This document shows positions 1 through 64,000 of a stretch of DNA of 64,000 bases, piece after piece (the stretch's first letter is position 1; each line of letters starts with the position of its first letter). The stretch comes from Maribacter orientalis (GTDB lineage Bacteria; Bacteroidota; Bacteroidia; Flavobacteriales; Flavobacteriaceae). Under the pieces are notes generated by a model. That model saw only the letters and a program-made list of their open reading frames with translations, had not been told where the DNA came from and did no database searches. The stretch lies in NCBI RefSeq assembly GCF_900109345.1, contig NZ_FNZN01000005.1, positions 1 to 64,000 of the forward strand, written 5' to 3'. The translations under genes and the position numbers were made by a program.

Positions 1-3000
1 CCATTTGCTGAACGTACCTTGTATAGCTTTATTATCGAATGCCTTGAACCTATCTTCCGCTGGTAAGAAATCGTTACGGGAAGTTATGGTTCCGCTACCA
101 ACGGGGTCCGTCATATCGGCGAGAGCTCCGTTGCAGGTGCCATCATTATCTAAATTGACTCCATTGATTATTGCAGAAATACCACTGTAAGCAACATCGC
201 TTCTAGAATCGTCTACTGTGATGTTGATTGTATAATTTTGAGTGCCATCAAGGTCTGTATCATCAAGTCCGTTAACTGTTATAGTTTGTGCTTCGTTCCA
301 GTTGGCAGTGGTAAAGGTAAGTTCGGTTATAGATAGACTATACTCATCTATATTATCAACGCCCGAAATTAAGAGTACAACATTATTTAAAGGCGCAGTT
401 TTTAAATTTATAGTGAAATCTGCTGTACTACCGTCCTCCGATGTGGATACCGAGGTAGTTGACAACGCTATGTCATTTTCTATGGGGGCGTTTGTTGGAA
501 GGAACTCCCACCGAATAGCATTACTTGTATTATTGACCATGACAGTTACGTTACCATTTGGGTTTTCTCCAAGGTAATAACCGGAAAGCTTGCTTACGAT
601 ATAAAAGAGACCGTCTCCGGCATCCAAAATTTCCCATAGCTGTGCGTCTGTACTGTTCCCTGCATATTGCCAAACATTTGAATCTGGTGCTGTATTGCCC
701 ATTTCTACATCTAAATACTTGCCACTATGGAGTGCCTTAATTTGATAATACCCTTGTATACTAGCATCTTCTAAGGCAAATTGCTGATGTTCGAGGCCTG
801 TGTAATCACCAACTGCTACATTGGCACTATTAGCAAGACCCGCATCAGGTACTTGGAGTGTATTGTTACCTGCCCGGTTTACAATCCGGTAATCACCAGT
901 GCTTGGTGGAGGTAAAGAAGGTTCTAATTGATTAATCCATTCTTCAATTAATTGGACTCCAAGTACGTCTACTTTGTTCTTAGCAATAGGGGGCATCATG
1001 ATGGTCTGGTCAATTGTGTTCATCCTATGAAACAAAATAGATTTTGACGCGTCTTTTGGAACAAGTATTTTTTCACCTTCAATGCCTATCGGTGTATTCG
1101 TGCCTGCCTTAAGTAAATTAGTTTGATTTAAATTATTGAATAATTGAAGATCAAATTGTGCTCTTTGACCGGTAGCTCCAGGTCTATGACAGTAAGCACA
1201 GTTTAAATCTAAATAAGATCTTGCTCGTTCATCCAAACTTGCATTGACATCAGTTAACGCTTTATAGGTTTGATATTGTTGGGTTTTCGGATCATCAATA
1301 ATTTCATTTAAAATCCCTAAATGACTTAATGTTATTAATTGATTGGCGTTGATACCTGTTTTTTCATAAGTAAAATTAGCATTTAAATACCTGGTTCGTG
1401 GTCCCAAAGACCCACCGGTGGCAGGATTGTGACATGAAATACAATCTTGTGTGGATGGGTATTTCCATGTTTGAAAAGCAGTACTCCCGTTTGCTTGTTT
1501 TATTGGGATGTCTTCCTCAATGCCAGTCTCCAGTAAAAAAGCTTCAGTTTCTTGTTCATTCCACTTGTAGGTTACGAAATAAAACGATCCGTCACTTGCT
1601 TTAACGGAAAATCTGGTTTCTAATTTTTTAGTTTTAGAAGGATCATTTACATCAATAGGAAGCTCAAAATGTTTCACGAGAACGGCGCCTACAGGAAACT
1701 GCCAATCTCCATTTTCAGAGAAAGAAATCTGCTCTCCTTCAGTATTATAGGTGCCATTGTTAGGTATCGCCATCCACCGTTTCTTTTCGGCACCATCTGA
1801 CCAAAATGATTCTATCAGTTTATATGGAATAAGACCTTGACTAGGATCCATATTTTGTAAATCAATAAAAGCACCGGTTTCAGATAATAGCTGTGGTACA
1901 GTACCTGTCAATCCTGCGCCTTCAACCATCTTATACAATTTAACATTGTCGCCCTGACTCAAAAGATATAATTCACCTTCATTGTCTTCACCAAAGGAGA
2001 TGATGTCGGTAGGCGAGAATTGTGTAATTACTTCATATTGACCAGTAGAGGTGTCTACCGCCCAAATTTCTTCACCAATTCCATAATCCGCACATATATA
2101 CTTGCCGTAATATTTCGGCATGGAAGTACCCCTGTACACATATCCGCCTATTAACGCATTAGCCTCAGACCTTGGAAACGCAACCAAAGGGCTTTCGTGA
2201 GCCATATCATCCAACAGAGTTGTACAGTCTGTACCCCTAAAATAATTGCCTTCATAAACCGGCCATCCAAAATTCTGCCCCTTTTTAAGCACGTTGATTT
2301 CTTCATGACGTGATTCGCCTACTTCCCCAACTATTAAATCACCCGTTAACTTGTCTTTCGTCATTCGATGGGGGTTTCGATGTCCAACGGTAAAATATTC
2401 TTCGAAGCGACTTCCGTTCGAATTCGTAAATGGATTTTCATTAGGAATTCCGTAACCAACACCTGAAATTTCATCTGGAAAACGACCATTTTCTGTTAAT
2501 GTTCTTATAGGGTCGTAACTTTTAGTTGTGTTTTGGTCAACATCAATTCTAAGAACGCCCCCATCTAAATTTGTGGTTACATTTTGGGCTTTTGCATATG
2601 CTGATTGATCGCCCGTTGCCAAATACAGAAAACCGTCATTTCCAAAAGTAAGACTCCCGCCCCTGTGGGTAGAACTGAACATCCGCATTTTTATCATGAC
2701 CATATCATCATTGGGGTCAACGGATAGTGTGTTTGGGTCAACTGTTATTCGTTTTAGAATAAGAAAACTTCCCCAATAGTCTTCCCTTTGACAGCCAAAT
2801 CCAGAAACATATGTATCAGGATAGTCACGTCCTTGACTATCTTTTGTAGTGTAATAGGTATAAATATAATTTTTATTGGATTGACCAAATTCTGGATGGA
2901 TCGCCAGACCAAGAAATCCACCGTCCCATACCATGCCCACTTCATTGGACATATCTCTTAAAATATTTTTCTGTGTAACGTTATCATTGTTGTCAAACCA

Positions 3001-3264
3001 ATACATTTTTCCGTCTCGTTGACCAACGATCAATCGATTGGAATTGGGAATACCAGTGAATGTTAAAGGAGAATCGAATGTCAAATTTGGAAAAGCAGGC
3101 CTGTAATCTTGATTTGAAGCACTAATATCAGGAAAATTTCCATTAAGAAATGGCGCTATTGGTTCTGCAATCGTTAACCCAGGCTCGTCTAATAATGGCC
3201 TAAAGCTAAAATATAAACATGCAGTAATCAATAATAGGGATATCCCTAGAGTAATTTTTCTCAT
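1..3264 (-). CDS. Secreted glucose/sorbosone dehydrogenase-like protein with cytochrome c, ricin-lectin and Calx-beta domains (partial)
   Basis: An uninterrupted minus-strand frame of 1088 codons starts at ATG 3264-3262 and runs off the left edge with no stop. Residues 1-20 form a hydrophobic export signal with a possible lipobox (ITAC). Residues about 40-400 match the PQQ-type glucose/sorbosone dehydrogenase propeller (HRGGSLTFGNDGFLYLATGD, GHRNPHRM, GEVGE). Two haem c motifs follow, CISCH at 608-612 and CAYCH at 689-693. A ricin-type beta-trefoil (about 790-920) and a Calx-beta-like domain (about 925-1020) come next, and the last visible residues (FKAFDN..) suggest the start of a discoidin-like module. 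I infer a cell-surface or periplasmic sugar-oxidising enzyme that passes electrons through its own haems. The substrate is unknown, and the protein must be longer than what is seen here. Confidence 0.85.
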   Translation of the reverse strand, partial: MRKITLGISLLLITACLYFSFRPLLDEPGLTIAEPIAPFLNGNFPDISASNQDYRPAFPNLTFDSPLTFTGIPNSNRLIVGQRDGKMYWFDNNDNVTQKNILRDMSNEVGMVWDGGFLGLAIHPEFGQSNKNYIYTYYTTKDSQGRDYPDTYVSGFGCQREDYWGSFLILKRITVDPNTLSVDPNDDMVMIKMRMFSSTHRGGSLTFGNDGFLYLATGDQSAYAKAQNVTTNLDGGVLRIDVDQNTTKSYDPIRTLTENGRFPDEISGVGYGIPNENPFTNSNGSRFEEYFTVGHRNPHRMTKDKLTGDLIVGEVGESRHEEINVLKKGQNFGWPVYEGNYFRGTDCTTLLDDMAHESPLVAFPRSEANALIGGYVYRGTSMPKYYGKYICADYGIGEEIWAVDTSTGQYEVITQFSPTDIISFGEDNEGELYLLSQGDNVKLYKMVEGAGLTGTVPQLLSETGAFIDLQNMDPSQGLIPYKLIESFWSDGAEKKRWMAIPNNGTYNTEGEQISFSENGDWQFPVGAVLVKHFELPIDVNDPSKTKKLETRFSVKASDGSFYFVTYKWNEQETEAFLLETGIEEDIPIKQANGSTAFQTWKYPSTQDCISCHNPATGGSLGPRTRYLNANFTYEKTGINANQLITLSHLGILNEIIDDPKTQQYQTYKALTDVNASLDERARSYLDLNCAYCHRPGATGQRAQFDLQLFNNLNQTNLLKAGTNTPIGIEGEKILVPKDASKSILFHRMNTIDQTIMMPPIAKNKVDVLGVQLIEEWINQLEPSLPPPSTGDYRIVNRAGNNTLQVPDAGLANSANVAVGDYTGLEHQQFALEDASIQGYYQIKALHSGKYLDVEMGNTAPDSNVWQYAGNSTDAQLWEILDAGDGLFYIVSKLSGYYLGENPNGNVTVMVNNTSNAIRWEFLPTNAPIENDIALSTTSVSTSEDGSTADFTINLKTAPLNNVVLLISGVDNIDEYSLSITELTFTTANWNEAQTITVNGLDDTDLDGTQNYTINITVDDSRSDVAYSGISAIINGVNLDNDGTCNGALADMTDPVGSGTITSRNDFLPAEDRFKAFDNKAIQGTFSKW

Positions 3265-3703
3265 TCGTTTGTTGTTTCGAGTTAATCTGGGGAGATGCTA
3301 AAATTATAATAAATTAATGTTAATACCTACGAATTCTGAATAGATTATATGAGGTAAAATGCAATATTTCAAAGGATTACAAGAGGTTTCTCTAGGTTTG
3401 AGACATGTCGAAAATGAATAGTAAAGAAACAGTGTATTTTAGCGATTTTATTTGTAATTTGTCTATAAAATTAGGTATTCAAAGTATATTGAATTTAAAA
3501 ATAATGCTTGAAAAATTCAATGATTAATTGAGCGCTTATAAAATCATTTTGATTTTAAATTTCTTGTTTAAGGAAAGAAAAGTCAATATTGTATTTTTGT
3601 ATTCGAAATACATAATAGAAAAAGGTTTTATAAGACTATTTAACTCGCTCATAAAAACAATTCTTTTGTATTATTGGCGTTCTATTTTACAAAATATTAA
3701 AAC
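3265..3703. other. AT-rich intergenic region with one doubtful 40-codon ORF
   Basis: This gap lies between the divergent dehydrogenase gene and the acetyltransferase-like gene, so it should hold both promoters. A small plus-strand frame (ATG 3405 to TAA 3527, 40 residues, starting MSKMNSKETVYF) is open, but I recognise no family in it and chance is a fair explanation. No RNA gene or repeat was seen. Confidence 0.3.
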
Positions 3704-4798
3704 ATGCTGTCTACTGAGACTTTCACATTAAATCATTATTCATTAAAGGGTAGTGAAAACATTTCTTTATATAAAAATGCTCTAAAAGAAATTGGGTGCG
3801 AAAGTGCTTATTATTGTTTCGAGCTTTTAAACAGTGCACAAGTTGAAAACCAACAGCTGCAATTTTTTATTTTTAAATCTTCGGATAATTCTGCGGTCGC
3901 AGTAATGCCATATTTACTTAGAAACATTATTTTAAATAATGTGGATACTGGTTTTTTTGATGTAAGTAGCCCATGGGGTTATAATGGGCCCTACTTTAAA
4001 GAGGGTTTATCTGCGGAATTAAAGATTCAATTTTGGAATACTGTGGATGATTGGTACTCAGAAAACAAAGTAGTGTCCGAATTCTTACGGTTTAATTTGT
4101 TTTTTAATTTCAAAGAATATAGTGGCGAATCAATACATACGTTATATAATGTTAAAGGTGATATTACAGATTGGGATTTATTCTGGTCCAATCTTAAATC
4201 GAATACTAGAAATCAATTCCGTAAAGCAGAGAAAACAGGTTTAGAGTTTAAATTGTTCTATAAGAATATTACTGAAAAACAGGTAAAAGACTTTTATCAG
4301 GTTTATATCGGTACTATGGATAGGAGGGATGCTATAGATTCTTTCTATCACCCATTAGAATATTTTCTTGATTTTTGGAAGAATAACGAAGAAAAATGTG
4401 CAATTGGTTTAGTATATCTAGATGGTTTACCAATTTCTACAGAACTTTTTCTAATTTCTGAAGCTACAATGTATTCTTTTTTAGGAGGGACTGATGCTAA
4501 TCATTTTAAACTACGCCCTAACGAATATTTAAAAATAAGCGCAATACAATGGGCTAATAAAGAAGGGTTAAACTATTATATGATTGGTGGTGGGCTATCA
4601 AATGGAAAAGAAGATAACTTATACTTGTACAAGAAAAAATATTTCCCGTTCGATGATGATATAGATTTTTATACAGGGCGAAAAGTTGTTATGCCAACAA
4701 AGTATTTAGAATTTTTAGAGATTTCTGGTATGGATAATAAAGATGCGTTAGAGAATATTAAAGAAGGATTTTTTCCAAGGTATAGAGCTCCAAAATAA
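3704..4798 (+). CDS. FemAB/GNAT-like acyltransferase (BioF2-like acetyltransferase domain)
   Basis: The 364-residue protein has no signal peptide or membrane segment. The C-terminal half carries the FemAB/BioF2-like GNAT pattern: NLKSNTRNQFRKAEKTGLEF at about 165, then a long acceptor-binding stretch, a beta-strand LVYLDGLPISTELFLI at about 245, SFLGGTDANHFKLRPNEYL, and YYMIGGGLSNGKEDNLYLYK near 300. Members transfer acyl or aminoacyl groups to sugars, peptides or lipids. It sits at the edge of the polysaccharide locus and converges on the GT4 gene 23 bp away, so N-acylation of an amino sugar of the polymer is a reasonable guess. ATG 3704 is the first start in the frame. The exact acceptor cannot be read from the sequence. 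Confidence 0.75.
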   Translation: MLSTETFTLNHYSLKGSENISLYKNALKEIGCESAYYCFELLNSAQVENQQLQFFIFKSSDNSAVAVMPYLLRNIILNNVDTGFFDVSSPWGYNGPYFKEGLSAELKIQFWNTVDDWYSENKVVSEFLRFNLFFNFKEYSGESIHTLYNVKGDITDWDLFWSNLKSNTRNQFRKAEKTGLEFKLFYKNITEKQVKDFYQVYIGTMDRRDAIDSFYHPLEYFLDFWKNNEEKCAIGLVYLDGLPISTELFLISEATMYSFLGGTDANHFKLRPNEYLKISAIQWANKEGLNYYMIGGGLSNGKEDNLYLYKKKYFPFDDDIDFYTGRKVVMPTKYLEFLEISGMDNKDALENIKEGFFPRYRAPK

Positions 4799-4821
4799 TA
4801 GTTCTAAAATTAGAAAAGTGT

Positions 4822-5955
4822 TTACATGTGAATTAGCTCTTCATAGACTGTCAAAGTATTCTTAATCATTTGGTGGTTTGTGAAATTAGACAATGCTTTT
4901 TCTTTCCCCTTTATGGCAAGGCTATTGCGTAATTTTTCATCTGAAAGTACTTGTGTTAATTTTTGTCCTAATGCTGATGCGTCTTCCATTGGGAATATCA
5001 TGCCATTAATACCATCATCAATTTGGTCGTATGCGCCATTAGAATCGGCACGTATGGTGCAGCAACCGCTCATCATTGCTTCTACGGCGACTAAACCAAA
5101 AGTGTCTGATCGTGAGGGTAAAACGAATACATCAAACAGTTGATAGAAGGGTTTAGGGTCTTGAAAAGATACAATCGTTACCTTTTCTTCTAAATGCTTT
5201 TCATGAAGCATGTCATCCAACCATTTTACTTTGCTTTTTGTTAAGTAATCTCCCACCAAAACAATATGTATGTTTTCTTTAATTGTTTGTGATAAATGAC
5301 TACCAATAGCTTCAACCAGAATATCCGTGCCCTTCATTTCTGAAATCCTACCCACAAAACCAATTATTAATTTATCGGTTGGGATGGCATGTTTTATTTT
5401 TAACTTTTTTAGCTCATCATCAGGTATTGAATTTGCAAATCGGTCAGAAATACCGTGGTACACCATTCTAATATGCTCTGGTGGGGAATGCATTACAGAT
5501 TCGGTGAATTCTTGTGAACCTTGGCTTACCGCTATTAATAGGGTAGGGTGTTTATATCTTGCATTAGGTCTAATGGTATCTGCATGTACAGTAGAAATGA
5601 ATTTTTTTCTGAGCAACCAAGGAATGAAAGTCAAATTCGGCGAATGGCAATGTATAACATCAGCATTCAATTTTATAAGTAGACCACTTATTATCGAAAG
5701 ACTTGTTACTGAAGCAAGTATTTTTTTTAATGGATTCCCAGAAGGTTCGGTAAAATAATGAAGATGAACCCCAAGGGTGTTGAATTCAGATTTTAATTCC
5801 TCAAAAAAAGTGGTGTCACTTGTAGCTATACTTTTGAAACCACTTGTTATAATGTGTAACTCATGCCCTTTGTTGATCAGTCCTCGCGTAAGTTCTAAAA
5901 TATTGGTAGCCAAACCATCTTTACCAAAACGCATTACAACAAAGACAATTTTCAT
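4822..5955 (-). CDS. Glycosyltransferase family 4 (GT-B fold)
   Basis: The 377-residue protein has the two-Rossmann GT-B layout. The N-terminal acceptor domain begins KIVFVVMRFGKDGLATNILE. The donor domain has IIGFVGRISEMKGTDILVEA near residue 197 and the EX7E-like nucleotide-sugar motif DTFGLVAVEAMMSG near 290. It should add one sugar to an undecaprenyl-linked intermediate at the inner face of the cytoplasmic membrane. Its start overlaps the stop of the phosphoglycosyl transferase gene by one base (TAATG), which suggests translational coupling and makes it a candidate for the second step of repeat-unit assembly. Donor and linkage are not predictable from the sequence. Confidence 0.88.
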   Translation of the reverse strand: MKIVFVVMRFGKDGLATNILELTRGLINKGHELHIITSGFKSIATSDTTFFEELKSEFNTLGVHLHYFTEPSGNPLKKILASVTSLSIISGLLIKLNADVIHCHSPNLTFIPWLLRKKFISTVHADTIRPNARYKHPTLLIAVSQGSQEFTESVMHSPPEHIRMVYHGISDRFANSIPDDELKKLKIKHAIPTDKLIIGFVGRISEMKGTDILVEAIGSHLSQTIKENIHIVLVGDYLTKSKVKWLDDMLHEKHLEEKVTIVSFQDPKPFYQLFDVFVLPSRSDTFGLVAVEAMMSGCCTIRADSNGAYDQIDDGINGMIFPMEDASALGQKLTQVLSDEKLRNSLAIKGKEKALSNFTNHQMIKNTLTVYEELIHM

Positions 5956-6608
5956 TACGAATGCTTTTTTATATGTTTAAATTCCTCCCATGAACTACGT
6001 TCAATATCTAAAAACTCCATTTCTGGATTTCCTTGTGGGTCGACTTCAATATCTTCTGAGGAAATTATTTTCATTAATGTTTTCCAAAATATTTTTACAT
6101 CGGTGGCAAAAGTTAAATTTTCATAGTATTCAACATCTTTTTCAAATCTATCTTCCCAACTAATAAAATTTCTACCAGAAATTTGTGCCAAACCGGTAAT
6201 GCCAGGGCGTATTAAAAAGCGTTTTTTTTCTCTTTCGGTATGGTAGGGTAAATAACGAATCAATAACGGTCTAGGGCCAATTAAGCTCATGTCGCCCTTT
6301 AGTACATTTATAAGTTGTGGTAACTCATCTATAGATGTTTTACGAATGAAAATACCCATGGGTGTTAAACGGTCAGTATCTGGTAATAAATTACCCTGAT
6401 TATCTTTTTTACTGTTCATGGTCTTTAACTTTAAGACCGAAAATATTTTCTCGTTCTTACCTGGTCGTTTTTGGGTGAAAAAAGGGCTTTCTTTAAAACT
6501 AATTGTCAATATAATTATGGAAACTAAAATAATAGGAGACAAAATTATGAGACCGACGAGGGCTAGAATAAAATCTAATGGTCGTTTAAAATAATTCTTA
6601 TATATCAT
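5955..6608 (-). CDS. Initiating phosphoglycosyl transferase (small monotopic, PglC/WcaJ C-domain type)
   Basis: This 217-residue bacterial sugar transferase should move a sugar-1-phosphate from UDP-sugar to undecaprenyl phosphate and so start the repeat unit. Residues 12-34 form the re-entrant membrane helix (FILALVGLIILSPIILVSII). The catalytic Asp-Glu pair lies in SIDELPQLINVLKGDMSLIG near 90-105, followed by GPRPLL and RPGITGLAQISGRN. The size fits the minimal PglC class without the extra transmembrane domain of WbaP. With PglE- and PglF-like genes in the same locus, a diamino-trideoxy sugar as the first residue is plausible but inferred. It is the first of a coupled gene pair with the downstream GT4. 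Confidence 0.9.
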   Translation of the reverse strand: MIYKNYFKRPLDFILALVGLIILSPIILVSIIILTISFKESPFFTQKRPGKNEKIFSVLKLKTMNSKKDNQGNLLPDTDRLTPMGIFIRKTSIDELPQLINVLKGDMSLIGPRPLLIRYLPYHTEREKKRFLIRPGITGLAQISGRNFISWEDRFEKDVEYYENLTFATDVKIFWKTLMKIISSEDIEVDPQGNPEMEFLDIERSSWEEFKHIKKHS

Positions 6609-6720
6609 TTTGGGGAGAATGTTAGTATATGTACTGCAAAACGGCTAAGTTAAGCCATTATTATACTTGCGCAAAAACTTGTAATGGATAAGGCTATTTT
6701 TAAGTTCAATTGATGCAAAT

Positions 6721-7809
6721 TTATAATTCTTGCTCTGTATTTATATAAGATTGTTGTAAAGTCCATTGGTTAATAGTATTGGACATATACTCTAAATCTT
6801 CTTCGTTATACCGAAAATCTAAATGAATGTTTAGGAGAAATTTATATTCTTGTGCTATTCGATTTTGTGGCCACAACTCGGCCGGATAAATCATGTTAGT
6901 AATTAAAAACTGCTTGAAATTTGTAAACAATCCCCAATCTTTAAAGGCTAGTAGGAGTCCAAAAGGGATGTTTTTATCGCGAGTAATTACCTTAAATATT
7001 TGTGAAGATTCTAAAGTTTTTAATATAAAGTTCAAATTAGCTCTTTTGTAGGCATTAAAATCTTTGAATAGATTACTACAAATAACATCCTCATGCCTTT
7101 TTAAAAGAGGTACAATTTCTTGCGTATTACGAAGTAGCGTTTCACCTTGGCTATTGTTTAATAAAAAGTCAATTTTTTCCTCTTCATTGGTGCAGGTAGC
7201 TTTAGTTTTCATCGCGTTTTCAATCAAATCCCACGATTTTAGCATTGGGTTTATTTCCGTATCAATACTAGTGTCTTTCAGAGATTTTAAAGGAATGTCA
7301 CAATTTCCCATTATCGGTTTCCATGCAATGCCACCAAGTGGTATAGGTAAGGTTTTTCGTAACGATGCAATACAAAAATCAGCATTACTTTCTATACATC
7401 CTTTTGAAAGCCAACCATGAGAATGATCTTCAATTACGATTGGTCGCTCCCCCTCTGGTAATACATTTTCTTTGAGCCCCCAAAAGTTATTTGCAATTAC
7501 AAGGTCTGAAGAAGAAAAGGGAGACCAGTCTATTTGTGCGTCGGCATCAAAAGGATCAATGTCGTAATATTTAATGGCACTGAATTCTTGCTCTAACCAA
7601 TTTTTCACATAGGGGCAGTAATACTCGGGTAACCAAATATGTTCTATAGCTTTATGCTCTAAAATACAATAAATGACATGCTTAATAGCAAAACGCCCAG
7701 CATAGAATAGTTCATGTTCTCCTAGAAAACCAGTATTTGAAATATTGGAAATATGAGCCGTATCACTTTTATGAAATATCGATCCATAACCTATTACACT
7801 TTTTTGCAT
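6721..7809 (-). CDS. PLP-dependent aminotransferase-like protein (DegT/DnrJ/EryC1-related, fold type I)
   Basis: The 362-residue soluble protein resembles divergent sugar aminotransferases. VIEDHSHGWLS near 125 supplies the aspartate expected to pair with the pyridine nitrogen, and CIASLRKTLPIPLGGIAW near 150 holds the likely Schiff-base lysine with the GG turn. The N-terminal part (FYAGRFAIKHVIYCI, WLPEYYCPYV) fits the cofactor domain. It may transaminate a keto-sugar or act on another small acceptor of the polysaccharide pathway. It is more divergent than the PglE-like enzyme at 28977, so the substrate is left open. It stands in the minus-strand series but is separated from both neighbours by about 110 bp. 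Confidence 0.65.
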   Translation of the reverse strand: MQKSVIGYGSIFHKSDTAHISNISNTGFLGEHELFYAGRFAIKHVIYCILEHKAIEHIWLPEYYCPYVKNWLEQEFSAIKYYDIDPFDADAQIDWSPFSSSDLVIANNFWGLKENVLPEGERPIVIEDHSHGWLSKGCIESNADFCIASLRKTLPIPLGGIAWKPIMGNCDIPLKSLKDTSIDTEINPMLKSWDLIENAMKTKATCTNEEEKIDFLLNNSQGETLLRNTQEIVPLLKRHEDVICSNLFKDFNAYKRANLNFILKTLESSQIFKVITRDKNIPFGLLLAFKDWGLFTNFKQFLITNMIYPAELWPQNRIAQEYKFLLNIHLDFRYNEEDLEYMSNTINQWTLQQSYINTEQEL

Positions 7810-7920
7810 AGTATAAAGAAAACAAAAACTAATGAAAGATAAATTAGAATTCGAAGAAGTTCTTAAATTATGGTTGAAAGGTTGTTTTAAAGCTCAAAAG
7901 CTTTTTGAAATTTCTAAATG

Positions 7921-9108
7921 CTAACCTACCTGCTGTTCAATACTTTGGTATTCCTTCAAAACGGCTGCCCAGACCTCACTTTTTTCAAATCTGGAAGCTA
8001 TCATCGGACGAGCATTTTTTGCTAGTTTTGTATTCAAAGAATTATCAGTCAATAAAATTTTCATAGCCTTAAAAAGTGCATCCTCGTCTTTTGAAGGGAT
8101 GATTAATCCATTTTCTCCGTCTACTACGATTTCATTACTACCATTAATATCGGTCACTATAGCCGGTAATCCCATGGCTCCTGCTTCTAGAACAACATTT
8201 GGAAACCCTTCTCGGTAACTAGGAAATACAAAAACATTAGACATTGCTAAAAAAGGTCTCACATCATCTTGGTGCCCCACATAAAGTATCGAATTATTGG
8301 CATTAATTTTTGCCCATGTTTGATCAGGTAATAAATCCGTTTCACCTATGTGAGCGCCGACCATTACCAATTTAACATTTTCATGTGTTGATGAGAGTTT
8401 ATCAAAAGCATTAGCCAATTCGTTAACACCTTTATCATTAACTAATCGGCCTATAAATAAAAATACGAAGTCCTCCTCTGAGACACCAATTGTTTTGCGT
8501 AACTGGTTATTGTCTTCTTTCGAAAAAAGTTCAGCGGTATACTTATCTAAATCAATACCATTTACATTGCCGTTTGCAATAACTTTCAGTGGTTTTGTAG
8601 TCACCTTATAATTTAAAAGGTCATTTTTTACACCGTTCCCTTCTGGATATACATGGGTAGCAAACTTGCAAATTATTTTATCAAAAAAAAGTAAAACTTG
8701 TTTCATTGTTCCCGTTTGGGTTGGGAAAATTAAACCGGTGAATGTATGCACCCGTGCTGGTACTCTTGCAAAATAGGCTGCTATCATGGTCAGTAAGCCT
8801 GCCTTTGGGGTAATGCTATGCACCATAAAAGGTTTTTCTTTTCTGAATACCACATAGAGGCGATAAAGTGAAATAAGGTCCTTGAAAATACTTATTTTTC
8901 GTTCTATGTTTATCTCCTTACCACGAATGCCTTCTCGTTCTCGTAATTTTTGTAGATATTCATGACCAGGGTCAGAACCAATTGCTAGAATATCGTAATA
9001 CTGGTTTAAAAATCGTAATTGGTCTTCAAGTAACACATATAACGACCCAGATAAGGCTGCTGTACGAATGACTTTTTTTCTTTTATGGGCGTGTATGGGG
9101 GCTTTCAT
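7921..9108 (-). CDS. Glycosyltransferase family 4, PglA-like
   Basis: The 395-residue GT-B protein carries MVHSITPKAGLLTMIAAYFA near residue 95 and TFTGLIFPT near 120, the pattern of PglA/CapM-type transferases that act soon after the initiating sugar. The donor domain has FLFIGRLVNDKGVNELANAF near 215 and the EX7E motif REGFPNVVLEAGAMGLPAIV near 300. It should work at the cytoplasmic face of the membrane on a lipid-linked acceptor. The start lies 7 bp below the stop of the next upstream gene, so the two are probably co-transcribed. PglA usually adds GalNAc to bacillosamine; the same role here is inference. Confidence 0.85.
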   Translation of the reverse strand: MKAPIHAHKRKKVIRTAALSGSLYVLLEDQLRFLNQYYDILAIGSDPGHEYLQKLREREGIRGKEINIERKISIFKDLISLYRLYVVFRKEKPFMVHSITPKAGLLTMIAAYFARVPARVHTFTGLIFPTQTGTMKQVLLFFDKIICKFATHVYPEGNGVKNDLLNYKVTTKPLKVIANGNVNGIDLDKYTAELFSKEDNNQLRKTIGVSEEDFVFLFIGRLVNDKGVNELANAFDKLSSTHENVKLVMVGAHIGETDLLPDQTWAKINANNSILYVGHQDDVRPFLAMSNVFVFPSYREGFPNVVLEAGAMGLPAIVTDINGSNEIVVDGENGLIIPSKDEDALFKAMKILLTDNSLNTKLAKNARPMIASRFEKSEVWAAVLKEYQSIEQQVG

Positions 9109-9115
9109 AAATAGA

Positions 9116-10252
9116 TTACGATAGAATGTGTTGGGTATAGGAATTTAAAATTGTTTCTTTTTCAAAATCTTTGGCACGTTCTATAACTAGTGTACGGCAA
9201 TTTTGTAAGTATTCTGGATTTTCAAGACAGTATTTTAGACCTTTTTGAAAAAGTTCTAGATTACCTATTGGAGATAAAATACCAAAATCAGAAATCATAA
9301 TGTCATCGGTTTTAGGGTCTTCTAATTTCATTATTTCATCTGGCCCAGATTTACAATTCGTCGTTAAAATAGGAAGCCCACAGCACATGGCTTCCAGTAA
9401 AACATTTGGAAAACCTTCGTGATTAGAGCCAAACATGAAAAGGTCAGCTTCTTTTAAAAACCGAAAAGGGTTGTTATCAAAACCTAAGAATGTGACTCTA
9501 TTGCTAATACCTAAATTTTCTACAATTGTATGAAGATGCATTCTTAATGGACCATCACCTAGAATAAAAAGATGAACATTAGGAAAATCTGTAATGGCGG
9601 TTATTAGTAACTCTTGATTTTTACCAGCATCCATTCTTCCAACTGTAATGACATTGAATCTATCTTTTTGAAAAATAGAAGTGTCTGGCTTAATTTCATT
9701 TATTTTATCAATATTAATTGGATTATGCACTACGGTTATTTTAGATGCATTTATTTTATAATTTTCAATTAGGTCATTGGCATTACCATGAGAGTTACAA
9801 ATTATCTGATCTGTTTTGGGGTACAATCGTTTAATAAGAAAATTATTAATTTTAGATTGCAAATTACCATACCCATATTGCATACTAGGGTATGATCGTT
9901 CACTAATACTTATTTTGTAGGTTTTTTTGGTGAAATATTGAGAAAGAATATTTATATAACTTGGTCTTGTTAATAAGGCAAACGAGTGTGTGATTTTCAA
10001 CTTTTTCAGCAATCGTGCGTACTTATAAGCTAACCAAGGTAGCTTTAAAAGTTTCAATAGCCCATGTTCATCTCCTTCCGATTTTTCAATAAAATGAATT
10101 GGAATATCTTTGGGGATATCATAGCTAATGGTGCTATTCATAAGCAATAAATGCACTTCAATACCTCTGTTTTTAAGGTAGGGAAGGAGGTAAGAGACCA
10201 CACGTTCAGCTCCGCCACCGGCCAATGAATATATTAAGATTGCTATTTTCAT
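9116..10252 (-). CDS. Glycosyltransferase family 4
   Basis: The 378-residue GT-B protein starts with the typical acceptor-domain loop IYSLAGGGAERVVSYLL. Its donor-binding half shows FNVITVGRMDAGKNQELLI near 204 and HEGFPNVLLEAMCCGLPI near 280, the EX7E motif. No export signal or membrane helix is visible, so it is cytoplasmic or peripheral. It lies 8 bp from asnB and 7 bp from the PglA-like gene, which places it inside one transcription unit. It should add one sugar of the repeat unit; which one cannot be told. Confidence 0.87.
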   Translation of the reverse strand: MKIAILIYSLAGGGAERVVSYLLPYLKNRGIEVHLLLMNSTISYDIPKDIPIHFIEKSEGDEHGLLKLLKLPWLAYKYARLLKKLKITHSFALLTRPSYINILSQYFTKKTYKISISERSYPSMQYGYGNLQSKINNFLIKRLYPKTDQIICNSHGNANDLIENYKINASKITVVHNPINIDKINEIKPDTSIFQKDRFNVITVGRMDAGKNQELLITAITDFPNVHLFILGDGPLRMHLHTIVENLGISNRVTFLGFDNNPFRFLKEADLFMFGSNHEGFPNVLLEAMCCGLPILTTNCKSGPDEIMKLEDPKTDDIMISDFGILSPIGNLELFQKGLKYCLENPEYLQNCRTLVIERAKDFEKETILNSYTQHILS

Positions 10253-10260
10253 TATTCTGT

Positions 10261-12111
10261 TTATACGATCGTAATTCCTTTTCCATTACTGGATAGCCAT
10301 TGACTTAAAACCAATAATTTCCAAATTAAGGAATAGTTATTGGCTTTGCCTGTCATATGATCATCTATAGCTTTAGAAACTTCCTTAGGTTTAATTCCAG
10401 GTATTTTACGTAATTCATTTTCATTCAAGGAGGATAAGACGAAATCCTTTAAATCTTTACGAAACCATTCTTTAAAGGGTATTTCAAAGCCTGCCTTTGG
10501 CCTATCAAATATTTGTCTAGGTACATACTGATACAAAATATCCTTAAGAATTTTTTTCTGATTATGGGTCACATATTTAAAGTTGGTTGGTAACTTTTGA
10601 GCATATTCCACCACTCTATAATCCAAGAGAGGTGAGCGAGCTTCTAAAGAATAGGCCATAGTGGCCCTATCCACTTTTACATTTATATCATATGGTAAAT
10701 ATGTTTTTAAATCAAAATTACCCGCACGCTGATAAATATCGTTTGCAGCGTCAATTAGATAGTTGAATTCAGTTAGATCAGTATCAAATTTTGAAGGTAA
10801 TTTCCAATTGGGACTAGGGTCATGTACGCTTTTTAAATAGGCTTCTTCCACTGTTTTACTGTTTATTACCATCGCTACCATCTTATAACGGTAATTAGGT
10901 AATTTTGACATGCCATTTGCTATAATCTTTCGAATAGAGTAGGGTAGTGCCATGAAGTAATTGATAATCCGTAACCAATCATATCGGTGATATCCTAAAA
11001 AATTTTCATCTCCAGCATCACCCGTTAGGGCTACAGTTACCTTTTCTCTAGTATGCTTGGCCAATAACATAGAAGGTATAGCAGATGAATCAGAAAAAGG
11101 TTCATCATAAAAATGATTGAAGTTCTCAATTAAATCAAGTCCGTCATTTTTATCGCAAAGAATAGTATGATGATCAGTTTTTAAATGGTTTGCAACCTGT
11201 TGGGCATAACTACTTTCGTCAAAGCCTTCATCGTTAAATTTTATGGAGAACGTCTTAACCTTCGTATTAGAGGTTTTGCATGCGAGGGCAGTAATTAAAG
11301 AGGAATCTATACCCCCTGATAAAAAAACACCCACTGGAACGTCGGCAAAAAGTCTAATTTTTGTAGCATCTGTTATTAGTGTTTCCAACTCACTTTTAGC
11401 ATCATTGTAGTTAATACTAAAGTCTTGTTTTTGTTGCCTATCTAAATCCCAATAACAGGTTGTATCAAAACTCCCCGATTGAAGGTCGAAATCGAATTTA
11501 TATCCTGGCTTTAGTTTCTTTACCTCATTAAATATACTATTCTCTGCAGGTATATACCCCCAAGATAAATAATCATCTATAGCTTTTGAAGATATGGTCA
11601 GGTTTTGGTTGAATAATTGTATGCTCGAAATTTGACTTGCAAATTCAAAATTTGTTCCATTCAAATAATAGTAAAAAGGTTTTTGTCCCAACCGATCCAA
11701 AGCACCAAATAGTTTTTGATTTTTTTGATCATAAATGACAAAAGCGAACATCCCATTAAAATGGTCTACACATTTATTACCATATTCCAAATAAGCGGCG
11801 CAAATGACTTCTGTATCACTACTCGTGTTAAAAGCATACCCTTTTTTTTGTAACTCGCTCTTGATGTCCCTGAAATTATAGATTTCCCCATTAAACACAA
11901 TGTGAATATGTTCCATATAACTAAATGGTTGATCTGATCGTGTATCTAAATCTATAATAGAAAGTCTATTGTGACCTAAAGAAAGAATACCGTTCTTTGT
12001 CTTAAGCTGTGTATATTTCAAGCTATCAGGACCTCTAAAATTGGTGCGTTCCAATTTTTTTTGAACTTGATCTTTAGAATAGGGAATGGTACTACCGTAA
12101 ATTCCACACAT
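10261..12111 (-). CDS. asnB: Asparagine synthase (glutamine-hydrolysing)-like amidotransferase
   Basis: The 616-residue protein has both AsnB modules. The class II glutaminase starts MCGIYGS, with Cys2 as nucleophile after Met removal, followed by RGPDS and FNGEIYN. The synthetase domain has the pyrophosphate loop VGVFLSGGIDSSLITAL near 260 and LEARSPLLDYRVVEYA near 490. AsnB homologues are frequent in polysaccharide loci, where some amidate the C6 carboxylate of uronic acids. With two uronic-acid pathways in this locus, that role is attractive; housekeeping asparagine synthesis is the alternative. The neighbouring GT4 genes are only 8-10 bp away on either side, which favours a dedicated function. 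Confidence 0.9.
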   Translation of the reverse strand: MCGIYGSTIPYSKDQVQKKLERTNFRGPDSLKYTQLKTKNGILSLGHNRLSIIDLDTRSDQPFSYMEHIHIVFNGEIYNFRDIKSELQKKGYAFNTSSDTEVICAAYLEYGNKCVDHFNGMFAFVIYDQKNQKLFGALDRLGQKPFYYYLNGTNFEFASQISSIQLFNQNLTISSKAIDDYLSWGYIPAENSIFNEVKKLKPGYKFDFDLQSGSFDTTCYWDLDRQQKQDFSINYNDAKSELETLITDATKIRLFADVPVGVFLSGGIDSSLITALACKTSNTKVKTFSIKFNDEGFDESSYAQQVANHLKTDHHTILCDKNDGLDLIENFNHFYDEPFSDSSAIPSMLLAKHTREKVTVALTGDAGDENFLGYHRYDWLRIINYFMALPYSIRKIIANGMSKLPNYRYKMVAMVINSKTVEEAYLKSVHDPSPNWKLPSKFDTDLTEFNYLIDAANDIYQRAGNFDLKTYLPYDINVKVDRATMAYSLEARSPLLDYRVVEYAQKLPTNFKYVTHNQKKILKDILYQYVPRQIFDRPKAGFEIPFKEWFRKDLKDFVLSSLNENELRKIPGIKPKEVSKAIDDHMTGKANNYSLIWKLLVLSQWLSSNGKGITIV

Positions 12112-12121
12112 AGTTTATATA

Positions 12122-13204
12122 CTATTTAATTTTTAATATTTCTTTGAATAACGTTTCCCATTGACTACCAATTTTATCGATGGAAAAATCCACACTCGTT
12201 TTTAGAGCTTCATTCCCTAAAGAATTTCTGTATTCTTCATCTTCAATAACTTTCATAAGTTGCTTCGACATTTCTTGTTTGTTTTGATTAGCAACCAGAA
12301 CTCCATTTTTTTTATTTTCAATTATGTCAGAAGGACCCGAAACACAATCATAAGCTATACAGGCGATGCCTTGCGATGTAGCTTCAATAAGCGCCATTGG
12401 CATACCTTCATTTCGGGAACACAGTATAAATATAGATGAATGTTGAAGTAGTTGATCAATATCTGAACGATACCCTGTAAAGAGAATAGTATCTGTTAGA
12501 TTAAGCTCTTTGACTTTATCTTGAAGAATTTTTTTGCCTTCATCTCCCTCACCTACAATTTTAAATTTCCAATCCGGATGGTATTTATTCACTTCGAACG
12601 CAATGTCTATCAAATTGTCAAATCCCTTGACTAAATATCGATTAAGATCTCCAATGGCAAGAATACTTTTGTCTCTATTCTTAATTTGTTTATTTATTTT
12701 TTGAAAGGAATTAGGATTATGCATTACCCATACGTTTTTATTTCTCCTTTTGAAAAATTCCAAATCGTATTTGGTCAATACAGTTATGGCATCAGCATAT
12801 TTATATAAAAAATTCCATACAATTTTCTTTTTCCAATCAAGTGCAGTCTCTTTATGGTTTGAATGCTCTGAGGAAATTACCTTAATATCGTAAAGTTTAG
12901 CCAAAGGGATGGTTACAGCAGCCATGAAATTAATATGAGAACAGATGATATTGGGTCTATTTTCTTTGAAACGGTAAAATTGTATTAGGTAGACTAAAGC
13001 TCTTATTAATGCATAGTTGAATAATAGTAATTTCTTATGAAACCTTTTCCGAATAATGCCTTTATTTAAGGGATATCGATCTCCTTCACTAAACGTGAAG
13101 ATTCTCACTTCATAGCCAATATCATCAAAGTAATTAGCAAGAGTACTAACCACTCGTTCTGCACCACCACCTTTTAAGCTTCCAATGATTATATCTATTT
13201 TCAT
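12122..13204 (-). CDS. Glycosyltransferase family 4
   Basis: The 360-residue GT-B enzyme opens with KIDIIIGSLKGGGAERVVST. It has the donor-domain signature SILAIGDLNRYLVKGFDNLI near 180, and RNEGMPMALIEATSQGIACI near 265 as the EX7E element. It is related to GalNAc and galactose transferases of capsule loci that share the GGAERV N-terminus. It is tightly spaced to asnB (10 bp) and follows the ATP-grasp gene by 21 bp. Cytoplasmic, acting on lipid-linked intermediates. Donor unknown. Confidence 0.87.
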   Translation of the reverse strand: MKIDIIIGSLKGGGAERVVSTLANYFDDIGYEVRIFTFSEGDRYPLNKGIIRKRFHKKLLLFNYALIRALVYLIQFYRFKENRPNIICSHINFMAAVTIPLAKLYDIKVISSEHSNHKETALDWKKKIVWNFLYKYADAITVLTKYDLEFFKRRNKNVWVMHNPNSFQKINKQIKNRDKSILAIGDLNRYLVKGFDNLIDIAFEVNKYHPDWKFKIVGEGDEGKKILQDKVKELNLTDTILFTGYRSDIDQLLQHSSIFILCSRNEGMPMALIEATSQGIACIAYDCVSGPSDIIENKKNGVLVANQNKQEMSKQLMKVIEDEEYRNSLGNEALKTSVDFSIDKIGSQWETLFKEILKIK

Positions 13205-13225
13205 TTTAGGGACAATTTTTAATTA

Positions 13226-14167
13226 TTATTTTAGATTGAGCTGCTTCCCTAATTTTAAATCCCATTCCTTCGGAAAAATTGGACGATATCCCCCATCGTG
13301 ATGAAAAGTTAATTCGCCAAAGTATAATTTACCATCAACGTCATAGAGATCAACACGAACATATATAAAACTACTAGCTAATTTTTCTGCTAAATTTATC
13401 ATTTGATCTAAATTCATTGGCTTTTCTAAGTCTTCATCACTAGGGTCAGTATTTTTGCCATTCTCTTTAGGTGATGACCATTTGAACTTTTCTCTTTCCC
13501 AACTTGTTGTATACCAATTTCTATAATGTTGATCTGTTCCTCTGCCCATATCTACACTGATCATTCTAACCTTACCATTAAAACAGTGTAATTTATAATC
13601 AAATGGAATATTACCATTTTTATCTTGTAAAAGTTTTTCTACAATTATTCGGGGTTCGATATTTTTATATTGCCATTCCTTAGATTGCTGATAATAATTT
13701 TTAGACAATCTTTTCTTTAAATTCTCTCTCAATGATGTCCAGTTTATTGACTTTATGTTGTATACAAAGAAACCACCTCCACTGTCATGATTTGTTTTAA
13801 TTATTAGCGGCGTATTTTCTGGCAAATTATTTTCATTAATATCTTCGGGATTTTTGGTGTGAAATAATAATGGTACTAAATATTCTTCCCCAATTTTTTG
13901 TTTTATAAAATCTCTAACCAAAAATTTGTCAGCACATTGTGTATGTAATGACGTTCGATCATTCAGCTTTAACCATAAAATTTTTTCATTCAAGCTTTTT
14001 GGATTCTTAAGATTTGGATATACCCCAAAAATTTTTTTATAGGTAAAAAGAATATGTGCTCTATCAGAAAATAATCTATCCTTGGTGCTATGGAAAAAAT
14101 AAATTAATACCCTACCAAACAAAGTTTCGTGATAGATTTTATTTAATATTTTATACATGAATTTCAA
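13226..14167 (-). CDS. ATP-grasp protein, TupA-like (teichuronopeptide biosynthesis family)
   Basis: The 313-residue protein resembles the TupA-like ATP-grasp family, members of which are thought to join amino acids or peptides to uronic acids of polysaccharides. Family features seen are NEKILWLKLNDRTSLHTQCA-type N-terminus (about 60-80), the grasp loop PLIIKTNHDSGGGFFVYN near 128, VEKLLQDKNGNIPFDYKLHC near 185, and the metal-binding end YVRVDLYDVDGKLYFGELTF near 275. Its 5' end overlaps the 3' end of the polymerase gene by 17 bp. Together with uronic-acid enzymes and AsnB it suggests an amide-modified polymer. The ligated group is not known. Confidence 0.8.
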   Translation of the reverse strand: MKFMYKILNKIYHETLFGRVLIYFFHSTKDRLFSDRAHILFTYKKIFGVYPNLKNPKSLNEKILWLKLNDRTSLHTQCADKFLVRDFIKQKIGEEYLVPLLFHTKNPEDINENNLPENTPLIIKTNHDSGGGFFVYNIKSINWTSLRENLKKRLSKNYYQQSKEWQYKNIEPRIIVEKLLQDKNGNIPFDYKLHCFNGKVRMISVDMGRGTDQHYRNWYTTSWEREKFKWSSPKENGKNTDPSDEDLEKPMNLDQMINLAEKLASSFIYVRVDLYDVDGKLYFGELTFHHDGGYRPIFPKEWDLKLGKQLNLK

Positions 14168-15431
14168 CTTTTTTTACTTTAGATTGAATAAAATTTTGTT
14201 TAACTTCTTTTTTTAATTTCTGTATTTCAATAAAAATATACATGGACAAAAAGACATTAAAAAATATAAAAAAATAGCCATGGCTAGCCATGAGTGATAA
14301 TGATATTACAACTAGAATATATAATAACTCTGGTTTTTTTCTGAATGACCTAAAACTGTTGACAAATAGATAACTATATATTCCGAACATTATTATAAAT
14401 GGAATAATTCCTGATTCACCAATTACCATTAAGTAAGAATTATGTACGCCTGGATATCTCGAATATCTTCGTTGAAAACTCATATATCCATTACCAATTA
14501 ATGGTTTGTCCATAATCTTATCATAATAAATTGCCCAAGTCTGGTCTCTTGTATCATGCTTAATAACTTGAGTATTTACTTTTTCATTGCTGAAAATATT
14601 TTGAAGTGCTTTAAATCTTTGCTTGTCAAATTTTATACCGGATGAAAACATAAAGATTAGTATTAACGCTAGTCCTCCTATTACGGGGGCCAAAAAGTTT
14701 TTTTTATTACGATAAATCGCAATTATGTTAATAATCACCCAAATTATAATAAAGGTTCGAGATAGTGTCAAAAGACCACCAAATGTAAAAACCAGTTGCC
14801 CAATATACTTCCATTTAATATTTGTAATTGAAAATGATAATGCAAAACCAATTAAACAAATACTACCAGCGTAATTTGGATTCAAATAAAATCCACTAAA
14901 CCTTCCGGATGCAATACCAGGAAATACAAGACCATTAAGCACAACACTAAGGCCTCCAATTAATATCACAAAATAAAGATTTTCATTTGATGTTTTTTTA
15001 AGAACCTCTACTCCACATATTACTACAAGCATGAAGCGAAAAAATTCTTTGATAAAATAATTATCGGTATCCAAAACATCATAATTTATTGCACTTATTA
15101 AAAAATATGATATTCCAAATAAAATAAAGGGGAAAAGTGGTTTACTCTTGGATTTGGTTAATATAAAATATGCAATTAGAAGAATTGAAGTTAAGTAGCT
15201 AGTAATAGAACCTATTGACCCTCCAATATATTCTAATAAAAAACCAGGAATATTACATAGCAAAAGTATAAGTATTGCAAATCTTATTATTTTTTCGATA
15301 ACTATCATTCTAGTTTTTTTTTGGTTAAATACTATAACAGGCAAGTAAAAAACTAAAAAAAATATATAAAGTAAATTACTATTGATACAAATATAATTGT
15401 AAAAAAAAGGTTTATCGTCAAATAAAGTCAA
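14151..15431 (-). CDS. O-antigen polymerase/ligase family membrane protein (Wzy-like)
   Basis: The 426-residue protein is almost entirely hydrophobic, with about 10-12 predicted membrane helices and a larger periplasmic loop near residues 285-330 containing DTRDQTWAIYYDKIMDKPLI and GVHNSYLMVIGESGI. That HN..L..GE pattern is typical of the Wzy_C/O-antigen ligase family. It should polymerise flipped repeat units on the periplasmic side. It is the only polymerase candidate in the locus. ATG 15431 is the first start in the frame, but an internal start near the first helix at residue 20 cannot be excluded. Overlaps the TupA-like gene by 17 bp. Confidence 0.82.
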   Translation of the reverse strand: MTLFDDKPFFYNYICINSNLLYIFFLVFYLPVIVFNQKKTRMIVIEKIIRFAILILLLCNIPGFLLEYIGGSIGSITSYLTSILLIAYFILTKSKSKPLFPFILFGISYFLISAINYDVLDTDNYFIKEFFRFMLVVICGVEVLKKTSNENLYFVILIGGLSVVLNGLVFPGIASGRFSGFYLNPNYAGSICLIGFALSFSITNIKWKYIGQLVFTFGGLLTLSRTFIIIWVIINIIAIYRNKKNFLAPVIGGLALILIFMFSSGIKFDKQRFKALQNIFSNEKVNTQVIKHDTRDQTWAIYYDKIMDKPLIGNGYMSFQRRYSRYPGVHNSYLMVIGESGIIPFIIMFGIYSYLFVNSFRSFRKKPELLYILVVISLSLMASHGYFFIFFNVFLSMYIFIEIQKLKKEVKQNFIQSKVKKVEIHV

Positions 15432-15537
15432 GTGGTTAAAAAAACTGATGAAAATAAATATAATGTACTTGACTTCGCTATATGCTGTAGTTAAATTGTG
15501 TGTTGGATATATATTTTTTTAGTGCAGAAATGGAATT

Positions 15538-16878
15538 TTATATTTTATATTTTGTATCAAGTTTTTTATAATGTATAACAGAATAAAAGAGAGCAATATT
15601 TTTTATTATAACAACCAAAGTAGTGCAAATTGCAATTCCATAAACCCCGTAATATTTTATTAGAAAAAAATCTAAAATACCATTTAAAATTACGGCAACA
15701 AATGAAATATATGCCATTACCACGTTTTTATTCATGCTAGTTAAAAAGTTAACAGATACCATACCACAAATAGTAAATGGAGTATATACTAGAAATATCT
15801 GTTGTAAATTTGAAACTACAATTGAATCTGACTCTGTAAATTCATTTCTTTCGAAGAAAAGTTTAACTAAAAAATCAGATAGTATTATACCTATGAATGC
15901 GCAAATACTGGCAGCTATAAATAAGGTTTTAATTATTTTCAACCAATATTTAAATGCATTCTCTCTATTTTCCATAATCATTTTGGAAAATTTTGGTAAA
16001 AGTACATTGGTTATAGCAACAACGAGTATACTAATTAAAAAAGCGGGAATTTTTAAACTATAATTTATTGCAGATATTGAACCAATTATTAATTGTGCAG
16101 CAAAAAATTGATCAATGACACCATTCATTCCTGTTAAAAATCCAGAAGATATTTTGGCAGGTATTTGTTTGAACATTAATATGGCATTGTGATTCTTTAA
16201 GTTGGGTCTAGCTATTCTTATAGTTTTCTTTTTAATCGAAATAAATACAAGAAACAGAAATGCTAGAATAGTTCCAGTTAAAGTGCCTACAGCTAAAATT
16301 AATTTATCAAAATAGTCCTCAAAGAAATAAATTATAATTATAATTGAAATTGGGATAAAAATACCCTCAAAAGAGGTGAGTTTAAATTCACCTGAGATAT
16401 TTAAAATACCACTTAAAAGTGATGAGACACCCCAAAAAAAGACACAAGGGAGTAAAATATAAAATTGAGCTTTAACTAGTCCATAATATTCTTCATTGTG
16501 ACCAGAAAAGAAAAATTCTAAATAAGTATCTGTGAAAATAAAGGCAATAATGATAAAAGCTAAAGATATTACACTTGTAATTAACAAACCTGTTCCTTGG
16601 AATGAATCAAGGGAGTTTCCTGTTTTTGTCTCTGCAATATAATTTGGAATAAAAACGCTTTTAAAAGAACTTATAAATACACTCTGAATAAATCCAGGAA
16701 CTAAAATTGCAATAAAAAATGTATCTAATACTAGTGAAAGTCCAAAATAAGAAGCAACGAGCATTTCTTTAAAGAAACCAAGGAAACTTATTAATAACGT
16801 AATAGAGGCAACCAAAATAATGTTTTTGACAACTTCGTTATTACTTAATAAAACAATTTTTTGATAGTATTTATTCAA
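15538..16878 (-). CDS. MurJ/MviN-family lipid-linked oligosaccharide flippase
   Basis: The 446-residue protein has about 12-14 hydrophobic segments and the MurJ-type opening (GFFKEMLVASYFGLSLVLDT) plus SVFISSFKSVFIPNYIAE near 70. MurJ-family proteins of the MOP superfamily flip polyprenyl-linked precursors across the cytoplasmic membrane. No separate Wzx-type flippase is present in the locus, so I infer that this is the repeat-unit flippase rather than the lipid II flippase. It lies 3 bp from the GT4 gene upstream and about 100 bp from the polymerase downstream, consistent with one operon. Confidence 0.83.
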   Translation of the reverse strand: MNKYYQKIVLLSNNEVVKNIILVASITLLISFLGFFKEMLVASYFGLSLVLDTFFIAILVPGFIQSVFISSFKSVFIPNYIAETKTGNSLDSFQGTGLLITSVISLAFIIIAFIFTDTYLEFFFSGHNEEYYGLVKAQFYILLPCVFFWGVSSLLSGILNISGEFKLTSFEGIFIPISIIIIIYFFEDYFDKLILAVGTLTGTILAFLFLVFISIKKKTIRIARPNLKNHNAILMFKQIPAKISSGFLTGMNGVIDQFFAAQLIIGSISAINYSLKIPAFLISILVVAITNVLLPKFSKMIMENRENAFKYWLKIIKTLFIAASICAFIGIILSDFLVKLFFERNEFTESDSIVVSNLQQIFLVYTPFTICGMVSVNFLTSMNKNVVMAYISFVAVILNGILDFFLIKYYGVYGIAICTTLVVIIKNIALFYSVIHYKKLDTKYKI

Positions 16879-16880
16879 TT

Positions 16881-17987
16881 CTATAAATTAGAGTTTAAAC
16901 AACTTTCAATTAATTTCTTCCATCGATCACTTATACTCTCAATGGCATACTTTTTAACTGTTTTTGCAGCTTTCGATCCCAATGATTCTCTTAGAGCAGA
17001 ATCATTTATTAGGATATTTAATTTTTCAGCCATTACAATTTCATTATTTACCGGTATTAAAAATCCATTTATATCATTAATAATTAATTCAGATGGACCA
17101 GTTGGGCAGTTTGTTGATACACAAGGTAATCTAAAATGCATTGCTTCGATTAAAGCATTCGGAAAGCCTTCATAATTAGAACTGAAAGCGAAAATTTTTG
17201 CTTTATTATATAATTTCGATACATCTTTAATTCTACCAGGTAGCAGGACCCTATCACTAATTTGAAGTTTTTTAATAAGCTTTTCTAATTTGACTCTATT
17301 TTCACCTTCTCCGGCTATTACTAGCTTCCAACCGTTCGATTCTATGCGAGTAAAGGCTTTTAGTAACATTTCTTGACCTTTTTGATTCGATAGGCGACCA
17401 ACATTGAGGATTATATTTTCCTTAGTTTCTTTGCTATTCATTATTTCCAAATCTGGCGAAATTGGATTCGGGATTATTTTTACTACATCATTTTTTATTT
17501 TTGTTATATAAAAATCAGCTATTTCCTGTGTTTGAACAACAATATAATTTGCAGAAGGATAAGTTTTTCGTCGTATTTGCATCCAAAAGTTAGAAATTAA
17601 TTCTTTATTTGGATTATTCCTTTCACTAATTATAATTGGTATTTTTCTAAACTTTGCAACTAGTATTCCTAAAATATTTGCAATGGTAAGGAAACTGATG
17701 ATAATATCTATTTTTTCATCTTTTGAAATACGGTTTATTTCTAACAGTAATTTGATATTAAATTTTAGTGCTTTGTAAGTGTTATTACTTGGTGGTATAT
17801 CTGTAAGATTTGTACAAGAGTGATGTTTGATTTGACTATTCAATTTATAAAATGGCTGTTTATTATCAAAGGTTATAATAATCACTTCGTAATTTTCGGT
17901 CAAGTTATTTGCCAAGGTAGTTATTACTCTCTCAGCTCCACCTGAGCCTAAAGAAGGTATTAAAAATGCAATTTTATATTTGTTCAT
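16881..17987 (-). CDS. Glycosyltransferase family 4
   Basis: The 368-residue GT-B protein starts KIAFLIPSLGSGGAERVITT. ISERNNPNKELISNFWMQIR lies near 120, the donor loop ENIILNVGRLSNQKGQEMLL near 190, and the EX7E element YEGFPNALIEAMHFRLPCVS near 275. It is the first gene downstream of the strong hairpin at 18133-18180 and may be read from its own promoter in the 100-bp leader between. Cytoplasmic enzyme adding one sugar to the repeat unit. Confidence 0.87.
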   Translation of the reverse strand: MNKYKIAFLIPSLGSGGAERVITTLANNLTENYEVIIITFDNKQPFYKLNSQIKHHSCTNLTDIPPSNNTYKALKFNIKLLLEINRISKDEKIDIIISFLTIANILGILVAKFRKIPIIISERNNPNKELISNFWMQIRRKTYPSANYIVVQTQEIADFYITKIKNDVVKIIPNPISPDLEIMNSKETKENIILNVGRLSNQKGQEMLLKAFTRIESNGWKLVIAGEGENRVKLEKLIKKLQISDRVLLPGRIKDVSKLYNKAKIFAFSSNYEGFPNALIEAMHFRLPCVSTNCPTGPSELIINDINGFLIPVNNEIVMAEKLNILINDSALRESLGSKAAKTVKKYAIESISDRWKKLIESCLNSNL

Positions 17988-18132
17988 TTTTTAATTTTCA
18001 AATATGAAGATCGGGGTTTATCGATAGAGATAATTACTATTCTTAGACTAACGATTCAAATATCGGAAAATTGTTTTTGAGGAAAGATATTAATCCTGTG
18101 AATTGTATATTAAATCATTTCTTCACTATCAT

Positions 18133-18180
18133 TTCAATAGCAAAAAGCCCAATATTTATATTGGGCTTTTTGCTATTGAA
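18133..18180. terminator. Perfect 23-bp hairpin, probable bidirectional terminator
   Basis: Arms 18133-18155 and 18158-18180 are exact reverse complements with a 2-base centre. Each arm contains an A-rich or T-rich run next to a GC core (GCCCAATA), so a terminator works in both directions. It lies just after the stop of the lyase-like gene at 18204 and so separates that gene from the GT4/flippase genes that follow on the same strand. Confidence 0.85.
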
Positions 18181-18203
18181 TATATAATAATATTTTTGTG
18201 AAG

Positions 18204-19949
18204 TTAGTTTAATAGTATGAATTCTAAAAATGCCTCTAAATTTGTGAAACCATCACCATCCAAATCACCATTTCTATCATTTGAATCTGAAGGATTTAAA
18301 CCATTTGCAATTTCCCAATCATCTGAAATTCCATCTTTATCACTATCTATGTAAGGTTGACCATCATTTATTGTTGCAAAACCACCTACTGCGTTTTCAT
18401 TTGTAATATACTGTCCTGTGCGATTATAGACATCATTCACAATGCGCAAATCAATTGCATCTCTTGACTTAGAAGCTCCAATATTTTCTAAAAGTTTATT
18501 TTCTAATTCAATTGGATTTAAAATAAGACTGATACCTGAACTCATGACAGGAGCAGATTTTAATTGTGGTATTAGGTTTGTGATTCCGCTATTAGATACG
18601 GTTATATCCCCTCCATTAGAAAGATTGTTATTAATATAAGCTTCTGTGCCATTTATACCCAATTGAGATGTACCCTGTTCCAAACGTACATTTTCATAAT
18701 CTATAGAAAAGCCAGGTTTTGATATATAAGAATTCCCTATTAAATCCATTTTATTTTGATGTGCTAATCTAGTACCCGCAGTATAATCATAAATTATATT
18801 ATTAACCATCTCAAAACTACTATCAGGTGTTGTTGATTCAATATTTCTTCCACTATTGTGTGCAAATAAATTTCTATAAATTGAAATGTTATTAGCTCTT
18901 TGCCACAATATAAAACCATATCCTGTTTTAATATTTTCAGAAATAATAGAGTTTTGTATAGTTATATTTGTGACACCAATACCACCAATAGCACCTATTT
19001 CAATGTTCTCATCTTTACCCCAACTTATTGAACAATGATCAACTATTATATCTTTAATTTCTTTATCCCATGAGATTATTCTTAAAGCATCATCGTCTTG
19101 TGTCCCACTTACATAATTCCAATCAACTCCTGGTCTAATTCTTAGATATCTTATAATTACATTTGAATCTGAAATCCAAAATGATGAGCCTTCTAAAGAA
19201 ATACCATCTCCAGGTGCAGTTTGCCCAGCAATAGTAACGTTGCCATATCCTGAATCAATTACCAATGGAGACTTTAGTTTTATTGCTCCACCAACTTTGA
19301 ATATAATAGTTCTTTTACCTTTAATAGTTAAGGCATTACGTAAACTTCCAACACCGTCATCGTTTAAGTTGGTTACCTCAACAACAAATCCACCTCTGCC
19401 GCCTGTAGTGTTTTTCCCAAAACCTTCTGCACCTGGAAATGCTTTTAACTCTCCCATATCTGTAGGGGTAACTGTTACTGTAGCTTCCTCTTTGGTTGTT
19501 TCTCCTGTTTCTTGGTCAACTATTTCAGCGGTATACGTAAAGGTATCCTCTTCTAGTACAGTCGTAGAATTTTCAGATGTGGCCGATTCTTCTGCTGTTG
19601 TTGTTTCTTCTGGTGTTATTTCTGAAGATATTGCTGTTTTTGGTATATACGTTAAGGTATTGTTCGTATTTATATTTACCGATCCATTAATGGGAGTTGA
19701 AGTTTCTACAATAGTAACATTGGTTTTTTGACTGATATTGTCGTTATTTAAAACATCCATCAGGATAGAATTTTGACCAGGAGCCATAAAGAAACTATCA
19801 TCTGCCAATAAAGTTATACTTTGAAGATCATCATTTTTTGCGATCACGTATTCTGATAATAAGTCGGCATCTTTGCTGCAAGAAAACAACAAAAAGAAGG
19901 TACAAATTGATAGGGTCAATTTGTAAATTAGATTAAGGAATTTGTGCAT
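18204..19949 (-). CDS. Pectate-lyase-like (PL1-related) right-handed beta-helix lipoprotein
   Basis: The 581-residue protein has a lipoprotein signal (FLLFSCSKD, Cys near residue 24). A Thr/Glu-rich linker domain follows (about 40-165), then the beta-helix LKAFPGAEGFGKNTTGGRGG near 170, VTIAGQTAPGDGI near 240, NVIIRYLRIRPG, and DDALRI..DHCSISWGKDENI near 290-315, the calcium and substrate region of PL1-type lyases. The last 45 residues hold two calcium-loop repeats (DSDKDGISDDWE, NGDLDGDGFTNLE). It should be exported to the cell surface and cleave a uronic-acid-containing chain by elimination. Being inside the assembly locus, it may trim the polymer made here. It has its own terminator. Confidence 0.8.
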   Translation of the reverse strand: MHKFLNLIYKLTLSICTFFLLFSCSKDADLLSEYVIAKNDDLQSITLLADDSFFMAPGQNSILMDVLNNDNISQKTNVTIVETSTPINGSVNINTNNTLTYIPKTAISSEITPEETTTAEESATSENSTTVLEEDTFTYTAEIVDQETGETTKEEATVTVTPTDMGELKAFPGAEGFGKNTTGGRGGFVVEVTNLNDDGVGSLRNALTIKGKRTIIFKVGGAIKLKSPLVIDSGYGNVTIAGQTAPGDGISLEGSSFWISDSNVIIRYLRIRPGVDWNYVSGTQDDDALRIISWDKEIKDIIVDHCSISWGKDENIEIGAIGGIGVTNITIQNSIISENIKTGYGFILWQRANNISIYRNLFAHNSGRNIESTTPDSSFEMVNNIIYDYTAGTRLAHQNKMDLIGNSYISKPGFSIDYENVRLEQGTSQLGINGTEAYINNNLSNGGDITVSNSGITNLIPQLKSAPVMSSGISLILNPIELENKLLENIGASKSRDAIDLRIVNDVYNRTGQYITNENAVGGFATINDGQPYIDSDKDGISDDWEIANGLNPSDSNDRNGDLDGDGFTNLEAFLEFILLN

Positions 19950-20375
19950 AAGTAGGTAATTTTCTTTTGAATTAAAAACAATGTTATTTGGGTTACAATT
20001 ATACTCTAATATTTTAATTCATCGATGAAATAATAAAAATATTCGATGAACTGCAATGATGTGTTGGGGATACTATTAATTTAACGCTGCTATTCATAAA
20101 TTATTTTTTAAAATCAACTTAATCGATTAAATGTAAATCACTTAAATAGTTGATTAGATAAGTTTGATAACCTTGGTGTTACGTCTGCGTCTGTTGATTG
20201 GATGTTTTAGATCGATGTAATGCTTATTTTTTTTTGAATATTCGACAAACAACCAATTTCCTTAACATTTTATTAAAAAAATCTTAGAAACGGTTAATGC
20301 TATCCATTTTATTATTAATGGTAAAAAAAGGAATTATATATTGGTAATGAGCATGAGCCGCTGTATTTAAAATAA
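19950..20375. other. Intergenic region, AT-rich, presumed promoter of the lyase gene
   Basis: About 425 bp without a convincing reading frame lie between the lyase-like gene and the terminator after the dehydrogenase gene. The region should hold the lyase promoter, giving this gene control separate from the sugar-nucleotide genes. I see no repeat, RNA gene or clear consensus promoter. Confidence 0.35.
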
Positions 20376-20416
20376 AAAAAGCTTGTGAGAAATAGTCCAT
20401 TTCTCACAAGCTTTTT
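20376..20416. terminator. Hairpin terminator after the nucleotide-sugar dehydrogenase gene
   Basis: Arms 20376-20393 and 20399-20416 are exact 18-bp complements around a 5-base loop. The outer parts are A and T runs, giving a rho-independent shape in both directions. It lies 18 bp beyond the stop of the dehydrogenase gene, ending the 28736-20435 transcription unit. Confidence 0.85.
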
Positions 20417-20434
20417 ATTCTGTATTTTATGATT

Positions 20435-21715
20435 TTACAATCTGCCGTCCACATCATTTTTAAGAATACCCTTTACATCGTAAAGAATACCATCTGGTTT
20501 AAGCATATTTTTTAGCTCCATTTCTAAAAATTCTTTGTGAGCTACCGTTAAAACAATAGCATCAAATTTTTCAGTAGGGACATCTTTTATAACTTTCATA
20601 GTATATTCATGCTCTACTTCTTTTGAAGACGCCCAGGGATCATAAATGGTGACATTTGTACCGTAGGTTTTCAAGTTGTTTATCACATCAACAGCTTTGG
20701 TATTCCGTACATCGGGGCAATTTTCTTTAAAGGTGATACCTAAAACCAATATATTGCTTCCTTTTATTTTAATATCACGCTGTACCATTAGCTTGATGAC
20801 TTCAGATGACACATATTTTCCCATTGTGTCATTCATACGCCTACCGGCTAATATTATTTCTGGGTGGTAGCCGAATTCTTGTGCTTTTTGCGCTAAATAA
20901 TAAGGATCTACCCCGATACAATGCCCGCCTACCAAACCTGGTTTGAAGGGTAGAAAGTTCCATTTAGTACCTGCTGCTTCCAAAACCTGGTGAGTATCGA
21001 TTCCCATTAGGTTAAAGATTTTTGCCAATTCATTGACAAAGGCAATATTGATATCTCGTTGAGAATTTTCGATAACCTTGGCTGCCTCAGCTACTTTAAT
21101 GCTTGGCGCCAAGTGCGTGCCTGCGGTAATAACAGAAGCATATAGCGCATCTACTTTTTTGCCTACCTCGGGTGTTGAACCCGATGTCACTTTTAATATT
21201 TTTTCAACGGTATGTTCCTTATCTCCCGGATTAATACGTTCTGGGGAGTATCCCGCAAAGAAATCGACATTAAATTTAAGGCCACTTATTTTCTCTAATA
21301 CTGGAATACATTCATCTTCAGTAACACCTGGGTATACGGTAGATTCATAGACAACAGTGTCCCCTTTTTTTAAGACTTGGCCCACTGTTTCGCTAGCCTT
21401 ATATAAAGGAGTTAAAATTGGTCGGTTCGTGCTATCTACCGGTGTAGGAACGGTTACGATATAATAGGTACAGTCTGCGATATCATCCAATTGATTGGAA
21501 CAATATAGTCCTGTGTCCATTTGAGCAGAATCTTTTAATACGGCTTGTAGCACATCATCTTCCACCTCCAAGGTACTGTCATGACCTTTTCGAAGTTCAT
21601 CGATACGACCTGTATTGATGTCAAAACCAATAACTGGGTATTTCGTAGCGAATAAACGGGCTAATGGTAAACCTACATATCCTAAACCTATAATAGCAAT
21701 TTTAATGTCTTTCAT
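20435..21715 (-). CDS. UDP-N-acetyl-D-hexosaminuronate-forming dehydrogenase (WbpO/TviB type)
   Basis: The 426-residue enzyme belongs to the UDP-glucose/GDP-mannose dehydrogenase family. It has the NAD-binding IGLGYVGLPLARLFATKY at the N-terminus, ESTVYPGVTEDECIPVL near 122, and the catalytic cysteine in GLVGGHCIGVDPYYLA near 255. The family separates into WbpO/TviB (UDP-GalNAc to UDP-GalNAcA) and WecC-like enzymes; the motifs and the adjacent WbpP-like epimerase favour WbpO/TviB. Cytoplasmic, making the acidic amino-sugar donor for the glycosyltransferases here. Spacing to the epimerase is 63 bp. Confidence 0.9.
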   Translation of the reverse strand: MKDIKIAIIGLGYVGLPLARLFATKYPVIGFDINTGRIDELRKGHDSTLEVEDDVLQAVLKDSAQMDTGLYCSNQLDDIADCTYYIVTVPTPVDSTNRPILTPLYKASETVGQVLKKGDTVVYESTVYPGVTEDECIPVLEKISGLKFNVDFFAGYSPERINPGDKEHTVEKILKVTSGSTPEVGKKVDALYASVITAGTHLAPSIKVAEAAKVIENSQRDINIAFVNELAKIFNLMGIDTHQVLEAAGTKWNFLPFKPGLVGGHCIGVDPYYLAQKAQEFGYHPEIILAGRRMNDTMGKYVSSEVIKLMVQRDIKIKGSNILVLGITFKENCPDVRNTKAVDVINNLKTYGTNVTIYDPWASSKEVEHEYTMKVIKDVPTEKFDAIVLTVAHKEFLEMELKNMLKPDGILYDVKGILKNDVDGRL

Positions 21716-21778
21716 AATTCTTTTTTGTTACCTCGGTTACCCTTAGCAAACCTATTTTATATTTAATAACTACTAAAT

Positions 21779-22771
21779 TTATTTCAAATTTTCCCAATAC
21801 CATTGTACGGCTTCTTTGAGTCCCGATTTTATGTCAAATTTTGGGTCATACCCTAAAAGTTCCTTCGCTTTGTCGATAGAGGCCAGGGAATGAGGTACGT
21901 CTCCTGCGCGAGTAGGACCATAAGTGTTTTTTATGTTCTTTATTTCTGAATCAAATTCACTTAGGTACTCTTTTAAGAGTTGGGTAAGTTCATTCAAATC
22001 GGTTCGTTCACCAAAGGCTGTATTATATACGGTATTTAATGCTTCTTGGTTGTCGGTAACCATAGCTAGAACATTCATTTGAATAACATTATCGATATAC
22101 GTAAAGTCTCTTGAAAATGAACCATCTCCATTGATAACGGGAGATTCATGTTTCATCAATTGCATTACAAACTTAGGAATTACTGCAGCGTAGGCTCCAT
22201 CGGGGTCTTGTTTTCTGCCAAATACATTGAAGTATCGTAGACCAATGGTTTCGATAGCATAAGTCTTACTAAACACATCGGCATATAATTCATTTACATA
22301 TTTAGTGATAGCGTAGGGGGAAAGCGGCTTTCCAATACTATCCTCTACTTTAGGCATATTTGTCGAATCGCCATAAGTTGAAGAACTTGCGGCATAGACA
22401 AAGCGTTTTACTTTGGCATCGCGTGCAGCAACTAACATATTTAAAAATCCAGAGACATTAACATCATTACTGGTAATAGGGTCATTTATGGAACGTGGTA
22501 CAGAACCCAATGCCGCTTGGTGTAATATATAGTCGACTCCTTCACAAGCCTTATGGCAATCGTCCAGGTTACGAATATCTCCCTCTATTAGTTTAAATTT
22601 TGGATAATTTAAAAGTGGTGCTAAGTTTTCACGCTTACCAGTCGCGAAATTGTCCAAGCAGGTTACTTTATTTCTATTTTTCAAAAGGGCTTCACAAAGA
22701 TTAGAGCCAATAAAACCAGCTCCTCCAGTAATTAATATGTGTTTATTTTTATCTAATTCTAAATTTAACAT
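21779..22771 (-). CDS. wbpP: UDP-N-acetylglucosamine 4-epimerase (WbpP/TviC type)
   Basis: The 330-residue extended SDR has the NAD motif ITGGAGFIGSNLCEALL near residue 13, and HQAALGSVPRSINDPITSND near 87, which is characteristic of the WbpP/TviC group that accepts N-acetylated substrates. The SDR catalytic parts are AASSSTYG and YAITKYVNE near 130-157, and the substrate-binding LRYFNVFGRKQDPDGAYAAV lies near 178. It should interconvert UDP-GlcNAc and UDP-GalNAc, feeding the dehydrogenase directly downstream to UDP-GalNAcA. Confidence 0.88.
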   Translation of the reverse strand: MLNLELDKNKHILITGGAGFIGSNLCEALLKNRNKVTCLDNFATGKRENLAPLLNYPKFKLIEGDIRNLDDCHKACEGVDYILHQAALGSVPRSINDPITSNDVNVSGFLNMLVAARDAKVKRFVYAASSSTYGDSTNMPKVEDSIGKPLSPYAITKYVNELYADVFSKTYAIETIGLRYFNVFGRKQDPDGAYAAVIPKFVMQLMKHESPVINGDGSFSRDFTYIDNVIQMNVLAMVTDNQEALNTVYNTAFGERTDLNELTQLLKEYLSEFDSEIKNIKNTYGPTRAGDVPHSLASIDKAKELLGYDPKFDIKSGLKEAVQWYWENLK

Positions 22772-22858
22772 TAATCTATTTTATTAGGGTTCAAGTAGCT
22801 TTTAAGAAATACGTTTTTATAAAAACCTAAAACAATAACTCTGATTTTTTTTGAGAAA

Positions 22859-23824
22859 TTACATTTTAGTTAGTTTTTTAATATTTTTTCTAAATGGCCA
22901 AAGAAGTACGAGTGAAATTTTCAAAAACCAATTATGTAATGATTCATAAAAGTCTTTCAAGCTAAATTCTAAATAGCATGATGCTATTACGATTGAGACT
23001 AATCTTTTAAAAAAGGGTTTAGGATATCTAACGATATGGTTTTTTTGAAAATAGTTTATAAATAGCAATGAATAAATTGCCATTCCAAACGATTTTTTAT
23101 CATACTTAAGACTTGACAGGTTATCATCATTGTTCGTATAATATACTCTAGTTACAGAATTAAGAAATTTTGTGAGATACCCTGCCTTATCCACAGTATT
23201 CCAAAGATAGGCTTCTGGAATTAGTCCTCGACCGAATATAGATTTATCAATTTCAATTTGCCTCAATACATCTGTTTTTGTAGGCCCCCATTTTTCACCT
23301 TGAATTTTATATTTAAAACTAAAATCAAAAGAATTGCAATAAATGTAATCTTCTTTAATATTGGTGCCAATGAAATTTCCATGCTGGTCAATACAATTGG
23401 CGGTTATACCACTGATTTTTTTCTTTTCTGAATTTGGTATGGATTCGTATGCTTCATTATAAATTTCAAGTGCATTGGGTAAACATTCGTCATCTGCATC
23501 ATGAATTAAAAAAAACTCACCTTGGGCTAATGAAATACCCCTAAGAATAGTGCCCAATTTATGAATGTTTTCTACATTTTTAAAAAACCGAATAGGATAC
23601 TTCGATGTGGTCATAAATTCTCTTACCTCTCCCTCTGTATTATCCGTCGAACCATCGTCAATTATAATAATCTCAAAATCTTTATATGTTTGTTTTTCAA
23701 TGCTTTTTAAGGCACGGTTAATAGTCTTTTCCCCATTGTAAACCGGTATAAATAGTGAGAATTTAAATTGATAGTGTCCTTTTTTATAAGGTTTAATTAT
23801 GGGTAGAAATTTATTTAGATTCAT
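22859..23824 (-). CDS. Glycosyltransferase family 2 (GT-A fold)
   Basis: The 321-residue protein has the GT-A start FSLFIPVYNGEKTINRALKS near 24, IIIIDDGSTDNTEGEV near 53 for UDP binding, and the DxD element FFLIHDADDECLPNALE near 103. The C-terminus is basic and hydrophobic (FLKISLVLLWPFRKNIKKL), suggesting membrane attachment. It starts one base after the stop of the SGNH-like gene, so the two are translationally close. It is the only GT2 in a locus otherwise served by GT4 enzymes. Confidence 0.85.
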   Translation of the reverse strand: MNLNKFLPIIKPYKKGHYQFKFSLFIPVYNGEKTINRALKSIEKQTYKDFEIIIIDDGSTDNTEGEVREFMTTSKYPIRFFKNVENIHKLGTILRGISLAQGEFFLIHDADDECLPNALEIYNEAYESIPNSEKKKISGITANCIDQHGNFIGTNIKEDYIYCNSFDFSFKYKIQGEKWGPTKTDVLRQIEIDKSIFGRGLIPEAYLWNTVDKAGYLTKFLNSVTRVYYTNNDDNLSSLKYDKKSFGMAIYSLLFINYFQKNHIVRYPKPFFKRLVSIVIASCYLEFSLKDFYESLHNWFLKISLVLLWPFRKNIKKLTKM

Positions 23825-23825
23825 G

Positions 23826-24815
23826 CTATTTCAAAATTTGTTGAAGTTCATTATTAATCAATTTTCCAAATTTTTCTGAACCTTTTAAATTGAAATGTGT
23901 AGCATCATAAAATAAATCAGCATTTTTTGCTAAGGAATAACCATCTATAAAATGAATGCCTTGTGAGTCACAATATTTTTCTAGTTTTTCACTAAATCCC
24001 TTGTAGTAATTGTTTGTAGATATACTATTATTAATTTTTGACATATCTATTCCTTGCTTATTTACATAATTGCCATATGGTGTTGGAGCGGATATGAAAA
24101 TTGGAATGGACTCTGTAGATTCTATAGTTTGAATTACATCTAGTAAATAGCTGTCAATTTTATCCATTTTAGGTATATTATCGATTGTTTTATATTCTAA
24201 ATTTTCCTCAACTTTCCAGGTAATTTTTCGATGCCCTATTTGGTTATCTTCTTTACTCATTAAAAAAGGAATTAAAACGGATTTGAAAAATTTAATTTTT
24301 TTGACCATATTTCTAAACCTTAAAAATATTCCCTCAGTAGATATTAAATCATCATCACTAAAGGGGTCAAACAGAATTATTGTGTAATCAGGCTTAATGA
24401 ATGCTGTATTGTTTATTTGTGGTATTAATTTATTCATTTTTAGACCATCAAAGCCACAATTGTTATACCAGAAATTAATATTGGACATGGCCCAAGTAGT
24501 CCATTTTAAATCATTTGGAACGTAAAAGGATTGTGTTGTGCTAGAGCCAATAAAAATATTTTTTTTCCTTTTTATGGTATCTGAAAAGTTTTCACCCAAA
24601 AATTTAATGTTATTATATTTTATCTCTATTAGTTTAGGTAGTTCTGGAATAAAATTATTTTCATAAACTACTGCTGAGTTATCTCTATTGTTTTCGATAG
24701 GATTAAAAAATTCAAAAGATAGCACAAGACCAAGAAAAGTAATAATAAGATATATTATAATATTTTTAATGAGCTTCAACTTAAAATTGAAAGTAGATAA
24801 AACTTGCTTTTTCAT
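23826..24815 (-). CDS. Membrane-anchored SGNH-hydrolase-like protein (AlgJ/AlgX/DltD-like partner of MBOAT)
   Basis: The 329-residue protein has one N-terminal membrane segment (IIIYLIITFLGLVLSFEFF, about 18-36), so the rest should be periplasmic. NIFIGSSTTQSFYV near 87 fits SGNH block I with the nucleophile serine, and FYDATHFNLKGSEKFG near 300 supplies the Asp-x-x-His of block V. The gene overlaps the end of the MBOAT gene by 35 bp, the arrangement seen for alginate and other exopolysaccharide O-acetylation systems. I infer that it passes the acyl group from the MBOAT protein to the polymer. The overall sequence is divergent, so the family call rests on these motifs and the neighbour. Confidence 0.7.
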   Translation of the reverse strand: MKKQVLSTFNFKLKLIKNIIIYLIITFLGLVLSFEFFNPIENNRDNSAVVYENNFIPELPKLIEIKYNNIKFLGENFSDTIKRKKNIFIGSSTTQSFYVPNDLKWTTWAMSNINFWYNNCGFDGLKMNKLIPQINNTAFIKPDYTIILFDPFSDDDLISTEGIFLRFRNMVKKIKFFKSVLIPFLMSKEDNQIGHRKITWKVEENLEYKTIDNIPKMDKIDSYLLDVIQTIESTESIPIFISAPTPYGNYVNKQGIDMSKINNSISTNNYYKGFSEKLEKYCDSQGIHFIDGYSLAKNADLFYDATHFNLKGSEKFGKLINNELQQILK

Positions 24816-26238
24816 TTAATAATAAATTATATATAATAATAATCGATATACAGATGTAACCAACATATCTAATTTTCATATTGTTTTCAAGGAAGAAAAG
24901 AATATCCCTTTCGTTTTTTCTAAACAACCATTCCATCACAATGAGACCTACTAATAAAATAATGTAGTATTTGTGTTTATAAAAATCAAAACTTTCATAT
25001 TTATCTAAATCATTTTTTATAAACATTGCTTTTATGTATGCTCCTGCCGTTTGAATAGAACTGGCCCTGAAAAACACCCAAGCGATTAATACAAAAAAGA
25101 ACGTTGTTAACATTTGCCAAATTTCTTTTAAATTGGGGAAAATTGAATTCTCTGCTACTATAGAACTGACATACTTTCTGTTTGTTTTAAATATGAATGA
25201 TGGTATATATAAAATTGCATGGATTAAACCCCAAACTACGAAAGTCCAATTTGACCCATGCCAAAATCCACTTACTATAAATATTACGAAAATGTTTCTT
25301 AAAGTTTTTATTTCAGAGTATTGGGAGCCACCTAATGGAAAATATAGGTAGTCCCTAAACCAAGTAGATAATGATATATGCCATCTTCTCCAAAATTCCC
25401 CAATATTCCGAGAAAAATAGGGAGTTTTAAAGTTTGACATAAGTTCAAAACCAAGTAATTTGGAAGTTCCTATGGCTATATCAGAATATCCACTAAAATC
25501 ACAGTAAATTTGAAAAGAAAAGTATATAGCCCCCAGCCAAAGCATACCAGAACTAAAATCTGAATTGTGATTAAAAATGTCATCTATTATTGGAGCTAAG
25601 GAATCAGCAATTACAACTTTTTTGAACATTCCCCAAAGAATTAGTCTTAAGCCTTGTACAGCTTGTACATAATCAAATTTCCTTTTTATTAATATCTGAG
25701 GTAAAAGATTACTAGCTCTTTCTATTGGACCTGCAACCAACTGTGGAAAAAATGAAACAAAAGATGCAAATGATATAAAGTCTTTAGTTGGAGCTAAACT
25801 TTTTCTATAAATGTCAATAGTGTATGACATGGTTTGAAATGTATAGAAGGATATACCAACAGGTAGGATTATGTTAAGCGTCCATTTACTTTTTATTTCG
25901 TATCCCAATCCATAAAATAATTCAATGAAAGAATCAACGAAAAAATTATAGTATTTGAAAAATCCCAATACAATTAAGTTAAATAAAATACTTGTCCATA
26001 AATAAACTCGTTTTTTATTTTTTGTTTTTTCGCTGTGAATTAATAAACCTATTGTATAATCTACAATAGTGGATAAAAATATTAAGCCTAAGAACCTATA
26101 GTCCCACCACCCATAAAATATATAAGAACTTATTAAAATCAATAAGTTTTGTAATTGTAACTTTCGATTAAAAACAAACCAGTATAAGCAGAAAACAATT
26201 GGAAAGAATACCGCAAACTCCAATGAATTGAATAACAT
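24781..26238 (-). CDS. MBOAT-family O-acyltransferase (AlgI-like)
   Basis: The 485-residue protein has about 11-12 membrane segments. The MBOAT core shows FPQLVAGPIERASNLLPQI near 170, FQIYCDFSGYSDIAIGTSKL near 245, and FWRRWHISLSTWFRDYLYFP near 285. The conserved catalytic histidine is in FIVSGFWHGSNWTFVVWGLI near 325. AlgI-type proteins take acyl groups from a cytoplasmic donor and move them across the membrane for O-acetylation of exopolysaccharide. With the overlapping SGNH-like gene it forms a complete two-part acylation unit. Confidence 0.92.
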   Translation of the reverse strand: MLFNSLEFAVFFPIVFCLYWFVFNRKLQLQNLLILISSYIFYGWWDYRFLGLIFLSTIVDYTIGLLIHSEKTKNKKRVYLWTSILFNLIVLGFFKYYNFFVDSFIELFYGLGYEIKSKWTLNIILPVGISFYTFQTMSYTIDIYRKSLAPTKDFISFASFVSFFPQLVAGPIERASNLLPQILIKRKFDYVQAVQGLRLILWGMFKKVVIADSLAPIIDDIFNHNSDFSSGMLWLGAIYFSFQIYCDFSGYSDIAIGTSKLLGFELMSNFKTPYFSRNIGEFWRRWHISLSTWFRDYLYFPLGGSQYSEIKTLRNIFVIFIVSGFWHGSNWTFVVWGLIHAILYIPSFIFKTNRKYVSSIVAENSIFPNLKEIWQMLTTFFFVLIAWVFFRASSIQTAGAYIKAMFIKNDLDKYESFDFYKHKYYIILLVGLIVMEWLFRKNERDILFFLENNMKIRYVGYICISIIIIYNLLLNEKASFIYFQF

Positions 26239-26316
26239 AGATTTTAAAAGTGTTTAAATGTATAGTAGTTCAGGATATAAATATCTATTTCTCAATGAGT
26301 TATTTACTTGATGTTA

Positions 26317-27342
26317 TTACTTATTATAATACACTTTATACCAATCAATAAAACGTTGTACACCCAATTTTATGGGTGTATTCGGTCGATACTCATAATC
26401 GGCAATTAAATCATCGACATTGGCCCAAGTTTTTTCAACATCGCCAGGTTGCATGGGGAGCATTTCCTTTTTTGCTACTGTAACTAAGCTTTCTTCTATA
26501 GCGGTAATAAAATCCATTAATTTCACAGATTTACTATTTCCTATGTTGTATATTTTAAATAACTGTTTTTTAGAGGTTTCATCAGCGAGAGGTGTTTCTA
26601 GGATACGAACAACCCCCTCGGTAATATCATCGATATACGTAAAGTCACGCTCTAAATTTCCATTATTAAAGACTTTAATTGGCTTATCGTTTATAATGGC
26701 ATCGGTAAATAAAAACATGGCCATATCGGGTCTTCCCCAAGGGCCGTATACCGTAAAGAATCGCAGACCGGTAGTCTTGAACCCATACAAATGTGCGTAG
26801 GCATGTGCCATTAATTCATTACTTTTTTTAGTGGCGGCATACAGGCTAACTGGGTGGTCTACAGCATCAGTAGTTTCGAAGGGTATTTTTTCATTAAGGC
26901 CATAGACACTAGAGCTACTTGCATACACTAAATGCTTAATGTTGTAATTACGGCAGCATTCTAAAATATTTAAAAACCCAACAACATTACTATCGACATA
27001 GGCTTCTGGATTCTCAAGGCTATAGCGAACCCCAGCTTGTGCCGCTAAATTGCAGACTGCATCAAAAGATTGATTTTTAAACAATTCTGGTAGATTTTCT
27101 CGATCTTCCAAAGCCAAACGAACAAATGAAAATGCACTTTGACCTTCACTTGGTACTACATTGTTAAATTGTTCGGCTTCACTTCTGATAATGCCGAGTT
27201 CTTCTAAACGAGCGTATTTTAGATTAACATCGTAATAGTCGTTGATATTATCTAAACCGATGACTTCATGACCATTGGCAAGTAAACTTTTCGATACAAA
27301 AAATCCTATAAAGCCTGCTGCCCCTGTTACTAAAATTTTCAT
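26317..27342 (-). CDS. UDP-glucuronate 4-epimerase (SDR family)
   Basis: The 341-residue extended SDR has [20 protein letters not shown] at the start and [20 protein letters not shown] near 34, which is typical of UDP-glucuronate epimerases rather than Gal[21 protein letters not shown] lies near 100, [10 protein letters not shown] near 140, YAATKKSNE near 166, and [20 protein letters not shown] near 193. It should convert UDP-GlcA to UDP-GalA. Its start overlaps the end of the UDP-glucose dehydrogenase gene by 4 bp (ATGA), so the two steps are translationally coupled. Confidence 0.9.
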
Positions 27343-28736
27343 GATTGTCCTATTTTATAATAATTAAAGCCGATCCTTTCCATCGCAGTACTATCCAATA
27401 AACGTCTACCGTCAAATACAAAGGCTGGCTTAAGCATCTGTTTGAATATGGTTTTCCAATCATACTCTTTAAATTCATCCCATTCCGTTAAAATGGCAAT
27501 GGCATGCGCTTCTTCAGTAGCTTTAATAGGGTCGTTAGTAACCGTTACCAAGACTCGGTTTTCTTCAGGTGTCCGTGTATTTAAATAATCAAGGTCAGCA
27601 AATATTCGCTCTTTGGCAACTTTTGGATCATAAACGATAATTTCAGCTCTTTCTTCCAATAAAGCATCTACTACGGCTATTGCCGCCGATTCTCTTGTGT
27701 CATTCGTGTCCTTTTTAAAAGCCCAACCATAGACTACGATTTTTTTACCTGAAATTGTATTGTAAAGACTAGATATAATGTTTTCCGCAAAACGGCTCTT
27801 CTGATAATCATTGGCAATAATTACTTGTTCCCAATAATTGGCTACTTCTGTTAAACCATACGATCTAGCAATATAAACCAAATTAAGAATATCTTTTTGA
27901 AAACATGATCCCCCAAAACCAACAGAGGCATTTAAAAATTTAGGTCCAATGCGACTATCAAAACCAATAGCCCTAGAAATCTCTTGAATATTAGCATCGG
28001 TTTTTTCGCAGAGTGCAGAAATCGTATTTATGGATGATACCCGTTGCGCTAAAAATGCATTTGCCACCAATTTTGAAAGTTCTGATGACCATACATTGGT
28101 TTGTAGAATACGTTCTTTTGGTAGCCAATGTTCATAAATAGCACTTAAAGCATTTTTGGCTGCTTTTCCCGTTGGGGTGTCGTTACCACCGATTAAAACA
28201 CGATCGGCATGTATTAAGTCTTCTATAGCCGTACCTTCTGCTAAAAACTCTGGGTTGGAAAGAATCTCGAATTTTACCGCATTACCTGTATGGTCTAATA
28301 TATTCTGTATAGCCTGAGCAGTTCTTACAGGTAAGGTCGATTTTTCAACAACAATTTTATCGTCTTTAGCTACTTTGGCAATATTACGGGCACACAATTC
28401 TATAAATTTTAAATCTGCCGCTTGTCCCTTACCTTTACCATAGGTCTTAGTGGGTGTATTTACCGAGATAAATATCATTTGAGCTTCATCAATGGCTTTA
28501 TCTACCTCTGTTGAGAAAAACAGGTTTTTGCCTCTTCGTTCTCCTACAATTTCTTTTAATCCAGGTTCATATATTGGTAGATTATCTAAATCTGTAGTAT
28601 TCCATTGTGCAATACGTTCCTTATTAATGTCTACGACAGTTACTTGTATTTCAGGGCATTGTTTTGCGATAACGGACATTGTTGGGCCGCCAACATAACC
28701 TGCGCCAATACAGCATATTTTTGTAATCTTTTTCAT
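27339..28736 (-). CDS. ugd: UDP-glucose 6-dehydrogenase
   Basis: The 465-residue enzyme is of the longer, animal-like UGDH type: [20 protein letters not shown] at the N-terminus, [20 protein letters not shown] near 90, [13 protein letters not shown] near 130, [20 protein letters not shown] near 158, and the catalytic cysteine in [18 protein letters not shown] near 270. It oxidises UDP-glucose to UDP-GlcA, the substrate of the coupled epimerase. It is the first gene of the long minus-strand series and has a leader of roughly 180 bp if the promoter element at 28931-28924 is used. Confidence 0.93.
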
Positions 28737-28923
28737 TAATAGTTTATTGGGATTAAAAAAGCAAAGATTAGAAAATAACGCCCAAATAGAAAATATATTT
28801 TAGATGAACTCTTTATTTACGGGGTTTAAAAACCGTTTGATGCGATAAAAGGCATTTGTAATTTCTTTTAACCGATAATATCCACAGATTAAACGAATTA
28901 TGTTCATAATTCATTCATTTGAG

Positions 28924-28956
28924 CAAATGTATAGTTAATTTTGAATCTTATATTTG
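28924..28956. promoter_or_regulatory. Divergent pair of Bacteroidota -7 elements (TAnnTTTG)
   Basis: TACATTTG reads on the minus strand at 28931-28924, facing ugd, and TATATTTG reads on the plus strand at 28949-28956, facing the PglE-like gene. Both match the TAnnTTTG -7 consensus exactly and lie back to back 17 bp apart between the two polysaccharide operons. No clear -33 TTTG at the usual distance was found for either, so the call is provisional. Confidence 0.45.
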
Positions 28957-28976
28957 TAACCCTAAATGAACTACCA

Positions 28977-30113
28977 TTGAAAACCATTTCTACACCTACT
29001 AAAATATGGCTATCCTCTCCACACATGGGGGGTACAGAGAGAAAATATGTCGATGAGGCTTTTGACACGAATTGGATTGCTCCATTAGGACCTAATGTAA
29101 ACGCCTTTGAACATTCGATTAAAACACAACTAGGAAATTCAGTTCACGTTGCAGCATTAAGTTCAGGAACCGCAGCTATTCATTTAGGCCTTGAAATATT
29201 AGGTGTAGGTAGGGGCGATGAAGTACTTTGTCAAAGTTTTACATTTTCAGCCTCTGCTAATCCAATATTGTATTTAGGAGCTGAACCTGTTTTTGTAGAT
29301 AGTGAAACAGACACCTGGAATATGTCTCCTGTGTTATTAAGAGAGGCTATTGAAAGTAGAATTAAAGAACATAAAAAACCAAAGGCAATTATAGCTGTTC
29401 ATTTATATGGTATGCCTTATAAGGTTGCCGAAATTAAAGCGGTAGCGAATGAATTTCAAATTCCCGTTTTAGAAGATAGTGCTGAAGCGTTGGGGAGTAC
29501 TTATAACGGAGTGTCTTGTGGTACTTTTGGCGATATTGGTATTTTGTCATTTAATGGTAATAAAATTATAACCACTTCTGGTGGTGGGGCTTTAGTTTCA
29601 AAAAATAAAAGCTATACTGAAAAGGCGATATTTTTGGCAACCCAAGCGAGAGATGAAGCACCCCATTATCAACATTCTCATGTAGGTTATAATTATAGAA
29701 TGAGTAATGTACTCGCAGGAATTGGGCGTGGACAAATGGAAGTGTTGAGTGATAGGGTAGATGCTAGAAGAGCAAATCATCAATTTTATAAAGATACCCT
29801 AAACGATTTTCAGGAAATCACTTTTTTAGATGAACCAGAAGGTTATTTTTCTAATAGGTGGTTAAGTTGTATCTTAACAAATACGTATGAAATGAGAGAA
29901 AAGCTAAGGCTTACTCTTTTGGATGAGAATATAGAATCAAGACCATTATGGAAACCTTTACATTTACAACCAATATTTAGTAGCCATAAACAGTTTATGG
30001 ATGGAACTTCTGAAGCCCTTTTTGAAAAAGGACTTTGTTTGCCCAGCGGCTCCAATTTAACACAAGAAGATTTGGAACGCGTTGTTACCACCATTAAAAA
30101 CGTTTTATCATGA
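28977..30113 (+). CDS. DegT/DnrJ/EryC1 family sugar aminotransferase (PglE-like)
   Basis: This PLP enzyme should aminate a UDP-4-keto-6-deoxy sugar, giving UDP-4-amino-4,6-dideoxy-GlcNAc as in bacillosamine synthesis. Motifs are KIWLSSPHMGGTERKYVDEA near the start, AALSSGTAAIHLGLEILG, VLEDSAEALGSTYNG with the PLP aspartate, and the lysine in GILSFNGNKIITTSGGGALV. No ATG stands before the conserved KIWLSSP. TTG 28977 gives 378 residues, the usual family size, while TTG 28941 would start upstream of the -7 element at 28949 and is less likely. The stop overlaps the next start by 4 bp (ATGA), so it is coupled to the PglF-like gene. Confidence 0.88.
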   Translation: MKTISTPTKIWLSSPHMGGTERKYVDEAFDTNWIAPLGPNVNAFEHSIKTQLGNSVHVAALSSGTAAIHLGLEILGVGRGDEVLCQSFTFSASANPILYLGAEPVFVDSETDTWNMSPVLLREAIESRIKEHKKPKAIIAVHLYGMPYKVAEIKAVANEFQIPVLEDSAEALGSTYNGVSCGTFGDIGILSFNGNKIITTSGGGALVSKNKSYTEKAIFLATQARDEAPHYQHSHVGYNYRMSNVLAGIGRGQMEVLSDRVDARRANHQFYKDTLNDFQEITFLDEPEGYFSNRWLSCILTNTYEMREKLRLTLLDENIESRPLWKPLHLQPIFSSHKQFMDGTSEALFEKGLCLPSGSNLTQEDLERVVTTIKNVLS

Positions 30114-31819
30114 TACAGAAATATTTAGCGTATAATACAGAGAAATATGCCTCAAAATGGCTAGTGTTAGGTATCGATTTAGTAACCATTGCGTGTGCTT
30201 TTGTTTTGTCGTATTTAATACGATTTAATTTGACCTTAGATTTTGAAGTTGAAAATTTATTGTTACAACTTCCGCTAGTACTTATAACCTCATTAGTAGC
30301 TTTTCTAATTGTTGGTTCATACAAAGGGGTTGTTCGTCATACAGGGGTTCGTGATGTCTACAATATTTTTAATGCGGTCTGCTTTTCAAGTATATTGGTT
30401 ATTTTTATAGTCTTAGCCAATAGACAACTTGAGATTCTTAATCAATTTACCATTCCGTTGTCCATCATCATTATCAATAGTCTTATAACGTTTGTTGCCC
30501 TTACCGCTTCTAGGTTCGTTTTTAAATCGGTTTATAGTAATATGCACAGTAGCATAAAATCCTATAAAAACGTATTGATTTATGGAGCTGGTGATTCTGG
30601 AGTATTAACCCATGGTGCTATAACCAATCATGCGAAGAGTAGATATAGGGTACTTGGCTACATTGATAGGGATGTTAAAAAAATCGGTAAAAATATAAAT
30701 GGTGTTCCTGTTTTTGGTAGGAAATCTTTGACGGAATCTTTTATTCTGAAGAATAATATTTCAGAGATAATATTTTCAATTCAAAATATAGATTCTAGAA
30801 AATTAAGAAAGACGGTTGAAGGGTTGGTTGATTATCCTATAGTGGTTAAAATTGTACCTCCAATTGAAGATTGGATTAATGGAGAATTGAAAGTTTCGCA
30901 AATTAAACAGGTTCAAATTGAAGATTTATCTGATATAAGAGACAAAAATCGTATGAATGCGCTATTTGGTGAACACCGCCCAAATATTGTCTTTCACGCA
31001 GCTGCTTATAAACATGTACCGCTTATGGAATATAATTCATATGAGGCTATTAAAATTAATATTGGAGGAACCAAAAATGTTGCTGATTTATCTGTATTGC
31101 ATGGTGTGGAAAAATTTGTTTTTGTTTCTACGGACAAGGCTGTAAATCCGACCAATGTTATGGGAGCAACTAAACGTATTGCCGAACTGTATATTAGCTG
31201 TATGCAAAATGAGAATAAAACTAAATTTATTACTACCCGTTTTGGTAATGTTTTAGGGTCTAACGGATCTGTAATTCCATTGTTTAGAAAACAGATTGAA
31301 AAAGGCGGTCCATTAACATTGACCCATAAAGATATTACACGCTATTTTATGACGATACCAGAAGCTTCACAATTAGTGCTAGAAGCTGGTGCCATGGGTG
31401 AAGGTGGTGAGATATTTATATTTGATATGGGTGAGTCCGTAAAAATATATGATTTGGCTAAAAATATGATCAAGCTTTCTGGATTGCGTTATCCTGAGGA
31501 TATTGATATTAAAATTACGGGATTACGGCCAGGGGAGAAATTGTATGAAGAGCTTTTGGCGAATGGTGAGAATACCCTACCAACCTACCATCAAAAAATT
31601 AAAATCAGTAAGGTTCGTGATGTCGAATATTCTAAAGTACGTTCTAAAATTGATGAGTTATGTATAACCAATATGTTTTTCAGTGGTAATACCGTTAAAC
31701 TAATGAAGGAAATTGTTCCTGAATATGTTTCAAAAAATTCAGACTTTTGTGAATTAGACAAGCCATCAGTTGATTCTAATGATCAAAATATGACCAAATT
31801 AAAAATTGTACAACCCTAA
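30110..31819 (+). CDS. PglF/CapD-like nucleoside-diphosphate-sugar dehydratase with internal deletion
   Basis: The protein has the family layout: four membrane helices (about 17-135), a first Rossmann-like domain (VLIYGAGDSGVLTHGAI near 153), and the end of the second, catalytic SDR domain (HAAAYKHVPLMEYNS, VSTDKAVNPTNVMGATKRIA, FGNVLGSNGSVIPLF). Between QVQIEDL (residue 273) and DIRDKNRM the usual stretch of about 80 residues is missing. This stretch normally carries the TGAAGSIGSE cofactor loop and its first strands. The frame is intact, and the length is 569 rather than the usual roughly 650. UDP-GlcNAc 4,6-dehydratase activity is therefore doubtful. The 4-bp overlap with the aminotransferase gene shows the operon was built for consecutive steps. 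Confidence 0.88.
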   Translation: MIQKYLAYNTEKYASKWLVLGIDLVTIACAFVLSYLIRFNLTLDFEVENLLLQLPLVLITSLVAFLIVGSYKGVVRHTGVRDVYNIFNAVCFSSILVIFIVLANRQLEILNQFTIPLSIIIINSLITFVALTASRFVFKSVYSNMHSSIKSYKNVLIYGAGDSGVLTHGAITNHAKSRYRVLGYIDRDVKKIGKNINGVPVFGRKSLTESFILKNNISEIIFSIQNIDSRKLRKTVEGLVDYPIVVKIVPPIEDWINGELKVSQIKQVQIEDLSDIRDKNRMNALFGEHRPNIVFHAAAYKHVPLMEYNSYEAIKINIGGTKNVADLSVLHGVEKFVFVSTDKAVNPTNVMGATKRIAELYISCMQNENKTKFITTRFGNVLGSNGSVIPLFRKQIEKGGPLTLTHKDITRYFMTIPEASQLVLEAGAMGEGGEIFIFDMGESVKIYDLAKNMIKLSGLRYPEDIDIKITGLRPGEKLYEELLANGENTLPTYHQKIKISKVRDVEYSKVRSKIDELCITNMFFSGNTVKLMKEIVPEYVSKNSDFCELDKPSVDSNDQNMTKLKIVQP

Positions 31820-31859
31820 CCAGCTTCGGATTCACCGTTGTTAATTAATTATTTTAAAA

Positions 31860-32642
31860 ATGAATACAATAAAAACTAACCGTAGTAAATTCTCTTTATT
31901 GATTTTTTTAGGCATACTTGTTGCCTCTTGTGGGTCAAAAAAAGATATCGTTTATTTTCAAGATGCCTCTGATTATGAAACTATAGTTAGTGACAATACA
32001 CATACCAATACCTTTAAGGTAGATGATGTTATTGGTATTAACGTTTCCACTTTAGATCCCATGGCTAGTATACCATTTAATCTTATGTCAACTGCAAGAG
32101 GAGAAGGTAGTTTTAATCAACCACAACAATTGGATTACATAGTTGATAAAAATGGAGATATCGATTTTCCGGTATTAGGAACTGTTAAGGTTTTAGGACT
32201 AACCCCTGAGGAGACAAAAGAAGTTTTAAAGGAAAAATTAGAACCCTATTTAAAAGATCCAATTATAAATCTTCGTTTACGGAATTTTACAGTTACTATT
32301 TTAGGAGAGGTAAATCGCCCAGGAACCTATCAAGTAAATGGGGAGCAGATCACGGTTCTTGAAGCCATTGGACTTGCAAGTGATTTGGGAATAAAAGGGA
32401 AACGTGATAATGTTTTGGTTATTCGAGATTTTAATGGTACAAAGGTGTACACCCGTATTGATTTAACCAGCAAGGCCGCTTTAAATTCTCCTGTGTATTA
32501 TTTGACACAAAACGATGTCGTATATGTGGAGCCTAATAAGTCTGCTGTAACACAGTCAACATTAGATAATAGGGCGGGTTTGGCAATTTCCATCGCATCT
32601 TTGCTTATTACTACGACCGTTATTTTACTTACTAGAAATTAA
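31860..32642 (+). CDS. wza: Outer-membrane polysaccharide export lipoprotein (Wza-like)
   Basis: The 260-residue protein has a lipoprotein signal (LGILVASCGSKKD, Cys near residue 24). The polysaccharide export domain follows, with VDKNGDIDFPVLGTVKVLGL near 98 and LRLRNFTVTILGEVNRPGTY near 137, the latter opening an SLBB repeat. A C-terminal hydrophobic helix (GLAISIASLLITTTVILLTR) is also present, as in Bacteroidota Wza. It should form the export channel with the Wzc protein encoded 36 bp downstream. The gene starts 40 bp after the PglF-like stop. Confidence 0.9.
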   Translation: MNTIKTNRSKFSLLIFLGILVASCGSKKDIVYFQDASDYETIVSDNTHTNTFKVDDVIGINVSTLDPMASIPFNLMSTARGEGSFNQPQQLDYIVDKNGDIDFPVLGTVKVLGLTPEETKEVLKEKLEPYLKDPIINLRLRNFTVTILGEVNRPGTYQVNGEQITVLEAIGLASDLGIKGKRDNVLVIRDFNGTKVYTRIDLTSKAALNSPVYYLTQNDVVYVEPNKSAVTQSTLDNRAGLAISIASLLITTTVILLTRN

Positions 32643-32678
32643 AAGAAATCAGTTTACTACACTATTCATAACTGCACT

Positions 32679-35045
32679 ATGAGTTTTTCAGAAAAGAAAG
32701 AAGATATTAAAAATGTAATTGCCACCTATGCCAAACACTGGAAATGGTTTGTATTATGTGGATTAATGGCGTTAATAATTGCATATTTAAATATTAGATA
32801 TACCGTACCGGAATATATGGTACAATCGCAGATACAAATTGTACAGGAGAAGAATTCAGGCCCTGAAATGGGTGTTTTTCAAGACCTTAATATTATGGGA
32901 GGTTCTTCGAAACAAGTGGAGGATGAAATTGAAATTTTGGCTTCAAGGTCTAATTTCATTGAAGTAGTAAAGGAATTGGGCGCTAATGTGCAGATAATGG
33001 CCCTAGGGAAAGTGATAAACACCGAGGTTTATGCTAATCCGCCTATAAAAATTAATTTTATTGCTCCAGACTCTGTGGTGTATAATGCAAACTATAGTTT
33101 TTATATTGAGTTTTCTTCGGCGACTACATTTGGCATCGCCGAATTAGAAGGGGCGCCCGCTAAAATATATTCTTATGGAAATGGGATACCTACCCCATTA
33201 GGGGATATGGTGATTACGCCAAATGTAAAGGATCCTAAAGGATTAATCGGAAATCGATATCAAGTATCTTTTACCCCTGTAGAAAATGTTGCGCGGTCTC
33301 TTAAGGCGGCGGTTACAATTGCGGTTACTGAAGAATATTCTAATATTCTAGATGTATCTATGGTTAGTGCCATACCGGACAAGGCGAAGAATATTATTGA
33401 TAAATTGATTGAAATTTATAATAGGAATGCTACAGATGAAAAGAGACGGGTTGCCGATACGACTTCTGAATTTATTAATAACCGAATACAATTAATTTCT
33501 GGAACACTTACTTCTGTTGATCAAGATGCTCAAGAATTATTAACGCAAAAAGGAATGACCGGTTCAGGTCTTGAAGTTGGTGCTGCCGTGCAGGTGAGTG
33601 CCGGTAGTCGTCAAAATTTGGAAAGTGCTAAGGTGCAATTGCAAATGGTAAGTGGCCTTAAAGATTATGTTAATAGTGAAACAGGGTACGATGAAATGCC
33701 GGTGGTTGATGTGGGTAGTGGGGCTTTAAGCCAAGCTACCTTGCAATATAATACACTTGTAGCAGAACGTAAGCGATTGTTAAAAAGTGCGGATGAACGG
33801 AACCCGATGATTGTAAATTTAGATGAGCAATTAGATGGTATTAAAAGTACGATGCAGTCTAGTTTAAATTCTATGGAGCGCAATGTAGGAATGAACGTAA
33901 GTACCCTAGAAAGCCAATTGGGTCGTATACAGGGAACTATTTATTCCGCTCCGGAAAACCAACGGGAATTGCGAAATATTACCAGGAAACAGGAAACAAC
34001 CGAATCACTCTATTTATATTTATTGCAAAAAAGGGAGGAATCACAGATTGCTTTTGCGTCTGCAGAACCAAAATCAAATGTTATTGATAAGGCATACGTA
34101 TCTAGTCCGACACCAGTTACGCCTAAAGTAAAAATAACATATTTAGCTGCCTTAATGCTTGGTCTGTTACTACCTTTCGGAGTTGTTTTTGCTAAGGATC
34201 AATTAGACACCAAAATACATAACAAACATAGTTTAGAAACACTTACTAAAGATGTTCCTGTGTTAGGGGAATTACCGAGTCTTTCTAAAAAAGATAGCAA
34301 AATAATTATTAGTGATGATCGCTCAGTTCTGGCAGAAGCATTGCGAATTATTAGGGCTAACCTAGACTTTTTAATAAAGACTAGGTATGCAAGTGATAAG
34401 AGCAAGAATAATGTTATTTACGTAACATCAAGTACACCGGGAGAAGGAAAAACATTTGTTTCTACTAATCTTTCGATGATATTATCAAGTACACAAAAGA
34501 AGATTTTATTGGTTGGTGCCGATATTCGAAATCCAAAATTATATTCTTTCTTTTCTGGTGATTCTGTAGATAAATTAAAGACTCCATCCAGAAATAAAGA
34601 TGCCGGTCTTACAGAGTATTTGTTAGATGATTCAATACTGGTGAAAGATATTATTAGGCCTATGTTAGTGCATAATAATACTATAGATGTCATCTATTCT
34701 GGTAAGATTCCACCAAACCCTGCAGAATTATTAATGAGTACAAAGGTTAAAGATTTATTAGATGAGGTATCTGAACTTTACGACTATGTAATTGTAGATA
34801 CAGCTCCAATGATGGTGGTAAGTGATACGCTATTAATTGCACCTTATGCAGATCATATCATATACGTAATTAGGGCTGGTGTAACGGATGAAACTGCTGT
34901 TAAATTTCCATTAAATCTACGTGAGGAAGGTAAATTGAAAGGCGTATCATTTGTAGTGAATGATGTAAGCTTGGATAATTTAGGTTACGGAGGAAAATAT
35001 GGTTACGGCTACAGCAAGACCAGTAAGAAATGGTGGAAGTTTTAA
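32679..35045 (+). CDS. wzc: Polysaccharide co-polymerase with tyrosine autokinase domain (Wzc-like)
   Basis: The 788-residue protein combines a Wzz domain (first helix about 20-40, second near 485-505), a coiled-coil periplasmic part, a GNVR-type segment (VTPKVKITYLAALMLGLLLP), and a cytoplasmic BY-kinase. Kinase motifs are Walker A SSTPGEGKT near 585, A' ILLVGADIRNPKL, where the second Asp-rich position reads G-A-D, and Walker B YDYVIVDTAPMM near 701. The C-terminus carries four tyrosines in a glycine-rich tail (GYGGKYGYGYSKTSKK), the expected autophosphorylation cluster. It controls chain length and export together with Wza, and the phosphatase encoded next door should reverse its phosphorylation. 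Confidence 0.93.
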   Translation: MSFSEKKEDIKNVIATYAKHWKWFVLCGLMALIIAYLNIRYTVPEYMVQSQIQIVQEKNSGPEMGVFQDLNIMGGSSKQVEDEIEILASRSNFIEVVKELGANVQIMALGKVINTEVYANPPIKINFIAPDSVVYNANYSFYIEFSSATTFGIAELEGAPAKIYSYGNGIPTPLGDMVITPNVKDPKGLIGNRYQVSFTPVENVARSLKAAVTIAVTEEYSNILDVSMVSAIPDKAKNIIDKLIEIYNRNATDEKRRVADTTSEFINNRIQLISGTLTSVDQDAQELLTQKGMTGSGLEVGAAVQVSAGSRQNLESAKVQLQMVSGLKDYVNSETGYDEMPVVDVGSGALSQATLQYNTLVAERKRLLKSADERNPMIVNLDEQLDGIKSTMQSSLNSMERNVGMNVSTLESQLGRIQGTIYSAPENQRELRNITRKQETTESLYLYLLQKREESQIAFASAEPKSNVIDKAYVSSPTPVTPKVKITYLAALMLGLLLPFGVVFAKDQLDTKIHNKHSLETLTKDVPVLGELPSLSKKDSKIIISDDRSVLAEALRIIRANLDFLIKTRYASDKSKNNVIYVTSSTPGEGKTFVSTNLSMILSSTQKKILLVGADIRNPKLYSFFSGDSVDKLKTPSRNKDAGLTEYLLDDSILVKDIIRPMLVHNNTIDVIYSGKIPPNPAELLMSTKVKDLLDEVSELYDYVIVDTAPMMVVSDTLLIAPYADHIIYVIRAGVTDETAVKFPLNLREEGKLKGVSFVVNDVSLDNLGYGGKYGYGYSKTSKKWWKF

Positions 35046-35051
35046 ACCACC

Positions 35052-35792
35052 TTATTTAAAATTATAAATCGTTTTTTCAATTATAGGCTTAATAAGCATC
35101 AGTGTTTTTTCATTGATGCTTATTTTTTTTAAAGAATTCAACTGAGAAATTTTGTGAACATCACTAGCCATAAAATCTATTAAATTATTCTTTAATAACC
35201 AATTGGCTGCTTGATTTACTTCTTTACCATAATAATCACTCAAGGACAATATGTTTAATTGAAACAATAATCCCTTGCCTTTTAGTTTCTTATATTGTTT
35301 CAAGTGATTATGCAAGTACGCATATCTTTCAGGATGTGCGAAAATAGGAAATAGACCCATATCTGCAATTAATTTTACAGACTCGTTGAAATTTATCGAG
35401 GCTTGTAAATAGGACATTTCTATAAGGATGTAACTTTTTGAAAGTGGCATATATTCCTGGTCTTCAAGAAGTTTTTCGAACCCAGAATCTATCATGTGCT
35501 CTGCGGCTACATCAATATGTACATGGTCTAAATTATTCATTTTAAGACCGTTTTTAAGTAAGTTCAGAGAACTATTTATTGTTGCAGGATTATTAGGATA
35601 ATAATTTTCCATGATATGCGGCGTACATATAAAATCAGTAACCCCAAATTCACCAAAACCTTTTATAAGTTCGATAGACTCATCTACAGTTTTTGCGCCA
35701 TCATCTATACCAGGTAATATATGATTGTGAATATCAATGAAACCCTCAAGATGGTCAATTAAAAAATGTTTTTTACTAAAAAAGCTGAACAT
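35052..35792 (-). CDS. PHP-type tyrosine-protein phosphatase (CpsB/YwqE-like)
   Basis: The frame is open from 35894, but the conserved protein begins MFSFFSKKHFLIDHLEGFID at ATG 35792. The metal ligands appear as DIHNHILPGIDDGAKT near 20, CTPHIMENYYPN near 60, AEHMID near 95, FAHPERYAYL near 150 and ASDVHK near 215. It should dephosphorylate the tyrosine tail of Wzc, which is encoded 6 bp away in convergent orientation. The 34 extra codons upstream run through the att-like copy at 35812-35826 and do not look like protein, so the internal start is preferred. Confidence 0.88.
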   Translation of the reverse strand: MFSFFSKKHFLIDHLEGFIDIHNHILPGIDDGAKTVDESIELIKGFGEFGVTDFICTPHIMENYYPNNPATINSSLNLLKNGLKMNNLDHVHIDVAAEHMIDSGFEKLLEDQEYMPLSKSYILIEMSYLQASINFNESVKLIADMGLFPIFAHPERYAYLHNHLKQYKKLKGKGLLFQLNILSLSDYYGKEVNQAANWLLKNNLIDFMASDVHKISQLNSLKKISINEKTLMLIKPIIEKTIYNFK

Positions 35793-35811
35793 AAAGTTTA
35801 TGTGGTTTTTA

Positions 35812-35826
35812 TTATTTGCCGATACA
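35812..35826. repeat. att-like core A (copy of the mnmE 3' end)
   Basis: The 15-base core matches 43364-43378 exactly (16 bp including the next base) and 58648-58662 with one mismatch, all in the same orientation. Read on the minus strand it encodes Cys-Ile-Gly-Lys-stop, the end of MnmE. It lies 20 bp upstream of the phosphatase start and marks the outer limit of the inserted DNA. Confidence 0.8.
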
Positions 35827-35894
35827 GGAATTTTAATCCTATATAAATAAGTAGCTACCGTGATTTGAGGTACAATAAGTCCCGGAAAGTGCAC

Positions 35895-36394
35895 GGAAAT
35901 TATCAGTACCTAATATTTATGCAAATATAGTGTATAGCTATGGGTTAATTTTTATGGCTATCAAATGAATCTGAACTTAATCTGCACTTCAAATAATTTT
36001 GAATCCGTGCTTTAAGCTTACGTTTTTTTTATTTTCAATTCCGCCCTTCATGTATCCTAACTCTGAACTTACATTCTAAAAATATCTATGTAATTGGTCA
36101 TAGCCGAAATAGGATACCTAAGGAATCTGAACCTATCGATTACTATCAAAAGGTTTTATTGGAAAATAACGTCTTAGGATAATTATTGATTTCTAGAAAA
36201 ATAATAAAGAATTTGCTAATGTTCAACATTTTTAAACATGAACCACTTTAAAGGAAGATTACCTGAAATTATGTAGTTAGCTATTGATATTATATAGATA
36301 TGAATCTGTTGACGGTATTATCTGTATTAAACGATTAAATACCTTTTTAATATGATTCATTCGTTCCTTATTGAACTTTATTTTTATTTAAGGC
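35895..36394. other. Intergenic region without recognisable genes
   Basis: About 500 bp of AT-rich DNA lie between the phosphatase and the PRPP synthetase gene. Apart from a minus-strand TATATTTG (35929-35922) that could serve the phosphatase gene, I see nothing: no frame above a dozen or so convincing codons, no repeat, no RNA. Confidence 0.3.
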
Positions 36395-37375
36395 TCATGA
36401 TATTTGAAAGGCATTATCCTCCATCAGGTTACGGATAGCTTCTGCGACCAAGGGGGCGACATTGATGATATCGACCTTCTTTTCCATGAGTTCTTTACTC
36501 AGTCGATGCGGAGGAATACTGTTCGTTATCACAATTTTATCCAAGGCCGGATCTTTCAGCGTTTCATTAGCTGCAACTGAAAAAATGCCATGTGTGGCCA
36601 CCGCATAGACTTTTTTAGCCCCCGCTTGTTTACATGCCTTGGCGGCCCTTAGCAGGGTAGTTCCCGTACTAATGAGGTCATCTATAATGATGACGGTTTT
36701 GGCACGGACCTCTCCAAAGATCTGTGCTGTTCCCCCAACGACGCCTTCACTACGGGTTTTGTGCATTACGGCCACAGGAATCGGTGTTTTTTGTTCTTTT
36801 TCGAGGGTTTTCGCAAATGCCATGGCACGTTTTATACCTCCGCTATCTGGGGATAATACCACGGTTTCGGTTTTTTTAAGCAATGGGGTAAAATAGTTCG
36901 CAAGAAAACCCTTGGCTTCTAGGTGGGTTGTAGGTATCCGGAACGCATTTTCAAAGGCCTGTACATTATGTACATCCAGGGTCACCAGCCTATCCGTTCC
37001 CAGGGCCTCGAATAAACGGGCAACATATTGGGTGGTAATCGGGTCATAGCTCTTGGTCTTTTTATCTTTTCGGGAATAGCACAAATACGGGGCGATTACC
37101 GTAACCGTAGCTGCCCCCGCATCTTTTAATGAACCGATAAAAAACAATACCCGGCACAGTTTGTCATTGACCGTTAGTTGGGGGTCCCCATAGAGGCTGT
37201 ATATGATAAAGATGGCCTTGTTCCTCACATCTACCAATGACCGTATCTTATGTTCCCCTTCCGAAAAGTCCCGTTCCTCGTGGACGCTCAAAGTACCCCC
37301 TATAGCTTCTGCGACCATGCTGCCGAAAGCTTTACTGGGTTCCAATGCAAAAATCAGGTTTTTGGTAGTGTTCAT
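36395..37375 (-). CDS. Divergent ribose-phosphate pyrophosphokinase (accessory PRPP synthetase)
   Basis: The 326-residue enzyme makes PRPP from ribose 5-phosphate and ATP. Family marks are FSEGEHKIR near 40, APYLCYSRKDKKTKSYDPIT near 98, LSPDSGGIKRAMAFAKTL near 182, and the PRPP loop VIIIDDLISTGTTLLRAAKA near 230. The flexible-loop/histidine region reads VTLDVHNVQAFENAF, unlike the canonical LDLHADQIQGFFD, which points to the accessory class found outside purine operons. Its base composition is clearly more GC-rich than the polysaccharide genes to the left, suggesting transfer with the island. It is divergent from the lipoprotein gene that follows. Confidence 0.88.
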   Translation of the reverse strand: MNTTKNLIFALEPSKAFGSMVAEAIGGTLSVHEERDFSEGEHKIRSLVDVRNKAIFIIYSLYGDPQLTVNDKLCRVLFFIGSLKDAGAATVTVIAPYLCYSRKDKKTKSYDPITTQYVARLFEALGTDRLVTLDVHNVQAFENAFRIPTTHLEAKGFLANYFTPLLKKTETVVLSPDSGGIKRAMAFAKTLEKEQKTPIPVAVMHKTRSEGVVGGTAQIFGEVRAKTVIIIDDLISTGTTLLRAAKACKQAGAKKVYAVATHGIFSVAANETLKDPALDKIVITNSIPPHRLSKELMEKKVDIINVAPLVAEAIRNLMEDNAFQIS

Positions 37376-37573
37376 TAGATTTTATTTGATGTAATAGCCA
37401 TGTTTCCCGTGAAATTGAAAAAAACAAAAACATAATACAATGATACTAGTCAGTCGCAACCGATGATCTACATCATTGTAAAAGGGGAATAGGCCTTATA
37501 ATTTTATTGACATCGTGGTAGGATGTTAAAACACGGTAGATGCACGAAAAAAGTCAATTTAAAACAGGGTATT

Positions 37574-38083
37574 ATGGCACATTCCAATACATTCAAGTTC
37601 AAGTATAGACTGACATTATTTTTAGTCATGGGCATGGCGACCATACTTTTTTCCTGTAAAAGGGCTGCGGAAAAGACTAGTGAAAAAATCATAGAAGAGT
37701 CCATGGGTGATGAAGCCAAAGTAGCTATAGAAGATGAGAAAATAGGTATTGAAACCGATGAGGGTGCCTTTACCACAGATGCAACGGCACATAATTGGCC
37801 CAAGGAAATTTCTAGGGAAGTACCCGAATTTACATACGGTAAAATAACAGCGGTTACTACGCAAGAAATGGAAGGAGATATGAACTGGGCACTCATTTTT
37901 GAAGAGGTGCCCCAAACTGCCCTGGAGCAATATAAGGAGCAGCTGGTGAGCAAAGGTTTTGAAATCAAGTACACGATTACTACCGGAACCGGAGGCCATC
38001 TCACCTGTGAAAAAGGGAAACTCACCGTGATGGCTATGGTGGGGGATGGGAGTGCTACGCTTACCATTGGTTCCCAACCGTGA
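37574..38083 (+). CDS. Small lipoprotein of unknown function
   Basis: From ATG 37574 the protein has 169 residues and a lipoprotein signal (LVMGMATILFSCKRAAEK, Cys near 27). An acidic linker and a compact domain follow, with FTYGKITAVTTQEMEG, WALIFEEVPQTALEQYKEQL and a Gly/Thr-rich end. An earlier ATG in the frame (37523) would add 17 residues before the signal and is less likely. I do not recognise the family. The base composition is like that of the PRPP synthetase gene beside it. Together with the CapA stub 19 bp downstream it may form an imported gene set. Confidence 0.7.
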   Translation: MAHSNTFKFKYRLTLFLVMGMATILFSCKRAAEKTSEKIIEESMGDEAKVAIEDEKIGIETDEGAFTTDATAHNWPKEISREVPEFTYGKITAVTTQEMEGDMNWALIFEEVPQTALEQYKEQLVSKGFEIKYTITTGTGGHLTCEKGKLTVMAMVGDGSATLTIGSQP

Positions 38084-38102
38084 GATCCTACAAGAATAGA
38101 TA

Positions 38103-38171
38103 ATGGCAAAAAAAATCACTTTATGTTTCTCTGGCGATGTAATGACGGGGCGTGGTGTTGATCAGATTTAA
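38103..38171 (+). pseudogene. N-terminal stub of a CapA-family (poly-gamma-glutamate synthesis) protein
   Basis: The 22-codon frame encodes MAKKITLCFSGDVMTGRGVD followed by Gln-Ile and a stop. The GDVMTGRGVDQ string is the metal-binding start of CapA-type metallophosphatases, which are normally several hundred residues long. Nothing downstream continues the domain in any frame, so a deletion or rearrangement removed the rest. It starts 19 bp after the lipoprotein stop in the same direction. This is the point where GC-richer DNA changes to ordinary AT-rich DNA. Confidence 0.6.
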
Positions 38172-38383
38172 CTATTAGACCGTAATTTCTCAGAGATATA
38201 ACTAAATATTATCACCATAATTGCTTTCTGTTAATAATAGAATCTATGTATTACACTATTTGCGACCATGTAATTTTATTTTATACGGGTTAAATAGATA
38301 GAAGGACTATTGAACCTGTCAAAACCATAGAATTTCTACAATTTTGATAGTTATACGCTTATTTTTACTAAAATATACGGACT

Positions 38384-38965
38384 ATGCTTCATTTAAAATT
38401 AGCAACAGACCCACGTTGGGTTACTATTGTTGAAAAAAATATAGAAGAAATACTAACAGATCATGCATGGTGTGAACAAAAAGCCGCTACCAATGCGATT
38501 ACTATAATTACACTAAACTCTGAATACCCTGATTTAGTTACTGATTTGCTTCTTTTAGCACAAGAAGAATTAGTTCACTTTCAAATGGTACATGATATTA
38601 TTAAAAAGCGCGGTTACACTTTAGGTAGAGAGCGTAGAGACAGCTACGTTAACGAGCTTTACAAGTTTATGAGCAAAGGTGGCAACAGACTTCAATCGAT
38701 GGTAGATAGGCTCTTATTTTCTGCTATGATCGAGGCAAGAAGCTGCGAACGTTTTAAACTACTTTCAAAAGAAATTAAAGACCCAGAGCTTTCTAAGTTT
38801 TATAATGATTTAATGATTAGTGAAGCAGGGCATTATACAACTTTTATTGGTTTTGCTCGTAAATACGGTCAAGATATAGATGTAGATAAACGCTGGCAAG
38901 AATTGGTGGAATTTGAGGCTAAAGTGATTAAAAATTATGGGAAAGAAGAAACCATACACGGTTGA
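38384..38965 (+). CDS. miaE: tRNA-(ms2io6A)-hydroxylase (MiaE-like)
   Basis: The 193-residue ferritin-like di-iron protein should hydroxylate the isopentenyl group of ms2i6A37 in tRNA. Ligand motifs are DHAWCEQKAATNAITI with the first Glu near 32, LAQEELVHFQMVHDII near 66, MIEARSCERFKLLSKE near 111, and SEAGHYTTFIGFARKY near 146. It stands alone, with about 210 bp on each side. Its presence between the two att-like copies is unexpected for a tRNA-modification gene and is noted in the findings. Confidence 0.88.
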   Translation: MLHLKLATDPRWVTIVEKNIEEILTDHAWCEQKAATNAITIITLNSEYPDLVTDLLLLAQEELVHFQMVHDIIKKRGYTLGRERRDSYVNELYKFMSKGGNRLQSMVDRLLFSAMIEARSCERFKLLSKEIKDPELSKFYNDLMISEAGHYTTFIGFARKYGQDIDVDKRWQELVEFEAKVIKNYGKEETIHG

Positions 38966-39187
38966 AAATATAGTGCTTTTATAATCTGTAAGTTTATAAC
39001 GATAATTCATTCCATTAAGAATTTAGCTTTGTTATTTGATGATTTATTTTTGGATAGGCAGCTGAGTAAGCTAGATTTACCAATTTGGTAGGCAAGGGAT
39101 GGGAAGGAAATCAGTAAATTTAGAATTTGTTCATCAGCTGCCGTTTCCCAGTCAAGCCTGAACAAATTATCATCAAAATCATAAAGT

Positions 39188-40786
39188 ATGAAATTGCCCT
39201 ATATCTTTTTAACAACAGTTTTTCTTATTTTTTCTTCTTGTCAAACTAAAAAAGAGGAAGATTCGAAATCAGAACATGAACAACGACCAAATATCTTGTT
39301 CATTTTAGCAGATGATTTTGGTTTGGAGGATATGAGCTTTGTCGGCAGTACATATTATGAAACTCCTAATATTGATAAGTTGGCATCTCGAAGTATGGTA
39401 TTTACTCAGGGTTATGCTGGTAGTAGAGTTTGTAGTCCTTCTAGAGCTACTATTATGACCGGTAAGTTTACTGCCCGTCATGGAGTTACCAATTGGATTG
39501 GGGAGAAGTTTGGAGAAGATTGGCGTTCTATGGGTAGACATGATAAATTGTTGCCTGCAGATTATGTGCATAATTTACCAAAAGAAGACATTACGATTGC
39601 AGAGGCACTTCAAGATAATGGGTACACTACTTTTTTTGCAGGTAAATGGCATTTAGGTGATGAAGGTTCTTATCCTGAGGATCATGGGTTTCAATTTAAC
39701 AAAGGAGGATGGGATAAAGGTAGTCCTATGGGTGGCTATTATTCCCCTTTTGATAATCCCAAATTAGAAAATAAGTATGACGGTGAAAATCTTTCTATCC
39801 GTCTTGCAAAAGAAACCAATGATTTTATTACTATGCACAGAGATAGTAGCTTTTTAGCTTTTCTATCTTTTTATGCGGTTCACGGACCTATAGAGACCAC
39901 TCAAGAAAAATGGAATAAGTATCAGCAAAAAGCCATAGTAAATGGTATTGCCAATGATGGATTTACAATGGAAAAGAAATTGCCAATCCGAGTTACTCAA
40001 GATAATCCAATATATGCCGGATTGGTTGAAACCATGGATGACGCCATAGGGTTGGTTTTAGATAATCTTGAAAATCTTGGATTAGATAAAAACACGATTA
40101 TCATATTTACATCTGATAATGGGGGTGTTTCTTCAGGCGATGCCTTTTCAACTTCCAATTTACCTTACAGAGGTGGTAAAGGATATCATTGGGAAGGTGG
40201 TATTCGAGAACCTTATTTAATTTATGTTCCCAACCAAACATCCGAAGGTATGGCAAGTGACTATCCGGTAACAGGTGCAGATTTTTATCCAACTATTTTA
40301 GATTATGCTAATATTGAATTAAAGGCTGAGCAACACAAAGACGGAATCAGTTTAAAATCTTTGATAAATGAAGGAGCGCTATTGCCGGAAAGGCCCTTAT
40401 TTTGGCATTACCCACATTATGGAAATCAAGGCGGTGATCCTTCTTCGGTTATCAGAAAAGGAGATTGGAAATTGATTCATTATTATGAAGAAGATGCTGA
40501 TGAGTTGTATAATTTGGCAGTAGACCCATATGAAAGTCAAAATCTGGCAGCTAATAATTCTGAATTAACCGAAAGCCTATATGAAGAATTGAAGAACTGG
40601 CTTATTGAAGTTGAGGCAAAATTTCCTGAAAAAGAAGAAAAATTTGATGCAAAAAAGCGTTTGGAGTATGATAAAAAAATAGTAAATGAACTTTTACCTA
40701 AACTAGAAAAAGAACGATTAAAATTGTTAGAAAAGGACTACCAACCCAATAAAAATTGGTGGGGTAGTAAAACTACTAAAGATTAG
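39188..40786 (+). CDS. Sulfatase (S1 family), secreted lipoprotein
   Basis: The 532-residue arylsulfatase-like enzyme has a lipoprotein signal (LIFSSCQTKKEED). NILFILADDFGLEDMSFVG near 34 holds metal ligands, and the formylglycine motif is CSPSRATIMTGK near 82. Other active-site parts are GKWHLGDEGSYPEDHGF near 155, FTSDNGGVSSGD near 308 and RGGKGYHWEGGIREPYL near 328. The Cys-type motif needs the anaerobic or aerobic formylglycine-generating system, which is not in this window. It should remove sulfate from a carbohydrate at the cell surface. The second sulfatase follows 57 bp downstream, so they are likely co-expressed. Confidence 0.9.
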   Translation: MKLPYIFLTTVFLIFSSCQTKKEEDSKSEHEQRPNILFILADDFGLEDMSFVGSTYYETPNIDKLASRSMVFTQGYAGSRVCSPSRATIMTGKFTARHGVTNWIGEKFGEDWRSMGRHDKLLPADYVHNLPKEDITIAEALQDNGYTTFFAGKWHLGDEGSYPEDHGFQFNKGGWDKGSPMGGYYSPFDNPKLENKYDGENLSIRLAKETNDFITMHRDSSFLAFLSFYAVHGPIETTQEKWNKYQQKAIVNGIANDGFTMEKKLPIRVTQDNPIYAGLVETMDDAIGLVLDNLENLGLDKNTIIIFTSDNGGVSSGDAFSTSNLPYRGGKGYHWEGGIREPYLIYVPNQTSEGMASDYPVTGADFYPTILDYANIELKAEQHKDGISLKSLINEGALLPERPLFWHYPHYGNQGGDPSSVIRKGDWKLIHYYEEDADELYNLAVDPYESQNLAANNSELTESLYEELKNWLIEVEAKFPEKEEKFDAKKRLEYDKKIVNELLPKLEKERLKLLEKDYQPNKNWWGSKTTKD

Positions 40787-40843
40787 TTTTTTGTAATCGA
40801 ACCAATTATTAGAGCTATACATTTCCCATACTTATATAAAGAT

Positions 40844-42418
40844 ATGAAGCGAATATGTTTACAATTTAGATTTTTTGTTACTCCTATACTATTGATACTT
40901 TTAGCTATGGTAATAGGTTGTAAAAAAACAGATAAAAAGGAAGGTGCATCATTAGAAATGAAAAGTCCCAATATTATTATAATCTATGCTGATGATTTAG
41001 GTTATGGTGATTTAAGTTCCTACGGTGCTACTGAGATTAAGACCCCAAATATGGATAGACTGGTAAACGAAGGGATAAAGTTTACCAATGGATATGCATC
41101 TTCAGCAACGTGTACACCCAGTAGATATGCACTATTAACAGGCGTCTATCCTTGGAGGAACAAAAATGCAAAAATCCTTCCTGGTACTGCCCCGTTATTA
41201 ATTGACACGACCCAGATGACGGTAGCTAAATTATTAAAGCAAAACGGTTACAAAACAGGTATTGTTGGTAAGTGGCATTTAGGCCTAGGTAATGGTCAAG
41301 TAGATTGGAACGGTCATATAACACCCGGCCCTAATGAAGTAGGATTTGACTACAGCTATATTATGGCTGCTACACAGGATCGTGTACCTACAGTTTATAT
41401 TAAGAATGGAAGAGTTGAGAATCTTGATCCCAATGATCCAATTGAAGTTAATTATGATGAAAATTATGAAGGACAACCAACCGGCAAAGACAGTCCTGAA
41501 CTTTTAAAGATGAATTGGCATCACGGGCATAATAATACAATTGTAAATGGTATTCCCCGTATAGGCTTTATGAAAGGTGGAGATTCAGCCAAATGGATAG
41601 ATGAGGAAATGGCACCACAATTTTTAGAAAAGGCCAAAAATTTCGTTACCACCAATAAAGACCAGCCCTTCTTTTTATATTATGCTTTACAACAGCCTCA
41701 TGTGCCTCGAACGCCAGCACCAGAGTTTGTAGGGAAGTCTGGAATGGGTCCAAGGGGTGACGTAATTTTGGAAGCGGATTGGTGTATTGGTCAACTGTAT
41801 GCTACGTTAGAGGAACAAGGTCTTCTGGCAAATACACTAATCATTTTTACAAGCGATAATGGTCCGGTATTAAATGACGGATACTATGATGATGCCGTAG
41901 AGAAAATTGGGAACCACACACCATCGGGACCTTTAAGAGGTGGTAAATACAGCCTTTTTGAAGCTGGGACAAGGGTGCCTTTCGCAACCTACTGGAAAGG
42001 AACTATAGCACCGCAGATTAGTGAAGCATTAGTTTCACAACTAGATTTTTTAAGTTCTTTAGCATCATTAATAGGTGATGATTATAAAGGTAAGGACAGT
42101 GAAAATTTCATGGATGTTTTCTTAGGTAAAAAGAATGTTGGTAGGGAAAATCTAATATTAGAAGCTACTTCAAGAACGGCATTACGCTCTAAAGATTGGA
42201 TATTGATCCCTCCATACAAGGGTGCTCCTATAGCCGAACAGGTTAATATAGAATTGGGAAATAGTTTAGATTACCAGCTTTATAATCTTTCGAATGACAT
42301 TGGGCAAACTACAAATATTGCCAATACAGAACCTGAAAAATTACGTGAGATGATTAAAATTTATGAATCCATTAGAGGTACTGTGGACTCTCCAACAGAA
42401 ACTTTAGAATTGAAATAA
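40844..42418 (+). CDS. Sulfatase (S1 family), secreted lipoprotein
   Basis: The 524-residue enzyme has a lipoprotein signal (ILLAMVIGCKKTDKKE, Cys near 27) and the sulfatase order: NIIIIYADDLGYGDLSSYGA near 45, CTPSRYALLTGVYPWR near 86 with the cysteine converted to formylglycine, VGKWHLGLGNG near 145, PFFLYYALQQPHVPRTPAPE near 278, and IIFTSDNGPVLNDGYYDD near 335. It is not a duplicate of the upstream sulfatase: motifs and lengths differ, so they may attack different sulfate positions. No SusC/SusD pair or glycoside hydrolase lies nearby. Confidence 0.9.
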   Translation: MKRICLQFRFFVTPILLILLAMVIGCKKTDKKEGASLEMKSPNIIIIYADDLGYGDLSSYGATEIKTPNMDRLVNEGIKFTNGYASSATCTPSRYALLTGVYPWRNKNAKILPGTAPLLIDTTQMTVAKLLKQNGYKTGIVGKWHLGLGNGQVDWNGHITPGPNEVGFDYSYIMAATQDRVPTVYIKNGRVENLDPNDPIEVNYDENYEGQPTGKDSPELLKMNWHHGHNNTIVNGIPRIGFMKGGDSAKWIDEEMAPQFLEKAKNFVTTNKDQPFFLYYALQQPHVPRTPAPEFVGKSGMGPRGDVILEADWCIGQLYATLEEQGLLANTLIIFTSDNGPVLNDGYYDDAVEKIGNHTPSGPLRGGKYSLFEAGTRVPFATYWKGTIAPQISEALVSQLDFLSSLASLIGDDYKGKDSENFMDVFLGKKNVGRENLILEATSRTALRSKDWILIPPYKGAPIAEQVNIELGNSLDYQLYNLSNDIGQTTNIANTEPEKLREMIKIYESIRGTVDSPTETLELK

Positions 42419-42443
42419 TTGTTGAGTTGAAAGTTTGATACTT

Positions 42444-42686
42444 TTAAGGTAAATTTAATTTGAAGTACCTATGAACCAACAGATGTATTGCATTTTCGTA
42501 TTTTATAATCTTTAAATAGGATGCTAGTAGAAAAATGCCTCCAATAAGCTGAACATATTCAAATGTTTTTGCATAAATTTCTTTATCGGCATCATCTGAA
42601 GTATCATAGTTAACACCCCATTTCTTTTTTTTTCTCTTGACACAAGAAGCTCCTGAAAGTCTATTGATATTTGAAGGTATGTACAA
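42444..42686 (-). CDS. Short hypothetical protein with one hydrophobic helix
   Basis: The 80-codon frame has one likely membrane segment (YVQLIGGIFLLASYLKII) after an acidic stretch (NYDTSDDADKEIY). It converges on the second sulfatase. I recognise no family; it could be a gene fragment or chance. Confidence 0.3.
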   Translation of the reverse strand: MYIPSNINRLSGASCVKRKKKKWGVNYDTSDDADKEIYAKTFEYVQLIGGIFLLASYLKIIKYENAIHLLVHRYFKLNLP

Positions 42687-42822
42687 ACCAAGTAAAGTAT
42701 TTGTCCAGCTTCAGTTATTATTGCATGTAATTGGGCTGCAATCCCGATTTTGGTTCGAAAATTGGCTATTTATTTTTGTGTTTTTTTAATGTGGTACTTG
42801 TTTAAAACGTATAATAAAGTTG

Positions 42823-43020
42823 TTAGTCTTTATTTTTCTTATGAAACAACTTATCCCACAAATGATACATAACCATAATGGTTGTAATTAAATATAACCA
42901 CCATCCATAATAGCTAACAGAAGCAATCACTTCTAATAGTATCAACAAACCACCAAGACCTAAAACTAGACCTACCAAAACCTTCTCAAAGAACCCAATC
43001 CTAAATCTATCCTTACTCAT
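42823..43020 (-). CDS. Small two-helix membrane protein, unknown function
   Basis: Starting at ATG 43020 (MSKDRFRIGFFEK) the 65-residue product has two hydrophobic segments, VLVGLVLGLGGLLILLEVIA and WWLYLITTIMVMYHL, and a basic tail KLFHKKNKD. An in-frame ATG nine bases upstream is also possible. The amphipathic layout looks like a real small membrane protein. Last gene before att-like copy B. Confidence 0.5.
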   Translation of the reverse strand: MSKDRFRIGFFEKVLVGLVLGLGGLLILLEVIASVSYYGWWLYLITTIMVMYHLWDKLFHKKNKD

Positions 43021-43236
43021 GTATATCAATTAGCATTGGCGTGAATGTAGTCAACTAAACAGGATATTAAAAAGAGTAGGGGAAATATAAACGCTGTTCA
43101 ACACATCCCCAACAAGCTCTGCGGAGTAACATAGCACCACCTGATTTCTGAAAAAATGTTAAAACTCAGCAGAGTAGTAGGCAATTTGCTACATCATTTC
43201 CCCTTATGTCTCAAATATGATTTAAAAACGATAGCT

Positions 43237-43257
43237 AGGTACAATATCGGTACAAAA
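43237..43257 (+). repeat. Pair of GGTACAA boxes near copy B (distal segment side)
   Basis: AGGTACAATA at 43237-43246 is followed 11 bp further on by GGTACAAAA at 43249-43257. AGGTACAATA also occurs at 35868-35877, beside copy A, in the same direction. The 11-bp step equals that of the AGGTGAAA pairs of the proximal element. They may be arm-type sites of a lost integrase. Confidence 0.4.
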
Positions 43258-43363
43258 ATGTGCTAAAAAACGCTAAATATTGCACAGTGCTACAAAGCCT
43301 AATTTATGAAAACTCATATATTATTGAGGTTTACGGGTATTTTGTAAGTATAGTTTTGTGATG

Positions 43364-43378
43364 TTATTTGCCGATACA
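43364..43378. repeat. att-like core B (copy of the mnmE 3' end)
   Basis: The core is identical to copy A over 16 bp and differs from the mnmE-borne copy C at one base. It encodes Cys-Ile-Gly-Lys-stop on the minus strand. A 9-bp inverted repeat, GTTTACGGG at 43329-43337 and CCCGTAAAC at 43392-43400, brackets it. It separates the distal and proximal inserted segments. Confidence 0.8.
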
Positions 43379-43418
43379 GTATCTTCTTATCCCCGTAAAC
43401 ATTGTGGTAGGGGCGTCT

Positions 43419-43437
43419 GAGGTGGAAAATAGGTGAA
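43419..43437 (+). repeat. Arm-type box pair at the left end of the proximal element
   Basis: GAGGTGGAAAATAGGTGAA begins 41 bp from the end of core B. It matches GAGGTGAAAATTAGGTGAA at 58459-58477, with two mismatches and the same 11-bp step between AGGTG boxes. The likely role is binding of the integrase arm domain. Confidence 0.55.
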
Positions 43438-43476
43438 CACTTTTGCTTTCCTTTAGTCGGATAATGATTTCAATGA

Positions 43477-43658
43477 TTATTGTTTTAGGTCTTCCATGGA
43501 GTAATGAATACTCTCATATTCTTCGATAATGTCTGAAATTCTCAAAAACTCTTTAGCCAAAGGATCATCCAATGGTGTATTGTCATCGACCACATCGATT
43601 AACTCTTCTAGACGCAGGTTTGCTTTGACGTATTTTTATATGTAATAGCTTTTTCCAT
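43477..43658 (-). pseudogene. Degraded HigA-like antitoxin N-terminal region
   Basis: A start at 43658 reads MEKAITYKNTSKQ and soon meets a stop. The neighbouring frame continues with LRLEELIDVVDDNTPLDDP, LAKEF.. and IIEEYESIHYSMEDLKQ to the stop at 43479. The combined product resembles the N-terminal part of HigA-type antitoxins (..EAYE.EHYP..), without the HTH domain. One frameshift and a truncated C-terminus make it a remnant. It follows parE by 9 bp, so it could be the scar of a second toxin-antitoxin pair. Confidence 0.45.
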
Positions 43659-43666
43659 TTAAAGTT

Positions 43667-43960
43667 TCATTTCAGGTGCTTTGGAATATCACTTCGACCA
43701 TGCAAAACTCGGACAATACGAATGCGATCTGGTAAAATTCGGTAAAAAATGATATGGGATACATGCGGAAGACTATATAATCCAACTTTTATTTCATCCC
43801 TTTGTTTGCCTATGTCTGGATTTGTGGTCAACGCCTCAAAATACTCTCGTAAGCCCTCTAAATATTTTGTGGCCTGTGAATGCCCAAATTTATGGATTCC
43901 AAAATCATAGATTTCTTGAAGGTCATTTTTGGCGGCTTCAGCAAGAACGAATCGATTCAT
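43667..43960 (-). CDS. parE: ParE-type toxin (RelE/ParE superfamily)
   Basis: The 97-residue protein has the ParE pattern: VLAEAAKNDLQEIYDFGIHK at the start, TNPDIGKQRDEIKVGLYSLP near 50, and the C-terminal HIIFYRILPDRIRIVRVLHG followed by RSD. ParE toxins usually poison DNA gyrase. It overlaps the parD stop by 4 bp (ATGA), so antitoxin and toxin are coupled. Its position at the far end of the mobile element fits a maintenance role after integration. Confidence 0.88.
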   Translation of the reverse strand: MNRFVLAEAAKNDLQEIYDFGIHKFGHSQATKYLEGLREYFEALTTNPDIGKQRDEIKVGLYSLPHVSHIIFYRILPDRIRIVRVLHGRSDIPKHLK

Positions 43961-44184
43961 TGAGCTTGTTTCCTAGAAGCTATGATATCGTCAACGCTTA
44001 TATCGCTGTCTGGGCCGTTCCATCCTTTTTCAATCTCGACCCTTAAATCTGCGATTACTTTATGGCGGTATATCTGATGCAATCGAAGTGCATCACGAAT
44101 TACCTCACTATTGTTTTGATACTCCCCAGAATCGACCTGTTTGGAGATATATTCCTCTTGTTTTTTAGTAAAACTAATGTTCAT
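43957..44184 (-). CDS. parD: ParD-type antitoxin
   Basis: The 75-residue protein begins with the ribbon-helix-helix domain (ISFTKKQEEYISKQVDSGEY, NNSEVIRDALRLHQ) and ends with a Trp/Gly/Asp toxin-wrapping tail (EKGWNGPDSDISVDDIIA). It should neutralise ParE and repress its own promoter in the roughly 130-bp region upstream. It is coupled to parE by a 4-bp overlap. Confidence 0.9.
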   Translation of the reverse strand: MNISFTKKQEEYISKQVDSGEYQNNSEVIRDALRLHQIYRHKVIADLRVEIEKGWNGPDSDISVDDIIASRKQAQ

Positions 44185-44319
44185 GTCTTTAAGGATTAGA
44201 GCATAAAAATAATAAACTTATCTATATTTAGCAAATATGGATACAATAAATATTGGCTTTACGTGTCCATTGAAGATTTGACTTCCCAAATCTTACCCAA
44301 AAACCGGATAGGGCGCACC

Positions 44320-44776
44320 CTACTTTTTGCTTTTGGGTTCTCGCCATTTTTGGTAAAGCTCGACTGCCTCTGGGCTGGCCTCGAAGAAAGCCCTGAAATG
44401 CCCGACCGTATTTTCTTCTCCCTGTCCATATGCTTCTTGCTTTATATCGGAGATTCGTGAAACTTTATAAACGGAGAATCCCAAAACCAAAATAATGCAG
44501 ACCAATAACCCCACGAACAACCGTATTGCCCATTTCGGAATAGTCATGGATTTTTTAATGTAGTAGACCACGTTCGCCATCAATTTATGTTGGTCTTCGA
44601 TCGCTTTCATTTGGTCATCATTGTATCGCCTTAAGATAAAATCAATGTCTTTCGTGTCGGGCTTGATCTTGTCAGTTCATCAAAAAAGTTTGCATCTTCT
44701 CCATGCGGCTGATCGAGTTTTCGAATTCCTTTATTTCTTCGGTCAACAATTCCGCTATTTCGTCCAGTTTTGCCAT
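44320..44776 (-). pseudogene. Frameshifted DUF6730-like mobilisation-region protein
   Basis: From ATG 44776 the frame reads MAKLDEIAELLTEEIKEFEN and stops at 44672. The next frame carries on with KIKPDTKDIDFILRRYNDDQ, then (from 44610) MKAIEDQHKLMANVVYY, a membrane helix AIRLFVGLLVCIILVLGFSV, and a tail ending EPKSKK. Together they match the layout of the coiled-coil, single-helix protein often found after mobA in flavobacterial mobilisation modules. The shift lies near 44672-44690, next to a T6 run. The stop of the restored mobA frame (44783) is only 4 bp before this start, which confirms operon order. Confidence 0.6.
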
Positions 44777-44869
44777 AATCTTAAATTTCCATTCCTAATC
44801 CTATCGATTTCTTAACGGCCATTGTAATTGTTTTTTTAGCGATTGTAACTGCCAAGTTGGGCGATACCC

Positions 44870-45649
44870 CTACCGTCTTGCAAACATCGTTAACGTATTT
44901 TCTTTGGCCATTTTTTGAACATCATTTTTATCAAACCCGATCCGTTCCGCTATTCGTCCCATTGACATGGAACGGTGTACTGCACTTCCCTTTAGGTTCC
45001 GGTCCATGTATTCGAAGCGGAAACCTCGCAGCTGATTCGATTTATTGATGCTTGGAATGACCTTTACATCATTTTGTTTCATGTATTTGATATACTGGTC
45101 AAAATTTTTGGGCTTCATTTCGACAATAACCTTCTCATGGACCTGCTTTATTTCCTGGCGTATATTCATTACTTCGTTCAATTTTTCCTGTTGTACTTCC
45201 CTTACCGTGGTCAAACCCATTTGCTGGGCTACTTTTTCTGCCGCCTGCTGGCTCCGTTTCCCAATGTAGCTGTCCTTGTATGCCTTGCCGTCAAAACCGA
45301 TGCGGTTGACGTATAAATGGATATGCCGATGGTTTTTATCCTGATGCACAAAAGCGATCGCCTGGCGTTCCTGTAGTTTCATTTCCTTGATGAACCTTTC
45401 CGTAATTTCCTTCAGTTCATTTTCTTTCAATCCCTTTCCATCTTCTATCGTGGGACTAAGGACGAAGCTCAAAGTGTACTTTTTACACAGGTGGTTCTGG
45501 GATTGTATGATCTTGAATTCCTGTGTGATCTCTTCGGGATTGTCCCCTGCCAGATGTTCGCGATGGACCACCTGGGCATCTTTCTCCTCGTTCCATCCGT
45601 AACCCATGGAAGCTCCCGTATGCGATATGGATTTTCCCATGCCTATCAT
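44870..45649 (-). CDS. mobA: Relaxase/mobilisation nuclease MobA, C-terminus frameshifted
   Basis: The 259-residue relaxase domain should nick and bind the transfer origin. It opens GKSISHTGASMGYGWNEEKD. The metal-binding histidine cluster is intact in FVHQDKNHRHIHLYVNR near 104, and the likely catalytic tyrosine is in the first 20 residues (MGYGW). The frame ends abruptly at 44870, but the next frame continues with VCKTVGVSPNLAVTIAKKT and AVKKSIGLGMEI to a stop at 44783, which looks like the true family C-terminus. A one-base change near 44895-44915 (AAAAAATGG or AAAGAAAATACG) explains it. The nuclease core could still fold. The gene overlaps mobC by 4 bp. Confidence 0.85.
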   Translation of the reverse strand: MIGMGKSISHTGASMGYGWNEEKDAQVVHREHLAGDNPEEITQEFKIIQSQNHLCKKYTLSFVLSPTIEDGKGLKENELKEITERFIKEMKLQERQAIAFVHQDKNHRHIHLYVNRIGFDGKAYKDSYIGKRSQQAAEKVAQQMGLTTVREVQQEKLNEVMNIRQEIKQVHEKVIVEMKPKNFDQYIKYMKQNDVKVIPSINKSNQLRGFRFEYMDRNLKGSAVHRSMSMGRIAERIGFDKNDVQKMAKENTLTMFARR

Positions 45650-45942
45650 TTCTTGAAATTATAAAGATGTTCCCGTATCTCGTTTGCCAGTTGTATCACT
45701 TCATCGGCCATTTCCGGATTCCGTTTTCGGTACATATTCCCAATACGTTTAAAGTTAATCTGATATTTAACAAGCAATTTGTACACAGCGATCTGTTCAT
45801 CGGAAAACCGTTCTACGATCCGATGGTCGAAGGCGGCACGGCGACAATATTCGCTTATGGAAAGTCCGCTCTTTTTGGCCTTGATCTTGAGCAGCTTCTT
45901 CTCATAAATGGAACATCGAAATTGTACAAATTCCTTTTTCAC
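45646..45942 (-). CDS. mobC: MobC-like relaxosome accessory protein (ribbon-helix-helix)
   Basis: The 98-residue basic protein has an RHH-type start (FVQFRCSIYEKKLLKIKAKK, GLSISEYCRRAAFDH) and a helical C-terminus (YKLLVKYQINFKRIGNMYRK). This matches MobC proteins that bind near oriT and help the relaxase open the strands. It is coupled to mobA by a 4-bp overlap, and the inverted repeat at 46045-46074 lies about 100 bp upstream. Confidence 0.85.
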   Translation of the reverse strand: MKKEFVQFRCSIYEKKLLKIKAKKSGLSISEYCRRAAFDHRIVERFSDEQIAVYKLLVKYQINFKRIGNMYRKRNPEMADEVIQLANEIREHLYNFKK

Positions 45943-46044
45943 TTTAGGTTTTTTATCTTTTTCAATCGAAGGTTACTTTGATAAATCATATATCAAAAAC
46001 CCGACTAACAGTTCCCATCCTTTTGCGACCAACGGGAGCAAAAG

Positions 46045-46074
46045 CAAGATTTGTCATGACAATGACACATCTTG
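46045..46074. promoter_or_regulatory. Candidate transfer origin (oriT) inverted repeat
   Basis: Arms 46045-46057 (CAAGATTTGTCAT) and 46062-46074 (ATGACACATCTTG) pair at 12 of 13 positions around GACA. The site sits in the non-coding gap between primase and mobC, where many mobilisable Bacteroidota elements keep oriT. The nick site cannot be identified from sequence alone. Confidence 0.4.
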
Positions 46075-46101
46075 AATTCTTACTCAGACGCATTTTTACG
46101 C

Positions 46102-46941
46102 CTACCTTCCGTTTCTTCTTTTCCACATTTCATTTATATCTTTATATAAATAGGATTTATCGATACATCCTCTATGGTTTTGTATCAACCATTCCGTAGC
46201 TTCATTTCCTGCCTTATCGTTGTCGAGATACAATTCAATATGTTTGAACCGTTCGTTAAATTTCATGGCTCTTTTTAGAAAGGACAGCGAGTTTAAAATC
46301 AGGAAAGACATGTTCTCGTGACGGAAGTTGGTGACAGTCAAAAAATCGAACAATCCTTCCGTTACCACTAGCTGCATACATCCGTTTGAAAAATAGGTAA
46401 TGTCCTTTGGGGAAGAGGAACTCTTATAGTACCTATTGCGAAGTTCCCAACCACCGGAATCGTTCCGTAGTCCGATACCGAAATAGTGGTTTCCTTTCCG
46501 TGAGTAATGGACTTCCTTACAATATTTATTGGCGGTTTCCAGCGTTATGCTCCGCTCGTTTAGGTAAGCTTTCAACCCGTAGTGCCATATAGGGAGGGTA
46601 CTTTTTATAATGAAGCCATCGTTCTTAGGTGGTTCAAAAGGTTGCGGTTGAAAAGAAAAAGAGGGCAGTATGTTGGAAAGGAAGTCGAGCGCATCCGTCA
46701 AACGGCAGTCGTAAAGCCGGACGACCAGATCGAGGGTGTTCCCACCGAAGCCCGACCCATGGTCGAACCAAAGGTTCTTGATTTTCGATACTTTGAAAGA
46801 GGCTTGGGTCTCTCGCCGGAACGGGCTTAGGAACCAAGCTTCTTTCTTCGTTTCCCTGCGGGGAAAGTGCCCTGCCTTTGCCATCGTTTTCACGATGCAG
46901 ACGGCACAGGCTTTTTTCCAGCATATTTCTTCCCTTTTCAT
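46102..46941 (-). CDS. Toprim-domain primase-like protein of the mobilisation module
   Basis: The 279-residue protein combines a zinc-finger-like N-terminal part related to CHC2 primases (AKAGHFPRRETKKEAWFLSP, FKVSKIKNLWFDHGSGFGGN) with a Toprim domain (QLVVTEGLFDFLTV near 190, IELYLDNDKAGNEATEWLIQ near 237). Such proteins accompany mobilisable elements and probably prime complementary-strand synthesis after transfer. The frame is intact, unlike both flanking partners. Its ATG overlaps the stop of the HTH gene (ATGA), so the two were translationally coupled. Confidence 0.85.
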   Translation of the reverse strand: MKREEICWKKACAVCIVKTMAKAGHFPRRETKKEAWFLSPFRRETQASFKVSKIKNLWFDHGSGFGGNTLDLVVRLYDCRLTDALDFLSNILPSFSFQPQPFEPPKNDGFIIKSTLPIWHYGLKAYLNERSITLETANKYCKEVHYSRKGNHYFGIGLRNDSGGWELRNRYYKSSSSPKDITYFSNGCMQLVVTEGLFDFLTVTNFRHENMSFLILNSLSFLKRAMKFNERFKHIELYLDNDKAGNEATEWLIQNHRGCIDKSYLYKDINEMWKRRNGR

Positions 46942-47225
46942 CTGCGCTTGTTTTTAAAGGTGTAGTTGAGGGCCTCGGTCTCGATTTCCAATCTTGACAT
47001 TCTACCGTTCTGAAGAAGCCAAGCGTTGAGTTTGGTCTTTTCAAAGAAAAGCATCTTGCCATTGGGTTTTGAATGGGGTATATTTCCAGAGGCCGGCAAT
47101 TTGTATAGTTAGCTTCTCGATATTCCGGTATAGACGCAAGTTTCCTCAAAGGTGAGTACTTCCTTATTGGCTATTAAAAGCCGTTCCAAACGATCAAGTC
47201 GTTCGAGGATTAAATAATTGTCCAT
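46938..47225 (-). pseudogene. HTH (excisionase-like) protein with internal stop codon
   Basis: From ATG 47225 the product reads MDNYLILERLDRLERLLIAN, TFEETCVYTGISRS, then TAA at 47111-47109, then in the same frame LYKLPASGNIPHSKPNGKML, FFEKTKLNAWLLQNGRM and the stop at 46938. This is the 95-residue winged HTH protein that usually precedes the primase in such modules, where the broken position is a tyrosine (SYLYKL). A single base change TAC/TAT to TAA explains it. These proteins often regulate excision or transfer, so the loss is consistent with a fixed element. Confidence 0.7.
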
Positions 47226-47833
47226 TTGTTTCTTTTTAGGGTTACGAAATGAACAAAAGCGCTTTTGTTTTCTTTTGAAGAATTCCTTGGATAAAGGTAA
47301 AATAACGGAAGGGGTAAAGCTTGATATTTCGTTTTTAGTTATTCATAAAAATCTGATAAACAAATACGTACATCAAATCAATTCATATGAAACCATATAA
47401 AATTGAATAAAATAAATTTGGTCTCAAATGAATTCTAATGAAACCATTTGGTTTTTATCAAAAATGGGAGAATGTTGGGTTATCAACAATTTAAAATTGT
47501 TAAACACAAAAATTTCAGTTTAAAAAGGGTCAATTATATTGTTTTAGGCGCAGTCCATAACATAAACGTCTTGAAGAAAATTTCCATTCTTATGATGAAT
47601 ACTGTCCTTTATGTTGTTCGTTTTAAGAGGCTAAAAATTACGGACAAGCAGCCCAGATATTGATATTTTAACTAGACTCAATAAGGGTAGATTCTTTAAA
47701 TTCATTAGCATATCAACTCCAATAAGGTCAGAAACTAATTTGCGGATAATTGTTAATTTAAGCGGTCCCTCGATTCAATTGGTAAAAACTTGAAGGTGTA
47801 TCATACAAATTGGTTGGTTCGACAACCCACTTT
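47226..47833. other. AT-rich upstream region of the mobilisation operon with ATGAAACC copies
   Basis: About 600 bp without a convincing gene. ATGAAACC occurs at 47387-47394 and 47438-47445, the second in AAACCATTTGGTTT, a short palindrome. The flanking bases (TCATATGAAACCA, AATGAAACCATTT) equal the start and end of the tandem array at 58551-58625. A 71-codon plus-strand frame (47448-47663) shows no recognisable features and is not called. Confidence 0.4.
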
Positions 47834-48697
47834 TTACAAATTTCGTTTCAAAATATTCAGTTCGTTAGTTTTAATAACATAACCAACACGCACCATTGAG
47901 GTGAATTGCTCGTAATTTATCAGGTTTTCCGCATGACCCACGAACCATTCCAACATAATATATTGGTTAGATTTGCTCTTGAAAGGTCGATAATACAGGC
48001 GTGTTCGTAACATTCCCTTAAAATCCCACATCAATCCTTTCCTTAATTTCATTTCCAAACTAAGCTTATCAGGTAAAAAATCATGTGAAGCGGTAAGCTC
48101 TCCAAGGCCTACATAATCCAAAAGGTCTGTATTGCCGCTCTTGTATCCAAAAGGCACCCAACCCTTGATTGTTACAATTGTTTTAGAACTAATAGCCGTT
48201 TTGTATTCAAGACTGAATCTGTTCCAACTTCTGGAAAAAATACTGTCCCTACCATTGGATTCATGCTCAAAATTAAAACTACCTATACCTCGTAGCCTAT
48301 CATTCTTGTCAAAAAACGCTCTGCCGACCCCAATTGTGGGATTAAAGTTGATTTCCTTAAAAGGATACGATTCTTTATAGATATCCCAAAATGCTTTTTG
48401 ACTATAAGTAAGGAATAAGTAGGTGTCCCATGGCAAGACACTTCTGCTTATCATCTGTTTAAAACTAATCTGGTATTTGGCATTAGCGGTACTGCTGTTT
48501 ATAGTTTTGTTGGTTGGGACTCCGGTAATAAAATAATTGTCTTTGTGAATGGTAAAAGAAGGTATTCGTTGCATTGAATCCTTAAAGGCCGAACGCTTTA
48601 GGGTCTGTCCTTGCAACTGAAAGCTTGAAATAGCAACTATAGTCAGAGCAATTATAGTTTGGATGGAAATCAAGCGTTTATGTTTTATTACAGTCAT
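47834..48697 (-). CDS. pldA: Outer-membrane phospholipase A (OMPLA/PldA-like)
   Basis: The 287-residue protein has a signal peptide (about 1-30) followed by a small beta-barrel: FKQMISRSVLPWDTYLFLTY near 80, QKAFWDIYKESYPFKEINF near 103, and the active-site segment FEHESNGRDSIFSRSWNRFS near 143, which supplies the His and Ser of the OMPLA triad. LRTRLYYRPFKSKSNQYIML forms late strands. It should hydrolyse phospholipids in the outer membrane. It is the last cargo gene before the mobilisation operon; frame and active-site residues are intact. Confidence 0.85.
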   Translation of the reverse strand: MTVIKHKRLISIQTIIALTIVAISSFQLQGQTLKRSAFKDSMQRIPSFTIHKDNYFITGVPTNKTINSSTANAKYQISFKQMISRSVLPWDTYLFLTYSQKAFWDIYKESYPFKEINFNPTIGVGRAFFDKNDRLRGIGSFNFEHESNGRDSIFSRSWNRFSLEYKTAISSKTIVTIKGWVPFGYKSGNTDLLDYVGLGELTASHDFLPDKLSLEMKLRKGLMWDFKGMLRTRLYYRPFKSKSNQYIMLEWFVGHAENLINYEQFTSMVRVGYVIKTNELNILKRNL

Positions 48698-48832
48698 ATT
48701 GCGTTTAATTGATGCCGTACATTCAAATAAAGATTTGAAAAAGTACCGTTTTTTTTAATGACAACACTTAAAATTGTTAGCTGCGGTCCCTCCGCTTTTA
48801 GAAGTGCTCTAGATGGTACTATTGGTTACTAT

Positions 48833-49345
48833 TTACTCCGAATAGGCACCGGATGAATACGTCAGTTCATAGCTATGCGTATAAATCTCGAACACGATGC
48901 CGAACGGATCTTCTACGTAGCACATTTTGTATGGCTTGTCATTGGGATAATACTCCCTAATAAGCATCCGCTGTTTACCTCCAGAGGAAACTATTTTTTC
49001 TACCAAGGCTTCGATATTTGGATCTTGAATACAGAAATGGAAAAGTCCCGTATCGAATGGGTTGAATTCAGGAGCCTCCTTTACGCCATGGGGAAAGGAA
49101 AACAGCTCTATTCCTATACCGTCCGAGGTGGACATATGCGCTATTTCAAACTGTTCCCAATCGTCCCCAAACACATCTATGCACATTATGCCTATGGCCG
49201 TATCGGATTCTTTTTTAACTACAGAGGGCTGCATGATAACGTACCAGCCCATAACATCTTTATAAAATTTTACTGCCTTTTTTATATCCGGTACTGTAAT
49301 TCCGATGTGCGAAAATGATTTTGGATAGGTCATTTTATCTTTCAT
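48833..49345 (-). CDS. VOC-family (glyoxalase/dioxygenase superfamily) protein
   Basis: The 170-residue protein has the paired beta-alpha-beta-beta-beta modules of the vicinal oxygen chelate family: FSHIGITVPDIKKAVKFYKD near 10 with the first metal-binding His, then GLFHFCIQDPNIEALVEKIV near 100 with the second, and CYVEDPFGIVFEIYTHSYEL near 143 with the glutamate. A second ATG at codon 5 (MTYPKSF) is also possible. Function could be detoxification or isomerisation; the substrate is unknown. It stands alone on the minus strand with gaps of about 130 bp on each side. Confidence 0.8.
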   Translation of the reverse strand: MKDKMTYPKSFSHIGITVPDIKKAVKFYKDVMGWYVIMQPSVVKKESDTAIGIMCIDVFGDDWEQFEIAHMSTSDGIGIELFSFPHGVKEAPEFNPFDTGLFHFCIQDPNIEALVEKIVSSGGKQRMLIREYYPNDKPYKMCYVEDPFGIVFEIYTHSYELTYSSGAYSE

Positions 49346-49464
49346 AATCTATTATTTTAAACTGTTATTATTTGTATGTGATTGCGAATTCATCTTTCAA
49401 ATTGCATACTTTTTCAATCTTTTTAGCATAACGCTATTACAAGTCTTCTAACAATGCCAGAGTA

Positions 49465-50361
49465 TTATTTGAGAAAGTCAGCGTGTTTGTAAGAAGGATT
49501 AGGGTATTTATAAAAACCTTCTCCAGTAGACACTCCTAATTTTTTTTCATCAATAAATTTTTCTTTAATGTATGCTGCGGTTTTAATTTTGATGGGGTCT
49601 TTTGTTTTTTCAGCAGTCATTTTACTAACGTTATAAAAAGTTGTGATACCCACAACATCAATCATAGCGAAAGGACCCGTGGGAGAACCAGTTGCTTTCA
49701 TCCAAGTTTTATCTATCGTTTCATAATCGGCTACTTCTTTTATAATTAAATCGGTTGCTGTAAAAAAGAAAGGCACCAACATTGAATTTATGATGTAGCC
49801 AGATTGCTCTTTATTTAAAGGTAGCGCAAGCATTCCAATAGCTTTAGCAAAGGCAACAACATCTTTGAAAACGTTAGGGTCAGTACCAGGATGTCCCATA
49901 ATTTCTGCCGTATTATGCTTCCAAATACTATTTGCAAAGTGCAATGCTAAAAATTTTGAGGGTCTTTTAGTTGCTTTTGCAAAATCACTTGGCAGAAGCG
50001 TAGAAGAATTGGTTGCAAAAATGGTTTTTTCGGGAGCTACTTTTGCTAATTGTTCGTAAAAACTAGTTTTTATTTTTGGATTTTCAGGAACAGATTCAAT
50101 TACTAAATCGGCATCTTTTACAGCTTCTTTTAAGTCTGAAGTATAACTTAAGTTTTCAAGTGTCTGGTCTAATTGTTCTTGAGTTGCATTTAAATCTGTT
50201 TTGTATGCTTCACTCAATATGCTGAATTTTGATTTAGCTTTTTCTAAAACTTCATCATTAATATCGTAAACCATTACTTTAAATCCGTGAAAAGCGGTTT
50301 GAAAAGCGATTTGGTATCCTAAAACACCGCTTCCGGCTGTAGTTATATTTTTGAAATTCAT
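49465..50361 (-). CDS. 3-hydroxyacyl-CoA dehydrogenase (3-hydroxybutyryl-CoA dehydrogenase-like)
   Basis: The 298-residue protein has the NAD fold NITTAGSGVLGYQIAFQTAF at the start, LVIESVPENPKIKTSFYEQL near 86, FATNSSTLLPSDFAKATKRP near 115, and the catalytic His-Glu region LALHFANSIWKHNTAEIMGH near 137. The C-terminal dimerisation domain (GPFAMIDVVGITTFYNVSKM) follows. It converts 3-hydroxyacyl-CoA to the ketoacyl form with NAD. No other beta-oxidation gene is near, so a stand-alone role on a particular acyl-CoA is possible. It begins 7 bp after the ohr stop. Confidence 0.85.
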   Translation of the reverse strand: MNFKNITTAGSGVLGYQIAFQTAFHGFKVMVYDINDEVLEKAKSKFSILSEAYKTDLNATQEQLDQTLENLSYTSDLKEAVKDADLVIESVPENPKIKTSFYEQLAKVAPEKTIFATNSSTLLPSDFAKATKRPSKFLALHFANSIWKHNTAEIMGHPGTDPNVFKDVVAFAKAIGMLALPLNKEQSGYIINSMLVPFFFTATDLIIKEVADYETIDKTWMKATGSPTGPFAMIDVVGITTFYNVSKMTAEKTKDPIKIKTAAYIKEKFIDEKKLGVSTGEGFYKYPNPSYKHADFLK

Positions 50362-50368
50362 AATTTTT

Positions 50369-50792
50369 CTATTTATTGGTTACTGTTAATTTTACTTCAA
50401 TGTTACCACGTGTAGCATTGGAGTAAGGACATACTTGATGTGCTTTTTCTGCCAATTCCTTTGCTTGTTTTAAGTTTACTTCTGGTATATTTACCTCTAA
50501 TTCTGCCGCTAAACCAAAGCCACCGTTTTTGATTCGGCCGATGCTTATTTTTTGCATTTACGCTTGTTTCGCCTGTCTCTATTACGCCTTGTGTAATAAC
50601 TAAGTTTAAGGCATTATCGAAACAAGCTGAATAGCCTGCTGCAAAAAGCATTTCAGGATTGGGGTAGTCGTCATTTGCGCCACCCAATGCTTTTGGACTT
50701 CTTACTTCAAGGTCTAAAACGTTGTTTTTACTTTTTACATGGCCGTTCCGACCACCTGTTGCAGTTGCTTCTGCTGTATATATTGCTTTCAT
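50369..50792 (-). pseudogene. ohr: OsmC/Ohr-family organic hydroperoxide resistance protein, frameshifted
   Basis: The first frame from ATG 50792 gives TAEATATGGRNGHVKSKNNV, the first redox cysteine in FAAGYSACFDNALNLV, and then leaves the family after TSVNAKN. The next frame resumes with KISIGRIKNGGFGLAAELEV and carries the second cysteine in KAHQVCPYSNATRGNIEVKL to the stop at 50369. The change is at the A6 run near 50550, where five A residues would restore one frame. It is either a recent inactivation or a sequencing error, because both halves are otherwise well conserved. Confidence 0.75.
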
Positions 50793-50853
50793 TTCTAAAA
50801 TTTTTATTAATTAATAGGTGTTAAATTGATGTTCAGCTTAATTCTTTATCTGT

Positions 50854-51837
50854 TTAAACTAAACTTATAATCACCTTTCCTTGTGCTCTTCCAGTAGCCA
50901 AGTATTCATAAGCATCAACGCCATCCTCGAAAGCATAAATTAGGTCGACTACGGGCTTGATTTCACGGTCTTCAACCATTTTACTGATAAGTTTCAACTG
51001 TTTAGCATTAGGTTGCATCCATGTAAGTTTGTAGGTAGCGGATTTCTTTTCAATCAGTTTCGATAACTGTTCGGGCAACTCGTAATCCGTCATACCCATT
51101 TGCTTTGCCGTGTCTTGGTCAGGAGGACCTACTATGGTAGTCACCCGTCCCCCTTCTTCAATGATTTCAAAGGCTTCATTGGTGTACTCATCCCCTAGCG
51201 TGTCAAAAACGATATCCAGATTTTTTGCAACGGTTTTATAGTCTTCCATTTTATAATCAATGACACGGTCTGCTCCCAAAGCTTTCACCCAGTCTACATT
51301 TTTGGTACTTGTTGTCGTATAAACAATGGCGCCTTTAGCTTTGGCATACTGAATCGCAAAACTACCTACCCCACCAGATCCTGCATGGATTAGAACCCTG
51401 TCATTTTCTTTCAAACCAACGCGTTCCAAAGCCTGAATAGCTGTGAGGCCCGCCAATGGCAGACCAGCCGCTTCTTCAAAGGAGCTATTTGTTGGTTTCT
51501 TGGCAACAACATCACTATTGATGGCCACATATTCCGCGACCGTACCCATTTGTTCTTGCGGCACTCTAGCGTATATTTCGTCGCCAACTTCAAAATTACC
51601 TACGTCCACACCCTTTTCAACCACTATACCGCTAACATCAAAACCAATGGTACATGGAAATTCTAAGGCAATCATCTCCCTCAAGTGGCCTTCAACCAAT
51701 TTGTAATCGATGGGGTTTAGCGATGCTGCCTTGACTTGAACTAGAATATCATTCGATGTTATAGACGGTTTTTCTATCTCGTTGATGGATAAACTGTCTT
51801 TAAGAGCTCCGTATTTTACTATTTGTAATGCTTTCAT
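50854..51837 (-). CDS. Zinc-independent MDR-family NADP-dependent oxidoreductase (quinone reductase-like)
   Basis: The 327-residue protein has the GroES-like start (IEKPSITSNDILVQVKAASL, NPIDYKLVEG), FPCTIGFDVSGIVVEKG near 60, and the nucleotide fold VLIHAGSGGVGSFAIQYAKA near 145. The zinc-ligand cysteines of alcohol dehydrogenases are absent, so it belongs to the quinone oxidoreductase/enoyl reductase branch. Expected to reduce quinones or activated alkenes with NADPH. It is 13 bp from doxX and lies in the redox part of the element cargo. Confidence 0.85.
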   Translation of the reverse strand: MKALQIVKYGALKDSLSINEIEKPSITSNDILVQVKAASLNPIDYKLVEGHLREMIALEFPCTIGFDVSGIVVEKGVDVGNFEVGDEIYARVPQEQMGTVAEYVAINSDVVAKKPTNSSFEEAAGLPLAGLTAIQALERVGLKENDRVLIHAGSGGVGSFAIQYAKAKGAIVYTTTSTKNVDWVKALGADRVIDYKMEDYKTVAKNLDIVFDTLGDEYTNEAFEIIEEGGRVTTIVGPPDQDTAKQMGMTDYELPEQLSKLIEKKSATYKLTWMQPNAKQLKLISKMVEDREIKPVVDLIYAFEDGVDAYEYLATGRAQGKVIISLV

Positions 51838-51850
51838 GCTTTTTATGTTT

Positions 51851-52282
51851 TTAAGTTAACGTTCTGTTATTTCTCCATGCCTGCCATGAACCCGCCGACC
51901 ATAACACCCAAGCAATCAGGACTGGTTGGAAGAAGAGTCGGATCAATCGGGTCCTATCCGAATCAAGTGATCCAAACGCATCTTTTCCATCCAAATATTG
52001 AGCGATATTACCAGGGAATACCAGAATAAAGAATAGCGCCAATGCCCATCCAACGTTCACACGTTGCTTTTTCCATAATAGTAAGGCCAGACCTAGGCTT
52101 ATTTCAACAATTCCGGATAAAATAACCACGAGGTCCTTGCTTAGTGGCATCCAATCCGGAACCTGGGCTTGAAAATCTATCCGGTTAAACGTTAAGTGGC
52201 TATATCCGGCAAAAATCATAAAGAGGGCCAATAAAATTCTGAAAATGTTCTGTGTTAGTGTTGTTTCTACTACTTTTTTCAT
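51851..52282 (-). CDS. DoxX-like membrane protein
   Basis: The 143-residue protein has four hydrophobic segments: IFRILLALFMIFAGYSHLTF, DLVVILSGIVEISLGLALLL, VGWALALFFILVFPGNIAQY, and LIRLFFQPVLIAWVLWSAGS. This is the DoxX layout, with the usual FAG.SHL sequence in helix 1. DoxX-type proteins are linked to thiol or quinone redox balance. Its 5' end overlaps 83 bp of the hydrolase frame upstream, which is unusually long and probably reflects an extended upstream gene. Confidence 0.78.
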   Translation of the reverse strand: MKKVVETTLTQNIFRILLALFMIFAGYSHLTFNRIDFQAQVPDWMPLSKDLVVILSGIVEISLGLALLLWKKQRVNVGWALALFFILVFPGNIAQYLDGKDAFGSLDSDRTRLIRLFFQPVLIAWVLWSAGSWQAWRNNRTLT

Positions 52283-53291
52283 AAGATATATTGTTGTGCG
52301 TTGTTTGTGTTGATTTAAAATTTATGCTCACCCATTCAAACATTTTTTTATAGACATTTTCCCCAATCGGCTTTTTTGAAAGTATTAAATCATGCATGCC
52401 ATTTTCTATTTCGCAAATAGTTACGTTTCCTTTGATTTTATTGGCATAATGTCTTATATGGTCAATATTCAATACCGCGTCTCCCTCTTTTAGTTTCTCG
52501 GACCAGTGGTTTTGGTAGATTGATTTATCACTATGCATCACCAATATCGGCACATCTACAACGAGTTTATTTTTTAAGTTCTCTTGTGCTTCATGGATAG
52601 CACTGATGAAACCTAGATTTATCTTGGGTATATCATGAGGTTTCCATGCAAGGGAATACTCCCATTCCCCATATTTGTCCTGGTGCAAACTATGGCCATA
52701 TAGTTTTGAAAATCCTCCTGAAACAGTTTTGTTAGGAAAATACCTGCCAAGAAAAGACAGTATCGGGATTCCCATCTTTCTCTCAAAATCATTTAAATTG
52801 AATTCATAAAACGGACTATTGCAGAGCACACCATGAAAAAGAGTACTATTTAGATGATTCACGGCATAATTCGTTACAATAAGACCTCCTGTAGAGTGCC
52901 CCATTAAAATGACCTCCTTGTTTTTTTCCGATTTAATGATTTGTAAGGCCATGTTTATTTCTTCATCATATTCCAATAAAGACCGTACATTATTAAGTTT
53001 TTGATGGCTTAGATATGACCGCCCGTACTTGCGTAAATCCAAAGCATAAAAATGAAATCCATTTTTATTATATCGCTTGGCTAGCTCTTTTTGAAAAAAA
53101 TAATCATTAAAACCGTGCACATATAAAATGGCCTTGTTGGACATGGTATCTAACTTTCGCCGTATTAGCGTAGCCACTACTTCGCCTTCATAATCGTCAG
53201 GAAAGCATAAGGTTATGCTCTCAAACCTATCATCAAGTATATCTGTTACATAAGTAGTGGCAGTATTTTCAATGAATTTAAAGTCCTGCAT
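52200..53291 (-). CDS. Alpha/beta hydrolase (lysophospholipase-like) with an odd C-terminal extension
   Basis: The 363-residue protein has the hydrolase fold with KAILYVHGFNDYFFQKELAK near 53, DLRKYGRSY for the oxyanion strand, the nucleophile elbow VILMGHSTGGLIVTNYA near 130, and the final histidine in CEIENGMHDLILSKKPIG near 302. The family would end near FEWVSINFK. The last 37 residues (STQTTHNNISYEKSSRNNTN onward) are translated from the leader and first codons of doxX in another frame, so the original stop seems to have been lost. Substrate unknown; monoglycerides or lysophospholipids are common for this group. Confidence 0.8.
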   Translation of the reverse strand: MQDFKFIENTATTYVTDILDDRFESITLCFPDDYEGEVVATLIRRKLDTMSNKAILYVHGFNDYFFQKELAKRYNKNGFHFYALDLRKYGRSYLSHQKLNNVRSLLEYDEEINMALQIIKSEKNKEVILMGHSTGGLIVTNYAVNHLNSTLFHGVLCNSPFYEFNLNDFERKMGIPILSFLGRYFPNKTVSGGFSKLYGHSLHQDKYGEWEYSLAWKPHDIPKINLGFISAIHEAQENLKNKLVVDVPILVMHSDKSIYQNHWSEKLKEGDAVLNIDHIRHYANKIKGNVTICEIENGMHDLILSKKPIGENVYKKMFEWVSINFKSTQTTHNNISYEKSSRNNTNTEHFQNFIGPLYDFCRI

Positions 53292-53296
53292 TCGAT

Positions 53297-54481
53297 TTAG
53301 TGTGTGATTGTATTCATTACTCTTTTTTTCTTTTTAACGCGTCTATATATTTTGTACTGAAGCAATACTGCCATTGCGACAAACGCAACAAGGGTGATGA
53401 GCAATAATATATTGATCTCAGGTTTAATGGACGATACGTCTCCTCCGTAAAAGGCTATCTTTCTGAATCCACTTAAGAACTGGGTCAAGGGAATGTACTG
53501 GGCGGTATTCGTTATAGCATCGGGAAACGTCAGTGTTGGCCATGTAAATCCACTAAGTACGAAAGCAGGGGTTGAAATGACCATCAACAACTCGGTAGCC
53601 TTTAGTTGGCTCGGAATTGCTATGGAGAACAGCATTCCGATAAACATAGAGCCCAATGTCAATAAAGCTGTCAAAACCAGCATGGGGAAATTGAATATAT
53701 CGGCATCGATCTTAAAATAGACAATGAACAAGCTTACGATTGCCCACATCATGGGTATCATCAATAAAAACGGTGTGGATTTAAGGGCGATGTGGTATAA
53801 GGAAGATTTGCTATTTTTTATGAGTTCTTCAAAGTAGCCGTCTTCAAAATCCCTGGCAAAAACCAGTGCCATTCCCAGAAAGATAATTTGTTGCATAATC
53901 GTGGCAAGCAAACCCGGGAGCATAAAAGTTAAATAGTTCCCCGTAGAATTGTACAACTTATTAAAGTTGATTTTAAAAGGTTCGAAGGAGGTTGTTGCCT
54001 GGTTAGGATGTAGTCCCTGTTTTTTGAGGCCTTCTATTTCTATACCGGCATTCAGGGTAATTAAGACCGATTGAATATTCTTACTTGCGGTATTGGCATT
54101 CAGTATATTCGCCATATTCAAATCGACCCTTATTTCAGGGTGTCTTTTTTGGAGAAGATCTGCCTCGAAATTCGCAGGTAAGGTGATTACTGCAGTATAT
54201 TGTTCGGTGGGCATTTCCTTTAAAATGTTCCCTGGAATGTATCTCACATCGGTCACAAGCAATACTTCATTGTCCTCAAAGGCATCGATAATCTTGTCCG
54301 AAGTAGGACTATGGTCTAAATCTATGATAACGAGAGGAAGGTCTAGCACTTTTGCCTGCTTATAGACATAGCCAAATAAAATTCCGTAAAATATGGGCGC
54401 CCCAATAAAAATAGCAAGCAGCACATTATTTGAAAATATGCGCTTAAATTCTTTCCGGAGTAATCTCAAAAATTTTTTCAT
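53297..54481 (-). CDS. ABC-2-type transporter permease
   Basis: Starting at MKKFLRLLRKEFKRIFSNNV (ATG 54481) the product has 394 residues; an upstream in-frame ATG at 54511 would overlap the hlyD gene. One N-terminal helix (VLLAIFIGAPIFYGILFGYV), a large periplasmic loop (about 55-165) and five C-terminal helices match YhhJ/YbhR-type ABC-2 permeases. No ATPase gene follows, so the partner is either missing or encoded elsewhere. With the upstream HlyD and TolC genes it should form a tripartite exporter. Gap to hlyD is 7 bp. Confidence 0.87.
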   Translation of the reverse strand: MKKFLRLLRKEFKRIFSNNVLLAIFIGAPIFYGILFGYVYKQAKVLDLPLVIIDLDHSPTSDKIIDAFEDNEVLLVTDVRYIPGNILKEMPTEQYTAVITLPANFEADLLQKRHPEIRVDLNMANILNANTASKNIQSVLITLNAGIEIEGLKKQGLHPNQATTSFEPFKINFNKLYNSTGNYLTFMLPGLLATIMQQIIFLGMALVFARDFEDGYFEELIKNSKSSLYHIALKSTPFLLMIPMMWAIVSLFIVYFKIDADIFNFPMLVLTALLTLGSMFIGMLFSIAIPSQLKATELLMVISTPAFVLSGFTWPTLTFPDAITNTAQYIPLTQFLSGFRKIAFYGGDVSSIKPEINILLLITLVAFVAMAVLLQYKIYRRVKKKKRVMNTITH

Positions 54482-54488
54482 ACCATGA

Positions 54489-55448
54489 TTATTTAATAAG
54501 AATGGTAGCATTCATATAAAATTTCTGTTGTAAAATTTCCTCGGTAGGAACGACCTTCAACTCATAAATGGACTCGGACAATTCATATAATGGAGCCGTA
54601 CTCGTAATGTCGGCATATCCTGGTAGCTGCTTTATTGCTGTAATTTTTGCCTCGATTTCTTCCTCGGTATATGGATTAACAATGGTAAGTGGTTTGCCCA
54701 ATTCGAAATCATACACTTTGGATTCGGGAATCGTAAACCTAAAATAGACGCTGTTATTTTTATAACCATTGAACAACGCATACCCTGGGGTAAGTAATTC
54801 CCCTTCTTGAAGACTGATGGTTTCTATGGACATGTCCGCCGGGGCAATGATAAATTTCTCATCGGCTGCGGCAAGTACTTCTTCTTTTGCACCGATCGCC
54901 CTGTCCAGCTGGCCTTTGGCTTGGTCTAGTTGTTCTACCCTGGCGCTTTTGCCTACCTCGCTGCGTTTAGCCTCCAAAGCGGCGATGTTGGCCTTAGCCA
55001 TATCAAGTTTCATCTTTACTTCATCCAATTGCTGCCCGGTAACCAGCGAGTCGTTATACATGGCCTGTAACCTATTATAGGATTGCTGGGCAAAATTAAG
55101 TTGTGCCCTCCCCGCATCGATTTGACCATTTATTTGATTTAGTTGCTCAACGGTTGCACCGTTGGAAGCCATATTAAATTGACCCTTAGCCGATGTAATG
55201 GCACCTTCTGCCTGCACAAGTTTGGCGTTTACCTCCGGAATATTCAAAAGTGCTAGGGTATCCCCTTTTTTTACGGTCTGCCCTTCCTCAACATACACCT
55301 TATCGATTCTTCCGGCGAGTTTGCTGCTAACGGAGATTGTTTCGAACTTTACTTTCCCTCTGAAAGGAGTAATCGACGAGTCGTTTCCGCAAGAACTTAA
55401 GGCGATAATTGCGACGAAGCCCGTTACTATGTTTCTAAATAATTTCAT
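54489..55448 (-). CDS. Periplasmic adaptor (HlyD/membrane-fusion) lipoprotein
   Basis: The 319-residue protein has a lipoprotein signal (AIIALSSCGNDSS, Cys near 20). A lipoyl/barrel part follows (ISVSSKLAGRIDKVYVEEGQ, VKKGDTLALLNIPEVNAKLV), then a long coiled-coil hairpin rich in Ala/Gln (about 85-195), and the second lipoyl half (IETISLQEGELLTPGYALFN). It should link the ABC-2 permease to the TolC channel. It is 22 bp from the tolC stop. The group is of the YbhG/EmrA-like adaptor class. Confidence 0.87.
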   Translation of the reverse strand: MKLFRNIVTGFVAIIALSSCGNDSSITPFRGKVKFETISVSSKLAGRIDKVYVEEGQTVKKGDTLALLNIPEVNAKLVQAEGAITSAKGQFNMASNGATVEQLNQINGQIDAGRAQLNFAQQSYNRLQAMYNDSLVTGQQLDEVKMKLDMAKANIAALEAKRSEVGKSARVEQLDQAKGQLDRAIGAKEEVLAAADEKFIIAPADMSIETISLQEGELLTPGYALFNGYKNNSVYFRFTIPESKVYDFELGKPLTIVNPYTEEEIEAKITAIKQLPGYADITSTAPLYELSESIYELKVVPTEEILQQKFYMNATILIK

Positions 55449-55470
55449 TTTTCTAACCTTTTAAGCTCCA

Positions 55471-56844
55471 CTAGTAATTAAGGGACCCTTTCGCATAAAG
55501 CAATTCAATGAACGCCCTTCGTTGATCAAAAAAGGATTCTTGTAATTTGAAATTGGATTTTTCCAAATCGTTCAAAGCCTCCAACATATCGGTAATTGAA
55601 GCCAAATCGTTTTTATACTGTTTATTGACCATTTTATAAGTATCCTTCGCCAACTCAATTTCTTTTTGAACCATATTGATCTTCTGAAGGGATGAATTAT
55701 ACCCTAGTTCAGCTTTGGTGATACCAAGAGAGATCATTTCTTGGGCATCCTCGATTTGTTCTCTATATTTTCTTCCTTCAATTACAGATTTCTTACTGTT
55801 CAAATAGGATTGATTACCGTCAAAGATGTTCCATTTCAAACCCATTCCAACGAACCAAATAGGGTCTAACAACGACAAATCGTCTTCTATAAATTCATAA
55901 TGCCCTTTTAAGGCAAGCTTAGGCACAAAGCTGTTTTTTTCCATTTTCGCCTTGTAAAGAGTTGCTTTTTCAGCTTCCTCTAAGGCTTTGACCTCATTTC
56001 GCTTTTGAATAGTTGATAATGAGTCGTTCACGAACGGCCGTAATTGAGGCTCAATCAGTCTTAAACGTTCCCTATTTTCATTTGTAAGTTGATGTAGTAC
56101 CTCTATCAGCAGTATTTTATTTTGATTATACTCCAACTGTTTGGTTTTTAATTGCTGCTGTGCCAGTTCAATTTTTTTTCGGCCAATGGGCGTGGCAAGG
56201 CCGTTCTGGATGGATTTTTTTACGTAATACTCTTGTTCGTTTAAGTAGTTTTTAGAAGTGTTCAATACTTCTTCGGAGGCATAGACCAGCGCAAGTTTGT
56301 CATAGGTCTCTATTATTTTTAGTGCTAATTTGTCCTTTTCGGCCATACCCAAATAATTGAACGAAGCTTCTTTATGCCTACTCGCTTTAAAAGCATTGCT
56401 CGCTTCGAATCCGCTAAAAAGTACCCAATCCAGATCAACGGAGGACCTTAGGATATTTTTGTCCTGCAAATTGGTAATTTCCGTTAGCGGAACATCATTG
56501 GGAAATTCAGCATTAAAAGGAATTCCCGTGGCCTCTTTTATTAGTAATCTTTGCGTTGCAACCAATAGATTTCGTGTATCGCTGTCAAATGTGATATCAT
56601 CGTTCAATCGCGTATAGCTTCCATTTATGGTAACCTTGGGAAGGAAAGTAGATTTTGCCAATCGCTGATCAACTTTTGCCTGCTCGGCTTCAAAACCATT
56701 GATTTTTATACCATGGCTTTTATCCAAGCCTTTAGCTATAAGTTGAGCAAGCTCCGGATCAAGCTGTTGTCCTATTACCTCATATTGTGCAACCAATACA
56801 AAGGCTACGGATACACCTATATTTATTAAAAGATTTCGATACAT
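55471..56844 (-). CDS. TolC-family outer-membrane efflux protein
   Basis: The 457-residue protein has a signal peptide (about 1-25) and two TolC-like repeats with long helices: SHGIKINGFEAEQAKVDQRL near 40, FLPKVTINGSYTRLNDD near 65, and FVPKLALKGHYEFIEDDLSL near 305. It ends with a helix rich in Lys/Glu/Leu (DMLEALNDLEKSNFKLQESF). It should be the outer-membrane channel of the exporter encoded by the next two genes. It is the first gene of this operon, and no regulator gene stands before it; the presumed promoter lies in the 460-bp gap upstream. Confidence 0.88.
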   Translation of the reverse strand: MYRNLLINIGVSVAFVLVAQYEVIGQQLDPELAQLIAKGLDKSHGIKINGFEAEQAKVDQRLAKSTFLPKVTINGSYTRLNDDITFDSDTRNLLVATQRLLIKEATGIPFNAEFPNDVPLTEITNLQDKNILRSSVDLDWVLFSGFEASNAFKASRHKEASFNYLGMAEKDKLALKIIETYDKLALVYASEEVLNTSKNYLNEQEYYVKKSIQNGLATPIGRKKIELAQQQLKTKQLEYNQNKILLIEVLHQLTNENRERLRLIEPQLRPFVNDSLSTIQKRNEVKALEEAEKATLYKAKMEKNSFVPKLALKGHYEFIEDDLSLLDPIWFVGMGLKWNIFDGNQSYLNSKKSVIEGRKYREQIEDAQEMISLGITKAELGYNSSLQKINMVQKEIELAKDTYKMVNKQYKNDLASITDMLEALNDLEKSNFKLQESFFDQRRAFIELLYAKGSLNY

Positions 56845-57307
56845 TGAAGTGTTTCAAAGATAAGGTCTTAACTATTTTACGAACTACATCAGGCCTTTTT
56901 GTTATTATCAATTTTAACTGGGGGAGTTGCAAAATAGAAGCGTGTTTAGTGTGAGAATGGCATTAATATCCCTTTCAAGTAAATTAAATTTAGACAATGT
57001 ATCATTAGATTTTTAACCCATTCCGAATAAATAGTGCTTTTAAAAAATATTGAAAATGGAAATCAAATTAAAGATGTCAGCATATTTCTCATGAAAATTA
57101 CAGCTTAAGTCCAATATGTTCATTATACAAAGCATATGAGTCATTGCGAACAATTTTAGAGTCTTTTAAAACGGCCTTTTTACAGGAGGATTTCAGTAAA
57201 GCCAAAATTCATCTTCCGGAGCGTCCCATTTATGGTCTTTTTTAGTATTCTCGTTAATTAATCTTTTATTGGACATTTGATGGTAGTAGAAAAGTCTTCG
57301 AAAAGTT
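56845..57307. other. Intergenic region between the efflux operon and the integrase remnant
   Basis: About 460 bp of AT-rich DNA. It should hold the promoter of the TolC operon. No TetR-type regulator or other gene was found, although such operons often carry one. No repeat seen. Confidence 0.3.
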
Positions 57308-58414
57308 CTAATAAATATCCAGATTCAATTCAGGAATTAGATTAGCTGCTTCCTTCATTTTTTCATCGATAATCTTGGTATAGATTTCCGTTGTTCGAAT
57401 TTCACGATGACCCAATCGTTTTGATACTGTTAAATATCTGCTCCATTTTCTAACAGCAGTACAGCATTTGTGTGTCTTGCACTATGGAAGGTGATATGTT
57501 TAGTAATTCCAGCTTTCATGCACCATCTTAGAATTTCGGTATTATAGACTGCTCCATATTTAAGTCCTCTGAAAACCCGGTCGCTTTCGTTAGTTCTTTT
57601 GCCTAAAAGCTTTCGCGACTGCTCAGAAACATAAAGGTATTCTAGCCCATCGGTTTTTTTCTGTCTAAAGATGATTCGTGACCCCGTGTCTTCATCTCGG
57701 ACTTCTGACCATCTTAATTTATCTATATCGCTCCATCGTAAACCTGGAAGACAACTGAAAATAAAAGCGTTTTTTAACATAGGGTACTTACACTCTGCTT
57801 GTGTCAATCCCTGTAGTTCGGAATAGGTAAGGTACTCTCGCGTAGATTCACCTTGCTCAAAACCTTTAACTGACCGTAGTACATTTTCTCCTAAAAAGTT
57901 TTCGGTATAGGCTTCCCTTATGGCTGCTTTAAATTTATTGAAATAGGTATATTTAGAATTTTGGGATAGGGGAGTGTCACTCTTTGTTTTTGCCTTATTG
58001 TTTAACTATGTCTTAAAACCCTTTACGAATTCGATATCAATATTTTTCAATGTGTTTTTGAGCGGCATCCCAATTTCCATAATTGGCCTTGGTTTCAAAA
58101 CGTTCCTCTTTTAGCCTTTTGTAATAATCCATAAAAGTAATCATACCCTTTTTATCATTTCTCAATTTGAATTTTCCTTGGTAGAATTCTGCTTTTCGAA
58201 TAGAAAGGATTTTTTAGGCTAGTTCATAGGTTTCTTTGTTTTTTCTTTTTTCATCTGACGTACTCGGATCTTGTAAGGGATAGAGCTTCAAATATTCAAA
58301 ATCACGGTCATATTTATTTATACCGTTTTTGTCAATGTAATGTCCTTTGTAGAATTCTAAAAAGAGACTAAGTTTTCCGTTTTTAATCTTTTTACTCTTG
58401 AGGCTTATTTTCAT
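57308..58414 (-). pseudogene. Tyrosine recombinase (integrase) with several inactivating changes
   Basis: The order of family segments is complete: N-terminal arm domain (MKISLKSKKIKNGKLSLFLE from 58414), core-binding part (MDYYKRLKEERFETKANYGN, YTYFNKFKAAIREAYTENFL), and catalytic domain with Arg in LPGLRWSDIDKLRWSEV and HSARHTNAVLLLENGAD. The frame is broken by TAA at 58216-58214, a frameshift near 58020-58060, TAG at 58008-58006, and a one-base loss near 57434. Beyond that last change VSKRLGHREIRTTEIYTKI, holding the catalytic tyrosine, is read in another frame and ends at 57308. The product cannot be functional. Its place next to the mnmE end is that of the recombinase in SGI1-like islands. 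Confidence 0.85.
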
Positions 58415-58417
58415 AAC

Positions 58418-58479
58418 TGAGGTGAAATTTTTTCACCTCAAGGACTAAAATATCATCCGAGGTGAAAATTAGGTGAAAT
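58418..58479. promoter_or_regulatory. AGGTGAAA boxes upstream of the integrase gene
   Basis: Arms 58418-58427 (TGAGGTGAAA) and 58431-58440 form a perfect 10-bp inverted repeat around TTT, 4 bp before the integrase start. Two more direct boxes follow at 58459-58467 (GAGGTGAAA) and 58470-58478 (TAGGTGAAA). The pair at 58459-58477 recurs at the other end of the element (43419-43437). They could be integrase arm sites, an operator, or both. Confidence 0.55.
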
Positions 58480-58550
58480 AAATGTATAAAAATAGGAGAT
58501 TATGAGAAAGAGAAAATAAAGATACTTTTCAACAACTTATTGATTTACAG

Positions 58551-58640
58551 TCATATGAAACCAAATGAAACCAAATGAAACCAAATGAAACCAAATGAAA
58601 CCAAATGAAACCAAATGAAACCATTTAAGACCAAAGGAAA
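58551..58640 (+). repeat. Tandem 10-bp repeats (CCAAATGAAA) beside the mnmE end
   Basis: Six exact copies of CCAAATGAAA fill 58561-58620. A partial unit (TCATATGAAA) comes before and two changed units (CCATTTAAGA, CCAAAGGAAA) after, making nine units in phase. The array ends 7 bp before the mnmE stop and att core C. One helical turn per unit suggests a series of protein-binding sites on one DNA face. Confidence 0.9.
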
Positions 58641-58647
58641 AACTTAT

Positions 58648-58662
58648 TTATTTTCCGATACA
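58648..58662. repeat. att-like core C at the mnmE stop codon
   Basis: The core covers the last codons of mnmE (Cys-Ile-Gly-Lys-stop on the minus strand). It differs from copies A and B at one base (58654, T instead of G on the plus strand), which is silent in the glycine codon. It is the chromosomal boundary of the inserted DNA. Confidence 0.8.
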
Positions 58663-60045
58663 AAAATTGGCAAATATATTTCCTAGCAATTCATCATTGG
58701 TCACTTGCCCTGTAATTTCTCCTAAATGATATAAAGCTTCACGAACATCAATGGCCATAAGGTCGCTTGATAGATCTTCTTTCATGCCAAATTGTACTTT
58801 CTCTATTTCTTCCAAAGCTTTAAGCAAAGAATTGTAGTGCCGCGTATTAGTAACAATAGTTTCGTTGTTGCGTAAGGCACCTGTATTTACAAATTCCAAA
58901 AGGCTATTTTTTAATGCTTCAACTCCTTCGCCAGTTTTGGCAGAGAGGTAGTTAATGTTGTTCAAATACTGACCTATAAATTCTTTATCTGCTTCTGAAA
59001 GAGTGTCGGCTTTGTTTATTAGTAGAACTAATGGTTTTTGAGGGTTTTGATTCTTGATTTTTTCGTAATCAATTACAATATTTTTAAGTTTTTGGTCGTT
59101 TGCTAAAAGTTTTGAACCATCAACTAATAATAAGATAACTTGGGCTTGCTCTATTTTTTCAAATGTTCTTTTAATACCCATGCCTTCTATAACATCTTCT
59201 GTTTCACGTATTCCTGCAGTATCTATAAATCTAAAACCAATTCCTCCAATTGCTATTTCATCTTCAATGGTATCACGAGTGGTGCCAGCAATGTCTGATA
59301 CTAAAGCTCGTTCTTCATTCAGAAATGCATTAAGTAGCGTAGATTTACCTACATTAGGTTCACCTACTATAGCAACCGGAATTCCGTTTTTTATCACATT
59401 TCCTACAGCGAACGAATCAATAAGGCTTTTCAAAACTTTTTGAATACGTGTAAGTAATTCTTTAAATTGTGTACGATCTGCAAATTCTACATCTTCTTCA
59501 GAAAAATCGAGTTCAAGTTCAATGAGAGAGGCAAAGTTGAGTAGTTCTGCTCGTAAGTTTTTAATTTCATTACTAAATCCGCCACGCATTTGTTGCACGG
59601 CAATCTGGTGGCTTGCTGCATTATCACTAGAAATAAGATCGGCAACGGCTTCGGCCTGACTTAAATCCATTTTACCGTTCAAAAACGCTCTTAAAGTGAA
59701 CTCACCAGCATCTGCAGTTCTGCAACCATTTCTGAGAAATAATTGAATAATCTGCTGTTGAATATAAGGGGATCCATGACACGAAATTTCAATGATATCT
59801 TCACCTGTATACGAATGTGGATTTTTGAAGATAGAAATCAGTACTTGGTCTAAAACAGCAGAGCTATCTTTTATATAACCTAAATGTATGGTATGACTTT
59901 TTTGTTTCCCAAGTACTTTACCTGAAATAGATTCAAAATGTTGTGATGCAATTGAAATTGCATTTGGGCCAGAAAGTCTAATAATGGCAATAGCTCCAGA
60001 ACCTGAAGGAGTTGCTAACGCTATTATCGTATCTGCTTTAATCAT
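58648..60045 (-). CDS. mnmE: tRNA uridine-5-carboxymethylaminomethyl(34) synthesis GTPase MnmE
   Basis: The 465-residue protein has the folate-binding N-terminal domain (DTIIALATPSGSGAIAIIRL), the helical middle, and the inserted GTPase domain with G1 GEPNVGKSTLLNAF near 230, G3 DTAGIRET near 275, and G4 NKAD near 345. The invariant C-terminus ends FCIGK, which carries the cysteine needed for tRNA modification with MnmG. It modifies U34 of certain tRNAs in the cytoplasm. The gene end is intact despite adjacent inserted DNA, because the insertion copies the last codons. Confidence 0.96.
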   Translation of the reverse strand: MIKADTIIALATPSGSGAIAIIRLSGPNAISIASQHFESISGKVLGKQKSHTIHLGYIKDSSAVLDQVLISIFKNPHSYTGEDIIEISCHGSPYIQQQIIQLFLRNGCRTADAGEFTLRAFLNGKMDLSQAEAVADLISSDNAASHQIAVQQMRGGFSNEIKNLRAELLNFASLIELELDFSEEDVEFADRTQFKELLTRIQKVLKSLIDSFAVGNVIKNGIPVAIVGEPNVGKSTLLNAFLNEERALVSDIAGTTRDTIEDEIAIGGIGFRFIDTAGIRETEDVIEGMGIKRTFEKIEQAQVILLLVDGSKLLANDQKLKNIVIDYEKIKNQNPQKPLVLLINKADTLSEADKEFIGQYLNNINYLSAKTGEGVEALKNSLLEFVNTGALRNNETIVTNTRHYNSLLKALEEIEKVQFGMKEDLSSDLMAIDVREALYHLGEITGQVTNDELLGNIFANFCIGK

Positions 60046-60155
60046 GTTGCAAAAATAATCATTTAATAACTGGTGTTATAGTCTTATTATGAATCCAAAT
60101 TGATTGCAGTATTCAATTAAATGGTAATTTTATATGTTATAAATTTAAAAATAAG

Positions 60156-60563
60156 ATGAAGAAAATTATTATGTTACTAGTGTTTGCTTTTGCTTATTCT
60201 TTTGGGTATACCCAAAACGATTCTAATGATTCAACTATGAGTACTTCTGTTGAATATCAAAAGGAAATGGAACAGGTAAAAAGGAAGGTAGAAAAATCTG
60301 ATGAGAAAGCTAAGAAGGAAAAAAAAGAAGCGAAAGATTTAAAAAATAAAGAGAAGATAGAAAAGCAAGTTAATTCGACATCTAAGGCCATTGATAAACA
60401 AGAAAATCAAATAGAAAGATTGCAAAACCAACTTGAAAAAGGAAAATTAAAAGGTACTTTATCACCTGTAGATATTCAGAAAATGGATGATAAAATCGTT
60501 AAGATTCAAATGAAAGTTATGAAGGGGCAAGAGAAACTTAAAAAGCTTAAACGAAAAATGTAG
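60156..60563 (+). CDS. Secreted coiled-coil protein of unknown function
   Basis: The 135-residue product has a cleavable signal peptide (MKKIIMLLVFAFAYSFGYTQ) and a very Lys/Glu-rich remainder with heptad-like repeats (MEQVKRKVEKSDEKAKKEKK, IDKQENQIERLQNQLEKGK). It is probably a periplasmic helical protein. I recognise no family. Divergent from mnmE with a 110-bp gap. Confidence 0.75.
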   Translation: MKKIIMLLVFAFAYSFGYTQNDSNDSTMSTSVEYQKEMEQVKRKVEKSDEKAKKEKKEAKDLKNKEKIEKQVNSTSKAIDKQENQIERLQNQLEKGKLKGTLSPVDIQKMDDKIVKIQMKVMKGQEKLKKLKRKM

Positions 60564-60634
60564 TAGTACACAATTTGTAACAAATTTGACTTTTACGCGT
60601 CTTATTTATAGTATTCATCTAAAATCAATCAAAA

Positions 60635-61000
60635 ATGGAACTAGTAAATAATAGTGTAACGTTACGTGAAGATCGTAATCTTTTAGTCATGACACATCTC
60701 TCACAATACTTAGATTTTATTACAGGGTTTGGCGGTTTGTTAGTGCCTTTGGTAATCTGGTTAACCACTAAAGATTCTGTTGTTGGTATGGAGGAGCATG
60801 GTAAGTCTGTCATTAACTTTCAATTAACTTTAATCTTATATTTAATAATAGGTATTCCTGGTATATTGTTTTTCGGACTTGGTATCTTGTTATTAATTTT
60901 AGCTGGAGTCTTATCGATAGTAATGCCAGTTGTAAATGCGGTAAAAGCAAGTAATGGTGAGTCACCAAGTTATTTTGGTACCATAAGATTTATCTCATAA
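60635..61000 (+). CDS. DUF4870-family membrane protein
   Basis: The 121-residue protein has an N-terminal soluble part and two to three hydrophobic segments (YLDFITGFGGLLVPLVIWLT, LTLILYLIIGIPGILFFGLG, ILLLILAGVLSIVMPVVNAV). GMEEHGKSVINFQLT is the usual DUF4870 centre (E..KE.INFQ). Function unknown. It ends just before the shared terminator at 61021. Confidence 0.85.
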   Translation: MELVNNSVTLREDRNLLVMTHLSQYLDFITGFGGLLVPLVIWLTTKDSVVGMEEHGKSVINFQLTLILYLIIGIPGILFFGLGILLLILAGVLSIVMPVVNAVKASNGESPSYFGTIRFIS

Positions 61001-61020
61001 TAGTTCAAGAAGTAATATAA

Positions 61021-61056
61021 AAAAAGGTGCAGTTGAATATTCAACTGCACCTTTTT
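61021..61056. terminator. Bidirectional hairpin terminator
   Basis: Perfect 18-bp arms (61021-61038 and 61039-61056) meet without a loop at AATATT, with A5 and T7 runs outside. The site lies between the convergent DUF4870 and dnaN genes and can end both transcripts. Confidence 0.9.
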
Positions 61057-61077
61057 TTATTTCTTTAAATTTTATAA

Positions 61078-62196
61078 TTAGTTATTTAGCATAACTGGCA
61101 TTACCAACATAGTAACATATTCACCTTCATCTAAACCATCCGATGGTGTAAGAATACCAGCGCGATTTGGTAAGCTCATTTCTAAAGAAACTTCATCAGA
61201 ATTCAAATTATTTAACATCTCGGTCAGGAACCTTGAGTTAAAGCCAATTTGCATATCATCACCTTGGTATGAACAAGTTAATCTTTCCTCAGCCTTATTA
61301 GAGTAGTCAATGTCTTCTGCAGATATATTTAATTCTGCGCCAGCTATTTTTAAACGAATTTGATGGGTTGTTTTATTAGAGAAAATAGAAACCCTTTTTA
61401 CCGAACTTAAAAATTGATTTCTAGCAATCGTAAGTTTATTTGGGTTCTCTTTTGGTATTACCGCTTCGTAATTTGGATATTTACCATCAATTAATCTACA
61501 GATTAATTCTGTTTCTTCGAAACTGAATTTTGCATTACTATCATTATATTCAATCAATACATCAGATTCGCTACCCGCCAATATTCCTTTTAGTAAGGTT
61601 AATGGTTTTTTAGGCATAATAAATTCTGCTACTTGGGTTGCAGTTACATCAGTACGTTGATATTTTACCAATTTATGTGCGTCAGTAGCAACAAAAGTTA
61701 GATTTTCAGTAGAAAATTGAAAAAACACACCGCTCATTACAGGTCTTAAATCATCATTACCTGCTGCGAAAATTGTTTTGTTTATGGCAGTTGCCAATAT
61801 GTCTCCTAGTAGGGTTGTTGAACTTGGGCTTGATAATTCTACCGCTTTTGGAAATTCAGCTCCATCAGCATATGCTAAAGCATATTTACCGTGATTAGAA
61901 CTAATTTCTACAGTATTATTATCTTCAACCACAAAAGTAAGTGGTTGCTCAGGGAAAGTTTTCAACATTTCTAGAAGGAGTCTTGCAGGTACGGCAATAG
62001 TGCCTTCATTATCTGAGTCAACTTTAATAATTGAACTCATAGTTGTTTCTAGGTCAGAAGCAGAAACAGTTAGTTTGTCCTTTTTTAAATCAAACAAAAA
62101 ATTATCTAAGATGGGTAACGTATTACTGTTGTTGATTACGCCTCCTAAAATTTGAAGTTGCTTTAGCAAATAGGTACTTGAAACAATAAATTTCAT
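61078..62196 (-). CDS. dnaN: DNA polymerase III subunit beta (sliding clamp)
   Basis: The 372-residue protein has the three-domain clamp layout: FIVSSTYLLKQLQILGGVIN at the start, LPILDNFLFDLKKDKLTVSA near 27, FVATDAHKLVKYQRTDV near 173, and the end YVTMLVMPVMLNN, which fits the peptide-binding C-terminus of clamps. It encircles DNA and tethers the replicase. It stands alone here, away from dnaA, as is common in Bacteroidota. Confidence 0.96.
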   Translation of the reverse strand: MKFIVSSTYLLKQLQILGGVINNSNTLPILDNFLFDLKKDKLTVSASDLETTMSSIIKVDSDNEGTIAVPARLLLEMLKTFPEQPLTFVVEDNNTVEISSNHGKYALAYADGAEFPKAVELSSPSSTTLLGDILATAINKTIFAAGNDDLRPVMSGVFFQFSTENLTFVATDAHKLVKYQRTDVTATQVAEFIMPKKPLTLLKGILAGSESDVLIEYNDSNAKFSFEETELICRLIDGKYPNYEAVIPKENPNKLTIARNQFLSSVKRVSIFSNKTTHQIRLKIAGAELNISAEDIDYSNKAEERLTCSYQGDDMQIGFNSRFLTEMLNNLNSDEVSLEMSLPNRAGILTPSDGLDEGEYVTMLVMPVMLNN

Positions 62197-62260
62197 TCTT
62201 TAATTTTTATTGGTATTATTCCTAAAGTAATTTAAAACAGTAGGGTTAAACTCCTTAGTA

Positions 62261-62288
62261 TTGTTGGTTTTATATACCAACAAAGATA
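62261..62288 (-). promoter_or_regulatory. dnaN promoter element overlapped by an inverted repeat
   Basis: TATCTTTG at 62288-62281 (minus strand) matches the TAnnTTTG -7 consensus, and a TTTG lies about 24 bp further upstream. An 8-bp inverted repeat, TTGTTGGT at 62261-62268 and ACCAACAA at 62276-62283, overlaps its downstream edge and could be an operator or a 5'-end hairpin of the dnaN transcript. Confidence 0.45.
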
Positions 62289-62474
62289 TTTTAATTGGTC
62301 TTTTTAAGGAAACAAACTTATTAACACTTTATATCACTTAAGGTTGAACTGTATCACTTGTTATTGCTAGAAAAAGCCTGTTAATTCAAGATATGTAAAA
62401 TAGTTATTAACTTTTGAATTGGTCGAAGATTAGATTAAATAGATTCAATTGTGTTTTAATTCTTCCTTGAAATT

Positions 62475-63305
62475 TTATTCAAAATCTACTATTATTGTGT
62501 CTCTGTATTCAAGGCCTAATAGGGTAGAGGCGCCTCCAACGGTTGTAAGGTTGCTTTTGTAAATAGCTAATTCGATATAATCAGAAGAATTGAAAATTGC
62601 CAGTAAATCACCAGCGCTCTTTCTTTGGTTTTTATCAATGCTATAATCTATAAAATCATTGTAAGCTTTGTGAATTTTACTGATTTTATGATTTCGCACC
62701 AAAAGTTTATAGTCTCTGCCGTTACGATAGGCGTCGAATAGATTTTTGCGAATATTGGTAATTACGTTACCATAGTTGTCAATATAGATAACACTTCCAA
62801 TAATTTTTTTTCCATCCTCAACAATTCTTGGAGAGAATTCTCTAAGGTCGTTTAATTCGGTAAAAGGTTTACCCACAATTTCAAGGGTTCCACCACGGGC
62901 AATATGGCAAGCAACTTGAATGAAAACATTTAGAACAGGAAATGAATTAGCGATAGAATCCGGTAAATTAATTTCAACTACTTTTTCTGGAGTCATTTCA
63001 GAAGTAATGAGACCAATGACACCGGTATTTGCACTTATAAAATAATGGCCATTGACCAAGGCAACGACATGTTTGTTGTCTGGAGTCTCTTCAGAGTCTA
63101 CCCCAACAATATGAATAGTGCCTTTTGGAAAACTTTTATATGAATTTGAAAGGATATATGCACATTCTTGAATGTTAAATGGCATGATGTCATGTGAAAT
63201 ATCAACAATTTTAGCATCGGGTAGTTCACTATAAATCGAGCCCTTCAATACGGCTACGAAGTGATCTTTTAGTCCAAAATCTGTAGTTAGGGTGATGATT
63301 GCCAT
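62475..63305 (-). CDS. SAM hydroxide adenosyltransferase (DUF62 family)
   Basis: The 276-residue protein has the family start ITLTTDFGLKDHFVAVLKGS. ISHDIMPFNIQECAYILSNS lies near 39, VDSEE and FISANTGVIGLI near 90, and the second domain with GSVIYIDNYGNVITNI near 165. Members split S-adenosylmethionine into adenosine and methionine and are related to fluorinase and chlorinase; the fluorinase-specific insertion is not seen. Cytoplasmic. Divergent from phoH. Confidence 0.9.
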   Translation of the reverse strand: MAIITLTTDFGLKDHFVAVLKGSIYSELPDAKIVDISHDIMPFNIQECAYILSNSYKSFPKGTIHIVGVDSEETPDNKHVVALVNGHYFISANTGVIGLITSEMTPEKVVEINLPDSIANSFPVLNVFIQVACHIARGGTLEIVGKPFTELNDLREFSPRIVEDGKKIIGSVIYIDNYGNVITNIRKNLFDAYRNGRDYKLLVRNHKISKIHKAYNDFIDYSIDKNQRKSAGDLLAIFNSSDYIELAIYKSNLTTVGGASTLLGLEYRDTIIVDFE

Positions 63306-63435
63306 ACAGCAATGTTGATATGTTTTTGGTTAGTCAAACTTAAAATTTGCTTAAATTTGATTAACAAAATTAAACAAAAAATCAGCGATTAGAAACTAAT
63401 CTTCGCTATCTATAAATCTTATTAAAACTGACTGG

Positions 63436-64000
63436 TTGAACGAAATTATTCTAGAACTTACCGAAATAAGCCCAAGAGAGTTTTTTGGGCAGCAAAATGA
63501 ACACATAGATTTATTGAAAAAGTATTTTCCGAAGCTTAAGATTGTTGCTCGAGGCAATAAAATTAAGGTTTTCGGTGATGAAGAACTTCTAGAAGAATTT
63601 GAAAAACGCTTTGATATGCTCACCCAGCATTTTGTTAAATATAATAAGTTGGATGAAAATAGTATAGAAAGAATTCTAACTAGTTCTGAGGATGATCAAA
63701 TCAGATCTTCAAAGATTAGTGGGGAGACTCTGGTTCATGGTGTAAGTGGGCGCTTAATTAAAGCTCAAACCGCCAATCAAAGAAGATTGGTCGACGCCTC
63801 GAAAAAGAATGATATGGTTTTTGCCATTGGGCCGGCAGGTACAGGTAAAACCTATACAGGTGTTGCTATTGCGGTCAAAGCTTTAAAAGAAAAGCAGGTA
63901 AGAAAAATAATCTTAACTAGACCTGCTGTTGAAGCTGGTGAGAATTTAGGGTTTTTGCCTGGCGATTTAAAGGAAAAGCTTGATCCATATATGCAGCCAT
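63436..64000 (+). CDS. PhoH-family ATPase (partial, 5' part)
   Basis: The frame has a stop at 63397-63399 and no ATG before the conserved start, so TTG 63436 (LNEIILELTEISPREFF) is the best initiator. The N-terminal KH-like/PhoH-leading part (KYFPKLKIVARGNKIKVFGD) is followed by the P-loop MVFAIGPAGTGKTYTGVAIA near 132 and ILTRPAVEAGENLGFLPGD near 160. The C-terminal half lies beyond the window. PhoH proteins are ATPases linked to RNA metabolism. Confidence 0.88.
   Translation, partial: MNEIILELTEISPREFFGQQNEHIDLLKKYFPKLKIVARGNKIKVFGDEELLEEFEKRFDMLTQHFVKYNKLDENSIERILTSSEDDQIRSSKISGETLVHGVSGRLIKAQTANQRRLVDASKKNDMVFAIGPAGTGKTYTGVAIAVKALKEKQVRKIILTRPAVEAGENLGFLPGDLKEKLDPYMQP

What the first reader, a model, noticed from the sequence alone, without database searches (positions are those of the whole stretch)
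35812..58662. Three direct copies of the mnmE 3' end suggest tandem insertions
A 15-base core that encodes the last residues of MnmE (Cys-Ile-Gly-Lys-stop on the minus strand) occurs at 35812-35826, 43364-43378 and 58648-58662, all in the same direction. The first two are identical over 16 bp and the third, the real gene end, differs at one silent position. Established: SGI1-type islands integrate at the 3' end of mnmE (trmE) and restore its last codons. Inference: two islands (7.5 kb and 15.3 kb) lie in tandem here, and before insertion the mnmE stop was only about 20 bp from the start of the phosphatase gene of the polysaccharide locus. Use of this target in a flavobacterium, and stacking of two units, is worth attention.
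Basis: partly seen in the sequence, partly recalled or inferred. Interest (0 to 1): 0.85.

Follow-up and report, generated by a model that had tools for sequence, protein, structure and literature searches.

The report
Stacked mobile islands at mnmE's end
In a marine Maribacter-type bacterium a mobile DNA island and an older decayed relic sit end to end at the tail of the tRNA-modification gene mnmE, and relatives show that this gene tail is a regular landing site for one set of related DNA-inserting enzymes.

Summary
The three 15-base copies are real and are the only ones in the 4.16 Mb genome. Relatives explain them. Against the closest one, G015, alignment breaks at copies 1 and 2: the 15.3 kb unit 43379-58647 is absent and the site is whole. 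In G013 a related island sits directly between mnmE and the phosphatase, with breaks at copies 2 and 3. The 15.3 kb unit looks like an integrative mobilizable element: relaxase module, tyrosine integrase now broken. The 7.5 kb unit is not an equal island but an older integrase-less remnant, largely present in G015, that keeps att-like ends. So: one element accreted on a relic. More widely, 78 of the 80 best integrase relatives kept from one genome scan follow an mnmE 3' end, and mnmE's stop codon (TAA or TAG) changes 3 times on the integrase tree but 15 times on the MnmE tree. Nine searches of the held papers found no report of this site in Bacteroidota. New variant of a known kind.

The parts
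58648..60045 (-). mnmE, 465 aa, intact; last codons C-I-G-K-stop are core copy 1 (58648-58662)
   Evidence: 96% identical to G015
58555..58623 (.). 6.9 perfect copies of a 10-bp unit beside the mnmE core; relatives have about 3 degenerate copies in the same place (my reading by eye), possibly integrase or excisionase arm sites
57314..58414 (-). tyrosine integrase, broken: three pieces in two frames with in-frame stops
   Evidence: 85-97% identical per piece to the intact G013 integrase
47834..56844 (-). cargo of the 15.3 kb unit: outer-membrane efflux protein, HlyD-type protein, ABC-2 permease, hydrolase, a DoxX-like ORF (by eye, not searched), alcohol dehydrogenase-like, OsmC-like fragment, 3-hydroxyacyl-CoA dehydrogenase-like, glyoxalase-like, phospholipase A1-like
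   Evidence: OsmC match is below Pfam's cut-off
46102..46941 (-). primase-like gene (Toprim_2 above cut-off; zinc ribbon just below)
45646..45942 (-). mobilization protein MbpA / NikA-like
   Evidence: above NCBIfam cut-off
44870..45649 (-). relaxase, MobA/VirD2-like; nearest NCBIfam model MbpB, below its cut-off
43667..44184 (-). ParDE toxin-antitoxin pair (43667-43960 ParE, 43957-44184 ParD)
43379..43471 (.). left arm of the 15.3 kb unit, next to core copy 2; shared with G013
43364..43378 (.). core copy 2, boundary between the two units
43232..43342 (.). stretch that resembles the region between mnmE and integrase in relatives (68% over 115 aligned bases, E 1.4e-6 among 72 spacers): likely decayed integrase side of the older unit
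39188..42418 (+). two sulfatase-like genes of the older unit (39188-40786 by Pfam; 40844-42418 by eye, not searched)
   Evidence: present in G015
38384..38965 (+). miaE of the older unit
   Evidence: directly beside mnmE in six congeners
35906..38167 (.). block with a PRPP-synthetase-like gene (36395-37375, -) and a lipoprotein-like ORF (37523-38083, +; no Pfam hit), absent from G015
35827..35886 (.). 'type B' left arm of the older unit, about 60 bp, similar in G015, G011 and two sites of G016
35812..35826 (.). core copy 3, distal end of the older unit
35052..35792 (-). CpsB/CapC-type phosphatase, the gene that followed mnmE before insertion (start at 35792 by comparison with G016 and others; the longer ORF runs through the core)

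Best explanation
The mnmE 3' end (codons C-I-G-K-stop) is the chromosomal att site of a set of related Bacteroidota tyrosine integrases. An early element landed between mnmE and the cpsB-type phosphatase, lost its integrase and any transfer genes, and stayed as an integrase-less remnant (35812-43378) that now holds miaE and two sulfatases. Later a 15.3 kb integrative mobilizable element (43379-58647) recombined into the same site, pushed the remnant away from mnmE and supplied the last codons of mnmE. Its own integrase is now broken, so it is probably stranded unless helped in trans. Shown: three cores, empty-site and single-island relatives, shared arms, the linkage of this integrase set to mnmE. 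Inferred: order of events, the exact strand-exchange point, origin of miaE and sulfatases as cargo, stranding.
For: Unique cores. G015 lacks the 15.3 kb unit and aligns up to both of its ends: G015 1-1398 with window 60045-58648, 1384-1687 with 43378-43061. G013 carries mnmE and integrase (60045-57314), the mobilization module (47625-44298), the left arm to core 2 (43471-43362), and continues at 35827, core 3, into the phosphatase. Five basal congeners lack everything in between. The older unit's far arm recurs in G015, G011 and twice in G016, once at a junction that is whole in G004; its near side resembles pre-integrase regions. 78 of 80 kept integrase loci have the mnmE core within 1 kb upstream; 29 of 34 matches in a 149-genome family sample, the window's own included. 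Stop codon: 3 changes on the integrase tree, 15 on the MnmE tree, 74 loci.
Against: Nobody has seen excision or transfer. The older unit has no integrase, and G004 and G015 carry part of it without mobile genes. No intact core was found between the sulfatases and miaE, where a further boundary might be expected. Left-arm motif of the 15.3 kb unit was found at only 4 places in 166 sequences, two of them the same G013 place. TAA/TAG also clusters on the MnmE tree (at most 1 of 500 shuffles as low as 15), trees were quick ones, and of the bases within the core only the last one separates the two trees clearly. Some integrases of the wider set are elsewhere: L127, L129, four in the family sample, 8 of 19 in the phylum sample.
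Confidence: 0.85

Rival explanations
1. Two separate, equal islands lie in tandem.
For: Three cores in one direction with two units between; G016 also has three cores, at 1378, 14862 and 18511 of its stretch.
Against: No integrase or relaxase in 35812-43378 among the proteins scanned; the sulfatase-miaE part is resident in G015.
Confidence: 0.08
2. The 7.5 kb block is ordinary host DNA and core copy 3 is a coincidence or a worn duplicate of the mnmE end.
For: Relatives carry parts of the block without mobile genes; near-motifs are common if mismatches are allowed.
Against: The near-exact core is unique in the genome; about 60 bp of arm recurs at copy 3 in G015 and G011 and at two sites of G016; G013's island joins the phosphatase at this same core; five congeners lack the block.
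Confidence: 0.07
3. Both units arrived together as one composite element.
For: Such composites are described for other tandem elements (PMC5704250, passages).
Against: G015 has most of the older unit and not the younger; G013 has the younger kind and not the older, which would need separate losses.
Confidence: 0.03

Closest known systems
SGI1 and MGIVchHai6, IMEs at the trmE/mnmE 3' end in Gammaproteobacteria (PMC5704250 Table 1, read; PMC8409611, passages)
   Same: Target gene and gene end; gene end restored by the element; tandem arrays are known for SGI1
   Different: Host phylum; [quoted passage not shown] integrase relationship not compared
Canonical Bacteroidetes IMEs such as NBU1, NBU2, Tn4555, Tn5520
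   Same: Relaxase of one's own plus tyrosine integrase; for NBU1 and others integration at a gene 3' end
   Different: Those listed in PMC5704250 Table 1 use tRNA genes, preferred or AT-rich or loosely defined sites; none is listed at trmE/mnmE
IME-CIME accretion (model of PMC5704250, passages)
   Same: Decayed element that keeps att sites, then a new element in the att site at the target gene end
   Different: There mostly Firmicutes examples in the passages I saw; here at mnmE in Bacteroidota

Membership tests
Integrative mobilizable element (15.3 kb unit) | Own site-specific recombinase | tested here: met
   Tyrosine integrase beside mnmE, but broken in this strain; intact in relatives
Integrative mobilizable element (15.3 kb unit) | Own relaxase / mobilization proteins | tested here: met
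   Relaxase and MbpA
Integrative mobilizable element (15.3 kb unit) | No conjugation machinery of its own | tested here: inconclusive
   None among the proteins of the unit that were scanned; not every ORF was scanned and no T4SS models were run specifically
Integrative mobilizable element (15.3 kb unit) | Flanked by direct repeats at a specific site, with an empty site elsewhere | tested here: met
   Cores 1 and 2; G015 empty
Integrative mobilizable element (15.3 kb unit) | Excises and is mobilised by a helper | not testable with these tools
   Needs an experiment
CIME (7.5 kb unit) | Keeps attL- and attR-like ends | tested here: met
   Cores 2 and 3, far arm shared with other genomes, near side resembling pre-integrase regions
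CIME (7.5 kb unit) | Lacks integration and transfer genes | tested here: met
   None among the four proteins scanned of this unit; second sulfatase and small ORFs not scanned
CIME (7.5 kb unit) | Can be moved in cis with a neighbour | not testable with these tools
   Needs an experiment
SGI1 family | Integrates at the trmE/mnmE 3' end | tested here: met
SGI1 family | MpsA-type atypical relaxase | tested here: not met
   The relaxase found is MobA/VirD2-like (PF03432); MpsA as described in PMC8409611; no search for MpsA itself was made
SGI1 family | Integrase of the SGI1 lineage | not tested
   No SGI1 integrase sequence was obtained

The most novel reading that the evidence does not exclude
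The mnmE 3' end is an old, Bacteroidota-wide landing site for one integrase lineage, and integrase-less units are captured and stacked there in cassette fashion. Some are tiny: in L057 (another family of the order) three cores are spaced 632 and 988 bp with one or two small ORFs each; in L058 one 4.3 kb unit is mostly a 1248-aa STAND-type ATPase gene. Each landing rewrites the host gene's last codons, so the stop codon records which element came last. If resident integrases move such units in trans, mnmE serves as a slow gene-capture array without an integron.
Probability: 0.25. Interest if true: 0.7.

Novelty: new variant of a known kind. Interest (0 to 1): 0.55.

Why it matters
It indicates that the site used by SGI1 in Gammaproteobacteria is also a standing hotspot in Bacteroidota, served by a set of related integrases that turns up beside mnmE in many marine flavobacteria and in some other classes of the phylum. 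That gives ready boundaries for finding islands, and a natural record (the stop codon of a core gene) of which element last landed. Integrases with a short, conserved, protein-coding target could also be of use as genetic tools in a phylum that has few (inference).

Tried and rejected
Considered and rejected: chance repeats; two equal islands; ordinary host DNA for the whole older unit. Megablast of the 15.3 kb unit against plasmids: no match. The G013 integrase against plasmids and phages: only relatives under 60% identity (489 and 338 records). Base composition gives no border: 0.31-0.41 GC in 2-kb steps. The left-arm motif is not general to the family (4 places in 166 sequences). No intact core between sulfatases and miaE. 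PADLOC on three proteins gave only weak matches. Literature: nine searches listed no paper on mnmE/trmE integration in Bacteroidota; subscription papers are mostly not held, and one mapping study that I recalled (doi 10.1093/nar/gkaa156) is not held, so an earlier listing of this site cannot be excluded. PMC12884075 (passages) does not name mnmE or trmE in its main text.
Full report
Observation. In the genome (26 contigs, 4,163,533 bases) TTATTTNCCGATACA occurs three times, all in the window and in one direction, with no hit on the other strand or for the reversed control. With three mismatches allowed the window has 12 matches where shuffles give 8.68 on average, so only near-exact copies carry weight.

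What the units hold. Unit 2, 43379-58647: a ParDE pair, relaxase, MbpA, a primase-like gene, about ten cargo genes and, next to mnmE, a tyrosine integrase. The integrase is broken: three pieces in two frames with in-frame stops, 57314-58414. It is the only match at E up to 1e-80 in this genome. Unit 1, 35812-43378: a PRPP-synthetase-like gene, a lipoprotein-like ORF without a Pfam hit, miaE and two sulfatases, with no mobility gene among the four proteins scanned. The second sulfatase, the ORF 51851-52282 and small ORFs were not run against Pfam.

Relatives. The genus is Maribacter: contigs of four congeners (G003, G005, G008, G013) have the same lengths as named Maribacter contigs. One search covered 40 relatives, 24 of them congeners; a mnmE match that reaches the C-terminus was found in 23 of 24 congeners (in pieces in G010; only weak hits in G024). 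Alignment with G015, whose MnmE is 96% identical, runs to the last base of the mnmE stop (window 58648), resumes at 43378 with core 2, goes on through sulfatases and miaE to 38168, and resumes at 35905 into the phosphatase. Unit 2 and the block 35906-38167 are therefore absent there. G015 has its own further core, with one mismatch, before the phosphatase. Alignment with G013 runs through mnmE and integrase (60045-57314), the mobilization module (47625-44298), a short piece at 43658-43503, the left arm to core 2 (43471-43362), and then resumes at 35827, core 3, into the phosphatase. In G007, G009, G010, G012 and G014 the phosphatase follows mnmE directly; a sixth congener from a later sample, G114, also shows the phosphatase at the mnmE end. 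The gap is 20 bp in G007, 18 in G014, 29 in G012, and 19 after core 3 in the window. In six congeners (G004, G017-G021) miaE lies directly beside mnmE. Integrases stand beside mnmE in G002, G003, G005, G008 and G013. G006's contig ends too soon to judge.

Arms. The 60 bp before core 2 are alike in the window and G013 up to the core, then diverge; the bases after core 2 match the uninterrupted flank of G015. A different arm precedes core 3 and is similar in G015, G011 and two sites of G016; one of the G016 sites interrupts the mnmE-miaE junction that is whole in G004. In congeners with miaE but no clear core the same place shows what look like worn remnants (by eye). Right of core 2 a stretch resembles the control region between mnmE and integrase in relatives: best E 5.2e-7 for G015 and 1.4e-6 for the window, against 72 spacers; weaker matches (E 0.001-0.01) also occur for other flanks in that call. 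I take the stronger ones as the former integrase side of unit 1.

How general. One scan of public genome contigs with four intact integrases found 164 relatives, of which the best 80 were kept. 76 of 80 loci hold mnmE; in one of these, L129, the integrase starts about 5.9 kb away. Counting the mnmE core within 1 kb upstream of the integrase, 78 of 80 qualify: L087 and L135 are contigs that begin inside mnmE, L097 has only an 11-codon mnmE tail, and L127 lies after a restriction-modification-like gene and keeps only the right part of the core. In 149 genomes of the family, drawn evenly, 33 genomes including the window's gave 34 matches at E up to 1e-80; 29 of 34 lie 168-861 bp from the mnmE match on its strand; one exception is at a contig edge and four are a subgroup at about 322 bits on other contigs. 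Some distances are inflated by partial matches (G000, G113). In 296 genomes of the phylum 19 had matches at E up to 1e-70, the window's own included; 11 of 19 have mnmE and its core within 1 kb upstream, three of these in genomes related only at phylum level, and 8 do not.

Further cores. I took up to 20 kb downstream of mnmE from 60 of the 139 sample genomes with mnmE, in order of similarity, leaving out the window's genome, one at a contig edge and one of 88% completeness. Four stretches are under 18 kb, and in five the mnmE end does not fit my core pattern. 17 of 60 have an integrase of this superfamily within about 1.1 kb; 7 of 60 have a further core in the same direction, 0 on the other strand; 4 of these 7 have no integrase beside mnmE. 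In the 76 scan loci with mnmE, 8 have a further core in the up to 17 kb held downstream, 0 on the other strand; most stretches are too short to reach the far end. A relaxase match was seen in 25 of the 80 loci.

The stop codon. On 74 loci with both genes, TAA/TAG of mnmE needs 15 changes on the MnmE tree (last residues left out) and 3 on the integrase tree; shuffled means are about 22 for both, and TAA/TAG is clustered on both trees. Trees were quick ones. Base by base, the last base of the stop codon separates the trees sharply (15 against 3), bases beyond it mildly in the same direction, and the wobble bases of Cys, Ile, Gly and Lys little (14/13, 16/16, 27/23, 10/9); of 11 variable bases before the core, 7 fit the MnmE tree better, 3 the integrase tree, 1 neither. 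In the window the Gly wobble of mnmE differs from cores 2 and 3, and G015 has the base of cores 2 and 3, so here exchange probably lay before that base.

Compared with what is known. PMC5704250 (passages and Table 1) describes accretion of an IME onto a CIME and lists SGI1 and MGIVchHai6 at the trmE 3' end; its Bacteroidetes entries use tRNA genes or loosely defined sites, or have none determined. PMC8409611 (passages) describes SGI1's modules. PMC6531882 (start of abstract in a listing) puts SGI1's site 18 bp from the trmE end. PMC4482086 (two passages) names thdF/mnmE as an SGI1 target. The mechanism is thus known; host phylum, integrase set and extent are what I did not find in the held papers. 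Whether these integrases and SGI1's share the site by descent or by convergence was not tested.

Verdict. The finding is real. The better reading is one mobilizable element, its integrase now broken, accreted on an older remnant, at a site that this set of integrases uses widely in Bacteroidota. A larger claim, a cassette-like capture array at mnmE, is open.

Noticed in passing
58555-58623: Perfect 10-bp tandem array (6.9 copies) beside the mnmE core; the same motif recurs degenerately near 47374-47449, upstream of a broken HTH-like ORF (by eye), as if one protein bound both places.
   Followed up: partly
L057:1363-3000 (mnmE first): Three mnmE cores spaced 632 and 988 bp with small ORFs between and no integrase: mini-units in another family of the order.
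   Followed up: partly
L058:1381-5736 (mnmE first): 4.3 kb between two cores, filled mostly by one 1248-aa ORF with an nSTAND3 domain; PADLOC matches were weak.
   Followed up: partly
L127:9800-10001: Leeuwenhoekiella blandensis: an integrase of this set follows a restriction-modification-like gene and only the right part of the core is present; possibly a secondary site.
   Followed up: no
L034 (G015, mnmE first) 1550-3100; window 43061-43195: G015 has two copies of a stretch that the window has once, flanking a DUF1080-like ORF (recalled name, not searched); looks like gain or loss by repeat recombination.
   Followed up: no
L179:2840-2884 (mnmE first): The further core is preceded by about 30 bp of mnmE-like sequence, so some units carry a longer copy of the gene's tail.
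   Followed up: no
E. coli genomes, mnmE-tnaC junction: Of 5374 E. coli genomes with a match to the mnmE end plus 300 bp, 4602 hold at least 80% of it in one place; the junction is interrupted or divergent in the other 772.
   Followed up: no
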